Source of the DNA: Siphonodentalium dalli
Lineage: Eukaryota; Mollusca; Scaphopoda; Gadilida; Siphonodentaliidae
Reading direction: 5' to 3'
DNA length: 64,000 nt
Assembly: GCA_032622095.1 (NCBI GenBank)
Contig: CP136061.1
Span: 188,176,369-188,240,368 of the forward strand
Shown here one piece after another: positions 1-64,000 of this stretch (positions are counted from its first letter, which is position 1; each line of letters begins with the position of its first letter). Position numbers and translations under genes: made by a program. The notes under the pieces were generated by a model, which did no database searches, had not been told where the DNA came from, and was given only the letters and a program-made list of their open reading frames with translations.

Positions 1-364
1 ATCTCCCATGCGATTTCCTCTAAACTCAAATTTACTCTGGCAATAAGACATCAATCAAACATCGGTTTAGACTCCCCCATATACTATGAGATGGACTCAA
101 TTATTCAGACAGAGGAAATCAGTTGGAGTTAGGTATTTGCTTAAGCATTATTCATATTAATTATGCTTAAGTGTAAATGAGTTCCGCGCTTAAGCGTAAA
201 TAAAGTACGCTTAAACGTAATTCATATACACTCTCATTGAACTCCCCTCAAGCTGAAATGGATGCAACCGCATTACTAATGCCAGTAACCTACATCAGGT
301 TATACCAATATACATGAGGTATATGGGGAGCCAAATTAACATTTAATAAATAATAGAGCTTAAG

Positions 365-610
365 CGAGATAATTGAGCTTAAGCGATATAATAAGGGAAG
401 ATATAATTGCGATTAACTTGAGTTCAATAAGGAAATATCTAATTGCGCTTAGCACAATAAGGAATATCTTATTGCACTTAAGCACAAAAAGGAATATCGT
501 ATTGCACTTAAGCGCAATAAGGAATCTCTAAGCGCAATAAGGAATCTTCTTATTGCACTTAAGCGCGATAAGAAATACTCTTATTGCACTTAAGTGTAAT
601 TAGAGATTCC
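365..610. repeat. Degenerate tandem repeat of CTTAAGC/CAATAAGGAAT units
   Basis: Units of about 25-35 bp alternate GCACTTAAGCGCAATAAGG and similar text at least six times, forming the loop side of the surrounding foldback. CTTAAG is itself a 6-bp palindrome, so the whole block is rich in dyad symmetry. Confidence 0.7.
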
Positions 611-616
611 TTGATT

Positions 617-636
617 GGGGGAGGGGGGGGGGGGGG
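617..636. repeat. Poly-G run
   Basis: A 20-base stretch of G broken by one A sits at the inner edge of the right arm of the foldback. It is a simple sequence, able to form a G-quadruplex and prone to length error in assembly. Confidence 0.9.
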
Positions 637-835
637 CTTTAGCTCAATTATTTATTAAATGTTAATTTGGCTTCCTCCCATAGAGGTGAGATAGCTGATG
701 AACCCAATTACACTTAAGCGTAATTCAAATGTATTACGCTTATCGTAAGTTAATTATGCTTAAGCATAAATAATTTATGCTTAAGTGTAATTAGCTACTA
801 TAAAGTGAATCTGAGATAAGGGGAGTACTCTAAAT

Positions 836-2087
836 TGTTCTTTCGACCAGCTGTTTCTACCAATTAAAAAAAATTCTCATTTATTTTGAAACTAATGAAA
901 GACAATGGTATATTTTTTTACTAGTAATATTCATTATAAACTTGTACAAATCTGAAAACAAACAAAATTTTAATATTTAAGAAATTTATAGTTCTCTCTC
1001 TTACAGCAGCAACCACTATGCCAGGAAGACCAATCGATATAGTTCAGCCCGATTGGGCTATTATAATTTATATATCGATCGGTGGTTCATGCATTCTCTG
1101 CATTTGAAATATTGCTAATAATTTCCATTTACAGAAGTCAATAATGCCATTGCAGATAACTTCATCTTAAATTCGACCAAATGTGTTGACGTTTGATAAG
1201 AAGGGCAGGAATTCCCCGATTTGTTTATTTTCAATCGATGAGAAGCATGACGACCTGGATCAGCTGATCGGTTCGGAGGTGTGCCAATCGTATTTTGCAT
1301 GCTGTGAATACCCATTCACGCCTAAATTTGCAAACAATCCATATATAACATATACACAGTGTGTACACTTTGTTAGTTGCCAATTAATTCTCGACATTTC
1401 AATTAGAAAACATGAGATATCGATGCAAAAATCAAGACATAATCACATTATCTAGTTTGTGTTTTGTTGAATCTACTTTCGGTTATCGACATGCCGGCTA
1501 TTGTTTTGGCTGTTCTGTCAACCATGCGTGCCAGCCGATCGTCGTTTTTCGGGTGGTTCCGATTTCTTCCGAATTTAATTCCATGACCTCCACACGATGA
1601 TTCGCGCCGAAAATGTGGTTGTATCTGAGAAGATTTCTTACTCTGACCGCAGTTTTCAACAATTTAATACGGGGCGAATACCGCATCAATAATATGCAAC
1701 CTTGGGGTTTTATTTCTAGTTTTTTATGACCTTTCTTATGGTATATCGGATACAGTTCTGTCTGACATGAAATATATACCCACCGGGAGTGAAGCTAATG
1801 ACTTTAAGCGTTAACGTGATCTAACGTTATGACCTCTAACGACGTCAAAGAAGTTACGCATTGTTTTTATCCTGATGGGAGATAGTACCACTTATTCTTG
1901 ATAATTGAGGCAGATAACTAAAACGGATACATACGCATTATATATCGTTGGAAAGAGGAAACACAAAAGATTCTCACAGTGTCATTATTATGACTGGCAT
2001 TTTAGTATTCGCGCTGTTTCGAATCGATTTGTAAGCACCGAACTCAAATGAAAGTCCCGTAACACAGCGTAAAAACAGATTTGACCT
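836..2087. other. Low-copy sequence, no recognised gene
   Basis: Both strands were read. Only short open frames of up to about 90 codons occur, none with a recognisable domain. A minus-strand frame at 1498-1689 has a protein-like composition but no family I recognise. No copy of this stretch was noticed elsewhere in the window, unlike almost everything after 2,088. Confidence 0.5.
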
Positions 2088-2261
2088 CGGCCCGTGAAAA
2101 GTTGACCTCGGATCTGAAAATTAATAGGCCCATGCCACCCCCTGGCCGAAAATACCCCCACATACCAAGTTTCATCGAAATCGGCTGGGCCGTTTTTGAG
2201 TTCATCGTTAACACACACACACCACACACACACACAGACAGAACTTCCAAAAATATATAAT
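2088..2261 (-). mobile_element. Truncated Helitron-like module 1 (type C, 5' end only)
   Basis: It ends on the plus strand with a CA-rich stretch, CAGACAGA and CCAAAAATATATAAT, which is the 5' terminus of type C in minus orientation. It also shares the text around AATTAATAGGCCCATGCC with the type C modules near 11,500 and 15,660. The hairpin/CTAG end is missing, so this is the broken outer edge of the array. Confidence 0.6.
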
Positions 2262-3074
2262 ACTAGCAGGTTAGCCCGCCACCGGCGGCTTGTCCGAAAC
2301 ATGACATTTTTATATATATTTTTTAAATTTTTAGCTCCACGCGTTTCAATAAGAAAAATTTGTACTCGGTAGCTCAACCAGTTTCCGAGATCTGGTCTGC
2401 GCATGAAAATTTGTACCCGGCGCAAGATACATTCACATGCCAAATTTCAAGTCGATAGCTCCACCCGTTTCCGAGATCTCGTCTGCGCATGCGCTGCACG
2501 GGCGTCGCACGGGCTCGGCGACCCGATAAAATGTGTACCCGGCGCAAGATACATTCACATAGCATATTTCAAGTCGATAGCTCCACCCGTTTCCGAGATC
2601 TCGTCTGCGCATGCGCTGCACGTGCGTCGCACGGGCTCGGCGACCCGATAAAATTTGTACCCGGCGCAAGATACATTCACATAGCAAATTTCAAGTCGAT
2701 AGCTCCACCCGCTTCCGAGATCTCGTCTGCGCATGCGCTGCACGGGCGTCGCACGGGCTCGCCAATACGACAACGACCACCGCCTGGTCAAACTACACAC
2801 ACGTACCAAGTTTCGTCCCGATCGGTCGAGAATCGTAGATTTGTATGAAGTACAACACACACACAAACATAAATATATAAGAGAGATATGTAAATTAGAT
2901 AGATTGTATTAAAATATATAGGAGAGATATGTAAATGATGTACACACCATTACTGGTGTTTGTCAAAGTTTAGTGGGGTATATCAATACTCATTCACGAT
3001 CATATCATTGAGGTCCGGAGGGTGTGGGCTATCTCTCGAATACAAGGAGTTTCTCAAAATATATAGAAGAGAAG
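2262..3074 (-). mobile_element. Helitron-like module 2 (type D)
   Basis: The minus-strand 3' end is hairpin GCCGCCGGTGGCGGGC (2274-2289), seven bases, then CTAG followed by T. The body holds two full and one partial 122-bp subrepeats (about 2403-2770), then a block with GTCCCGATCGGTCGAG and a tail with duplicated AGGAGAGATATGTAAAT-like text. The minus-strand 5' end is TCTTCTCTTCTATATATTTTG. No ORF for Rep or helicase is present. A near copy is module 19. Confidence 0.65.
2403..2770. repeat. 122-bp tandem subrepeats inside module 2
   Basis: The motif GATAAAATKTGTACCCGG recurs at 2525 and 2647, exactly 122 bp apart, with a shorter variant at about 2405. Each unit contains TCGATAGCTCCACCCG, TTTCCGAGATCTCGTCTG and the near-palindrome TGCGCATGCGC. 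Copy number differs between modules, as is common for core repeats in non-autonomous Helitron-type elements of bivalves. Confidence 0.85.
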
Positions 3075-4120
3075 ACTAGCAGGTTAGCCCGCCACTGGCG
3101 GCATTCGTCCCATGGCTTTGTTTCAGAAACATGACATTTTTGTAATAATTTGTTTTTATTTATTTATTTTTTTTATTTTTGAATATGAATTTAATGTTTT
3201 TTAAATTTAATATATTTTGTTTCTGAATTGTTTTTTTATTGTTAATTTTTTTTAATTTTAAACTGTTTTAATTAAATTGTAAATTGTTTTAATTAATTTT
3301 TTTGTTTCTGGCGGAAAAATTTACCCGTAGAAATCCCCCCTTCCTAGGAACGACAGACAACGCATTCTTTGTTTCGTGAATTCTCTCTACGATAACATTG
3401 CATTCAATTTAAAACAAACGCTTCCCGTCGGGAAATCTGTCTTCGGGTCGTTGTTGTTGGCATCACGGCTCCCCGAAAACTCTCACATTGCCGAAAACGT
3501 GTATTTAGTAATATCGTTGTTGTTGATATTTACGGCTTAGGGGCTATTTTCTTATTTAGCAAGTTTGAGCTCAATCGGTTAGAGTCTATAAAGGACACAC
3601 TCATATATATGACACTTCCCGTAGGTAGCAAGTTTGAGCTCAATCGGCATTCCCTGGAATTTCCCGTAGATTGGCAGATTCCAGTAGCTTTATAACGGTA
3701 TATCTGGGGAGAAATCTGATGCTATATTCGTGATTATCTGGGATGACTTCGGTATATATATACTGTAAAAACAAAGCGCGCCATCCGTGCTCGCAGGGAA
3801 TAAATTTCGAGCGATAACGTTTGCGTTCCCGTATAACTCTGCAGATGCGAATAACGTTGAATGGGAAACAGACGCTCTTTATAGAGATGCGTCAAAAACA
3901 AACGCTCATTAAATAATCACTTGATTAACCCCCGCCGTGCCTTTGCGATGATTTGAGATTGGAGAACGGGTGCTCTGAGATTCTCTAAACCGCGACCACG
4001 GTCGTGTCGGTGGGATTTGACACTTACATAGGAAGTTTGAGCTCAATCTTTACACGCGTTTTGGATTCTATGAAGTACACACACACACACACATATATAC
4101 GAAGTCTCAAAATATATAGT
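3075..4120 (-). mobile_element. Helitron-like module 3 (type E, 1,046 bp)
   Basis: The hairpin GCCGCCAGTGGCGGGC (3087-3102, minus strand) lies seven bases before CTAG. An AT-rich block follows (about 3135-3310), then a block with three copies of AAGTTTGAGCTCAAT, a (CA)n tract and the terminus TATATATTTTGAGACTTCG. No protein is encoded. The next module is an apparently identical copy of the same length. Confidence 0.7.
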
Positions 4121-5166
4121 ACTAGCAGGTTAGCCCGCCACTGGCGGCATTCGTCCCATGGCTTTGTTTCAGAAACATGACATTTTTGTAATAATTTGTT
4201 TTTATTTATTTATTTTTTTTATTTTTGAATATGAATTTAATGTTTTTTAAATTTAATATATTTTGTTTCTGAATTGTTTTTTTATTGTTAATTTTTTTTA
4301 ATTTTAAACTGTTTTAATTAAATTGTAAATTGTTTTAATTAATTTTTTTGTTTCTGGCGGAAAAATTTACCCGTAGAAATCCCCCCTTCCTAGGAACGAC
4401 AGACAACGCATTCTTTGTTTCGTGAATTCTCTCTACGATAACATTGCATTCAATTTAAAACAAACGCTTCCCGTCGGGAAATCTGTCTTCGGGTCGTTGT
4501 TGTTGGCATCACGGCTCCCCGAAAACTCTCACATTGCCGAAAACGTGTATTTAGTAATATCGTTGTTGTTGATATTTACGGCTTAGGGGCTATTTTCTTA
4601 TTTAGCAAGTTTGAGCTCAATCGGTTAGAGTCTATAAAGGACACACTCATATATATGACACTTCCCGTAGGTAGCAAGTTTGAGCTCAATCGGCATTCCC
4701 TGGAATTTCCCGTAGATTGGCAGATTCCAGTAGCTTTATAACGGTATATCTGGGGAGAAATCTGATGCTATATTCGTGATTATCTGGGATGACTTCGGTA
4801 TATATATACTGTAAAAACAAAGCGCGCCATCCGTGCTCGCAGGGAATAAATTTCGAGCGATAACGTTTGCGTTCCCGTATAACTCTGCAGATGCGAATAA
4901 CGTTGAATGGGAAACAGACGCTCTTTATAGAGATGCGTCAAAAACAAACGCTCATTAAATAATCACTTGATTAACCCCCGCCGTGCCTTTGCGATGATTT
5001 GAGATTGGAGAACGGGTGCTCTGAGATTCTCTAAACCGCGACCACGGTCGTGTCGGTGGGATTTGACACTTACATAGGAAGTTTGAGCTCAATCTTTACA
5101 CGCGTTTTGGATTCTATGAAGTACACACACACACACACATATATACGAAGTCTCAAAATATATAGT
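4121..5166 (-). mobile_element. Helitron-like module 4 (type E, 1,046 bp)
   Basis: Same length and, by eye, same sequence as module 3, joined directly to it. The junction reads CTAG then TACTATATATTTTG on the minus strand. That fits insertion of one element at an A/T step inside the 5' end of its neighbour. With module 5 it forms a two-module block repeated at 11,639-13,850. Confidence 0.7.
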
Positions 5167-6332
5167 ACTAGCAGGTTAGCCCGCCACCGGCGGCTTGTCC
5201 GAAACATGACATTTTTTTAATATTTGTTTTTAATTTTTAGCTCCACGCGTTTCAATAAGAAAAATTTGTACCCGGTAGCTCCACCCGTTTCCGAGATCTG
5301 GTCTGCGCATGCGCGAAGCTGGCGTCGCACGGACTCGGCGACCCGATAAAATTTGTACCCGGCGCAAGATACATTCACATAGCAAATTTCAAGTCGATAG
5401 CTCCACCCGTTTCCGAGATCTCGTCTGCGCATGCGCTGCACGGGCGTCGCATGGACTCGGCGACCCGATAAAATTTGTACCCGGTGCAAGATACATTCAC
5501 ATAGCAAATTTCAGGTCGATAGCTCCACCCGTTTCCGAGATCTGCCTTTCTGCATAATATTTCGAGCGATAACATTGCATTGAAATGTCAGACTCCCATC
5601 GTGAACCTCAACACGAAGTAAACACGTGTTTCGAGCGATAACATTGCATTGAAATGACTCCCATCGTGAACCTCAAGACGACGTAAAACACGTGTTGCGT
5701 TCTAGGAAATGCACTCAATGCAGATGCTAATAACGTTGACTTCGTATATATATATATAATGACGTTATTAACCCCGGCCGTGCCGTTTGAGCTGATTTTT
5801 ATGACTGGGAGTGGAGTACGGGTGCTCGGAGCTTCTGGAAAACGCGTGGACAACATCGTACGTGTTATTTTACCTTTAGATAGGAAGTTTGAGCTCAATC
5901 TGTCCAGCCGTTCCCGTCCTAATGTACTATTTCGAGCGATAACAATTGTCAGACTCCCATCGTGAACCTCAACACGAAGTAAACACGTGTTTCGAGCGAT
6001 AACATTGCATTGAAGTCAGACTCCCATCGTGGACCCCCAAGACGACGTAAACACGTGTTTGTTCCGGTATAACTTTGGAGACTCTGACTTCATATATATA
6101 TATAATGACGTTATTAACCCCGGCCGTGCCGTTTGAGCTGATTTCGATGACTGGGAGTGGATAAAGGGTGCTCAGAGCTTCTCGAAAACACATCTACGGC
6201 GGTGTCGGTGGGATTTTACACTTACATACAAAATTTGATCTCAATCTGTACACGCGTTTTGGATTCTATGAAGTACACACACACATATATATATACACAC
6301 ATATATACGAAGTCTCAAAATATATAGTATAG
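5167..6332 (-). mobile_element. Helitron-like module 5 (type F, 1,166 bp)
   Basis: It carries the hairpin GCCGCCGGTGGCGGGC, two 122-bp subrepeats (GATAAAATTTG at 5345 and 5467), then an imperfect internal duplication of about 370 bp. Each half of the duplication (from about 5560 and about 5928) contains TTTCGAGCGATAACA, CCATCGTG, AAACACGTGTTT and (TA)n. The 5' terminus in minus orientation is TCTATACTATATATTTTGAG. Confidence 0.7.
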
Positions 6333-7363
6333 ACTAGCAGGTTAGCCCGCCACCGGCGGCTTGTCCGAAACATGACATTTATTTAATTTTTTTTTTAATT
6401 TTTAGCTCCACGTGTTTCAATAAGACAAATTTGTACCCGGTAGCTCCACCCGTTTCCGAGATCTGGTCTGCGCATGCGCGAAGCTGGCGTCGCACGTACT
6501 CGGCGACCCGATAAAATTTGTACCCGGCGCAAGATACATTCACATAGCAAATTTCAGGTCGATAGCTCCACCCGTTTCCGAGATCTGCCTTTCTGCATAA
6601 TATTTCGAGCGATAACATTGCATTGAAATGTCAGACTCCCATCGTGAACCTCAACACGAAGTAAACACGTGTTTCGAGCGATAACATTGCATTGAAATGA
6701 CTCCCATCGTGAACCTCAAGACGACGTAAAACACGTGTTGCGTTCTAGGAAATGCACTCAATGCAGATGCTAATAACGTTGACTTCGTATATATATATAT
6801 AATGACATTATTAACCCCGGCCGTGCCGTTTGAGCTGATTTTTATGACTGGGAGTGGAGTACGGGTGCTCTGAGCTTCTGGAAAACGCGTGGACGACATC
6901 GTACGTGATATTTTACATTTAGATAGGAAGTTTGAGCTCAATCTGTCCAGCCGTTCCCGTCCTAATGTACTATTTCGAGCGATAACAATTGTCAGACTCC
7001 CATCGTGAACCTCAACACGAAGTAAACACGTGTTTCGAGCGATAACATTGCATTGAAGTCAGACTCCCATCGTGGACCCCCAAGACGACGTAAACACGTG
7101 TTTGTTCCGGTATAACTTTGGAGACTCTGACTTCATATATATATATAATGACGTTATTAACCCCGGCCGTGCCGTTTGAGCTGATTTCGATGACTGGGAG
7201 TGGATAAAGGGTGCTCAGAGCTTCTCGAAAACACGATTACGGCGGTGTCGGTGGGATTTTACACTTACATACAAAATTTGATCTCAATCTGTACACGCGT
7301 TTTGGATTCTATGAAGTACACACACACATATATATATACGAAGTCTCAAAATATATAGTATAG
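6333..7363 (-). mobile_element. Helitron-like module 6 (type F, short form)
   Basis: Same architecture as module 5 but 135 bp shorter, mainly because it has one 122-bp subrepeat instead of two. The remaining difference lies in TA/CA tract length. This is a within-array record of subrepeat loss or gain. Confidence 0.7.
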
Positions 7364-8529
7364 ACTAGCAGGTTAGCCCGCCACCGGCGGCTTGTCCGAA
7401 ACATGACATTTTTTTAATATTTGTTTTTAATTTTTAGCTCCACGCGTTTCAATAAGAAAAATTTGTACCCGGTAGCTCCACCCGTTTCCGAGATCTGGTC
7501 TGCGCATGCGCGAAGCTGGCGTCGCACGGACTCGGCGACCCGATAAAATTTGTACCCGGCGCAAGATACATTCACATAGCAAATTTCAAGTCGATAGCTC
7601 CACCCGTTTCCGAGATCTCGTCTGCGCATGCGCTGCACGGGCGTCGCATGGACTCGGCGACCCGATAAAATTTGTACCCGGTGCAAGATACATTCACATA
7701 GCAAATTTCAGGTCGATAGCTCCACCCGTTTCCGAGATCTGCCTTTCTGCATAATATTTCGAGCGATAACATTGCATTGAAATGTCAGACTCCCATCGTG
7801 AACCTCAACACGAAGTAAACACGTGTTTCGAGCGATAACATTGCATTGAAATGACTCCCATCGTGAACCTCAAGACGACGTAAAACACGTGTTGCGTTCT
7901 AGGAAATGCACTCAATGCAGATGCTAATAACGTTGACTTCGTATATATATATATAATGACGTTATTAACCCCGGCCGTGCCGTTTGAGCTGATTTTTATG
8001 ACTGGGAGTGGAGTACGGGTGCTCGGAGCTTCTGGAAAACGCGTGGACAACATCGTACGTGTTATTTTACCTTTAGATAGGAAGTTTGAGCTCAATCTGT
8101 CCAGCCGTTCCCGTCCTAATGTACTATTTCGAGCGATAACAATTGTCAGACTCCCATCGTGAACCTCAACACGAAGTAAACACGTGTTTCGAGCGATAAC
8201 ATTGCATTGAAGTCAGACTCCCATCGTGGACCCCCAAGACGACGTAAACACGTGTTTGTTCCGGTATAACTTTGGAGACTCTGACTTCATATATATATAT
8301 AATGACGTTATTAACCCCGGCCGTGCCGTTTGAGCTGATTTCGATGACTGGGAGTGGATAAAGGGTGCTCAGAGCTTCTCGAAAACACATCTACGGCGGT
8401 GTCGGTGGGATTTTACACTTACATACAAAATTTGATCTCAATCTGTACACGCGTTTTGGATTCTATGAAGTACACACACACATATATATATACACACATA
8501 TATACGAAGTCTCAAAATATATAGTATAG
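7364..8529 (-). mobile_element. Helitron-like module 7 (type F, 1,166 bp)
   Basis: Same length as module 5 and apparently identical in all stretches compared, including the duplicated 370-bp half-blocks. It is separated from module 5 by the shorter module 6. Confidence 0.7.
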
Positions 8530-9695
8530 ACTAGCAGGTTAGCCCGCCACCGGCGGCTTGTCCGAAACATGACATTTTTTTAATATTTGTTTTTAATTTT
8601 TAGCTCCACGCGTTTCAATAAGAAAAATTTGTACCCGGTAGCTCCACCCGTTTCCGAGATCTGGTCTGCGCATGCGCGAAGCTGGCGTCGCACGGACTCG
8701 GCGACCCGATAAAATTTGTACCCGGCGCAAGATACATTCACATAGCAAATTTCAAGTCGATAGCTCCACCCGTTTCCGAGATCTCGTCTGCGCATGCGCT
8801 GCACGGGCGTCGCATGGACTCGGCGACCCGATAAAATTTGTACCCGGTGCAAGATACATTCACATAGCAAATTTCAGGTCGATAGCTCCACCCGTTTCCG
8901 AGATCTGCCTTTCTGCATAATATTTCGAGCGATAACATTGCATTGAAATGTCAGACTCCCATCGTGAACCTCAACACGAAGTAAACACGTGTTTCGAGCG
9001 ATAACATTGCATTGAAATGACTCCCATCGTGAACCTCAAGACGACGTAAAACACGTGTTGCGTTCTAGGAAATGCACTCAATGCAGATGCTAATAACGTT
9101 GACTTCGTATATATATATATAATGACGTTATTAACCCCGGCCGTGCCGTTTGAGCTGATTTTTATGACTGGGAGTGGAGTACGGGTGCTCGGAGCTTCTG
9201 GAAAACGCGTGGACGACATCGTACGTGTTATTTTACCTTTAGATAGGAAGTTTGAGCTCAATCTGTCCAGCCGTTCCCGTCCTAATGTACTATTTCGAGC
9301 GATAACAATTGTCAGACTCCCATCGTGAACCTCAACACGAAGTAAACACGTGTTTCGAGCGATAACATTGCATTGAAGTCAGACTCCCATCGTGGACCCC
9401 CAAGACGACGTAAACACGTGTTTGTTCCGGTATAACTTTGGAGACTCTGACTTCATATATATATATAATGACGTTATTAACCCCGGCCGTGCCGTTTGAG
9501 CTGATTTCGATGACTGGGAGTGGATAAAGGGTGCTCAGAGCTTCTCGAAAACACATCTACGGCGGTGTCGGTGGGATTTTACACTTACATACAAAATTTG
9601 ATCTCAATCTGTACACGCGTTTTGGATTCTATGAAGTACACACACACACATATATATACACACATATATACGAAGTCTCAAAATATATAGTATAG
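8530..9695 (-). mobile_element. Helitron-like module 8 (type F, 1,166 bp)
   Basis: Type F with a few substitutions relative to modules 5 and 7, for example in the stretch near 9213. It matches module 12 at an exact offset of 4,155 bp and is the first module of the duplicated F-G-C block. Confidence 0.7.
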
Positions 9696-10918
9696 ACTAG
9701 CAGGTTAGCCCGCCACCGGCGGCTTGTCCGAAACATGACATTTTTTTATATATATATTTTTAATTTTTAGCTCCACGCGTTTCAATAAGAAAAATTTGTA
9801 CCCGGTAGCTCCACCCGTTTCCGAGATCTGGTCTGCGCATGCGCGAAGCTGGCGTCGCACGGGCTCGGCGACCCGATAAAATGTGTACCCGGCGCAAGAT
9901 ACATTCACATACCAAATTTCAAGTCGATAGCTCCACCCGTTTCCGATATCTCGTCTGCGCATGCGCTGCACGGGCGTCGCACGGGCTCGCCAATACGACA
10001 GCGACGACCACCTGGTCAAACTACACTCACGTACCAAGTTTCGTCCCGATCGGTAGAGGTGTTGGTATCTGATGCAAAAGACGAAATTGTGAGTGTTGGT
10101 CAATAGTCCCCGCCGTGAACCTCATCGTCGCAAAGAGCGGACAGTCAATTAACCCCGTTGTGAACCTCAATCACCAACGCGACGTAAACATGTGTTGCGT
10201 TCTAAAAATAGGAAAGCACTTTCTCTCTGCATAATTCTGCAGATGCTAATAACGTTGCTCCCCGTAGGTAGCAATATCGTTGTTGTTGATATTTACGGCT
10301 TGGGGGCTATTTTCTTATTTAGCAAGTTTGAGCTCAATCGGTTCGAGTCTATAAAGGACACACTCATATATATGACACTTCCCGTGGGTAGCAAGTTTGA
10401 GCTCAATCGGCATTCCCTGGAATTTCCCGTAGATTGGCAGATTCCAGTAGCTTTATAACGATATATCTGGGGAGAAATCTGATGCTATATTCGTGATTAT
10501 CTGGGATGATTTCGGTATATAACTATATACTGTAAAAACAAAGCGCGCCATCCGTGCTCGCAGGGTTGGTCAGAAACAAATGTTTTTTAAATTTAATGTA
10601 TGTTCCGTATAGTTCCGTATATCTCTCTGCAGATGCAAATAACGTTGAATGGCAAACAAACGCTCTTTATAGAGATGCGTCAAAAACAAACGCTCATTAA
10701 ATAATCACTTGATTAACCCCCGCCGTGCCTTTGCGGTGATTTGAGATTGGAGAACGGGTGCTCTGAGCTTCTCTAAACCTTGACCACGGTCGTGTCGGTG
10801 GGATTTGACACTTACATAGGAAGTTTGAGCTCAATCTTTACACGCGTTTTGGATTCTATGAAGTACACACACACACACACACATATATACGAAGTCTCAA
10901 AATATATAGTATAGATAG
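9696..10918 (-). mobile_element. Helitron-like module 9 (type G, F/E mosaic, 1,223 bp)
   Basis: It begins like type F (hairpin with GGT loop and a 122-bp subrepeat). It then passes through a private middle (about 10,050-10,260, with TTGTGAGTGTTGG and AATTAACCCCGTTGTGA). It ends like type E, with TTGAGCTCAATCGG twice and the terminus TCTATCTATACTATATATTTTG. It is a mosaic of module types. Confidence 0.65.
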
Positions 10919-11638
10919 ACTAGAAGGTGACCCGACTTCGTCCGGGCTTTGACCTTGAATTGTCCATTTTGAATGTCAAGGTCAAGTGGGGTCACGATTT
11001 GACCAGTCCAAAACACTGCCCGGACAAAAGTACCCGACAAACGTGCCCGTCGAAATCCATCCGGTTTTACCAGATTTGACCTTGAATTGATCATTTTGAA
11101 GGTCATGGTCAGGTCGGGGTCACGATATGACCCGTCCAAAACAATCAGTGGACAAAAGTAACCCCACGTATCAAATTTCGTCGAAATCCCATCAAAATTG
11201 GCGATTTGACCTTGAAGTTACCCGATGTCAAGGTCACGTCGCACGGGCAAATGCATATGCGTAAGAGACTCCCCATACGAAAGTACCCCCACATACCAAG
11301 TTTCATCGAAATCCCGTGATATTTGGGCGTTTGACCTTGAAATGACCCGATTTCAAGGTCAAAGTCACGTCGCACGGGAAAATTAATAGGCCTATATCAC
11401 TCCCCGGCCGAACTTACCTCCACATACCAAGTTTCATCGAAATCCCGTGATATTCGGGCGTTTGACCTTGAAATGACCCGATGTCAAGGTCACGTCGCAC
11501 GGACAAATTAATAGGCCCATGCCACCCCACGGCCGAAAATACCCCCACATACGAAGCTTCATCGAAATCGGGTCGGCCGTTTTTGAGTTCATCGCGAACA
11601 GACACACAGACAGACAGATCTTCCAAAATATATAATAG
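10919..11638 (-). mobile_element. Helitron-like module 10 (type C, GGTCA-rich, 720 bp)
   Basis: The minus-strand end is CCCGGACGAAGTCGGG, TCACCTT, then CTAG. The body is a degenerate tandem repeat built from TGACCTTGAA and TTCAAGGTCA in opposed pairs, each followed by CATACCAAGTTTCATCGAAATC-like text. The 5' end carries CAGACAGACAGATCTTCC and TATATATTTTGG. It has no coding capacity. Confidence 0.65.
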
Positions 11639-12684
11639 ACTAGCAGGTTAGCCCGCCACTGGCGGCATTCGTCCCATGGCTTTGTTTCAGAAACATGACA
11701 TTTTTGTAATAATTTGTTTTTATTTATTTATTTTTTTTATTTTTGAATATGAATTTAATGTTTTTTAAATTTAATATATTTTGTTTCTGAATTGTTTTTT
11801 TATTGTTAATTTTTTTTAATTTTAAACTGTTTTAATTAAATTGTAAATTGTTTTAATTAATTTTTTTGTTTCTGGCGGAAAAATTTACCCGTAGAAATCC
11901 CCCCTTCCTAGGAACGACAGACAACGCATTCTTTGTTTCGTGAATTCTCTCTACGATAACATTGCATTCAATTTAAAACAAACGCTTCCCGTCGGGAAAT
12001 CTGTCTTCGGGTCGTTGTTGTTGGCATCACGGCTCCCCGAAAACTCTCACATTGCCGAAAACGTGTATTTAGTAATATCGTTGTTGTTGATATTTACGGC
12101 TTAGGGGCTATTTTCTTATTTAGCAAGTTTGAGCTCAATCGGTTAGAGTCTATAAAGGACACACTCATATATATGACACTTCCCGTAGGTAGCAAGTTTG
12201 AGCTCAATCGGCATTCCCTGGAATTTCCCGTAGATTGGCAGATTCCAGTAGCTTTATAACGGTATATCTGGGGAGAAATCTGATGCTATATTCGTGATTA
12301 TCTGGGATGACTTCGGTATATATATACTGTAAAAACAAAGCGCGCCATCCGTGCTCGCAGGGAATAAATTTCGAGCGATAACGTTTGCGTTCCCGTATAA
12401 CTCTGCAGATGCGAATAACGTTGAATGGGAAACAGACGCTCTTTATAGAGATGCGTCAAAAACAAACGCTCATTAAATAATCACTTGATTAACCCCCGCC
12501 GTGCCTTTGCGATGATTTGAGATTGGAGAACGGGTGCTCTGAGATTCTCTAAACCGCGACCACGGTCGTGTCGGTGGGATTTGACACTTACATAGGAAGT
12601 TTGAGCTCAATCTTTACACGCGTTTTGGATTCTATGAAGTACACACACACACACACATATATACGAAGTCTCAAAATATATAGT
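11639..12684 (-). mobile_element. Helitron-like module 11 (type E, 1,046 bp)
   Basis: Same length as modules 3 and 4, with no difference noticed by eye. It sits between the two copies of the 3,109-bp F-G-C block. Together with module 12 it repeats modules 4-5 at an offset of 7,518 bp. Confidence 0.7.
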
Positions 12685-13850
12685 ACTAGCAGGTTAGCCC
12701 GCCACCGGCGGCTTGTCCGAAACATGACATTTTTTTAATATTTGTTTTTAATTTTTAGCTCCACGCGTTTCAATAAGAAAAATTTGTACCCGGTAGCTCC
12801 ACCCGTTTCCGAGATCTGGTCTGCGCATGCGCGAAGCTGGCGTCGCACGGACTCGGCGACCCGATAAAATTTGTACCCGGCGCAAGATACATTCACATAG
12901 CAAATTTCAAGTCGATAGCTCCACCCGTTTCCGAGATCTCGTCTGCGCATGCGCTGCACGGGCGTCGCATGGACTCGGCGACCCGATAAAATTTGTACCC
13001 GGTGCAAGATACATTCACATAGCAAATTTCAGGTCGATAGCTCCACCCGTTTCCGAGATCTGCCTTTCTGCATAATATTTCGAGCGATAACATTGCATTG
13101 AAATGTCAGACTCCCATCGTGAACCTCAACACGAAGTAAACACGTGTTTCGAGCGATAACATTGCATTGAAATGACTCCCATCGTGAACCTCAAGACGAC
13201 GTAAAACACGTGTTGCGTTCTAGGAAATGCACTCAATGCAGATGCTAATAACGTTGACTTCGTATATATATATATAATGACGTTATTAACCCCGGCCGTG
13301 CCGTTTGAGCTGATTTTTATGACTGGGAGTGGAGTACGGGTGCTCGGAGCTTCTGGAAAACGCGTGGACGACATCGTACGTGTTATTTTACCTTTAGATA
13401 GGAAGTTTGAGCTCAATCTGTCCAGCCGTTCCCGTCCTAATGTACTATTTCGAGCGATAACAATTGTCAGACTCCCATCGTGAACCTCAACACGAAGTAA
13501 ACACGTGTTTCGAGCGATAACATTGCATTGAAGTCAGACTCCCATCGTGGACCCCCAAGACGACGTAAACACGTGTTTGTTCCGGTATAACTTTGGAGAC
13601 TCTGACTTCATATATATATATAATGACGTTATTAACCCCGGCCGTGCCGTTTGAGCTGATTTCGATGACTGGGAGTGGATAAAGGGTGCTCAGAGCTTCT
13701 CGAAAACACATCTACGGCGGTGTCGGTGGGATTTTACACTTACATACAAAATTTGATCTCAATCTGTACACGCGTTTTGGATTCTATGAAGTACACACAC
13801 ACATATATATATACACACATATATACGAAGTCTCAAAATATATAGTATAG
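12685..13850 (-). mobile_element. Helitron-like module 12 (type F, 1,166 bp)
   Basis: Copy of module 8, sharing its diagnostic substitutions, with a small difference in the CA/TA tract near the 5' end. First module of the second F-G-C block. Confidence 0.7.
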
Positions 13851-15073
13851 ACTAGCAGGTTAGCCCGCCACCGGCGGCTTGTCCGAAACATGACATTTTT
13901 TTATATATATTTTTTTAATTTTTAGCTCCACGCGTTTCAATAAGAAAAATTTGTACCCGGTAGCTCCACCCGTTTCCGAGATCTGGTCTGCGCATGCGCG
14001 AAGCTGGCGTCGCACGGGCTCGGCGACCCGATAAAATGTGTACCCGGCGCAAGATACATTCACATACCAAATTTCAAGTCGATAGCTCCACCCGTTTCCG
14101 ATATCTCGTCTGCGCATGCGCTGCACGGGCGTCGCACGGGCTCGCCAATACGACAGCGACGACCACCTGGTCAAACTACACTCACGTACCAAGTTTCGTC
14201 CCGATCGGTCGAGGTGTTGGTATCTGATGCAAAAGACGAAATTGTGAGTGTTGGTCAATAGTCCCCGCCGTGAACCTCATCGTCGCAAAGAGCGGACAGT
14301 CAATTAACCCCGTTGTGAACCTCAATCACCAACGCGACGTAAACATGTGTTGCGTTCTAAAAATAGGAAAGCACTTTCTCTCTGCATAATTCTGCAGATG
14401 CTAATAACGTTGCTCCCCGTAGGTAGCAATATCGTTGTTGTTGATATTTACGGCTTGGGGGCTATTTTCTTATTTAGCAAGTTTGAGCTCAATCGGTTCG
14501 AGTCTATAAAGGACACACTCATATATATGACACTTCCCGTGGGTAGCAAGTTTGAGCTCAATCGGCATTCCCTGGAATTTCCCGTAGATTGGCAGATTCC
14601 AGTAGCTTTATAACGATATATCTGGGGAGAAATCTGATGCTATATTCGTGATTATCTGGGATGATTTCGGTATATAACTATATACTGTAAAAACAAAGCG
14701 CGCCATCCGTGCTCGCAGGGTTGGTCAGAAACAAATGTTTTTTAAATTTAATGTATGTTCCGTATAGTTCCGTATATCTCTCTGCAGATGCAAATAACGT
14801 TGAATGGCAAACAAACGCTCTTTATAGAGATGCGTCAAAAACAAACGCTCATTAAATAATCACTTGATTAACCCCCGCCGTGCCTTTGCGGTGATTTGAG
14901 ATTGGAGAACGGGTGCTCTGAGCTTCTCTAAACCTTGACCACGGTCGTGTCGGTGGGATTTGACACTTACATAGGAAGTTTGAGCTCAATCTTTACACGC
15001 GTTTTGGATTCTATGAAGTACACACACACACACACACATATATACGAAGTCTCAAAATATATAGTATAGATAG
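13851..15073 (-). mobile_element. Helitron-like module 13 (type G, 1,223 bp)
   Basis: Copy of module 9 at offset 4,155 bp with only scattered changes (T-tract near 13,905, CGGTCGAGG for CGGTAGAGG near 14,206). Confidence 0.7.
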
Positions 15074-15793
15074 ACTAGAAGGTGACCCGACTTCGTCCGG
15101 GCTTTGACCTTGAATTGTCCATTTTGAATGTCAAGGTCAAGTGGGGTCACGATTTGACCAGTCCAAAACACTGCCCGGACAAAAGTACCCGACAAACGTG
15201 CCCGTCGAAATCCATCCGGTTTTACCAGATTTGACCTTGAATTGATCATTTTGAAGGTCATGGTCAGGTCGGGGTCACGATATGACCCGTCCAAAACAAT
15301 CAGTGGACAAAAGTAACCCCACGTATCAAATTTCGTCGAAATCCCATCAAAATTGGCGATTTGACCTTGAAGTTACCCGATGTCAAGGTCACGTCGCACG
15401 GGCAAATGCATATGCGTAAGAGACTCCCCATACGAAAGTACCCCCACATACCAAGTTTCATCGAAATCCCGTGATATTTGGGCGTTTGACCTTGAAATGA
15501 CCCGATTTCAAGGTCAAAGTCACGTCGCACGGGGAAATTAATAGGCCTATATCACTCCCCGGCCGAACTTACCTCCACATACCAAGTTTCATCGAAATCC
15601 CGTGATATTCGGGCGTTTGACCTTGAAATGACCCGATGTCAAGGTCACGTCGCACGGACAAATTAATAGGCCCATGCCACCCCACGGCCGAAAATACCCC
15701 CACATACGAAGCTTCATCGAAATCGGGTCGGCCGTTTTTGAGTTCATCGCGAACAGACACACAGACAGACAGATCTTCCAAAATATATAATAG
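15074..15793 (-). mobile_element. Helitron-like module 14 (type C, 720 bp)
   Basis: Copy of module 10 at offset 4,155 bp, nearly identical (one visible change near 15,531). It closes the second F-G-C block and is followed by type H, where the first copy was followed by type E. Confidence 0.7.
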
Positions 15794-16299
15794 ACTAGCC
15801 GATGAGCCCGACGTTGTCCGGGCTATTCAAAAACCAAATTTCAAGTCGATAGCTCCACCCGTTTCCGAGATCTGGTCTGCCCATGCGCGAAGCTGGCGTC
15901 GCACGGGCTCGGCGAACCGATAAAATTCGTATCCGGGGCAAGACACATTCACATACCAAATTTCAAGTCGATAGCTCCACCCGTTGTCGAGATATCGTCT
16001 GCGCATGCGCGAAGCTGGCGTCGCACGGGCTCGGCGACCCGATAAAATTCGCATCCGGGGCAAGATACATTCACATACCAAATATCAAGTCGATAGCTCC
16101 ACCCGTTTCCGAGATCTCGTCTGCACATGCGCGAAGCGGGCGCCGCACGGGCTCGCCAATACGACAACGTTCACCGCCTGGTCAAACTACACACACGTAC
16201 CAAGTTTCGTCCCGATCGGTCGAGAATCGTAGATTTGTATAAATGACAGACAGACAAACAAACAAACAAACAAACAGAGGTCTTCAAAATATATATGAG
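15794..16299 (-). mobile_element. Helitron-like module 15 (type H, 506 bp)
   Basis: A compact element. The minus-strand end is hairpin GCCCGGACAACGTCGGGC, TCATCGG, CTAG. Two 122-123-bp subrepeats follow (GATAAAATTCG near 15,920 and 16,041), then a block with AAGTTTCGTCCCGATCGG and CAAACAAACA. The 5' terminus TCTCATATATATTTTGAAGACC has a clear TC start. Confidence 0.7.
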
Positions 16300-16817
16300 A
16301 CTAGCCGATGAGCCCGACGTTGTCCGGGCTATTCAAAAACCAAATTTCAAGTCGATAGCTCTACCCTTTTCCGAGATCTGGTCTGCGCATGCGCGAAGCT
16401 GGCGTCGCACGGGCTCGGCGACCAGATAAAATTCGTATCCGGGGCAAGATACATTCACATAGCAAATTTCAAGTCGATAGCTCTACCCGTTTCCGAGATC
16501 TGGTCTGCGCATGCGCGAATCTGGCGTCGCACGGGCTCGGCGACCGGATAAAATTCGTATCCGGGGCAAGATACATTCACATAGCAAATTTCAAGTCGAT
16601 AGCTCCACCCGTTTCCGAGATCTCGTCTGCGCATGCGCGAAACGGGCGCCGCACGGGCTCGCCAATACGACAACGTTCACCGCCCGGTCAAACTACACAC
16701 ACGTACCAAGTTTCGTCCCGATCGGTCGAGAATCGTAGATTTGTATAAATGACAGACAGACATACAGACAAACAAACAAACATACATACAGACAGAGGTC
16801 TTCAAAATATATATGAG
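16300..16817 (-). mobile_element. Helitron-like module 16 (type H, 518 bp)
   Basis: Tandem copy of module 15 with moderate divergence: CTACCC for CCACCC, GAATCTGG for GAAGCTGG, and a CATACAGACA-rich tail. It has the same hairpin, the same TC start and two subrepeats. Confidence 0.7.
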
Positions 16818-17878
16818 ACTAGCAGGTTAGCCCGCCACTGGCGGCATTCGTCCCATGGCTTTGTTTCAGAAACATGACATTTTTGTAATAATTTGTTTTT
16901 ATTTATTTATTTTTTTTATTTTTGAATATGAATTTAATGTTTTTTAAATTTAATATATTTTGTTTCTGAATTGTTTTTTTATTGTTAATTTTTTTTAATT
17001 TTAAACTGTTTTAATTAAATTGTAAATTGTTTTAATTAATTTTTTTGTTTCTGGCGGAAAAATTTACCCGTAGAAATCCCCCCTTCCTAGGAACGACAGA
17101 CAACGCATTCTTTGTTTCGTGAATTCTCTCTACGATAACATTGCATTCAATTTAAAACAAACGCTTCCCGTCGGGAAATCTGTCTTCGGGTCGTTGTTGT
17201 TGGCATCACGGCTCCCCGAAAACTCTCACATTGCCGAAAACGTGTATTTAGTAATATCGTTGTTGTTGATATTTACGGCTTAGGGGCTATTTTCTTATTT
17301 AGCAAGTTTGAGCTCAATCGGTTAGAGTCTATAAAGGACACACTCATATATATGACACTTCCCGTAGGTAGCAAGTTTGAGCTCAATCGGCATTCCCTGG
17401 AATTTCCCGTAGATTGGCAGATTCCAGTAGCTTTATAACGGTATATCTGGGGAGAAATCTGATGCTATATTCGTGATTATCTGGGATGACTTCGGTATAT
17501 ACCGAAGGTATATACTGTAAAAACAAAGCGCGCCATCCGTGCTCGCAGGGAATAAATTTCGAGCGATAACGTTTGCGTTCCCGTATAACTCTGCAGATGC
17601 GAATAACGTTGAATGGGAAACAGACGCTCTTTATAGAGATGCGTCAAAAACAAACGCTCATTAAATAATCACTTGATTAACCCCCGCCGTGCCTATGCGA
17701 TGATTTGAGATTGGAGAACGGGTGCACTGAGATTCTCTAAACCGCGACCACGGTCGTGTCGGTGGGATTTGACACTTACATAGGAAGTTTGAGCTCAATC
17801 TTTACACGCGTTTTGGATTCTATGAAGTACACACACACACACACACACACATCTATACGAAGTCTCAAAATATATAGT
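16818..17878 (-). mobile_element. Helitron-like module 17 (type E, 1,061 bp)
   Basis: Type E with a longer (CA)n tract. A small insertion forms the palindrome GGTATATACCGAAGGTATATAC near 17,494-17,515. This sub-type recurs in modules 18, 21, 27 and 28. Confidence 0.7.
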
Positions 17879-19085
17879 ACTAGCAGGTTAGCCCGCCACT
17901 GGCGGCATTCATCCCATGGCTTTGGTCGATCCATTAATTTTAGTTTTTCAATGTAACCCCGTACAGGACCGGGCTACTCAAAAAACAAATTTCAAGTCGA
18001 TAGCTCCACCCGTTTCCGAGATCTGGTCTGCGCATGCGCGTATCTGGCGTCGCACGGGCTCGGCGACCCGATAAAATTCGTATCCGGGGCAAGATACATT
18101 CACATACCAAATTTCAAGTCGATAGCTCCACCCGTTTCCGATATCTCGTCTGCGCATGCGCTGCACGGGCGTCGCACGGGCTCGCCAATACGACAGCGAC
18201 GACCACCTGATCAAACTACACTCACGTACCAAGTTTCGTCCCGATCGGTCGAGGTGTTGGTATCTGATGCAAAAGACGAAATTGTGAGTGTTGGTCAATA
18301 GTCCCCGCCGTGAACCTCATCGTCGCAAAGAGCGGACAGTCAATTAACCCCGTTGTGAACCTCAATCACCAACGCGACGTAAACATGTGTTGCGTTCTAA
18401 AAATAGGAAAGCACTTTCTCTCTGCATAATTCTGCAGATGCTAGTAACGTTGCTCCCCGTAGGTAGCAATATCGTTGTTGTTGATATTTACGGCTTGGGG
18501 GCTATTTTCTTATTTAGCAAGTTTGAGCTCAATCGGTTAGAGTCTATAAAGGACACACTCATATATATGACACTTCCCGTAGGTAGCAAGTTTGATCTCA
18601 ATCGGCATTCCCTGGAATTTCCCGTAGATTGGCAGATTCCAGTAGCTTTATAACGGTATATCTGGGGAGAAATCTGATGCTATATTCGTGATTATCTGGG
18701 ATGATTTCGGTATATACCGAAGGTATATACTGTAAAAACAGAGCGCGCCATCCGTGCCTGCAGGGAATAAATTTCGAGCGATAACGTTTGCGTTCCCGTA
18801 TAACTCTGCAGATGCGAATAACGTTGAATGGGAAAAAGACGCTCTTTATAGAGATGCGTCAAAAACAAACGCTCATTAAATAATCACTTGATTAACCCCC
18901 GCCGTGCCTATGCAGTGATTTGAGATTGGAGAACGGGTGCTCTGAGCTTCTCTAAACCGCGACCACGTTCGTGTCGGTGGGATTTGACACTTACATACGA
19001 AATTTGATCTCAATCTGTACACGCGTTTTGGATTCTATGAAGTACACACACACACATATACGAAGTCTCAAAATATATAGTATAG
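17879..19085 (-). mobile_element. Helitron-like module 18 (type I mosaic, 1,207 bp)
   Basis: It starts with the type E hairpin and then runs into a second, internal hairpin-like motif (CCCCGTACAGGACCGGG at about 17,957-17,973), suggesting fusion with another element's end. A 122-bp subrepeat, the type G middle and the type E 5' end follow. Confidence 0.65.
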
Positions 19086-19894
19086 ACTAGCAGGTTAGCC
19101 CGCCACCGGCGGCTTGTCCGAAACATGACATTTTTATATATATTTTTTTAATTTTTAGCTCCACGCGTTTCAATAAGAAAAATTTGTACCCGGTAGCTCC
19201 ACCAGTTTCTGATATCTGGTCTGCGCATGAAAATTTGTATCCGGCGCAAGATACATTCACATGCCAAATTTCAAGTCGATAGCTCCACCCGTTTCCGAGA
19301 TCTCGTCTGCGCATGCGCTGCACGGGCGTCGCACGGGCTCGGCGACCCGATAAAATTTGTACCCGGCGCAAGATACATTCACATAGCAAATTTCAAGTCG
19401 ATAGCTCCACCCGCTTCCGAGATCTCGTCAGCGCATGCGCTGCACGGGCGTCGCACGGGCTCGGCGACCCGATAAAATTTATACCCGGCGCAAGATACAT
19501 TCACATAGCAAATTTCAAGTCGATAGCTCCACCCGTTTCCGAGATCTCGTCTGCGCATGCGCTGCACGGGTGTCGCACGGGCTCGCCAATACGACAACGA
19601 CCACCGCCTGGTCAAACTACACAAAAGTACCAAGTTTCGTCCCGATCGGTCGAGAATCGTAGATTTGTATGAAGTACAACACACACACAAACATAAATAT
19701 ATAAGAGAGATATGTAAATTAGATAGATTGTATCAAAATATATAGGAGAGATATGTAAATGATCTACACACCATTACTGGTGTTTGTCAAAGTTTAGTGG
19801 GGTATATCAATACTCATTCACGATCATATCATTGAGGTCCGGAGGGTGTGGGCTATCTCTCGTATACAAGGAGTTCTCAAAATATATAGAAGAG
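19086..19894 (-). mobile_element. Helitron-like module 19 (type D, 809 bp)
   Basis: Near copy of module 2, about 16.8 kb away, with the same subrepeat layout and the same tail containing ATTACTGGTGTTTGTC. As at module 3, the next element is type E. Confidence 0.65.
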
Positions 19895-20961
19895 ACTAGC
19901 AGGTTAGCCCGCCACTGGCGGCATTCGTCCCATGGCTTTGTTTCAGAAACATGACATTTTTGTAATTATTTTGTTTTTATTTATTTTTGTTTTTTATTTT
20001 TGATTATGAATTTAATGTTTTTTAAATTTAATATATTTAATATATATTGTTAATTTTTTTTAATTTTAAATTGTTTTAATTAAATTGTAAATTGTTTTAA
20101 TAAATTTTTTTGTTTCTGGCGGAAAAATTTACCCGTAGAAATCCCCCCTTCCTAGGAACGACAGACAACGCATTCTTTGTTTCGTGAAATCTCTCTACGA
20201 TAACATTGCATTCAATTTAAAACAAACGCTTCCCGTCGGGAAATCTGTCTTCGGGTCGTTGTTGTTGGCATCACGGCTCCCCGAAAACTCTCACATTGCC
20301 GAAAACGTGTATTTAGTAATATCGTTGTTGTTGATATTTACGGCTTGGGGGCTAATTTCTTATTTAGCAAGTTTGAGCTCAATCGGTTCGAGTCTATAAA
20401 GGACACACTCATATATATGACACTTCCCGTGGGTAGCAAGTTTGAGCTCAATCGGCATTCCCTGGAATTTCCCGTAGATTGGCAGATTCCAGTAGCTTTT
20501 TGTAACGGTATATCTGGGGAGAAATCTGATGCTATATTCGTGATTATCTGGGATGATTTCGGTATATAACTATATACTGTAAAAACAAAGCGCGCCATCG
20601 TGCTCGCAGGGTTGGTCCGAAACAAATGTTTTTTTAAATTTAATGTATATGTTCCGTATATCTCTCTGCAGATGCAAATAGCGTTGAATGGCAAACAGAC
20701 GCTCTTTATAGAGATGCGTCAAAAACAAACGCTCATTAAATAATCACTTGATTAACCCACGCCGTGCCTTTGCGGTGATTTGAGATTGGAGAACGGGTGC
20801 TCTGAGCTTTTCTAAACTGCGACTACGGTCGTGTCGGTGGGATTTGACACTTACATAGGAAGTTTGAGCTCAATCTGTACACGCGTTTTGGATTCTATGA
20901 AGTACACACACACACACATACACACATATATACGAAGTCTCAAAATATATAGTATAGATAG
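19895..20961 (-). mobile_element. Helitron-like module 20 (type E variant, 1,067 bp)
   Basis: A diverged type E with a changed AT-rich block (about 19,965-20,110), where an AATTTAATATATTTAATATAT variant replaces the usual text. The 5' half matches type G (GTTCGAGTC, GTGGGTAGC), so it is itself mosaic. Confidence 0.65.
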
Positions 20962-22123
20962 ACTAGCAGGTTAGCCCGCCACTGGCGGCATTCGTCCCAT
21001 GGCTTTGGTCGATCCATTAATTTTAGTTTTTCAATGTAACCCCGTACAGGACCGGGCTACTCAAAAACCAAATTTCAAGTCGATAGCTCCACCCGTTTCC
21101 GAGATCTGGTCTGCCCATGCGCGTATCTGGCGTCGCACGGGCTCGGCGACCCGATAAAATTCGTATCCGGGGCAAGATACATTCACATACCAAATTTCAA
21201 GTCGATAGCTCCACCCGTTTCCGATATCTCGTCTGCGCATGCGCTGCACGGGCGTCGCACGGGCTCGCCAATACGACAGCGACGACCACCTGGTCAAACT
21301 ACACTCACGTACCAAGTTTCGTCCCGATCGGTCGAGGTGTTGGTATCTGATGCAAAAGACGAAATTGTGAGTGTTGGTCAATAGTCCCCGCCGAGAACCT
21401 CATCGTCGCAAAGAGCGGACAGTCAATTAACCCCGTTGTGACCCTCAATCACCAACGCGACGTAAACATGTGTTGCGTTCTAAAAATAGGAAAGCACTTT
21501 CTCTCTGCATAATTCTGCAGATGCTAATAACGTTGTTCCCCGTAGGTAGCAATGTCGTTGTTGTTGATATTTACGGCTTGGGGGCTATTTTCTTATTTAG
21601 CAAGTTTGAGCTCAATCGGTTAGAGTCTATAAAGGACACACTCATATATATGACACTTCCCGTAGGTAGCAAGTTTGAGCTCAATCGGCATTCCCTGGAA
21701 TTTCCCGCAGATTGGCAGATTCCAGTAGCTTTATAACGGTATATCTGGGGAGAAATCTGATGCTATATTCGTGATTATCTGGGATGATTTCGGTATATAC
21801 CGAAGGTATATACTGTAAAAACAGAGCGCGCCATCCGTGCTCGCAGGGAATAAATTTCGAGCGATAACGTTTGCGTTCCCGTACATAACTCTGCAGATGC
21901 GAATAACGTTGAATGGGAAACAGACGCTCTTTATAGAGATGCGTCAAAAACAAACGCTCATTAAATAATCACTTGATTAACCCCCGCCGTGCCTTTGCGA
22001 TGATTTGAGATTGGAGAACGGGTGCTCTGATCTTCTCTAAACCGCGACCACGTTCGTGTCGGTGGGATTTGACACTTACATAGGAAGTTTGAGCTCAATC
22101 TTTACACGCGTTTTGGATTCTAT

Positions 22124-22161
<38 letters not shown>

Positions 22162-22182
22162 CGAAGTCTCAAAATATATAGT
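20962..22182 (-). mobile_element. Helitron-like module 21 (type I, 1,221 bp)
   Basis: Same plan as module 18: type E hairpin, internal CCCCGTACAGGACCGGG, one 122-bp subrepeat, type G middle, type E 5' end with GGTATATACCGAAGGTATATAC and a long (CA)n tract. Confidence 0.65.
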
Positions 22183-23016
22183 ACTAGAAGGTGACCCGAC
22201 TTCGTCCGGGCTATTCAAAAACCAAATTTCAAGTCGATTGCTCCACCCGTTTCCTAGATCTGGTCTGCGCATGCGCGAAGCTGGTGTCGCACGTGCTCGG
22301 CGACCCGATAAAATTCGTATCCGGTGCAAGATACATTCACATACCAAATTTCAAGTCGATAGCTACACCCGTTTCCGAGATATATAGCCCAATGTCAATT
22401 TGCGGATACCTCGGCCGGTGATGACTATTTTCTTATTTAGCAAGTTTGAGCTCAATCGGTTAGAGTCTATAAAGGACACACTCATATATATGACACTTCC
22501 CGTAGGTAGCAAGTTTGAGCTCAATCGGCATTCCCTGGAATTTCCCGTAGATTGGCAGATTCCAGTAGCTTTATAACGGTATATCTGGGGAGAAATCTGA
22601 TGCTATATTCGTGATTATCTGGGATGATTTCGGTATATACCAAAGGTATATACTGTAAAAACAAAGCGCGCCATCCGTGCTCGCAGGGAATAAATTTCGA
22701 GCGATAACGTTTGCGTTCCCGTATAACTCTGCAGATGCCAATAACGTTGAATGGGAAACAGACGCTCTTTATAGAGATGCGTCAAAAACAAACGCTCATT
22801 AAATAATCACTTGATTAACCCCCGCCGTGCCTTTGCGGTGATTTGAGATTGGAGAACGGGTGAACTGAGCTTCTCTAAACCGCGACTACGGTCGTGTCGA
22901 TGGCATTTGACACTTACATAGGAAGTTTGAGCTCAATATGTACACGCGTTTTGGATTCTATGAAGTACACACACACACACACACACACATATATACGAAG
23001 TCTCAAAATATATAGT
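22183..23016 (-). mobile_element. Helitron-like module 22 (type J chimera, 834 bp)
   Basis: It has the hairpin and CTAG end of type C, then text from the 122-bp subrepeat family. A novel join (about 22,380-22,425, near TTTGCGGATACCTCGGCC) leads into the type E 5' half. It is the clearest single-copy chimera in the array. Confidence 0.65.
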
Positions 23017-23621
23017 ACTAGAAGGTGACCCGACTTCGTCCGGGCTTTGACCTTGAATTGTCCATTTTGAAGGTCAAAGTCAAGTGGGGTCACGATTCGA
23101 CCAGTCCAAAACACTGCCCGGACAAAAGTACCCGACAAACGTGCCCGTCGAAATCCATCCGGTTTTACCCGATTTGACCTTGAATTTATTATTTTGAAGG
23201 TCAAGGTCATGTCGGGGTCACGATTTGACCCGTCCAAAACACTCAGTTGACAAAAGTACCCCCATGTATCAAATTTCGTCGAAATCCCATCAAAATTGGC
23301 GATTTGACCTTGAATTGACCCGATTTCAAGGTCAAGGTCACGTCGCACGGGCAAATGGATATGCTTATGAGACTCCCCATACGAATGTACCCCCGCATAC
23401 CAAGTTTCATTGAAATCCCGTGATATTCGGGCGTTTGACCTTGAAATTACCCGATTTCAAGGTCAAGGTCACGTCGCACGGACAAATTAATATGCCTATG
23501 TTCGTCCCCGGCCGAAAATACCCACACATACCAAGTTTCATCGAAATCGGGTCTGCCGTTTTCGAGTTCATCGCGAACACACACACAGACAGACAGACAG
23601 ATCTTCCAAAATATATAATAG
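23017..23621 (-). mobile_element. Helitron-like module 23 (type C, 605 bp)
   Basis: A shorter type C with about one fewer GGTCA-repeat block than module 10. It carries (CA)n, CAGACAGACAGACAGATC and a TC start at the minus-strand 5' end. Confidence 0.65.
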
Positions 23622-24234
23622 ACTAGAAGGTGACCCGACTTCGTCCGGGCTTTGACCTTGAATTGTCCATTTTGAAGGTCAAGGTCAAGTGGGGTAACGA
23701 TTTGACCAGTCCAAAACACTGCCCGGACAAAAGTACCCGACAAACGTGCCCGTCGAAATCCATCCGGTTTTACCCGATTTAACCTTGAATTGATTATTTT
23801 GAAGGTCAAGGTCTGGTCGGGGTCACGATTGGACCCGTCCAAAACAATCGGTGAACAAAAGTAACCCAACGTATCAAATTTCGTCGAAATCCCATCAATA
23901 TTGGCGATTTGACCTTGAAGTTACCCGATTTCAAGGTCAAGGTCACGTCACACGGGCAAATGAATATGCTTATGAGACTCGCCATAAGAAAGTACCACCA
24001 CATACCAAGTTTCATCGAAATCCCGTGATATTCGGGCGTTTGACCTTGAAATGACCCGATTTCAAGGTCAAGGTGACGTCGCACGGACAAATTAATATGC
24101 CTCTGTTCGTCCCCGGCCGAAAATACCCCCACATACCAAGTTTCATCGAAATCGGTTGGGACGTTTTCGAGTTCATCGCGAACACACACACAGACACACA
24201 GACACACAGATCTTCCAAAATATATAATAGATAG
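23622..24234 (-). mobile_element. Helitron-like module 24 (type C, 613 bp)
   Basis: Tandem neighbour and close relative of module 23, diverged in the repeat blocks (GGTAACGATTTGACC, AATATTGGCG) and with a CAGACACACAGACACA tail. Confidence 0.65.
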
Positions 24235-25247
24235 ACTAGCAGATTAGCCCGCCACTGGCGGCATTCGTCCCATGGCTTTGTTTCAGAAACATGACATTTT
24301 TGTAATAATTTGTTTTTATTTATTTTTTTATTTTATTTTTGAATATGAATTTAATGTTTTTTAAATTTAATATATTTTGTTTCTGAATTGTTTTTTTATT
24401 GTTAATTTTTTTTAATTTTAAACTGTTTTAATTAAATTGTAAATTGTTTTAATTAATTTTTTTGTTTCTGGCGGAAAAATTTACCCGTAGAAATCCCCCC
24501 TTCCTAGGAACGACAGACAACGCATTCTTTGTTTCGTGAATTCTCTCTACGATAACATTGCATTCAATTTAAAACAAACGCTTCCCGTCGGGAAATCTGT
24601 CTTCGGGTCGTTGTTGTTGGCATCACGGCTCCCCGAAAACTCTCACATTGCCGAAAACGTGTATTTAGTAATATCGTTGTTGTTGATATTTACGGCTTAG
24701 GGGCTATTTTCTTATTTAGCAAGTTTGAGCTCAATCGGTTAGAGTCTATAAAGGACACACTCATATATATGACACTTCCCGTAGGTAGCAAGTTTGAGCT
24801 CAATCGTCATTCCCTGGAATTTCCCGTAGATTGGCAGATTCCAGTAGCTTTATAACGGTATATCTGGGGAGAAATCTGATGCTATATTCGTGATTATCTG
24901 GGATGACTTCGGTACATACCGAATACCGAAGGTATATACTGTAAAAACAAAGCGCGCCATCCGTGCTCGCAGGGAATAAATTTCGAGCGATAACGTTTGC
25001 GTTCCCGTATAACTCTGCAGATGCGAATAACGTTGAATGGGAAACAGACGCTCTTTATAGAGATGCGTCAAAAACAAACGCTCATTAAATAATCACTTGA
25101 TTAACCCCCGCCGTGCCTTTGCGATGATTTGAGATTGGAGAACGGGTGCTCTGAGATTCTCTAAACCGCGACCACGGTCGTGTCGGTGGGATTTGACACT
25201 TACATAGGAAGTTTGAGCTCAATCTTTACACGCGTTTTGGATTCTAT

Positions 25248-25287
<40 letters not shown>

Positions 25288-25312
25288 CGAAGTCTCAAAA
25301 TATATAGTATAG
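24235..25312 (-). mobile_element. Helitron-like module 25 (type E, 1,078 bp)
   Basis: Type E with GCAGATTAGCCC at the hairpin base, an expanded CGGTACATACCGAATACCG insertion and the longest (CA)n of the E modules (about 25,252-25,280). Confidence 0.7.
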
Positions 25313-26367
25313 ACTAGCAGGTTAGCCCGCCACTGGCGGCATTCGTCCCATGGCTTTGTTTCAGAAACATGACATTTGTGTAATAATTTGTTTTTATTTT
25401 TTCTTTTTTTTTTATTTTTGAATATGAATTTAATGTTTTTTAAATTTAATATATTTTGTTTCTGAATTGTTTTTTTATTGTTAATTTTTTTTAATTTTAA
25501 ACTGTTTTAATTAAATTGTAAATTGTTTTAATTAATTTTTTTGTTTCTGGCGGAAAAATTTACCCGTAGAAATCCCCCCTTCCTAGGAACGACAGACAAC
25601 GCATTCTTTGTTTCGTGAATTCTCTCTACGATAACATTGCATTCAATTTAAAACAAACGCTTCCCGTCGGGAAATCTGTCTTCGGGTCGTTGTTGTTGGC
25701 ATCACGGCTCCCCGAAAACTCTCACATTGCCGAAAACGTGTATTTAGTAATATCGTTGTTGTTGATATTTACGGCTTAGGGGCTATTTTCTTATTTAGCA
25801 AGTTTGAGCTCAATCGGTTAGAGTCTATAAAGGACACACTCATATATATGACACTTCCCGTAGGTAGCAAGTTTGAGCTCAATCGGCATTCCCTGGAATT
25901 GCCCGTAGATTGGCAGATTCCAGTAGCTTTATAACGGTATATCTGGGGAGAAATCTGATGCTATATTCGTGATTATCTGGGATGACTTCGGTATATACTG
26001 TAAAAACAAAGCGCGCCATCCGTGCTCGCAGGGAATAAATTTCGAGCGATAACGTTTGCGTTCCCGTATAACTCTGCAGATGCGAATAACGTTGAATGGG
26101 AAACAGACGCTCTTTATAGAGACGCGTCAAAAACAAACGCTCATTAAATAATCACTTGATTAACCCCCCGCCGTGCCTTTGCGATGATTTGAGATTGGAG
26201 AACGGGTGCTCTGAGATTCTCTAAACCGCGACCACGGTCGTGTCGGTGTGATTTGACACTTACATAGGAAGTTTGAGCTCAATCTTTACACGCGTTTTGG
26301 ATTCTATGAAGTACACACACACACACACACACATATATACGAAGTCTCAAAATATATAGTATAGAAG
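25313..26367 (-). mobile_element. Helitron-like module 26 (type E, 1,055 bp)
   Basis: Tandem type E copy next to module 25. It lacks the inserted CCGAAGG palindrome and has a short T-tract change at about 25,390. Confidence 0.7.
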
Positions 26368-27564
26368 ACTAGCAGGTTAGCCCGCCACTGGCGGCATTCG
26401 TCCCATGGCTTTGGTCGATCCATTAATTTTAGTTTTTCAATGTAACCCCATACAGGACCGGGCTACTCAAAAACCAAATTTCAAGTCGATAGCTCCACCC
26501 GTTTCCGAGATCTGGTCTGCCCATGCGCGTATCTGGCGTCGCACGGGCTCGGCGACCCGATAAAATTCGTATCCGGGGCAAGATACATTCACATACCAAA
26601 TTTCAAGTCGATAGCTCCACCCGTTTCCGATATCTCGTCTGCGCATGCGCTGCACGGGCGTCGCACGGGCTCGCCAATACGACAGCGACGACTACCTGGT
26701 CAGACTACACTCACGTACCAAGTTTCGTCCCGATCGGTCGAGGTGTTGGTATCTGATGCAAAAGACGAAATTGTGAGTGTTGGTCAATAGTCCCCGCCGT
26801 GAACCTCATCGTCGCAAAGAGCGGACAGTCAATTAACCCCGTTGTGACCCTCAATCACCAACGCGACGTAAACATGTGTTGCGTTCTAAAAATAGGAAAG
26901 CACTTTCTCTCGGCATAATTCTGCAGATGCTAATAACGTTGTTCCCCGTAGGTAGCAATGTCGTTGTTGTTGATATTTACGGCTTGGGGGCTATTTTCTT
27001 ATTTAGCAAGTTTGAGCTCAATCGGTTAGAGTCTATAAAGGACACACTCATATATATGACACTTCCCGTAGGTAGCAAGTTTGAGCTCAATCGGCATTCC
27101 CTGGAATTTCCCGTAGATTGGCAGATTCCAGTAGCTTTATAACGGTATATCTGGGGAGAAATCTGATGCTATATTCGTGATTATCTGGGATGATTTCGGT
27201 ATATACCGAAGGTATATACTGTAAAAACAGAGCGCGCCATCCGTGCTCGCAGGGAATAAATTTCGAGCGATAACGTTTGCGTTCCCGTACATAACTCTGC
27301 AGATGCGAATAACGTTGAATGGGAAAAAGACGCTCTTTATAGAGATGCGTCAAAAACAAACGCTCATTAAATAATCACTTGATTAACCCCCGCCGTGCCT
27401 ATGCGGTGATTTGAGATTGGAGAACGGGTGCTCTGATCTTCTCTAAACCGCGACCACGTTCGTGTCGGTGGAATTTGACACTTACATAGGAAGTTTGAGC
27501 TCAATCTTTACACGCGTTTTGGACACACACACATATATACGAAGTCTCAAAATATATAGTATAG
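26368..27564 (-). mobile_element. Helitron-like module 27 (type I, 1,197 bp)
   Basis: Type I like modules 18 and 21. The usual GATTCTATGAAGTA before the CA tract is deleted (about 27,523), leaving a very short (CA)n. Confidence 0.65.
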
Positions 27565-28728
27565 ACTAGCAGGTTAGCCCGCCACTGGCGGCATTCGTCC
27601 CATGGCTTTGGTCGATCCATTAATTTTAGTTTTTCAATGTAACCCCGTACAGGACCGGGCTACTCAAAAACCAAATTTCAAGTCGATAGCTCCCCCCGTT
27701 TCCGAGATCTGGTCTGCCCATGCGCGTATCTGGCGTCGCACGGGCTCGGCGACCCGATAAAATTCGTATCCGGGGCAAGATACATTCACATACCAAATTT
27801 CAAGTCGATAGCTCCACCCGTTTCCGATATCTCGTCTGCGCATGCGCTGCACGGGCGTCGCACGGGCTCGCCAATACGACAGCGACGACCACCTGGTCAA
27901 ACTACACTCACGTACCAAGTTTCGCCCCGATCGGTCGAGGTGTTGGTATCTGATGCAAAAGACGAAATTGTGAGTGTTGGTCAATAGTCCCCGCCGTGAA
28001 CCTCATCGTCGCAAAGAGCGGACAGTCAATTAAACCCCGTTTGTGACCCTCAATCACCAACGCGACGTAAACATGTGTTGCGTTCTAAAAATAGGAAAGC
28101 ACTTTCTCTCTGCATAATTCTGCAGATGCTAATAACGTTGTTCCCCGTAGGTAGCAATGTCGTTGTTGTTGATATTTACGGCTTGGGGGCTATTTTCTTA
28201 TTTAGCAAGTTTGAGCTCAATCGGTTAGAGTCTATAAAGGACACACTCATATATATGACACTTCCCGTAGGTAGCAAGTTTGAGCTCAATCGGCATTCCC
28301 TGGAATTTCCCGTAGATTGGCAGATTCCAGTAGCTTTATAACGGTATATCTGGGGAGAAATCTGATGCTATATTCGTGATTATCTGGGATGATTTCGGTA
28401 TATACCGAAGGTATATACTGTAAAAACAGAGCGCGCCATCCGTGCTCGCAGGGAATAAATTTCGAGCGATAACGTTTGCGTTCCCGTACATAACTCTGCA
28501 GATGCGAATAACGTTGAATGGGAAAAAGACGCTCTTTATAGAGATGCGTCAAAAACAAACGCTCATTAAATAATCACTTGATTAACCCCCGCCGTGCCTA
28601 TGCGGTGATTTGAGATTGGAGAACGGGTGCTCTGATCTTCTCTAAACCGCGACCACGTTCGTGTCGGTGTGATTTGACACTTACATAGGAAGTTTGAGCT
28701 CAATCTTTACACGCGTTTTGGATTCTAT

Positions 28729-28768
<40 letters not shown>

Positions 28769-28797
28769 CGAAGTCTCACAATATATAGTATAGATAG
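27565..28797 (-). mobile_element. Helitron-like module 28 (type I, first of the array in minus orientation)
   Basis: Tandem type I copy. Its minus-strand 5' end passes through TATATATTGTGAG (an A-to-C change on the plus strand) into GATA and then a long (TA)n. It therefore marks the edge of the array and the exact end is uncertain by some bases. Confidence 0.65.
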
Positions 28798-28799
28798 AT

Positions 28800-28837
<38 letters not shown>

Positions 28838-28839
28838 CG

Positions 28840-28877
<38 letters not shown>
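28798..28877. repeat. (TA)n microsatellite with central GCGC palindrome
   Basis: About 75 bp of TA dinucleotides is centred on TATAGCGCTATA, so the whole tract is one near-perfect palindrome. It separates the Helitron-like array from the Penelope-like fragment, whose 3' end abuts it. Confidence 0.9.
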
Positions 28878-28880
<3 letters not shown>

Positions 28881-28909
28881 CCAAAAGAATGGAGACATGA
28901 CTAGAGGCC

Positions 28910-28939
28910 TTTCGTGCTTAGTATCATTGCACTCTTCAG
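28910..28939 (-). ncRNA. Hammerhead-ribozyme-like core in Penelope-like element tail
   Basis: On the minus strand, CTGAAGA (28939-28933) fits the hammerhead core CUGANGA. A 4-bp stem GTGC/GCAC (28932-28929 with 28917-28914) and GAAA (28913-28910) follow, then AGGCCT and a GTC triplet at 28902-28900. Penelope-like retroelements are known to carry such motifs. I could not form a convincing stem III or stem I, so this copy may be decayed or the match partial. The position, downstream of the GIY-YIG frame on the same strand, is as expected for the family. Confidence 0.35.
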
Positions 28940-29010
28940 TAGACTGTTATTGTCGTACGTAATAGACGCAAGGGAGATAACTCTCCCATGCACTTCCGGC
29001 TATTACGTCA

Positions 29011-29390
29011 TTAGTCAGAATTTAGTTTTGCTTTGAACAGGATTTTGAAGAAATCTTCCCGAATCTTGCGATGTATTTTGCTCTTGTACATCTTGCAGAA
29101 CGGGAAGACATGGAAACTCTTTCTTTCACAATCGTCCAGATGGGCACTCAATGGAATCTTCCTGTATTCTGGCTGCTTAATATGCTGTCGGTGGATTCGC
29201 ATACGCTCAACCACACTATTGCCAGTTTCCCCAATATAGCTTTCTCCGCATCCATCACACACTATGCAGTATATCATTTCGGCCAATTTGGCCGTTTACT
29301 TCATGGCTGCCTTTCATCTGACGTGTGTGTCGGAATAATGATGTGGAGGATTTATGTAAATGTTAGCCCAAACTACATTTCCAAGTAACG
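29011..29390 (-). pseudogene. Penelope-like element GIY-YIG endonuclease, C-terminal remnant
   Basis: The minus-strand frame 29286-29011 encodes about 91 residues with MIYCIVCDGC (residues 4-13), YIGETG (17-22), an arginine at 28 in ERMRIHRQH, then HLDDC and FHVFPFCKM. This is the GIY-YIG nuclease pattern of Penelope-like retroelements, in which the nuclease follows the reverse transcriptase. No ATG opens the frame. Just upstream, a different minus-strand frame reads RQMKGSHEVNGQIG, the usual preceding text, so a frameshift lies near 29,290. Stops interrupt the region above 29,340 and no reverse-transcriptase core is found. It is a dead 3' fragment ending near the (TA)n tract at 28,877. Family assignment is firm; activity is excluded for this copy. 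Confidence 0.8.
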
Positions 29391-29988
29391 ATGGTTTTGT
29401 TGTTTATTTTGAGGAATAATACCGCGTCAGATGAATTCAGCCCAAATATGTTAACAGTTGTCGTGTAAAACATTCGGCAGTAGGTTAGCGTTATTTAGTA
29501 TTTGTGGATGTCATTTAACATGGGGAAAATAGACTACTGCGCTTGAACGAGCATGTGAATTTGTCGTTTTTAATGTATAGAAACTTTATAATCAATAACA
29601 GAGGCATTCTCTGTCAAATAAGGTCGCTCTATTTACGATACCAATTGGGGAACTTTGTAAATTAAATTACGCGTAATTGAGCGTAAACGTATACCTGCTG
29701 CAAATAGAAAAGGTGCCGGAATCGGCGTACTCGCCCCAGGGCTAACTCGCCCCAATCGACGCGTGCCAAATCGGAATAAAAGGCCAACTCGGAATAAAAG
29801 ATGTATACGGGGTGTTATATGGCGTTTGGTCCGTTGTTTCTCAATGAATATTATTGAAATTTGGTGTATATGTCCGGGCTGGGACATGGAATACAACAAC
29901 GTTTGAATTGTTTTTAAATTTACAAATTTGTTGATTTTATTCATTTTGTTTTCGTTCTGAAACACACTATAAAGTGTATATATAGAGG
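29391..29988. other. Degraded or unassigned sequence upstream of the Penelope-like fragment
   Basis: No gene was recognised. The text near 29,700-29,800 has short direct repeats (ACTCGCCCC twice, CGGAATAAAAG twice). Some of the lower end may be further Penelope-like sequence too decayed to read. Confidence 0.4.
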
Positions 29989-30129
29989 ATCTCACATGAG
30001 TTTCTATTTTATACGGAATTTATCAACCGAGTTCACTAAATTCGATTTGAGCCGAGGTTTACCGAGGCTCAAATAGAATTTAGAGGACGAGGTTGATAAA
30101 TTACGTATAAAATAGGACGAGTGTGAGAT
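29989..30129. repeat. 141-bp inverted-repeat (MITE-like) element
   Basis: The left arm from ATCTCACATGAG and the right arm ending CGAGTGTGAGAT are imperfect reverse complements over nearly the whole length. They include TATTTTATACGGAATTTATC against GATAAATTACGTATAAAATA. The centre is near GAGGTTTACCGAGG. No coding capacity and no clear target duplication. It is likely a miniature foldback transposon. Confidence 0.6.
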
Positions 30130-30320
30130 ACCTTTTATCACATGATCAAATAAACCCGAAGCAACGCGAAATATTCATCGAAAACAACAATCATAAACTA
30201 CAGCGATCGCAAGTTATTTGAAGAACGCCGTGACGTCATCGCACGCGCTGATATTAAACGTGTCTATTATCGATAATTATGAAACTGCTTTTATGGCCAA
30301 ATTATGTGATAAAATATAAT

Positions 30321-30606
30321 AACGAACACGAGACATACATAATTTATAAACTGTTAACAAAAGATATCAAATTCAAAGATGACTCAGTGGAGTTTATAAA
30401 GTGAACATAAAAACATTGAGGTAAGAATCTTTTTAAGGAATGTAACTTTATTTAATGATAATAAACACATAAATTAAAATAACAAACATGAGACATACAT
30501 GATTTATAAACTGTTAACAAAAGATATCAAACTCAATACATGACAAAGATGACTCAGTGAAGTTTATAAAGTGAACATAAAAATATTAAGGTAAGAATCT
30601 TTTTAA
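30321..30606. repeat. Direct repeat, two copies of about 120 bp
   Basis: Copies begin at 30,321 and 30,481 (offset 160 bp) and share TTATAAACTGTTAACAAAAG, GATGACTCAGTG and GGTAAGAATCTTTTTAAG. The second copy has a small insertion near TACATGACA. The GTAAGAATC text resembles a splice donor, but no exon is supported. Confidence 0.75.
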
Positions 30607-30609
30607 GCA

Positions 30610-32154
30610 TTACTAAACCGTTTAGCACAGTCCACTTCACTCATCCGATCAGCACCAAACTTCATATTTATCTTGATATTGATCTATCAGATGAAAGCTA
30701 TCAAATATTTTTTTAATTTTATAGGAAAAAATGGTCGCCAGCGGCCATATTGCATTTACGTTATATGTTATCGCGTCATGTCGATATCTAGTATTACTTA
30801 GAAATTTCACCTTTCCAGATTCATAATTGCTCCATTGACTGTAACAGATGGAATTATTCCCCTCTTCGGATAGAGTGTCACTGAAACTTTATTTTGTCAG
30901 ACTGTCTGTATAGTCACTGATTATATATGGCAATAATCTGTAATAAGATGTAGCACTATTTTATTTTATATTTACATGCAGTGCTGTTTTTATACAACAA
31001 TTCTAATCCCCCCTAGATCATCATGTGATCGACCATACATCGCGCGAGGACCTGGTTGAATTAAGGGGGTTTTATGGATAACTTCTGTCCTCAAGCTAGA
31101 TTATACTTATGACATTTAATGGCATGTTTCTAACGCGGAGGGTTAGATATGCTTGAGACACCACCACTCTTCAATTCACACCAAGTTCTCAGCTGTCATA
31201 TTCGGATATTAGAACCCATAGCCATGATATATGGTTTATTTTGTGTATACTAGTAATATTGTTATTTTCAGTACCTTTATATACCAGTACTATGTATAGC
31301 AATGCATATAAATTAATCCATGTATACATGTATATTGATTCAACGGATTCAGTGGTTTTGTCCATCAGTCTATCAAATTTGCGGGGAAAACATGGCCACA
31401 AGCAGTACACCCTGCTAAATTTCGAATTTGAATCAATTGGCGCACCCTGCAGCCAGCTTTTATTGGAGAACTTTTTCTCATGTGGATAGTTTGGGTCACC
31501 GCTAGATGTGAGCCATGTTTTGTTCTCAAGCTGTCCTTGTGAAGACATCACTGCCAGCGGTGATCTTGAATTTTACTATTTTTATCGCTAAATAATTTGG
31601 TTGATCCTACAGACGACACACCTTGTCCGATCGTCACCAGATTCCACAATGATTTTCTGGATAACCAGGGTGAGAGTAATCTAATTTTCCCGAGTTTCGT
31701 TAAAAAACATTACCACAGGCAGCAATTTGGTATCTTACTGTTTGATCCTCTTTTGCATGACTGAATTGTTTAGCAACTGTACAGACATATCCCTCATCTG
31801 ATAGTCACCACACTTTATATTGATCTTCGGGCTGACAACTAGATGGGAGCTATCGAATGCTTTGAATTTTTTTGGAAAACATTGTCGCCAGCAGTCATCT
31901 TCTATTTTGGTTTTTATATACATGTATATCTCTTCATTCGGATAGCCAGTATTACGTAGGTACTTCAACTTTCCGCATTCCTGTCATCATTTGAAATATA
32001 AAAATTTACCTGATACATGCACCCTTCAAAATTTGTTTCGTCGTATCTATTTTAATGACCCGTATGATAATATTGATACAGATATATTTGTCAAACATTT
32101 CTTTGTACAATATACAGGTATTTAGTTTGTAACTAAATCTAGAAATATATAATA
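30610..32154. other. Diverged dispersed repeats, no gene recognised
   Basis: Two related stretches (about 30,640-30,780 and 31,780-31,920) share a plan: a CATCWGAT motif, AGCTATC, a T-rich run, then GTCGCCAGC. The first has ATGGTCGCCAGCGGCCAT, itself a near-palindrome. Similar text recurs at 44,553-44,575. I read these as old copies of one dispersed family about 130-150 bp long. Only short open frames occur. Confidence 0.45.
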
Positions 32155-32650
32155 GTAGCTGGTTGACCCTACTTCGTCCGGGATGTTCCCCTCTGATTTT
32201 TGGAGAATTGCGCGATTTAACCTTGAATTGACCATTTTAAAGGTGAACGTCATGTCGGGTCACGATTTGACCCGTCCAAAACACTCCCCGGAAAGTCACG
32301 ACAAAAGTACCCGTCGAAATGCGCCCGGCTTTACCCGATTTGACCTTGAATTGACAATTTTGAATGTCAAGATCAGGTCAGGGTCATGATTTGACCCACC
32401 CGAAACACTCCTGGGACAAAAGTAACAGTAGGTATTATATTTCGTTGAAATACTTCCGTTTTACCAGATTTGACCTTGAATTGATCTTTTTGAATGTCAA
32501 AGTCAGGTCGGGATCAAGATTTGACCCGTCCAAAATACTCCCTGGAAATAATTTCCCCTATGTATCAAATTTCGTCAAATCTGACCGGCAGTTTTCCCGG
32601 CCATAGCTAACAGACAAACAGACAGACAAATGTCCAAAATATATATTAAA
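32155..32650 (-). mobile_element. Isolated Helitron-like element (type C relative)
   Basis: About 4 kb outside the main array. It has a hairpin of the CCCGGACGAAGTAGGG type, degenerate TGACCTTGAA blocks, CAGACAGACA and a TATATATTTTGG terminus in minus orientation. The expected CTAG is mutated to CTAC. It is joined directly to the following element, in the same head-to-tail orientation. Confidence 0.55.
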
Positions 32651-33041
32651 CTAGCTGATGTACTCGACTTCGTTCGGGCTATTTAGGGATTTTTTTTTTG
32701 TGATCGCCTCCATCTGGACAGTACCCAGTATATACAGCGTCTGGCCAAACTATTGTTCAATTGGTCCAGAAACATGCCTATATCAGCACGTTCGAGAACA
32801 TGGTCCCACGTGAAATTGGACCCGTCCATATTGCTCCCGGGATCGAAGTAGTCCTACACACAAATTTTTAGTCGGATCGGTCAAGGTCCAGAAACATGCC
32901 TATGAGCGAGGTCAAGTTGACACGTTAAATACCAAATCCGAGTCGGATCAGTCGAGCAGTGTTAGAGTCTATAACACATACACACATGCATTCATGCATA
33001 CACACATACATACAGACAGGTGTTCCAAAATGTATAATCGA
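32651..33041 (-). mobile_element. Isolated Helitron-like element (type K)
   Basis: The minus-strand 5' end TCGATTATACATTTTGG has a TC start preceded by A, and the 3' end is GCCCGAACGAAGTCGAG, TACATCAG, CTAG then T. The interior holds GGTCCAGAAACATGCCTAT-like text twice and CATACA/CAGACA near the end. Together with the previous element it is flanked by A and T, as expected for Helitron insertion. Confidence 0.6.
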
Positions 33042-36000
33042 TAGCTACAACAATTCTATGGTAGATAGTTCACGGCCGACCTGATGCATGCATCTTAGTT
33101 TTCTTGTATTTACTGTCTTGCACGTCATATCGGCATTGGTGAATATCTGTGGCGGTGATATATTTACATGTAAAGGTAAATAGTTAATCAAATGTAGGAT
33201 TTTAATAATATCTGCATGTGCATGTCTTACTAACTCTTTAACACTTAATTAGTCCGTAATTAATCTTAACTGCACTTCACTATCCCTCATAAACTAATCG
33301 TATTGCTTTAATATTTAGTATCGTGCTAAAACCTAAGTCAGCCCAATACTTTTAATTGGGATGGATTGGTTTAACCGCGAAATGTCAGTTGGTTTTCATT
33401 GTTGAAATCTAGGTGCTGTGTTTTCAACAAACTCTTATAAACAGTTAAATAATGGAACTAAAGTTATATTATGGTTTGCTAAACTATTCTACAAGTACAA
33501 GGAGACATCCAGACTCAAAACTCATCGTTTAGGTATGTTCAATGTACTTTTATGTTCGTTTCAAATATATATATTTTAACCCATTTTTCCTATTGTCGTC
33601 AATAGAGATCCACTTGTGATTCTCCATAATTGGAATATGTCCGTTTTATAATTATGGATAGTTCACTTTATAATATGGTAAACTATAATTAATTCTCATT
33701 TAATTGCATATTTATAGTTATTACATATTCATCTATACTTTGTGTTTGTGAAACTTCAAGTAGTAGTTTGTAGAAAGTCTCTGACATGAGAATTAATATA
33801 TCCCTTATGTGTGTATAAGTTATTCTATATAACTAGTAGTATGATTGTGTAAGGGTGTATTATGTCTGTATGTTGGGAGGTATACCTCTTCCCTTAATCT
33901 AGAAATTAGGACTTGTTTATTTATGTTTGTAGAGTCTACATATCTACATCTCGCAGATTGATGATTGTGTATTGTTGGAGTTGAGAATGTGATGAGTTAA
34001 TTGATGAAAATATAGATAGAAATATAAAGTAATGTATTGAACTTTATTACTCCCAGCACCTAATGTTAACCAAAAGAGCACCAGCCCAAAATGATGACTA
34101 AGCTACGAGTTGGTTGAGACGGAAAGACAGGCGTAGACTTTATATATAATGTTATTTGAACCTTGAGATAAATGTATATAATTCCATGGAACTATCTCGT
34201 AAAAATAACTGAGTTAGCCGGACATCCGTGGAGTTATATTGGCGCCCCGTGGTAGAACCTTGTTTACGCCGATGTGATGTATTTTATTCAAAGAATCAAG
34301 TTCGGTTGATTTGTGTGTTGGATTCGAAGTGTAACTTTATATTTGGGAACTCCAGCCCAAATGTGTATCTGTGTCAAGAGTGTTTGTCGGTGCACTTCCG
34401 GTTTCGAAACGAGTGTTTTGGTAAGATTTCTGTGAAGAAAACTGCTTCAAAATGCCAGTATTTCGACTGACATTGGTTTTGTGGTAAAAGGATCTATGCG
34501 TAGTAAGTTGTAGAACGTTGGAGTGGAACGGGATCGTGTAGGAACTATTTGGAGAGCGTGACTTTGCGAAGGAAATGAGCTTCGGTAAAATTAGATTTTC
34601 TGTTGTGACCGACTTCGTGAGGAACTTTCTGTGATAAACTTTCTGTGTTAAAACTGAATTAAATACTCTTTCACGTATCCTAACTGCCAGGAATACGTTG
34701 GTGATTGAACGGTGAACTGTGTGGATAATTTGCAGCATTTAGATAGACTTATCTGTGTTGTTTATGAACTTAATATGTGTAGCTATTTTTAGAACGGAAA
34801 TCCCGTGACGTCAAGAGGTCAAATTTGCAATCATGACGTGGACAGTGCCTCTACAATCTGGACTCATTCATACCCCCGGGTACAAATTATCCTATAGCAG
34901 CTAGTATAGCAGAATTACTGGTAATTATGTTGCGCGTTGCAGTATATACCATTGTTCTCAGCGCGGCTGCTGTCAATCGCGTTATGTAAGATTGCGTGAT
35001 AGACTATGTAATCTGTAGTTAAACTTTTATCTTACAAATTTGGACTCAATACTTTCATATTAATAGCAAATTGTGATTTATATTACAATTTCTTTACGGT
35101 TTGACCCATCAGCCGGAGAAATCGGATAGTAAACACTGAAGTTATGATATAATATTAAAAATATTATGATAGTCAATCGATAAGTCTAGTCTGCAGCATA
35201 TGCTTTGCTCTTTGCTACTATGGTGCCACTGAAACTCTCAGTTTGTTGAACGAATAGTTGATTATGATGGAGCTAAAACGCGGGAGTGGGGTCGGGGTGA
35301 TTGTATATCAATAACATTAAGAAATATGCCATTCCGACATCAGTATATAACTTACAAACATTGAGGACTGTTTAACTCTTTCGCCGTTGCTTCGTTAAAA
35401 GCGTGACTATGACCAATGGTTTATCATCTTCCAGTTTTGTTGGAGTACATCTCCCAGATGTTGGAGTACCCACATTCGTAAAATTCGTGTGTTTAGTGTA
35501 AACTAATTTTAACAGATTGACTACTAAGTATAGTTTGGTAAAATCAGATTTGTTTCGACGAATATTATACATGGAACAACAATAAATAATAAAATCAGTA
35601 CATAACAAATCACTTGAATCTAATGGAATGACCAACGATGTCCAGGAAATCCACCATGCTCTCCTTCCCGCTGTCGAAGTCAACACAGCTTGTTTTTGAG
35701 CGCTCTCACGGCTTTGATGGTGGTTCACCTAGTCTTAGTCGCTCGATATCGATCAGTCCTGCGGACTAAGTTACCATATTAATTACACGGCATGTAAGAA
35801 TTAATATTCTAAAATGTTCTTTGCAAAATTTTAAATATCAAATTAAACGCTCTTTATATATCAACTTTGATTTTTAAGAGATCTCGACCCTGTTATTATC
35901 TTTGATTTTAAGAGAGCCTGTTAACCTGAGCATGTACATCCGCGACTCAAATACTTATTTTTCTATATATTATCGATATTAGATTTATAGAAATTGACGG

Positions 36001-36523
36001 ACAGTACCCGTTTAAACACGATCACATTACACTTTTCATAACGTAAAATACTGTTATATATTATTTATTTACTTATTACCATATTATTGGCTATTAACTA
36101 CATATAAGACAAATCTTATATCAAGATAAATTGTTTTCTTTGCAAAATTATAAATACAAAATCAAACGCTCTTTATAGCATTAACATGTCTATAATTCAT
36201 ACTTTGATAACAATAGTCACAACAATGACATTGTTTTTTCAACTGTGTTGATGTCACAAGGGATCGTCCAAACAGGCTTTCATGTTTGTCAAAACGCGCA
36301 CTCATGTTTGCCAAAACACAATATCTACGGAGTTGACATCGCTTGAGTAGAGAGAGATTATTTATTCCTCCATAACCATGCAGGCTTTACTGATCAGTCA
36401 AAACATTCTTTGATATCCGCGATAAAGGATTCAGCATAAAGCATTTTATGAGCAGGGGAAATGTCCGGTGGGTTAATATCTGGGTGGGGAAATAATTAGT
36501 ATACATATAAAAACTATCATCGA
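33042..36523. other. Low-copy sequence without a recognised gene
   Basis: AT-rich. Several frames of 60-133 codons exist (for example 34738-34337 and 35728-35372 on the minus strand), but none shows a known domain or codon regularity I can defend. It may include introns or intergenic DNA of a host gene lying elsewhere. A possible LTR is listed separately. Confidence 0.4.
33871..34058 (+). mobile_element. Possible solo or 5' LTR
   Basis: A 188-bp stretch starts TGTTGGGAG and ends CTCCCAGCA (terminal inverted repeat, 8 of 9 matching). It has an AATATAAAG/ACTTTATTA region near its end. A primer-binding-site-like TGGCGCCCCGTGG lies at 34,240, about 180 bp downstream rather than adjacent, which argues against a simple LTR reading. 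No gag or pol was found nearby. Confidence 0.25.
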
Positions 36524-37982
36524 TCAAAATATTATTTCCGAAAACAAACCAATACATAATATATCTTTAATACCTCCTCTGTGGAGAGTCAGCTTATATA
36601 CACTGTACACGTATAGAAAATATAATATATGCACAAGGATACATAACAAAGTCAAGCGGAACACGTGCGAAAGAACGCACTGCATTAGGAACGAATGCCC
36701 CGCATAACGTTGCACGCGTGCAGAAGGAACACAGCGGCGTCTACGATCAGTTCGCCGGAGTTACAACAGACATCTATCCATTCACACAGGGTAGTACTTC
36801 CTAGAAGTAGCGCCGTTAGGTTCAGACATGACAGGGATTGCAGGCGATCGAAAGCCCGGATCCCGAAAACGTCAATAATTCTCTCCAAAAAGATATCACG
36901 TAGATGTATCACAATACTTGCTTTGCAGGAGAATAGCGCGTGGGTAATCTCATTGTCGTAAAATAAACCGCACTGAGCACAACACAGTCTATTTGGATAT
37001 GTGGTTTTATTTAATAGAAGTGCCAGATGACGCAGCTCTCTCGATCGGTGACGGTTGTGCGAAAGCAGAGACCATATTCGCCAGGAAGACAGCGGATCGG
37101 ATCGGCGTGGCATTTCAGAAATAAAGAGAGATCAGTGTCAGATGAAACAGAGTTTAACCATTCCCGTCTGTAGTGAGTTGCAACTGAAGATTTCACAAGT
37201 TTTTTCCATTCCATTTTACTTGGGAAGAAACCAGTATCCATGTATTCTAGGAGAACATTGAGAAGGTCGTACTGGCGGAGCAAGGGCATGACATCTGCGA
37301 CGAACCCAGAAGATTGGCGATTGAAGAAGACATATTGGTGCAATTTTAGCAAAAATAGTTGCAGTGGAATCTGATGGCCCCGTGGAAGATGAACAAGCTT
37401 CTCAACGAATAAAAGTTTTTTCACGTGTAGTTCTCTGGACACAGGCATAATGCCGAGAAGACTTAGAGAAACATATGATCTGGTTCGAGTTGGTAAAGAC
37501 TGACAGTTCTTTATACACGAACGGAAAGACTTCTCAATAGTTTGTATGGCGGACTGATTGACAAGTGGGAAAAGTTCCGCACCATATAGAGCTCTTGGTA
37601 GCACAATTGATTTGAAGAGCTTAATCATCGTTGTGGGTGTGCTAGCCTGTAATTTCTGCTTCCCTGATAAGGAAAAATATGACCGACGCATTTTTTGTGA
37701 CATAAGTTCTGCTCGTTTTGTCGCCGTTTTGAATTTGGTTTGCAGGATACCGAGGTGGGTGCATTCTATGCCCTCGTGGATAAGCGTCCCACCGAGAGAC
37801 CACACTCTATTAGAACGGTCGTGTTTCTGAGTGGATTCGTTGAATACAACGGTTTGGCTCTTTGTAGAAGAGAACGTGAATCTCCACTTTGCGCTAGACA
37901 AACATCCGATGGCGACCACTGTATACGGTGCATTGGTGTACTGTGGATTAACAGTAGTTATATAATACACTAGACTGTACAC
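36524..37982 (-). pseudogene. Non-LTR retrotransposon (LINE) ORF2, C-terminal fragment
   Basis: The minus-strand frame 37982-37011 (about 320 residues) begins within the reverse-transcriptase palm/thumb. It has WRFTFSSTKSQTVVF, LGGTLIHEG, CTHLGI and LPRALYGAELFP, the usual order after the catalytic motif. A frameshift in 37,011-37,113 moves the coding to frame 37113-36685. That frame carries a cysteine-histidine motif, CCAQC then HALFSC, as at the C-terminus of many LINE ORF2 proteins, and stops at 36,685. The remainder to 36,524 would be 3' untranslated sequence. The catalytic FADD region and the endonuclease are missing, so the copy is 5'-truncated, the common fate of LINE insertions. The clade was not resolved. 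Confidence 0.8.
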
Positions 37983-38030
37983 ATACTTAGTACACCGGCA
38001 GTGTACTGATTATGTGTACAGTCTAGTGTA
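37966..38030. repeat. 65-bp hairpin with perfect 20-bp arms
   Basis: Bases 37966-37985 and 38011-38030 are exact reverse complements (arm TACACTAGACTGTACACATA). The loop contains a shorter nested dyad, AGTACAC/GTGTACT. It lies exactly at the upstream limit of the truncated LINE frame. Confidence 0.85.
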
Positions 38031-38269
38031 TTGGTCATGTGTACACATACTAATAATAATACTACTGACTCACTGTACCCTGTGACCACACTCCCTGGTC
38101 AAATTGTCTTGCTAATATGCTTTGCCTTTTTACTTAATTAATTTGGCCGGTATATTGGTAGTGCTAAATAAGCTTTATCCAAAAAACGGGGGTTCGTGGT
38201 GGGGTCTGAATTCGGTGCTATGCAGCGCGAGATGACGGCGTAATTATAGGGTTGTAAATCAGTACATGT

Positions 38270-39660
38270 GGTCTTATATGAACATAGCATATAGTTGCAT
38301 GATTTTTTATTTGTATTAACGGCGGTTTTAAGAATTTTCCATGTGTTTTTTATATCATTCTTATTTTTTCTAGACTATCGCAATAATAATTATTTTTACT
38401 TTTCATTATTAATTTATTGTATAATTGACGATATTTTAAATAGGCGATTTTATTTGTTTCTGAAGGTGCCTTCAGTTTATTAGAGTATAATTCTTGCTTA
38501 GTAATAGAGGATTTTTGATTAGTCCAGGTGTCATCCATGGTTTGCGCTTTATATATATTTTTGGGTACATTTCGTGTTATGAGAGGAAAAGCTAGATCAC
38601 GCGCGTTCATATATATGTCTAAAAACAATTCATATGCCTTATCAGGGGAGTTACAACTGAGAACTGAGTCGAATTTACATGATTTCAACAAGTTTTTGAA
38701 AATATTGACATTATTTGGGTGTAGTTCCTGTACGTGACTATTTTATGAGGGGGTTTGTGTTTGTTTGATTCGGAGAGGAATATGCCGAAATGATCGGAGA
38801 TGTCGCAAGTAATTATCCCTGTTTGGTGACCATCTCGTACTTTGTTGGTGTAGATGTGATCAATTAGGGTAGCAGAGTGCTCAGTTATTCTTGTAGGTTT
38901 TGTTATCATGGGCACGAATCCTCTAGTGAAGACATTGTTTATGAAATCGTTAGTTTTTTTTATGCGTGTCGAAGTTTAAGAGGTCGATGTTGAGGTCTCC
39001 TATTATGTATGACTTGGCATTGTTCAATTGTTCTAATATATTATCGAATTTCAACATAAATTTGTTCAAGTCGGCCTTAGGTGCTGTGTTCGGTCTATAA
39101 ATACATCCTATTATATAATTATCGTTCGCTCCTCGGTGTATTTCTATAAATAATGTTTATATTACGTGTGGTATAAATATTGTCAAATCTGGTCTGGGTT
39201 TATATTGAAGATTTTCCTTTATATAAATACCAACACCACCTCTGGCATCGTCGCCGTCAGGTCGAGATTTGAATTCTAAGGGGTGATATCCTGGAAGTGA
39301 AAAATCTGAGGAACTATATGCACTTTGAATATTTTTGTTAGGGCTATAACATCGAACAAATTTTCTTCTGTTTTCAAATCACAAAGTAGGTTTTTTAGAT
39401 CTCCATAATTTGCGTTAAGGCTTCTGCAATTTAGTCCGAAGATAGAGAATTTTATATTATTTGAGAGCAATTTTACGTTTACCACACTACCTCACTTTTG
39501 GAATATTTCTAATAGTCCTTTCCAGTTACTTTGTGTTGCCTAAATATGATTATGAGTATGTATCTTTCCGCCAGAAATATTATGGATGGTAGCTTTATGT
39601 GGAATTAGGAATTTAGATGGAGTATGATTCATTTTTTTCTCTGATTTAGTTGTTTCCACA
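38270..39660 (-). pseudogene. Non-LTR retrotransposon (LINE) apurinic endonuclease fragment
   Basis: Reading the minus strand from about 39,485, successive frames give LNCRSLNANYGDLKNLL, LPGYHPLEF, GGVGIYIKE, IIGCIYRPN, IIGDLNIDLL, ITKPTRIT, ATLIDHIYTN and ISDHFGIF. This is the ordered motif set of the AP-endonuclease domain of CR1-like LINEs. It is followed by the linker (NKIAYLKYRQLYNKL, then NDIKNTWKILKTAV in a shifted frame to about 38,270). Frames change near 39,300, 38,957, 38,690 and 38,350 and a stop lies near 39,160. The reverse transcriptase does not follow. It is a decayed copy broken on the 3' side, unlike a simple 5' truncation. Confidence 0.85.
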
Positions 39661-40028
39661 AGTCTTCTGATTCATAGTGAGTGGATGTATGTTAACCCCA
39701 TCAGTCTGACTTATTTATCTCGGGTTTTATTTTCATTTCCACAATGTAGACGAAGGACAGTTATAATATAACTCACTAACTCTTATGTGTATTGATAGTA
39801 TCGAGGAAGCCACCAAATTCGCAGAAACCCAGTATTACAAACTTCACTGTATTTACCTATACAATATATTCTATCTGACGCCTGTTTCCTATGATTTTGT
39901 CTTTACCAGGAATGTTTCTATATCTGTTGAGGTAATATCAACTAGAAACACTAATTTATTGCAGAATTATTGTCACTGTATACTATTAAGTTATGATTAC
40001 AACAACCTTTTCAGTCAGAGCCTGGTCA
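39661..40028. other. Unassigned sequence between LINE fragment and foldback element
   Basis: No recognised feature on either strand. A plus-strand open frame runs from here into the foldback arm, but its second half is telomere-like repeat, so it is not taken as a gene. Confidence 0.4.
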
Positions 40029-40117
40029 GCAGCCCATTGATGAAACGATGCTACTTTGGGTTCATATTCCAAGAAGGTCAAAGGTTTTGGTCCCAGATTC
40101 CAAGATGGCCGCTATCT

Positions 40118-40160
40118 AACCCTAACTCTAACCCTAATACTAACCCTAACTTATATAGCT
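40118..40160. repeat. Telomere-like CCCTAA tract, left arm
   Basis: Several degenerate CTAACCCTAA-type units; a second tract lies at about 40,330-40,390. Reverse-complement tracts are at about 41,645-41,675 and 41,848-41,890 in the right arm. They match the TTAGGG telomere type but are internal and impure. Confidence 0.75.
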
Positions 40161-40875
40161 GCTATCAAACCCTAGCCGATATAGCTGCCACTAGCCGTAG
40201 GTCCCGATGGAGCATTTTAACAAATCCGAGATGGCTGCTATTTTTCTCAAATTCAAGCCCAGATTTGAGTAATTCATATGGCACGTATTTATCGAGTGCC
40301 CCCTAGCTCCCATATCGTGTACGTGTCATCTAACCCTAATGCTAATACTAACCCTAACTTATATAGCTGCTATCTAACCCTAACCCATATAGCTGCCACT
40401 AACCGTAGCTCCCACCCGAGCATTAAAAAACATCCGAGATGGCTGCCATTTTATTTAGACCCCCTAGCTCCTATATCGTTTTCGTATATGTTCAGGTTTT
40501 ATTCATATGTTCTAAAATGTGGTTTCTGCTACAAGATTACCGTCGATCGAGGTAATCGTGCATAGTTGCATCCTGGATTTTGGGAAATTATTATATGGTA
40601 TGTATGAAACCGAATTTTATAATGAAAAATTAGTTTTTCTGAGGTTTTTGTGATGAAAAATTATTGTTTTGGAGGTTTTTATTCAATTTCGTGATGAATT
40701 TTTTTTTTTTTTTTTTTTGCGTTCAATCTACGTTCCAGAGGTGTTTGTCTGAATATATAAAAAAATTGGGGGAAAAAAAACTGATTTTTTGGGAGTTAAA
40801 TTTTGTTTTGGCCCGCGTGATATATCAAAAGACTCGGAACGATAAGACGAGTTCAATTCCATTGGTAGTGACGTC

Positions 40876-40985
40876 ATTGCGGCGGTGGCGTTTTGCGGCG
40901 TCTTGCGGCGGCGGCGTTTTGCGGCGTCTGGTGGCGGCGGCGTTTTGCGGAGTTTGCGCGGCGGCGTTTGCGGCGGCGGCTGTTT
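40876..40985. repeat. GCG-rich minisatellite at the foldback centre
   Basis: Repeats of GCGGCGGCGTTTTGCGGCGTC form the single-stranded loop side of the inverted repeat, in sharp contrast with the AT-rich arms. Unit length is about 18-30 bp with variable GGC counts. Confidence 0.7.
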
Positions 40986-40987
40986 GA

Positions 40988-41210
40988 CGTTCTGCCAGGT
41001 TCTGCTAACATTTTTGAGAAAAACTGTATGTGTGATGTAGAAATTTTTTACGAAATTGAATTCGTCTTTTCGTTCCGAGTATTTTGATAGGCCACACGAC
41101 CTATATCGGGTTTAAACAAAATTATGTTTTTTTGGGGTTCTGGCAGGTTCTGCTAGCATTTTTGGTAAAACTGTATCTGCGATATAGACATTTTTTACGG
41201 AATTGAACCA
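40988..41210. repeat. Direct repeat of about 70 bp beside the foldback centre
   Basis: GTTCTGCCAGGTTCTGCTAA (from 40,990) and GTTCTGGCAGGTTCTGCTAG (from 41,139) start two copies that continue through CATTTTT, AAACTGTAT and TTTTTTACG. The second copy lies within an extra segment of the right arm, so the element has been rearranged after the palindrome formed. Confidence 0.7.
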
Positions 41211-42098
41211 AAATTTTAACCAAAAAAAAAGAAATTCCCAAAAAATATGTTTTTTTCCCCCCAATTTTTGTTATATATTCAGACAAACACATCTGGAACG
41301 TAGATTGAACGCAAAACTAAATTTTTGTATTTTTCATCACAAAATTGAATAAAAACCTCCAAAAAACTAATTTTTCATCACAAAAACCTCAGAAAAAACT
41401 AATTTTTCATTATAAAATTCGGGTTCATACATACCATATAATAATCTCCCAAAATCCAGGATGCAACTATTCACGATTACCTCGATCGACGGTAATCTTG
41501 TAGCAGAAACCACATTTTAGAACATACGAATAAAACCTGAACATATACAAAAACGATATAGGAGCTAGGGGGTCTAAATAAAATGGCAGCCATCTCGGAT
41601 GTTTTTAATGCTCGGGTGGGATCTACGGTTGGTTGCAGTTATATGGGTTAGGGTTAGTATTAGCATTAGGGTTAGATGACGATGACACGTACACGATATG
41701 GGAGCTTGTGGGCCCTCGGTAAATACGTGCCATAGGAATTACACAAATCTGGGCTTGAATTTGAGAAAAATAGCAGCCATCTCGGATTTGTTAAAATGCT
41801 CCGTGGCTAGTGGCAGCTATATCGGCTAGGGTTTGATAGCAGCTATATAAGTTAGGGTTAGTATTAGGGTTAGAGTTAGGGTTAGATAGCGGCCATCTTG
41901 GAATCTGGGACCAAAACCTTTGACCTTAACAACCTTGACCTTTTACCTTCGGCTTATGACCCTTGACCTTTATGACCTTTGACATATCGGCGGCCATCTT
42001 GGAATATGAACCCAAAGTAGCATCTATTCATCAGCCCATATAACACAACTGGCTTATTAGTTTCCGCAACAACTCTACATGGGCGTGGTTGGGTATGC

Positions 42099-42211
42099 GG
42101 CTTATACGGACCCTGGCTCTTACGGACCCTGGCTCTTACGGACCCTGGCTTTTACGGACCACCGGCTGATACGGACCCTGGCTTATACGGACCCCGGCTC
42201 ATACGGACCTC
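42099..42211. repeat. 16-bp minisatellite (about 7 copies)
   Basis: Units of the form GGCTCTTACGGACCCT repeat seven times with few changes. It translates without stops on the plus strand but has no other sign of coding. Confidence 0.9.
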
Positions 42212-42226
42212 AATTAAAATATGCAA

Positions 42227-42400
42227 TTTTCAAACTTATATTTATGAATTTAATATATAATTATGATTGTCTTTTTACACATATATCTGTATTAATTGAG
42301 AATTTCGGTGATTTTGTTGGTGATTTTCAAACTTATATTTATGAATATAGCTGATTTTTTCAGTGATTTTCAAACTTATATTTATGAATTTAATATATAA
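42227..42400. repeat. Three copies of TTTTCAAACTTATATTTATGAAT
   Basis: Copies of a 23-34-bp AT-rich segment start at about 42,227, 42,323 and 42,367. The first and third extend through TTAATATATAA. They follow the minisatellite directly and look like a decayed tandem repeat. Confidence 0.75.
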
Positions 42401-42921
42401 CTAGAATTTTTAAACTTCCTATTGGAAGTTTGATACTTCCATATAATTATCATATATATTCCAATCCAAATCCCCTCTCAAGCATTACCTTTCCCATAAC
42501 CCAAATCTTAATCATAACCATACCTATAGGCAACCCGTACCATGTCCCAATACTAAATGTTTCTATAAGCATAACCATGCTCTAGCCGTAACCATAACCA
42601 CAATAATTATCACTATATTTATAACTTTAAAAAGTCACGGAATATAAGTAGTGGCTCACCTTTTCGATCGTAATTTTGTTTATCTCGATTAATCCGTTCC
42701 ACAACTATTGAAGTATTTATTTAGTTACAACCTTATATTATGATACATGAACATCATAAACACATCAGTTCGCAAAAATAAAAGATTAAGAATGAGGCTA
42801 CTTTTGAAATTATATTTCTCGTAAAAAGTGACCCCTAGTAGACCCTTTGGTATCATCTAGATGGTCTCATGTAACTTTTGTAGAAGACAGACACAGGCAG
42901 ACAGACAGAAATTCGCAAATA
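42401..42921. other. AT-rich sequence, no gene
   Basis: A low-complexity ATAACCATA-type stretch (about 42,490-42,610) and a CAGACAGACAGA run just before the MITE. Nothing else was recognised. Confidence 0.5.
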
Positions 42922-42923
42922 TA

Positions 42924-43093
42924 CAGTAATGCCCTATGTAATCGACCCCTTAAACACAGCAGAATTATGGGTAACTTTTCGGGATTCAGGAGAGCTTTCG
43001 GATGAATGTCAGCAGGCTATATTTCCCACTCAATCCTGAAATATTACCCATAATTCTGCTATGTTTAAGGAGTCGATTACTTAGGGCATACTG
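42924..43093. mobile_element. MITE with TA target duplication (Tc1/mariner-like)
   Basis: A 170-bp element flanked by TA on both sides. The left end CAGTAATGCCCTATGTAATC and right end GATTACTTAGGGCATACTG are inverted repeats that continue for about 60 bp. They include the ACCCATAATTCTGCT dyad and AATCCTGAAA against TTTCGGGATT. The CAGT end and TA duplication fit the Tc1/mariner superfamily. It encodes no transposase, so it would be mobilised in trans. Confidence 0.75.
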
Positions 43094-43095
43094 TA

Positions 43096-44267
43096 GATAT
43101 AGATGTAAGCATGTTATTAAATTATTCATGAATTCCAAATTAAATCACACGACGTCAGATGCACCTATCCCATGACACTCCACGTGACAATTCACCGTGT
43201 GTTCCAATTTTAGTTTGTCATGATCCAACCGGTTGGGCACCAATAGCAGGTCAGACCGACAAACAAATGAACACACACACAGTTCGGTTTTATTAGTATA
43301 CATACCCACATGTGTACAATATATATATTTAATAAAGAACATGCACGGGTTCCACATGCACGCATGTGTCTATGTCTTGTGCCTATATTCCAAATTAAAG
43401 ACTTGAGATGTTGAAAATTATAACTGCTATGGGATGGTATATTCTCGTGAAATATACGGATAGTTATAGTCTGTCCACAATGAAGTGCGAAGTTTTAAAT
43501 CAATGCCGATCTGTAGTTTGCCAAGTGTTAAGTCTTGGTTTATCAGTTTATCGGGTCAGTGATTTCAACGGCCAGTACTATAAGTGACGGTTATATCTAC
43601 GTGCAGCGGATATATTTATTTATGAAATAATTATGCGCGAATGGCAATCACTCACACAACTGATAACATATGTCTTGATTACGTCTTATTATAAAATTAG
43701 TAACATGCTAAAAACGAGCCCAAATCACCAGAATGGGACAAAGGCGAATATGTTTTATTTGAAGTTCTATCATGCTCGGGAACGCTCTAGAAAGATCACT
43801 GAAATGTCACTATATATGTGTATCAGGGATCAAGCATTAAATATAATTTAGAAACATCAATATAGCATAACAGGTAATGCTGTCAAGACACGTTATGTCA
43901 TTACAAACGTTTATACCGATTGTACTGACTGTCCAACCGATTGTACTGACTGTCCAAGATCGCGAACTTTTCCACAGCTTGTGCGAATTTTGTATACATT
44001 TTGGGTTCAAAGCGACTTAATCGAACAGGTGCGTAACACACTGCCATCAGAAGTAGGCCAGTCATGCAGCCAATTCTATTTTAAAGAGCGCGGATTTGGG
44101 AAAGCTGCATTGTGTGAGAACGTAACATGATTCGCGTACATCTATATGCATTTCGGTATGTTGCTTTCCCGAGTAATGGTGCTTTTACTGTGCACATAAA
44201 TAGCACCAAACTGAACATACGCCTACTCACCAGCAAAATGATAAATAGCCGATGTGTTGATACGGTA
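43096..44267. other. Low-copy AT-rich sequence, no gene recognised
   Basis: Short open frames only. A perfect 21-bp tandem duplication lies at 43,915-43,956 (unit starts ACCGATTGTACTG). No other structure was found. Confidence 0.45.
43915..43956. repeat. Perfect 21-bp tandem duplication
   Basis: The unit ACCGATTGTACTGACTGTCC plus A occurs twice with no change, indicating a recent local duplication. Confidence 0.9.
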
Positions 44268-44780
44268 GTATACCCAAGGGGGGGGGGTCGGAAAAAAATT
44301 TCAGGCACGTATGGGATTTTTTCCCTTTCGATCATTTTTTGTACCCACCCGCCCCCTTCGCCAAATTTGTTTCCGTTTTCGGCAGTTTTTTTCGACCATT
44401 TTTTGACACCCACTCCCCTTTTAACACTAAAACAGAGATTTGCGGGGGGAATTCACTGTAAACAGCTGTATATGAATTTCTGTGCATACTATTTATCATG
44501 GATGTTAACATGGACATGTAAATAGGAATGAGTCATTTTGAGGTCATTCGGCCAAAAAAACATGGCTGCCAGCGGCCATGTTGGATTTAAAAATTTGCAA
44601 CAAAATACAACACGATAACTGCCTGCAGTCAGTTTACAGTTTACAGTTGCCAAAACACTAAAAACAAGCAGGAATTTTTTTTTTTAGTTGCGGAAAAAAT
44701 TGCTTGTTGGTGGCTTTGACCACCCACCCACCCCGGCATACGTGCCGGATTTTTTTTCACCCCCCCCCCTGGTATACCAT
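44268..44780. repeat. Inverted-repeat element with poly-G/poly-C ends
   Basis: The left end (44,268-44,324: TATACCC, G-run, A-run, CAGGCACGTATGGG) and right end (44,728-44,779: CCGGCATACGTGCCGG, T-run, C-run, GGTATACC) are reverse complements with small changes. Inside is one ATGGCTGCCAGCGGCCATG motif (44,553-44,571), shared with the dispersed family at 30,728. It is probably a non-autonomous transposon. The ends contain homopolymers, so exact limits are uncertain. Confidence 0.55.
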
Positions 44781-45200
44781 AAACAAATATAGCATGTCGA
44801 GCTTGTAAAATAGACGGATATTCTTGGGAATATACGGATATGAATGCGCGTATTTTACCATTTAATATGTTATTGCAAGTCTTCACAGTGATGCATAAGT
44901 TCATAATACCAAGTTAACAATCGTTATTCACACAAAAACATACTTATATATGTTCAATGTAATTATGCTACATTGAACGACCACCCATTTCGGAACAGCG
45001 AAATAGCGTATGGTATGATGACATTAAACTCTCTTTGCTCGCTTGCCTATATCGGGAGGTTCCCAACAGTTTAAGGTGTTTTATTTTAACAAATAGATTG
45101 TCATGAAATGGTAGCATTCTGGAAATGATATATACATGGCAGCTTATACCTACACATTTCATATGCAATTCGCTTAATTTTGGTGTGATTCATATTCTTG
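44781..45200. other. Unassigned sequence before the satellite region
   Basis: No gene or repeat was recognised. The stretch ends where the 868-bp spacer that recurs at 57,175 begins. Confidence 0.5.
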
Positions 45201-46068
45201 AATACACGCAGGTGGTGAATTAGTCGGCGCTTTAAGGCATTTATTGTATATTTTCCGAGTAGCGAACGAATGTACGACGTCGACGTTGTCGCCTATTCGT
45301 AAGTTATAAGACTTTACATTACGTCTCGTACAATTAATGCGAAATATGCAATCGGCGGTCTTAACAGTCGGACAATAAAGTCATATATTTTCACTCGTGA
45401 CACATACAGATGATAAAGAGACAGTTTTTATATGGTCAGATCTGAATTCAACAAAAGTATGCACTATGTCAGATGGTAAACCAATACCAAACCGCAAAGT
45501 GTCACGTTCCGAAATTATGATATCAAAATTAGCGACTAACGGGTGGCAAGGTTGGGGCGTCGGACGGGATACGCTGACTCCCATTCATTCAATTTGAATA
45601 TATCATATATTAAAATGGTTTACGGGCGCGTGAACGGATAGAAAATAGTTTCAATTAAATTGAGAACTGCAAGCGAAAGTCCGCGCATAAGACGGATTGT
45701 GCTTTATGAAAAGGTGGTCCATGCTGAGAAGTGTTATAACAATATACGACGGACACCACAGTTCTGTTAATTCTCAAATGTCAAAGTCGAGAATTATTTT
45801 TATAAAAAATGGGGGTTTAAAAAAAAGTGAAAACAAAACGAACTACTATTCTAAAACTAATGAATTTTGAGCGTTTTGGACTCAAAATATGTCAATTTTA
45901 AGCCGCACCGTGATAAAACCGCAGAATCACGGCCGACTTACAAGACAGACAGCCGACATAGAGTGATTACCCATTAGCCAATATAACAATTAACGCAGTG
46001 CGCCGAACAGGAATGGATGTTGAATATATAGCCAGTGGTCATTGGTGTAATATTTGACATTGGCATTT
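45201..46068. repeat. Macrosatellite spacer, copy 1
   Basis: An 868-bp segment recurs at 57,175-58,054 with roughly 90% or better identity by eye. It includes ACGACGTCGACGTTGTCG (a near-palindrome) and GATAAAACCGC. It is not part of the 1.25-kb unit. Here it abuts unit A1 at CCTGGTTTGG. A plus-strand frame at 45,397-45,597 is open in both copies, but most differences change residues, so coding is unlikely. Confidence 0.8.
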
Positions 46069-47309
46069 CCTGGTTTGGTCTTCTGTCTATGTTTAAGACG
46101 CTCACATAGACCAAATCCAGTTGTTGCGCTTCGTCTAGGAGAAGATCTGGGCACAAGCACTTTCTACACATGGACTTTATTAGTACATTTTTCGATGTAT
46201 TATAACTTGGTCATTTCTCAACCGATTTACAAAATTCTTTCACGAGTAGCATCAGTACGTCGTATAGATACCCGACAGTAAAAATGGTTGGAATCGGTGA
46301 CAAGAAAAAAATTGACAAATTTTGCACCCCTCCCCAGGTCAACAAATTGTTTTCGGACCTTGGTGAAAATTTCCCCGATTCTTACCCTTTCGTTAATTAA
46401 CACGATTACGAGAACCGAATTCAGCTGTTTGGCTTCGTATAAAAGAAGATCTGGGCACAAACTTTTTCCATTTTTTTTGTTAAGGGCCATAACTCTGGAA
46501 ATCAAGTTGGGACACAAACCTAAATGTTTCGATTCCATGTAACTTGGCAAGGTGCATATACCTACCAAATTCCAATGTTCTACCTTTTAAACTGTCTGAG
46601 ATATAAGAGTTACAAAATATATTAAGAACTATAAATAATGAAAAATAAAAATAAAAATATGAATAACAATATACTTCCATATTAAAATATGGAAGTATAA
46701 TAAGGGAATCGCGCGGAATTGATTGGAATGTCGATAGTATGATTTATTGACATTTCTGTGTTCAGTTTGAACGTTCTGGTGTGACCCCCACCCATGCATC
46801 GAAATTTGGTGACGCGGATAGAATAGTCGTCATATATCTGCCAATTTTCGAGATATCGAGCTAATTTTTGCGTCATTGTGTTCGTACTTGATTCCCCTTT
46901 AAAAGTTAGCGGGTTCTAGTGAGGTATTGTGGCGACATTCTACTATGTAGGCCAATATGTATGTTGTTAAGTATATACTTTTCGAATATCTCTGGCCTCC
47001 ATCGACATAATGCGGCAAGTTGGTAGTCGTTTAGAAGTACTCGAAATTCCCCATCGAATGACACCAAACACGTGACGATCGGTTGAAGGAATTTAAATTG
47101 ATAGTGCATTTTCTGTAAACTTGAACAAAAGGAAGGGGCCACAATTTCTACATTTTTCAACCGATTCATAAAATTCACTCATAACGACACTCAGTACATT
47201 TCATAGATACTTCACAACCATTTTTGTTCAAATTGGAGACAAAAAAAAATTCACAAATTTTGCCCCTCCCCTAGCCCGGAAATATTTGAGCGGACCCCTG
47301 TCAAAATTT
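46069..47309. repeat. Macrosatellite unit A1 (1,241 bp)
   Basis: First unit of the array, phased here at CCTGGTTTGG. It contains two diverged copies of one half-block (about 46,208-46,480 and 47,153 onward), the AAGGGCCATAACTCTGG motif (46,484-46,500) and a 30-bp perfect palindrome at 46,670-46,699. Confidence 0.9.
46670..46699. repeat. Perfect 30-bp palindrome in the satellite unit
   Basis: TATACTTCCATATT, AA, AATATGGAAGTATA: arms of 14 bp are exact reverse complements. It recurs at the same place in every A and C unit, and with one change in B units (for example 52,922-52,951). It can form a hairpin or serve as a dyad protein site; function unknown. Confidence 0.9.
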
Positions 47310-48550
47310 CCTGGTTTGGTCTTCTGTCTATGTTTAAGACGCTCACATAGACCAAATCCAGTTGTTGCGCTTCGTCTAGGAGAAGATCTGGGCACAATCA
47401 CTTTCTACACATGGACTTTATTAGTACATTTTTCGATGTATTATAACTTGGTCATTTCTCAACCGATTTACAAAATTCTTTCACGAGTAGCATCAGTACG
47501 TCGTATAGATACCCGACAGTAAAAATGGTTGGAATCGGTGACAAGAAAAAAATTGACAAATTTTGCACCCCTCCCCAGGTCAACAAATTGTTTTCGGACC
47601 TTGGTGAAAATTTCCCCGATTCTTACCCTTTCGTTAATTAACACGATTACGAGAACCGAATTCAGCTGTTTGGCTTCGTATAAAAGAAGATCTGGGCACA
47701 AACTTTTTCCATTTTTTTTGTTAAGGGCCATAACTCTGGAAATCAAGTTGGGACACAAACCTAAATGTTTCGATTCCATGTAACTTGGCAAGGTGCATAT
47801 ACCTACCAAATTCCAATGTTCTACCTTTTAAACTGTCTGAGATATAAGAGTTACAAAATATATTAAGAACTATAAATAATGAAAAATAAAAATAAAAATA
47901 TGAATAACAATATACTTCCATATTAAAATATGGAAGTATAATAAGGGAATCGCGCGGAATTGATTGGAATGTCGATAGTATGATTTATTGACATTTCTGT
48001 GTTCAGTTTGAACGTTCTGGTGTGACCCCCACCCATGCATCGAAATTTGGTGACGCGGATAGAATAGTCGTCATATATCTGCCAATTTTCGAGATATCGA
48101 GCTAATTTTTGCGTCATTGTGTTCGTACTTGATTCCCCTTTAAAAGTTAGCGGGTTCTAGTGAGGTATTGTGGCGACATTCTACTATGTAGGCCAATATG
48201 TATGTTGTTAAGTATATACTTTTCGAATATCTCTGGCCTCCATCGACATAATGCGGCAAGTTGGTAGTCGTTTAGAAGTACTCGAAATTCCCCATCGAAT
48301 GACACCAAACACGTGACGATCGGTTGAAGGAATTTAAATTGATAGTGCATTTTCTGTAAACTTGAACAAAAGGAAGGGGCCACAATTTCTACATTTTTCA
48401 ACCGATTCATAAAATTCACTCATAACGACACTCAGTACATTTCATAGATACTTCACAACCATTTTTGTTCAAATTGGAGACAAAAAAAAATTCACAAATT
48501 TTGCCCCTCCCCTAGCCCGGAAATATTTGAGCGGACCCCTGTCAAAATTT
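47310..48550. repeat. Macrosatellite unit A2 (1,241 bp)
   Basis: Same length as A1, with very few differences seen (CAATCACTTTC for CAAGCACTTTC near 47,397). Confidence 0.9.
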
Positions 48551-49793
48551 CCTGGTTTGGTCTTCTGTCTATGTTTAAGACGCTCACATAGACCAAATCC
48601 AGTTGTTGCGCTTCGTCTAGGAGAAGATCTGGGCACAATCACTTTCTACACATGGACTTTATTAGTACATTTTTCGATGTATTATAACTTGGTCATTTCT
48701 CAACCGATTTACAAAATTCTTTCACGAGTAGCATCAGTACGTCGTATAGATACCCGACAGTAAAAATGGTTGGAATCGGTGACAAGAAAAAAATTGACAA
48801 ATTTTGCACCCCTCCCCAGGTCAACAAATTGTTTTCGGACCTTGGTGAAAATTTCCCCGATTCTTACCCTTTCGTTAATTAACACGATTACGAGAACCGA
48901 ATTCAGCTGTTTGGCTTCGTATAAAAGAAGATCTGGGCACAAACTTTTTCCATTTTTTTTGTTTAAGGGCCATAACTCTGGAAATCAAGTTGGGACACAA
49001 ACCTAAATGTTTCGATTCCATGTAACTTGGCAAGGTGCATATACCTACCAAATTCCAATGTTCTACCTTTTAAACTGTCTGAGATATAAGAGTTACAAAA
49101 TATATTAAGAACTATAAATAATGAAAAATAAAAATAAAAATATGAATAACAATATACTTCCATATTAAAATATGGAAGTATAATAAGGGAATCGCGCGGA
49201 ATTGATTGGAATGTCGATAGTATGATTTATTGACATTTCTGTGTTCAGTTTGAACGTTCTGGTGTGACCCCCACCCATGCATCGAAATTTGGTGACGCGG
49301 ATAGAATAGTCGTCATATATCTGCCAATTTTCGAGATATCGAGCTAATTTTTGCGTCATTGTGTTCGTACTTGATTCCCCTTTAAAAGTTAGCGGGGTTC
49401 TAGTGAGGTATTGTGGCGACATTCTACTATGTAGGCCAATATGTATGTTGTTAAGTATATACTTTTCGAATATCTCTGGCCTCCATCGACATAATGCGGC
49501 AAGTTGGTAGTCGTTTAGAAGTACTCGAAATTCCCCATCGAATGACACCAAACACGTGACGATCGGTTGAAGGAATTTAAATTGATAGTGCATTTTCTGT
49601 AAACTTGAACAAAAGGAAGGGGCCACAATTTCTACATTTTTCAACCGATTCATAAAATTCACTCATAACGACACTCAGTACATTTCATAGATACTTCACA
49701 ACCATTTTTGTTCAAATTGGAGACAAAAAAAAATTCACAAATTTTGCCCCTCCCCTAGCCCGGAAATATTTGAGCGGACCCCTGTCAAAATTT
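48551..49793. repeat. Macrosatellite unit A3 (1,243 bp)
   Basis: Two single-base insertions relative to A2 (TTGTTTAAGG near 48,961 and GCGGGGTTC near 49,394) account for the extra length. The second is shared with A4. Confidence 0.9.
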
Positions 49794-51034
49794 CCTGGTT
49801 TGGTCTTCTGTCTATGTTTAAGACGCTCACATAGACCAAATCCAGTTGTTGCGCTTCGTCTAGGAGAAGATCTGGGCACAAGCACTTTCTACACATGGAC
49901 TTTATTAGTACATTTTTCGATGTATTATAACTTGGTCATTTCTCAACCGATTTACAAAATTCTTTCACGAGTAGCATCAGTACGTCGTATAGATACCCGA
50001 CAGTAAAAATGGTTGGAATCGGTGACAAGAAAAAAATTGACAAATTTTGCACCCCTCCCCAGGTCAACAAATTGTTTTCGGACCTTGGTGAAAATTTCCC
50101 CGATTCTTACCCTTTCGTTAATTAACACGATTACGAGAACCGAATTCAGCTGTTTGGCTTCGTATAAAAGAAGATCTGGGCACAAACTTTTTCCATTTTT
50201 TTTGTTAAGGGCCATAACTCTGGAAATCAAGTTGGGACACAAACCTAAATGTTTCGATTCCATGTAACTTGGCAAGGTGCATATACCTACCAAATTCCAA
50301 TGTTCTACCTTTTAAACTGTCTGAGATATAAGAGTTACAAAATATATTAAGAACTATAAATAATGAAAAAGCAAAATAAAAATATGAATAACAATATACT
50401 TCCATATTAAAATATGGAAGTATAATAAGGGAATCGCGCGGAATTGATTGGAATGTCGATAGTATGATTTATTGACATTTCTGTGTTCAGTTTGAACGTT
50501 CTGGTGTGACCCCACCCATGCATCGAAATTTGGTGACGCGGATAGAATAGTCGTCATATATCTGCCAATTTTCGAGATATCGAGCTAATTTTTGCGTCAT
50601 TGTGTTCGTACTTGATTCCCCTTTAAAAGTTAGCGGGGTTCTAGTGAGGTATTGTGGCGACATTCTACTATGTAGGCCAATATGTATGTTGTTAAGTATA
50701 TACTTTTCGAATATCTCTGGCCTCCATCGACATAATGCGGCAAGTTGGTAATCGTTTAGAAGTACTCGAAATTCCCCATCGAATGACACCAAACACGTGA
50801 CGATCGGTTGAAAGAATTTAAATTGATAGTGCATTTTCTGTAAACTTGAACAAAAGGAAGGGGCCACAATTTCTACATTTTTCAACCGATTCATAAAATT
50901 CACTCATAACGACACTCAGTACATTTCATAGATACTTCACAACCATTTTTGTTCAAATTGGAGACAAAAAAAAATTCACAAATTTTGCCCCTCCCCTAGC
51001 CCGGAAATATTTGAGCGGACCCCTGTCAAAATTT
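49794..51034. repeat. Macrosatellite unit A4 (1,241 bp)
   Basis: Carries GAAAAAGCAAAAT in place of GAAAAATAAAAAT before the palindrome and a one-base loss in GACCCCACCC, offsetting the shared insertion near 50,636. Confidence 0.9.
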
Positions 51035-52299
51035 CCTGGTTTGGTCTTCTGTCTATGTTTAAGACGCTCACATAGACCAAATCCAGTTGTTGCGCTTCGT
51101 CTAGGAGAAGATCTGGGCACAAGCACTTTCTACACATGGACTTTATTAGTACATTTTTCGATGTATTATAACTTGGTCATTTCTCAACCGATTTACAAAA
51201 TTCTTTCACGAGTAGCATCAGTACGTCGTATAGATACACGAAATTAAAAATGGTTGGAATCGGTGACAAAAAAAATTTGACAAATTTTGCACCCCTCCCC
51301 AGGTCGACAAATTGTATTCGGACCTTGGTGAAAATTTTCTCGATTCGTGCCCTGTCGTTAGTTAACACGGTCACGTAACCCGAATTCAGCTGCTTGGCTT
51401 CTTATAGGAGAAGATCTGGGCACAAACTTTTTCCAAAAATTTTGATTAAGGGCCATAACTCTGGAAAGAAAGTTAGGACATAAACCTAAATGTTTCATTC
51501 AGTTGTAACTTGGCAAGGTGCATATACCTACCAAATTTCAATGATTTATCTTTTTAACTTTCTGAGATATAAGGGTTACAAAATATATTAAGAAGAAGAA
51601 GAAGAAGAAGAAGAAGTAGCATAAATAATGAAAAATAAAAATAAAAAATTGAATAACAATATACATCCATATTAAAATATGGAAGTATAATAAGGGAATC
51701 GCGCGGAATTGATTGGAATGTCTATAGTATAGTTTATTGACATTTCTGTATTCAGTTTGAACGTTCTGGTGTGACCCCCACCCATGCCTCGAAATTTGGT
51801 GACGCGGGTAGAAAATTCGCCATATCTCGGCCAATTTTCGTGATATCGAGCTAATTTGTGCGTCATTGTGTTCGTATTTGATGCCCCTTTAATATTTAGC
51901 AGGGTTCTGGTAAGGTATTGTGGCGATATTCTACTATGTAGGCCAATATGTATGTTGTTCAGTACATACTTTTCGAATATCTCTGGCCTCCATCGTCATA
52001 ATACCGCAAGTAGGTAATCGTTTTGAAGTACTAGAAATTCCCCATCGAATGACACCAAACACGTGACGATCGGTTGAAGGAATTTAAATGCATAGTGCAT
52101 TTTCTGTAAACTTGAACAAAAGGAAGGGGCCACAATTTCTAGATTTGTCAACCGATTCATAAAATTTACTCACAATGATACTCAGTACATCAAATAGATA
52201 CTTCACAACCATTTTGGTTCAAATCGGCGACAAAAAAAAAAGACAAATTTTGCCCCTCCCCTAGCCCGGAAAAATTTGAGCGGACCTTTGTCAAAATTT
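51035..52299. repeat. Hybrid A/B macrosatellite unit (1,265 bp)
   Basis: The first 200 bp match subfamily A. From about 51,235 the sequence becomes subfamily B (CACGAAATTAAAAATGG, GTCGACAAATTGTATTC) with the (GAA)n insertion before the palindrome. It marks the switch between subfamilies. Confidence 0.85.
51594..51616. repeat. (GAA)n microsatellite in subfamily B
   Basis: An AAG/GAA triplet run of about 7 to 9 units sits just before the palindrome in each B unit (also near 52,857, 54,119, 55,383 and 56,651). It explains most of the length difference among B units and is absent from A units. Confidence 0.9.
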
Positions 52300-53561
52300 T
52301 CTGGTTTGGTCTTCTGTCTATGTTTAAGACGCTCACATAGACCAAATCCAGCTGTTGCGCTTCGTCTAGGAGAAGATCTGGGCACAAGCACTTTCTACAC
52401 ATGGACTTTATTAGTACATTTTTCGATGTGTTATAACTTGGCCATTTCTCAACCGATTTACAAAATTCTTTCACGAGTAGCATCAGTACGTCGTATAGAT
52501 ACACGAAAGTAAAAATGGTTGGAATCGGTGACAAAATTTTTTTTACAAATTTTGCACCCCTCCCCAGGTCGACAAATTGTATTCGGACCTTGGTGAAAAT
52601 TTTCTCGATTCGTGCCCTGTCGTTAGTTAACACGGTCACGTAACCCGAATTCAGCTGCTTGGCTTCTTATAGGAGAAGATCTGGGCACAAACTTTTTCCA
52701 AAAATTTTGATTAAGGGCCATAACTCTGGAAAGAAAGTTAGGACATAAACCTAAATGTTTCATTCAGTTGTAACTTGGCAAGGTGCATATACCTACCAAA
52801 TTTCAATGATTTATCTTTTTAACTTTCTGAGATATAAGGGTTACAAAATATATTAAGAAGAAGAAGAAGAAGAAGAAGTAGCATAAATAATGAAAAATAA
52901 AAATAAAAAATTGAATAACAATATACATCCATATTAAAATATGGAAGTATAATAAGGGAATCGCGCGGAATTGATTGGAATGTCTATAGTATAGTTTATT
53001 GACATTTCTGTATTCAGTTTGAACGTTCTGGTGTGACCCCCACCCATGCCTCGAAATTTGGTGACGCGGGTAGAAAATTCGCCATATCTCGGCCAATTTT
53101 CGTGATATCGAGCTAATTTGTGCGTCATTGTGTTCGTATTTGATGCCCCTTTAATATTTAGCAGGGTTCTGGTAAGGTATTGTGGCGATATTCTACTATG
53201 TAGGCCAATATGTATGTTGTTCAGTACATACTTTTCGAATATCTCTGGCCTCCATCGTCATAATACCGCAAGTAGGTAATCGTTTTGAAGTACTAGAAAT
53301 TCCCCATCGAATGACACCAAACACGTGACGATCGGTTGAAGGAATTTAAATGCATAGTGCATTTTCTGTAAACTTGAACAAAAGGAAGGGGCCACAATTT
53401 CTAGATTTGTCAACCGATTCATAAAATTTACTCACAATGATACTCAGTACATCAAATAGATACTTCACAACCATTTTGGTTCAAATCGGCGACAAAAAAA
53501 AAAGACAAATTTTGCCCCTCCCCTAGCCCGGAAAAATTTGAGCGGACCTTTGTCAAAATTT
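52300..53561. repeat. Macrosatellite unit B1 (1,262 bp)
   Basis: Subfamily B. The usual A-rich stretch after GGTGACAAAA is T-rich here (52,532-52,542). It has the shortest GAA tract of the B units. Confidence 0.9.
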
Positions 53562-54826
53562 TCTGGTTTGGTCTTCTGTCTATGTTTAAGACGCTCACAT
53601 AGACCAAATCCAGCTGTTGCGCTTCGTCTAGGAGAAGATCTGGGCACAAGCACTTTCTACACATGGACTTTATTAGTACATTTTTCGATGTGTTATAACT
53701 TGGTCATTTCTCAACCGATTTACAAAATTCTTTCACGAGTAGCATCAGTACGTCGTATAGATACACGAAAGTAAAAATGGTTGGAATCGGTGACAAAAAA
53801 AAATTGACAAATTTTGCACCCCTCCCCAGGTCGACAAATTGTATTCGGACCTTGGTGAAAATTTTCTCGATTCGTGCCCTGTCGTTAGTTAACACGGTCA
53901 CGTAGCCCGAATTCAGCTGCTTGGCTTCTTATAGGAGAAGATCTGGGCACAAACTTTTTCCAAAAATTTTGATTAAGGGCCATAACTCTGGAAAGAAAGT
54001 TAGGACATAAACCTAAATGTTTCATTCAGTTGTAACTTGGCAAGGTGCATATACCTACCAAATTTCAATGATTTATCTTTTTAACTTTCTGAGATATAAG
54101 GGTTACAAAATATATTAAGAAGAAGAAGAAGAAGAAGAAGAAGTAGCATAAATAATGAAAAATAAAAATAAAAAATTGAATAACAATATACATCCATATT
54201 AAAATATGGAAGTATAATAAGGGAATCGCGCGGAATTGATTGGAATGTCTATAGTATAGTTTATTGACATTTCTGTATTCAGTTTGAACGTTCTGGTGTG
54301 ACCCCCACCCATGCCTCGAAATTTGGTGACGCGGGTAGAAAATTCGCCATATCTCGGCCAATTTTCGTGATATCGAGCTAATTTGTGCGTCATTGTGTTC
54401 GTATTTGATGCCCCTTTAATATTTAGCCGGGTTCTGGTAAGGTATTGTGGCGATATTCTACTATGTAGGCCAATATGTATGTTGTTCAGTACATACTTTT
54501 CGAATATCTCTGGCCTCCATCGTCATAATACCGCAAGTAGGTAATCGTTTTGAAGTACTAGAAATTCCCCATCGAATGACACCAAACACGTGACGATCGG
54601 TTGAAGGAATTTAAATGCATAGTGCATTTTCTGTAAACTTGAACAAAAGGAAGGGGCCACAATTTCTAGATTTGTCAACCGATTCATAAAATTTACTCAC
54701 AATGATACTCAGTACATCATATAGATACTTCACAACCATTTTGGTTCAAATCGGCGACAAAAAAAAAAGACAAATTTTGCCCCTCCCCTAGCCCGGAAAA
54801 ATTTGAGCGGACCTTTGTCAAAATTT
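53562..54826. repeat. Macrosatellite unit B2 (1,265 bp)
   Basis: Subfamily B. CACGTAGCCCG for CACGTAACCCG near 53,901 is shared with B4, while B1 and B3 have the other form. B2 and B4 therefore alternate with B1 and B3 for some sites. Confidence 0.9.
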
Positions 54827-55380
54827 TCTGGTTTGGTCTTCTGTCTATGTTTAAGACGCTCACATAGACCAAATCCAGCTGTTGCGCTTCGTCTAGGAGA
54901 AGATCTGGGCACAAGCACTTTCTACACATGGACTTTATTAGTACATTTTTCGATGTGTTATAACTTGGCCATTTCTCAACCGATTTACAAAATTCTTTCA
55001 CGAGTAGCATCAGTACGTCGTATAGATACACGAAAGTAAAAATGGTTGGAATCGGTGACAAAAAAAATTTGACAAATTTTGCACCCCTCCCCAGGTCGAC
55101 AAATTGTATTCGGACCTTGGTGAAAATTTTCTCGATTCGTGCCCTGTAGTTAGTTAACACGGTCACGTAACCCGAATTCAGCTGCTTGGCTTCTTATAGG
55201 AGAAGATCTGGGCACAAACTTTTTCCAAAAATTTTGATTAAGGGCCATAACTCTGGAAAGAAAGTTAGGACATAAACCTAAATGTTTCATTCAGTTGTAA
55301 CTTGGCAAGGTGCATATACCTACCAAATTTCAATGATTTATCTTTTTAACTTTCTGAGATATAAGGGTTACAAAATATAT

Positions 55381-55413
<33 letters not shown>

Positions 55414-56094
55414 GCATAAATAATGAAAAATAAAAATAAAAAATTGAATAACAATATACATCCATATTAAAATATGGAAGTATAATAAGGGAATCGCGCG
55501 GAATTGATTGGAATGTCTATAGTATAGTTTATTGACATTTCTGTATTCAGTTTGAACGTTCTGGTGTGACCCCCACCCATGCCTCGAAATTTGGTGACGC
55601 GGGTAGAAAATTCGCCATATCTCGGCCAATTTTCGTGATATCGAGCTAATTTGTGCGTCATTGTGTTCGTATTTGATGCCCCTTTAATATTTAGCAGGGT
55701 TCTGGTAAGGTATTGTGGCGATATTCTACTATGTAGGCCAATATGTATGTTGTTCAGTACATACTTTTCGAATATCTCTGGCCTCCATCGTCATAATACC
55801 GCAAGTAGGTAATCGTTTTGAAGTACTAGAAATTCCCCATCGAATGACACCAAACACGTGACGATCGGTTGAAGGAATTTAAATGCATAGTGCATTTTCT
55901 GTAAACTTGAACAAAAGGAAGGGGCCACAATTTCTAGATTTGTCAACCGATTTATAAAATTTACTCACAATGATACTCAGTACATCATATAGATACTTCA
56001 CAACCATTTTGGTTCAAATCGGCGACAAAAAAAAGAGACAAATTTTGCCCCTCCCCTAGCCCGGAAAAATTTGAGCGGACCTTTGTCAAAATTT
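54827..56094. repeat. Macrosatellite unit B3 (1,268 bp)
   Basis: Subfamily B with the longest GAA tract (about 55,383-55,410). GGCCATTTCTC near 54,967 is shared with B1. Confidence 0.9.
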
Positions 56095-57174
56095 TCTGGT
56101 TTGGTCTTCTGTCTATGTTTAAGACGCTCACATAGACCAAATCCAGCTGTTGCGCTTCGTCTAGGAGAAGATCTGGGCACAAGCACTTTCTACACATGGA
56201 CTTTATTAGTACATTTTTCGATGTGTTATAACTTGGTCATTTCTCAACCGATTTACAAAATTCTTTCACGAGTAGCATCAGTACGTCGTATAGATACACG
56301 AAAGTAAAAATGGTTGGAATCGGTGACAAAAAAAAATTGACAAATTTTGCACCCCTCCCCAGGTCGACAAATTGTATTCGGACCTTGGTGAAAATTTTCT
56401 CGATTCGTGCCCTGTCGTTAGTTAACACGGTCACGTAGCCCGAATTCAGCTGCTTGGCTTCTTATAGGAGAAGATCTGGGCACAAACTTTTTCCAAAAAT
56501 TTTGATTAAGGGCCATAACTCTGGAAAGAAAGTTAGGACATAAACCTAAATGTTTCATTCAGTTGTAACTTGGCAAGGTGCATATACCTACCAAATTTCA
56601 ATGATTTATCTTTTTAACTTTCTGAGATATAAGGGTTACAAAATATATTAAGAAGAAGAAGAAGAAGAAGAAGAAGTAGCATAAATAATGAAAAATAAAA
56701 ATAAAAAATTGAATAACAATATACATCCATATTAAAATATGGAAGTATAATAAGGGAATCGCGCGGAATTGATTGGAATGTCTATAGTATAGTTTATTGA
56801 CATTTCTGTATTCAGTTTGAACGTTCTGGTGTGACCCCCACCCATGCCTCGAAATTTGGTGACGCGGGTAGAAAATTCGCCATATCTCGGCCAATTTTCG
56901 TGATATCGAGCTAATTTGTGCGTCATTGTGTTCGTATTTGATGCCCCTTTAATATTTAGCAGGGTTCTGGTAAGGTATTGTGGCGATATTCTACTATGTA
57001 GGCCAATATGTATGTTGTTCAGTACATACTTTTCGAATATCTCTGGCCTCCATCGTCATAATACCGCAAGTAGGTAATCGTTTTGAAGTACTAGAAATTC
57101 CCCATCGAATGACACCAAACACGTGACGATCGGTTGAAGGAATTTAAATTCATAGTGCATTTTCTGTAAACTTG
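56095..57174. repeat. Macrosatellite unit B4 (truncated, 1,080 bp)
   Basis: Subfamily B unit cut at CTGTAAACTTGAA, where the sequence switches to the spacer instead of continuing CAAAAGGAAGG. The break point shares TTGAA with the spacer start. Confidence 0.9.
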
Positions 57175-58054
57175 AATACACGCAGGTGGTGAATTAGTCG
57201 GCGCTTTAAGGCATTTATTGTATATTTTCCGAGTAGCGAACGAATGTACGACGTCGACGTTGTCGCCTATTCGTAAGTTATAAGACTTTACATTACGTCT
57301 CGTCCAATTAATGCGAAATATGCAATCGGCGGTCTTAACAGTCGGACAATAAAGTCATATATTTTCACTCGTGACACATACAGATGATAAAGAGACAGTT
57401 TTTAAATGGTCAGATCTGAATTCAACAAAAGTATGCACTATGTCAGAAGGTAAACCAATACCAAACCGCAAAGTGTCACGTTCCGAAATTATGATACCAA
57501 AATTAGCGACTAAGGGGTGGCAAGGTTGGAGCGTCGGACGGGATACGCTGACTCCCGTTCTTTCAATTAAAAAATATAATATTAAAAAATGGTTTACGGG
57601 TAGGCCTACGCGAACGGATATAAAATAGTTTCAATTGAATTGAGAACTGCAAGCGAAAGTCCGCGCATAGACGGATTGTGCTTTAGGAAAACGTGGTCCA
57701 TGCGGAGAAGTGTTATAACATTATACGGCTGACACCACAGTTTCGTTTTTCAAATATCAAAGTCGAGAATGTTTTTTTGTAAAAAATGCGCGTTTAAAAA
57801 AAAATGAAAACAAAACGAACTACTATTCTAAAACTAATGAATTTCGACCGTTTTTGGACTCAAAATATGTCATTTTTATGCCGCATCGTGATAAAACCGC
57901 ATAATCACGGCGGTTGGCAAGACAGACAGCCGACTTTGTTTTGAGTGATTACCCATTAGCCAATACAACAATTAATACAGTGCGCCGAACATAAATGGAT
58001 GTTGAAATATATCGCCAGTGGTCATTGGTGTAATTTTTGACATTGTCAAAATGT
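57175..58054. repeat. Macrosatellite spacer, copy 2
   Basis: An 880-bp second copy of the 45,201-46,068 segment, placed between subfamilies B and C. It differs from copy 1 by scattered substitutions and small indels (TAGGCCTACG near 57,601, TTTGTTTTGAG near 57,934). It joins the C unit at TTGTCAAAATGTCC. Confidence 0.8.
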
Positions 58055-59301
58055 CCTGGTTTGGTCTTCTGTCTATGTTTAAGACGCTCACATAGAGCAA
58101 ATCCAGCTGTTGCGCTTCGTCTAGGAGAAGATCGGGACCCAAGCACTTTCTACACATGGACTTTATTAGTACATTTTTCGATGTGTTATAACTTGGTCAT
58201 TTCTCACCCGATTTACAAAATTCTTTCACGAGTAGCATCAGTACATCGTATAGATACCCGACAGTAAAAATGGTTGGAATCGGTGACAAGAAAAAAATTG
58301 ACAAAGTTTGCACCCCTCCCCGGGTCAACAAATTGTTTTCGGACCTTGGTGAAAATTTCCCCGATTCGTGGCCTTTCGTTAGTTAACACGATTACGAGAA
58401 CCGAATTCAGCTGCTTGACTTCTTACAGGAGAAAATCTGCGCACAAACTTTTTCCAAAATTTTTGTTTAAGGGCCATAACTCTGGTAAGCAAGTTAGGAC
58501 ACCAACCTAAATGTCCCGAGTCGCTGTAGGTCGGCAAGTTACACATACCTACCAAATTTCAATGTTTTATCTTTTAAACTTTCTGAGATATAAGGGTTAC
58601 AAAATATATTAAGAATAAATAATAATAATAATAGTGAAAAATAAAAAATTGAATAACAATATACTTCCATATTAAAATATGGAAGTATAATAAGGGAATC
58701 GCTCGGAATTGATTGGAATGTCGATAGTATGGTTTATTGACATTTCTGTGTTCAGTTGGAACGTTCTGGTGTGACCCCCACCATTGCCTCGAAATTTGAT
58801 GACGCGGGTAGAAAAGTCGCCATATATCGGCCAATTTTCGAGATATCGAGCTAATATTTGCGCCATTGTGTCCGTATTTTATGCCCCTATAATATTTACC
58901 AGGGTTTTGGTGAGGTATTGCGCCGATATTTTACTATGTAGGCCAATATGTATGTTGTTCAGTTTATACTTTTCGAATATCTCTCGCCTCTATCGACATA
59001 CTGCGGCAAGTGGGTAATCGTTTAGAAGTACTAGAAATTCCCCATCGAATGACACCAAACACGTGACGATTGGTTGAAGGAATTTAAATTCATAGTGCAT
59101 TTTATGTAAACTTGAAAAAAAGGAAGGGGCCACAATTTCTACATTTCTCAACCGATTCATAAAATTCACTCATAATGACACTCAGTACATCTTATAGATA
59201 CTTCACAACAAGTTTAGTTCAAATCAGCGACAAGAATTTTTTTTACAACTTTTGCCCCTCCCCTAGCCCGGAAAAAATTGAGCCGACCTTTGTCAAAATG
59301 T
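58055..59301. repeat. Macrosatellite unit C1 (1,247 bp)
   Basis: Subfamily C: GAGCAAATCC, AGATCGGGACCC, TTGTTTAAGGGCC, and (AATAAT)n instead of (GAA)n before the palindrome at 58,660-58,689. Confidence 0.9.
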
Positions 59302-60548
59302 CCTGGTTTGGTCTTCTGTCTATGTTTAAGACGCTCACATAGAGCAAATCCAGCTGTTGCGCTTCGTCTAGGAGAAGATCGGGACCCAAGCACTTTCTAC
59401 ACATGGACTTTATTAGTACATTTTTCGATGTGTTATAACTTGGTCATTTCTCACCCGATTTACAAAATTCTTTCACGAGTAGCATCAGTACATCGTATAG
59501 ATACCCGACAGTAAAAATGGTTGGAATCGGTGACAAGAAAAAAATTGACAAAGTTTGCACCCCTCCCCGGGTCAACAAATTGTTTTCGGACCTTGGTGAA
59601 AATTTCCCCGATTCGTGGCCTTTCGTTAGTTAACACGATTACGAGAACCGAATTCAGCTGCTTGACTTCTTACAGGAGAAAATCTGCGCACAAACTTTTT
59701 CCAAAATTTTTGTTTAAGGGCCATAACTCTGGTAAGCAAGTTAGGACACCAACCTAAATGTCCCGAGTCGCTGTAGGTCGGCAAGTTACACATACCTACC
59801 AAATTTCAATGTTTTATCTTTTAAACTTTCTGAGATATAAGGGTTACAAAATATATTAAGAATAAATAATAATAATAATAGTGAAAAATAAAAAATTGAA
59901 TAACAATATACTTCCATATTAAAATATGGAAGTATAATAAGGGAATCGCTCGGAATTGATTGGAATGTCGATAGTATGGTTTATTGACATTTCTGTGTTC
60001 AGTTGGAACGTTCTGGTGTGACCCCCACCATTGCCTCGAAATTTGATGACGCGGGTAGAAAAGTCGCCATATATCGGCCAATTTTCGAGATATCGAGCTA
60101 ATATTTGCGCCATTGTGTCCGTATTTTATGCCCCTATAATATTTACCAGGGTTTTGGTGAGGTATTGCGCCGATATTTTACTATGTAGGCCAATATGTAT
60201 GTTGTTCAGTTTATACTTTTCGAATATCTCTCGCCTCTATCGACATACTGCGGCAAGTGGGTAATCGTTTAGAAGTACTAGAAATTCCCCATCGAATGAC
60301 ACCAAACACGTGACGATTGGTTGAAGGAATTTAAATTCATAGTGCATTTTATGTAAACTTGAAAAAAAGGAAGGGGCCACAATTTCTACATTTCTCAACC
60401 GATTCATAAAATTCACTCATAATGACACTCAGTACATCTTATAGATACTTCACAACAAGTTTAGTTCAAATCAGCGACAAGAATTTTTTTTACAACTTTT
60501 GCCCCTCCCCTAGCCCGGAAAAAATTGAGCCGACCTTTGTCAAAATGT
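59302..60548. repeat. Macrosatellite unit C2 (1,247 bp)
   Basis: Appears identical to C1 by eye, including GGGACCCAAGC, which C3-C5 replace with GGGACACAAGC. Confidence 0.9.
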
Positions 60549-61795
60549 CCTGGTTTGGTCTTCTGTCTATGTTTAAGACGCTCACATAGAGCAAATCCAG
60601 CTGTTGCGCTTCGTCTAGGAGAAGATCGGGACACAAGCACTTTCTACACATGGACTTTATTAGTACATTTTTCGATGTGTTATAACTTGGTCATTTCTCA
60701 CCCGATTTACAAAATTCTTTCACGAGTAGCATCAGTACATCGTATAGATACCCGACAGTAAAAATGGTTGGAATCGGTGACAAGAAAAAAATTGACAAAG
60801 TTTGCACCCCTCCCCGGGTCAACAAATTGTTTTCGGACCTTGGTGAAAATTTCCCCGATTCGTGGCCTTTCGTTAGTTAACACGATTACGAGAACCGAAT
60901 TCAGCTGCTTGACTTCTTACAGGAGAAAATCTGCGCACAAACTTTTTCCAAAATTTTTGTTTAAGGGCCATAACTCTGGTAAGCAAGTTAGGACACCAAC
61001 CTAAATGTCCCGAGTCGCTGTAGGTCGGCAAGGTACACATACCTACCAAATTTCAATGTTTTATCTTTTAAACTTTCTGAGATATAAGGGTTACAAAATA
61101 TATTAAGAATAAATAATAATAATAATAGTGAAAAATAAAAAATTGAATAACAATATACTTCCATATTAAAATATGGAAGTATAATAAGGGAATCGCTCGG
61201 AATTGATTGGAATGTCGATAGTATGGTTTATTGACATTTCTGTGTTCAGTTGGAACGTTCTGGTGTGACCCCCACCATTGCCTCGAAATTTGATGACGCG
61301 GGTAGAAAAGTCGCCATATATCGGCCAATTTTCGAGATATCGAGCTAATATTTGCGCCATTGTGTCCGTATTTTATGCCCCTATAATATTTACCAGGGTT
61401 TTGGTGAGGTATTGCGCCGATATTTTACTATGTAGGCCAATATGTATGTTGTTCAGTTTATACTTTTCGAATATCTCTCGCCTCTATCGACATACTGCGG
61501 CAAGTGGGTAATCGTTTAGAAGTACTAGAAATTCCCCATCGAATGACACCAAACACGTGACGATTGGTTGAAGGAATTTAAATTCATAGTGCATTTTATG
61601 TAAACTTGAAAAAAAGGAAGGGGCCACAATTTCTACATTTCTCAACCGATTCATAAAATTCACTCATAATGACACTCAGTACATCTTATAGATACTTCAC
61701 AACAAGTTTAGTTCAAATCAGCGACAAGAATTTTTTTTACAACTTTTGCCCCTCCCCTAGCCCTGAAAAAATTGAGCCGACCTTTGTCAAAATGT
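60549..61795. repeat. Macrosatellite unit C3 (1,247 bp)
   Basis: Differs from C2 at a few sites (GGCAAGGTACACATACC for GGCAAGTTACACATACC; CTAGCCCTGAAAA near 61,757). Confidence 0.9.
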
Positions 61796-63042
61796 CCTGG
61801 TTTGGTCTTCTGTCTATGTTTAAGACGCTCACATAGAGCAAATCCAGCTGTTGCGCTTCGTCTAGGAGAAGATCGGGACACAAGCACTTTCTACACATGG
61901 ACTTTATTAGTACATTTTTCGATGTGTTATAACTTGGTCATTTCTCACCCGATTTACAAAATTCTTTCACGAGTAGCATCAGTACATCGTATAGATACCC
62001 GACAGTAAAAATGGTTGGAATCGGTGACAAGAAAAAAATTGACAAAGTTTGCACCCCTCCCCGGGTCAACAAATTGTTTTCGGACCTTGGTGAAAATTTC
62101 CCCGATTCGTGGCCTTTCGTTAGTTAACACGATTACGAGAACCGAATTCAGCTGCTTGACTTCTTACAGGAGAAAATCTGCGCACAAACTTTTTCCAAAA
62201 TTTTTGTTTAAGGGCCATAACTCTGGTAAGCAAGTTAGGACACCAACCTAAATGTCCCGAGTCGCTGTAGGTCGGCAAGGTACACATACCTACCAAGTTT
62301 CAATGTTTTATCTTTTAAACTTTCTGAGATATAAGGGTTACAAAATATATTAAGAATAAATAATAATAATAATAGTGAAAAATAAAAAATTGAATAACAA
62401 TATACTTCCATATTAAAATATGGAAGTATAATAAGGGAATCGCTCGGAATTGATTGGAATGTCGATAGTATGGTTTATTGACATTTCTGTGTTCAGTTGG
62501 AACGTTCTGGTGTGACCCCCACCATTGCCTCGAAATTTGATGACGCGGGTAGAAAAGTCGCCATATATCGGCCAATTTTCGAGATATCGAGCTAATATTT
62601 GCGCCATTGTGTCCGTATTTTATGCCCCTATAATATTTACCAGGGTTTTGGTGAGGTATTGCGCCGATATTTTACTATGTAGGCCAATATGTATGTTGTT
62701 CAGTTTATACTTTTCGAATATCTCTCGCCTCTATCGACATACTGCGGCAAGTGGGTAATCGTTTAGAAGTACTAGAAATTCCCCATCGAATGACACCAAA
62801 CACGTGACGATTGGTTGAAGGAATTTAAATTCATAGTGCATTTTATGTAAACTTGAAAAAAAGGAAGGGGCCACAATTTCTACATTTCTCAACCGATTCA
62901 TAAAATTCACTCATAATGACACTCAGTACATCTTATAGATACTTCACAACAAGTTTAGTTCAAATCAGCGACAAGAATTTTTTTTACAACTTTTGCCCCT
63001 CCCCTAGCCCTGAAAAAATTGAGCCGACCTTTGTCAAAATGT
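61796..63042. repeat. Macrosatellite unit C4 (1,247 bp)
   Basis: Nearly identical to C3; ACCAAGTTTCAATG replaces ACCAAATTTCAATG near 62,297. Confidence 0.9.
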
Positions 63043-64000
63043 CCTGGTTTGGTCTTCTGTCTATGTTTAAGACGCTCACATAGAGCAAATCCAGCTGTTG
63101 CGCTTCGTCTAGGAGAAGATCGGGACACAAGCACTTTCTACACATGGACTTTATTAGTACATTTTTCGATGTGTTATAACTTGGTCATTTCTCACCCGAT
63201 TTACAAAATTCTTTCACGAGTAGCATCAGTACATCGTATAGATACCCGACAGTAAAAATGGTTGGAATCGGTGACAAGAAAAAAATTGACAAAGTTTGCA
63301 CCCCTCCCCGGGTCAACAAATTGTTTTCGGACCTTGGTGAAAATTTCCCCGATTCGTGGCCTTTCGTTAGTTAACACGATTACGAGAACCGAATTCAGCT
63401 GCTTGACTTCTTACAGGAGAAAATCTGCGCACAAACTTTTTCCAAAATTTTTGTTTAAGGGCCATAACTCTGGTAAGCAAGTTAGGACACCAACCTAAAT
63501 GTCCCGAGTCGCTGTAGGTCGGCAAGGTACACATACCTACCAAATTTCAATGTTTTATCTTTTAAACTTTCTGAGATATAAGGGTTACAAAATATATTAA
63601 GAATAAATAATAATAATAATAGTGAAAAATAAAAAATTGAATAACAATATACTTCCATATTAAAATATGGAAGTATAATAAGGGAATCGCTCGGAATTGA
63701 TTGGAATGTCGATAGTATGGTTTATTGACATTTCTGTGTTCAGTTGGAACGTTCTGGTGTGACCCCCACCATTGCCTCGAAATTTGATGACGCGGGTAGA
63801 AAAGTCGCCATATATCGGCCAATTTTCGAGATATCGAGCTAATATTTGCGCCATTGTGTCCGTATTTTATGCCCCTATAATATTTACCAGGGTTTTGGTG
63901 AGGTATTGCGCCGATATTTTACTATGTAGGCCAATATGTATGTTGTTCAGTTTATACTTTTCGAATATCTCTCGCCTCTATCGACATACTGCGGCAAGTG
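63043..64000. repeat. Macrosatellite unit C5 (partial, runs off the window)
   Basis: 958 bp of a further C unit, so the array continues beyond the window. Its full copy number cannot be judged here. Confidence 0.9.

Follow-up and report, generated by a model that had tools for sequence, protein, structure and literature searches.

A head-to-tail array of non-autonomous Helitrons in Siphonodentalium dalli with a probable footprint of stepwise growth at 5′ borders

Introduction

How whole transposable elements of different families come to lie end to end, in one orientation and without intervening DNA, is the question raised by a locus in the scaphopod Siphonodentalium dalli. The window analysed here is a stretch of 64,000 nucleotides (contig CP136061.1, positions 188,176,369–188,240,368 of assembly GCA_032622095.1). 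A preliminary description, made from the letters of the window, presented the locus as 28 CTAG-joined, Helitron-like modules and offered two origins, repeated targeting of element ends and rolling-circle read-through.

Canonical Helitrons encode a Rep (HUH) protein with a PIF1-type helicase, start with 5′-TC and end with CTRR-3′, with a short hairpin some 10 nt upstream of the 3′ terminus. They insert at A/T, give no target-site duplication and have no terminal inverted repeats. Helentrons and HINEs display T-rich or TT insertion sites and subterminal inverted repeats.

Results

Layout of the array

The 26.7-kb array of CTAG-joined modules is confirmed. Twenty-seven complete minus-strand modules of eight groups are stacked head-to-tail at window positions 2263–28802, and at 27 of 27 junctions the CTAG 3′ end of one element abuts the 5′ terminus of the next, with uniform orientation. 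The junctions lie at the first coordinate of each of the modules M01 to M27 listed below. Another 15 of the 42 CTAGs within 1800–29500 are internal or outside the array. The number of leading TCTA units on a 5′ start is termed n; n=0 starts with TACTATATA, and n=3 reads TCTA-TCTA-TCTA-TAC.

M00p, 2088–2262, minus: initial 175 nt of a family A element; 5′ start TATTATATA, without TCTA; 3′ end and CTAG lost
M01, 2263–3075, minus: family C, 5′ type beta, 3′ type 1
M02, 3076–4121, minus: family B, start TACTATATA, n=0; same sequence as M03 and M10
M03, 4122–5167, minus: family B, n=0
M04, 5168–6333, minus: family F, n=1
M05, 6334–7364, minus: family G (F-like), n=1
M06, 7365–8530, minus: family F, n=1; same sequence as M04
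M07, 8531–9696, minus: family F, n=1
M08, 9697–10919, minus: family D, n=2
M09, 10920–11639, minus: family A, 5′ type gamma, 3′ type 2
M10, 11640–12685, minus: family B, n=0
M11, 12686–13851, minus: family F, n=1
M12, 13852–15074, minus: family D, n=2
M13, 15075–15794, minus: family A
M14, 15795–16300, minus: family E, 5′ type delta, 3′ type 3; short relative of the autonomous Helitron L065
M15, 16301–16818, minus: family E
M16, 16819–17879, minus: family B, n=0
M17, 17880–19086, minus: family D, n=1
M18, 19087–19895, minus: family C
M19, 19896–20962, minus: family B, n=2
M20, 20963–22183, minus: family D, n=0
M21, 22184–23017, minus: chimera H, 5′ part B/D-like, 3′ end of type 2, n=0
M22, 23018–23622, minus: family A
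M23, 23623–24235, minus: family A with one extra TCTA
M24, 24236–25313, minus: family B, n=1
M25, 25314–26368, minus: family B, n=1 plus TCT
M26, 26369–27565, minus: family D, n=1
M27, 27566–28802, minus: family D, outermost 5′ element, n=3; adjoins a TA microsatellite
Small array, 32155–33041, minus: older, diverged, of the same kind; ends read by eye

The preliminary description is thus amended in detail. Its 28 modules are 27 complete ones and a truncated leftmost one (2088–2262), and its span of 2088–28797 has the right start but falls five bases short of the outer end of M27, which is placed at 28802 from TCTATCTATCTATAC (the module computations took M27 only to 28797). The layout that it gave for the minus strand, a TC start and a CTAG end, is accurate for the CTAG of all 27 complete modules and for the start of 21 of the 28 (M27 read to 28802); the other seven (M00p, M02, M03, M10, M16, M20 and M21) start with TA, which is explained as loss of TCTA.

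The modules also contain internal 122–131-bp repeats. The small array consists of two CTAG-joined elements (33041–32651 and 32650–32155) followed by a TATTATATATTT remnant.

Searches of the window against Rfam and for tRNAs were empty, as was an exact 18-mer search of viral contigs. Window positions 9697–12685 matched no phage (blastn) and no plasmid (megablast). A Pfam search with six of the eight window open reading frames of at least 150 aa (all but those at 1988–2446 and 54717–55193) gave no match.

Helitron identity and an autonomous partner

The Helitron identity of the modules, proposed from the start, is supported by an autonomous RepHel element with shared termini, by the TC and CTAG ends and by insertion, mostly at A|T, without target duplication. 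The autonomous element (L065) is a module of another array in the same genome. It starts with TCTCATATATATTTTGAAGACC, ends with CATCGGCTAG, and has an open RepHel frame of 1,614 aa with Helitron_like_N at 519–698 and PIF1 at 1159–1369. The frame aligns with Helraiser (7lcc) across 157–1587, about 1,430 aa (E = 2.4e-271). M14 resembles L065 at nt 12–359 (85%) and in its last 33 nt (97%), and both ends of L065 are common to M14 and M15; family E is the family for which an autonomous partner with shared termini is demonstrated. There are at least 151 matches to PF14214 in the host genome, many within long open frames (150 of 457 candidates scored).

Two palindromes, CCGCC-RGT-GGCGG and CCCGGAC..GTCGGG, occur near 3′ ends; when the final 45 nt of four representative elements were folded as DNA, the z-scores were weak, from −0.24 to −1.78. 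Inspection of the modules by eye showed no terminal inverted repeats.

Abundance in the genome

With ≤2 mismatches allowed, the 2.23-Gb host genome has 16,803 copies of the main 3′ terminus, versus 27 of the reversed pattern. The commonest ends form an exact junction 4,050 times, versus 0. The junctions in the window are therefore not due to chance, and since CTAG junctions are present by the thousand (these figures count junctions, not loci), arrays of this kind are not confined to this locus. Exact starts of the alpha type of 5′ end number 5,853, and 67% of them lie directly behind CTAG (1,766 with n=0 and 2,179 with n=1). Stacking is thus the usual fate of alpha-type elements in this genome.

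The insertion target and its likeness to element 5′ ends

The preferred insertion site is TATA-like, A|TNNTATATAWW, and no target duplication is seen. TATATA lies at +3 to +12 from the cut in 18 of the 26 distinct 3′ flanks that are not the elements' own, versus 35 of 3,360 background A|T sites (1.0%; binomial test, p = 3e-30). With the three (TA)n flanks, the two CCCG flanks and a mutated own end set aside, it is still seen in 15 of 20. A T directly follows CTAG in 23 of the 26.

Insertion at A/T had been put forward as something that empty sites could verify. Contiguous empty sites were found for six of 11 joined flanks (L010, L011, L013, L017, L019 and L026), and they bear this out in most cases; the exceptions are L017 (G|T) and L026 (A|A). 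The empty site of L013 is identical at 120 of 120 positions, and those of L026 (identity up to 88%) and L011 (86%, at a single place) have equal lengths across the join. For the other five flanks there was no empty copy among the candidates scored. A Helentron or HINE assignment was also considered and is not favoured by the insertion sites, as the elements end in CTAG and insert mostly at A|T before TATATA.

Several element 5′ termini carry the TATA-like stretch of the host target at a similar distance. With a matrix built from host flanks, 5′ ends were ranked as targets against background A|T sites. The gamma, gamma n=0 and alpha n=0 ends and two TCTAC 5′ ends fall in the top 0.1–2.1%, and a cut at TCTA^TAC leaves a top-0.6% motif. 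Delta (7.4%), alpha n=1 (14.6%), beta (29%) and alpha n=2 (55%) are moderate or poor targets, so mimicry is not behind every junction. The evidence suggests that stacks grow because the front end of each copy is similar to the TATA-like site preferred by the next copy to insert.

A more general reading is possible, although somewhat doubtful: target-site mimicry may be inherent to Helitrons, the conserved 5′ terminus (TCTATACTATATAWW and kin) being at once start signal and preferred TATA-like target, so that each insertion would set up a new hot target at the 5′ edge of the inserted copy. If so, Helitrons would be self-stacking and the seeds of satellite-like arrays. The TATA-like target may even imply that the TATA-binding machinery of the host guides integration.

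The TCTA footprint

Residents beginning with TACTATATA do not have the leading TCTA of their solo kin, and the missing unit appears to be found further out. In complete arrays an extra outer TCTA is present in three of three with an n=0 resident (L011, L013 and L026) versus two of 19 without one (p = 0.0065). This count omits L003 (3′ flank unclear), the C-preceded rows L014 at 6175, L017 at 6305, L022 at 1844 and L065 (mostly an internal family C motif), and L014 at 5929, which lies behind an unrecognised CTAG. A hand count of all outermost ends that were read gives seven of eight versus four of 27 (p = 0.0003). It omits L001, L015 and L020 (outer end not read), L021 and L064 (5′ end not followed), and L025/L041, L028/L042, L029/L043, L046, L047, L051, L054 and L055 (outer end not reached); L053, inside another element, and L057, with an irregular TCTA/TCTTA run, were scored as carrying the extra unit. 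In L011 the extra TCTA is on a family other than that of the resident. The empty sites of L011, L013 and L026 fit without it. L049 has no extra unit at its outermost end; there the unit is found one element further inward.

Variable TCTA number may instead be plain microsatellite slippage, and uninformative on insertion. Two complete solos (L007 and L009) have n=2, the TCT variants of M25 and M01 are not whole TCTA units, and other arrays show AGA and TAGAAGA variants. The four extras without a visible n=0 resident (L002, L007, L009 and L060, arrays or solos) imply that slippage also occurs or that an n=0 resident escaped view. As the whole explanation slippage is improbable, since it does not account for the association of an outer extra unit with an inner n=0 or for the strong target motif that the TCTA^TAC cut leaves.

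Other tests of the footprint are less clear. In the neighbour test on C1 the next downstream alpha start is n=0 for 10 of 15 starts with n≥2 versus 14 of 39 with n=1 (p = 0.042; p = 0.08 minus one large array). Genome-wide, the 871 alpha starts with n≥2 do not alone balance the 1,766 with n=0 (5′ ends of the alpha type only). Within the window the balance is 3 versus 2 over all modules, off by one, and is exact (2 versus 2) only with duplicated modules collapsed and families C and E neutral. The window series is feasible in 17–50% of shuffles, and feasible and balanced in 1.4–2.1% of resampled series. Because the window balance is too flexible to decide, dimers elsewhere were used.

Near-identical modules and blocks

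M02, M03 and M10 show 0 differences, M04, M06, M07 and M11 show 0–2 among them, M08 and M12 show 2, and M09 and M13 show 1. The block M07–M09 has 99.8–100% identity to M11–M13, and the order B-F-D-A of M10–M13 repeats the order in M03–M09. Differences between M10 and M16 are confined to element positions 26–363, thus exchange is possible in the rest of the element. The identity of M02, M03 and M10 and of the two blocks needs a duplication process besides insertion; the breakpoints do not separate unequal exchange from composite transposition.

These identities, the repeated order and the M10/M16 pattern are what unequal crossing-over or gene conversion would leave, had a few initial junctions been amplified as in a satellite. 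For the array as a whole such an origin has little probability: the first junctions cannot arise in this way, and it leaves unexplained the solos and dimers at separate host sites whose paralogues are empty, and the thousands of junctions.

In termination bypass, rolling-circle replication past CTAG would lay down concatemers or composite copies in one event. Helraiser circles with a precise CTAG/TC junction are described in the available part of PMC4778049. Same-family neighbours occur here in six of 27 pairs (M02–M03, M06–M07, M14–M15, M22–M23, M24–M25 and M26–M27), a slight excess over the roughly 3.9 expected for random order with these family numbers, and the four-module order repeats. 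Against this, the other 21 pairs join members of different groups, with F and G taken as separate. Bypass predicts neither a TCTA missing from one element that reappears before an element of another family, as in L011, nor a TATA-like target common to host sites and 5′ termini. It is an unlikely main source of the array.

Discussion

Proposed growth of the array

The array is probably a stack of non-autonomous Helitrons that arose mainly through repeated insertion at the 5′ borders of residents, and its growth looks stepwise. A newcomer would join at one of two places. At the A|T just before the TC of the resident the product would be CTAG|TCTA...; at the internal TCTA^TACTATATA it would be CTAG|TACTATATA, and a TCTA would stay before the newcomer. 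Either mode of joining would recreate a target at the outer edge, and so the array would extend 5′-ward by single elements. The transposase may be the RepHel of an L065-type autonomous element or a close relative. Near-identical neighbour blocks would be later local duplications, by unequal exchange or composite rolling-circle copies. Of the two origins offered at the outset, TCTA transfer and mimicry favour repeated targeting of element ends, and read-through or recombination is still required for the near-identical blocks.

Four bases record the order of events: a TCTA lost by the resident, gained before the newcomer and unneeded by the empty site. This footprint makes array growth testable in any genome and ties target choice to terminal sequence. 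It also suggests a simple way for a dispersed transposon to become a satellite-like array.

Comparison with known systems

Tandem Helitron arrays are already known and are usually put down to termination bypass; the self-targeting footprint seems new. No statement of 5′-end target mimicry or TCTA transfer was found in the available text of the literature searched, which lies mostly outside subscription journals, and PMC3789558 has no mention of tandem, head-to-tail, nested or adjacent.

Helibat1/Helraiser, the canonical animal Helitron, is among the closest known systems, its RepHel being homologous over about 1,430 aa. According to the available part of PMC4778049, Helraiser shares the 5′-TC and CTAG-3′ ends, A|T insertion, an AT-rich preference that is strongest on the 3′ flank, and head-to-tail junctions (those of Helraiser in circles). 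The same text states no TATA motif for this preference, whereas the target here is TATA-like; it also describes Helraiser insertions as showing no local hopping and no clustering around donor sites, and the lack of clustering counts against the stacking explanation. Unlike what is described there, the arrays here combine several families and seem to be extended at the 5′ border.

Head-to-tail Helitron clusters are reported, in the portions available, from bat, silkworm and plants, including centromeric Helitrons (PMC5876387, PMC4067079, PMC10095026). Those arrays are ascribed there to termination bypass or rolling-circle amplification, and the rice units are truncated elements; the modules here, in contrast, are full-length and mixed, with a footprint of stepwise insertion. 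Oyster Helitrons and Helentrons, as far as the available text of PMC8268682 shows, are likewise non-autonomous rolling-circle elements that have a microsatellite and tandem repeats in their interior, but their tandem units are monomers inside one element, whereas here the units are whole elements. Maize Helitrons, from the accessible part of PMC10095026, can be likened to those here in their 5′ ends, TCTATACTA and TCTCTACTA, and their CTAG|T 3′ ends.

Array structure

The array is real, and such arrays are common in this genome. Twenty-seven complete modules, 506 to about 1,237 bp long, occupy window positions 2263–28802 on the minus strand, and in every one the terminal CTAG directly abuts the 5′ terminus of the next module. 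The preliminary description gave 28 joined modules; the junctions stand, but the 28th module is truncated at its 3′ end. This module and a further small array are:

2088–2262, minus strand: 28th module, consisting of 175 nt from the 5′ start of a family-A element, 3′ end missing
32155–33041, minus strand: small, diverged counterpart of the main array, ends read by eye

The modules fall by sequence into groups A–H. Four 5′ terminus types (alpha, TACTATATATTTTGAGACTTCG; beta; gamma; delta) are found with three 3′ types in several combinations, and module M21 displays a B/D-like 5′ part joined to a type-2 3′ end. Alpha ends are led by 0, 1 or 2 copies of TCTA (this number is termed n), and by 3 at the outermost module, M27.

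Internal tandem repeats are present inside modules across window 2406–27923, the units being 122 bp long in families C, D, E and F and 125–131 bp in family A. Such repeats are typical of rolling-circle elements carrying satellite monomers. Window 46065–64000, up to the window end, contains another tandem array, unrelated to the first, with units of 1,241–1,268 bp. It has two unit subtypes that are ~90% alike, with copies within one subtype up to 99.9%, and its units contain internal ~255-bp repeats about 70% alike.

The window (G000:C1:188176369–188240368) belongs to a genome of 2.23 Gb in 9 contigs. The type-1 3′ terminus has 16,803 genome copies with ≤2 mismatches, versus 27 for the reversed control. 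Exact alpha/type-1 junctions number 4,050 (0 in the control), and 1,766 alpha starts with n=0 plus 2,179 with n=1 lie directly behind CTAG, i.e. 67% of the 5,853 exact alpha starts counted; the window array is therefore one of many. Nineteen type-1 3′ ends are clustered on a single strand in ~42 kb at G000:C1:13715580–13757769, a cluster that contains an autonomous Helitron (part read, 13738714–13748290).

Helitron identity

The modules are Helitrons, a family already known. Helitron_like_N gives at least 151 genome matches, many within long open frames. One match lies in an 8.7-kb module of another array (locus L065, a 9.6-kb stretch read), which starts TCTCATATATATTTTGAAGACC behind an 11-nt remnant and ends ...CATCGGCTAG. 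Its open frame of 1,614 aa combines Helitron_like_N with PIF1, and the protein matches Helraiser (PDB 7lcc) with E = 2.4e-271. Both ends are common to modules M14 and M15, giving these two modules an autonomous Rep/helicase partner with shared termini; the Helitron-like identity first proposed was right. Families other than that of M14/M15 have the 5′ TATATATTTTG motif and CTAG in common. A weaker Helitron_like_N group (about 90–110 bits), mostly with frames of 1,835–2,864 aa that exceed those of the 1.6-kaa group, is possibly Helentron-like.

Insertion sites and empty copies

Loci were fetched from the start of contig C1, which holds the window, and were partly picked as solos or dimers. A script gave 111 rows of 3′ ends, some being the same end matched or fetched twice. 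A loose filter, which also dropped host flanks resembling the element's own end (e.g. L017), left 34 rows facing host DNA, or 26 distinct flanks. TATATA is found at +3 to +12 in 18 of these; among 3,360 A|T sites taken as background, 35 have it (p = 3e-30). The proportion is 15/20 once three microsatellite flanks, a pair of CCCG flanks and an own end that has mutated are set aside. Several host flanks are TATA-box-like in sequence alone (TATATAAAAGAG, TATATAAACG).

Joined flanks of 11 sites were matched against the genome. After scoring 40 of 6,372 candidates, contiguous unoccupied copies were found for L010, L013, L017 and L019, and after scoring 40 of 741, also for L011 and L026; L013 is identical to its empty copy at 120/120 positions. 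No empty copy was seen among the candidates scored for L004, L006, L008, L012 and L016. The expected insertion between A and T was largely borne out, by empty copies for 6 of 11 joined flanks and by T after CTAG in 23 of 26 distinct host flanks, but the insertion point of L017 is G|T rather than A|T.

The L017 host site, TATAG|TATTATATAATTG, is a member of a repeat family in which several copies, matching at 97%–100%, are unoccupied. The L026 element lies within a repeat family with about forty unoccupied places at 84%–88% among those scored; this repeat is partly palindromic, and both strands of the same places match. L006 and L022 are paralogues of one host site (~97%), with the same target holding one versus two Helitron modules.

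Growth of the arrays

The 5′ ends were scored as targets with a matrix built from host flanks and ranked against background sites. Gamma, gamma n=0, alpha n=0 and two TCTAC ends rank in the top 0.1%–2.1%; delta (7.4%), alpha n=1 (14.6%), beta (29%) and alpha n=2 (55%) are poorer. A cut at TCTA^TACTATATA would deprive the resident element of its TCTA and give the newcomer an extra one. Complete arrays with an n=0 resident have an additional outer TCTA in 3/3 cases, those lacking such a resident in 2/19 (p = 0.0065; p = 0.0088 after removal of two duplicated loci). A hand count of outermost ends read gives 7/8 versus 4/27 (p = 0.0003). In L011 newcomer and resident come from different families. 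For L011, L013 and L026, leaving out the extra TCTA when the flanks are joined yields a match to empty copies, and lengths are equal on either side. Among C1 alpha starts, n=0 is next downstream for 10/15 with n≥2 versus 14/39 with n=1 (p = 0.042; p = 0.08 minus one array). Taken together, target scores, TCTA association, empty copies and C1 neighbours favour growth by stepwise insertion at the resident's 5′ edge, i.e. the repeated targeting of element ends offered earlier as one origin.

Modules M02, M03 and M10 are identical and M07–M09 are 99.8%–99.9% identical to M11–M13; some local duplication, via exchange or composite transposition, is therefore required besides insertion. The TCTA balance within the window is compatible with outward growth, yet flexible. 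Counting alpha ends only, the 871 starts with n≥2 fall short of the 1,766 starts with n=0. From TCT variants and four unexplained extra TCTAs it is clear that slippage or residents that escaped notice play a part as well.

Comparison with known systems

What is new here is a footprint from which the possible mode of growth of Helitron arrays can be read. No statement of target mimicry was found in the open-access papers searched; subscription papers could contain one. Tandem Helitron arrays have been described in bats, silkworm and plants, where they are attributed to rolling-circle amplification or to termination being bypassed (PMC4067079, PMC5876387, PMC8268682), and distantly related Helitrons immediately adjoin each other in bat and maize (PMC4067079). 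Maize Helitrons start TCTATACTA or TCTCTACTA (PMC10095026). Helraiser has a preference for AT-rich DNA that is strongest on the 3′ side of the insertion, and it displays no local hopping; its circles have the same junction as the arrays here (PMC4778049). In vitro its bottom strand is cut at an internal AT of its own left end (PMC4778049), which agrees with a left end able to serve as target.
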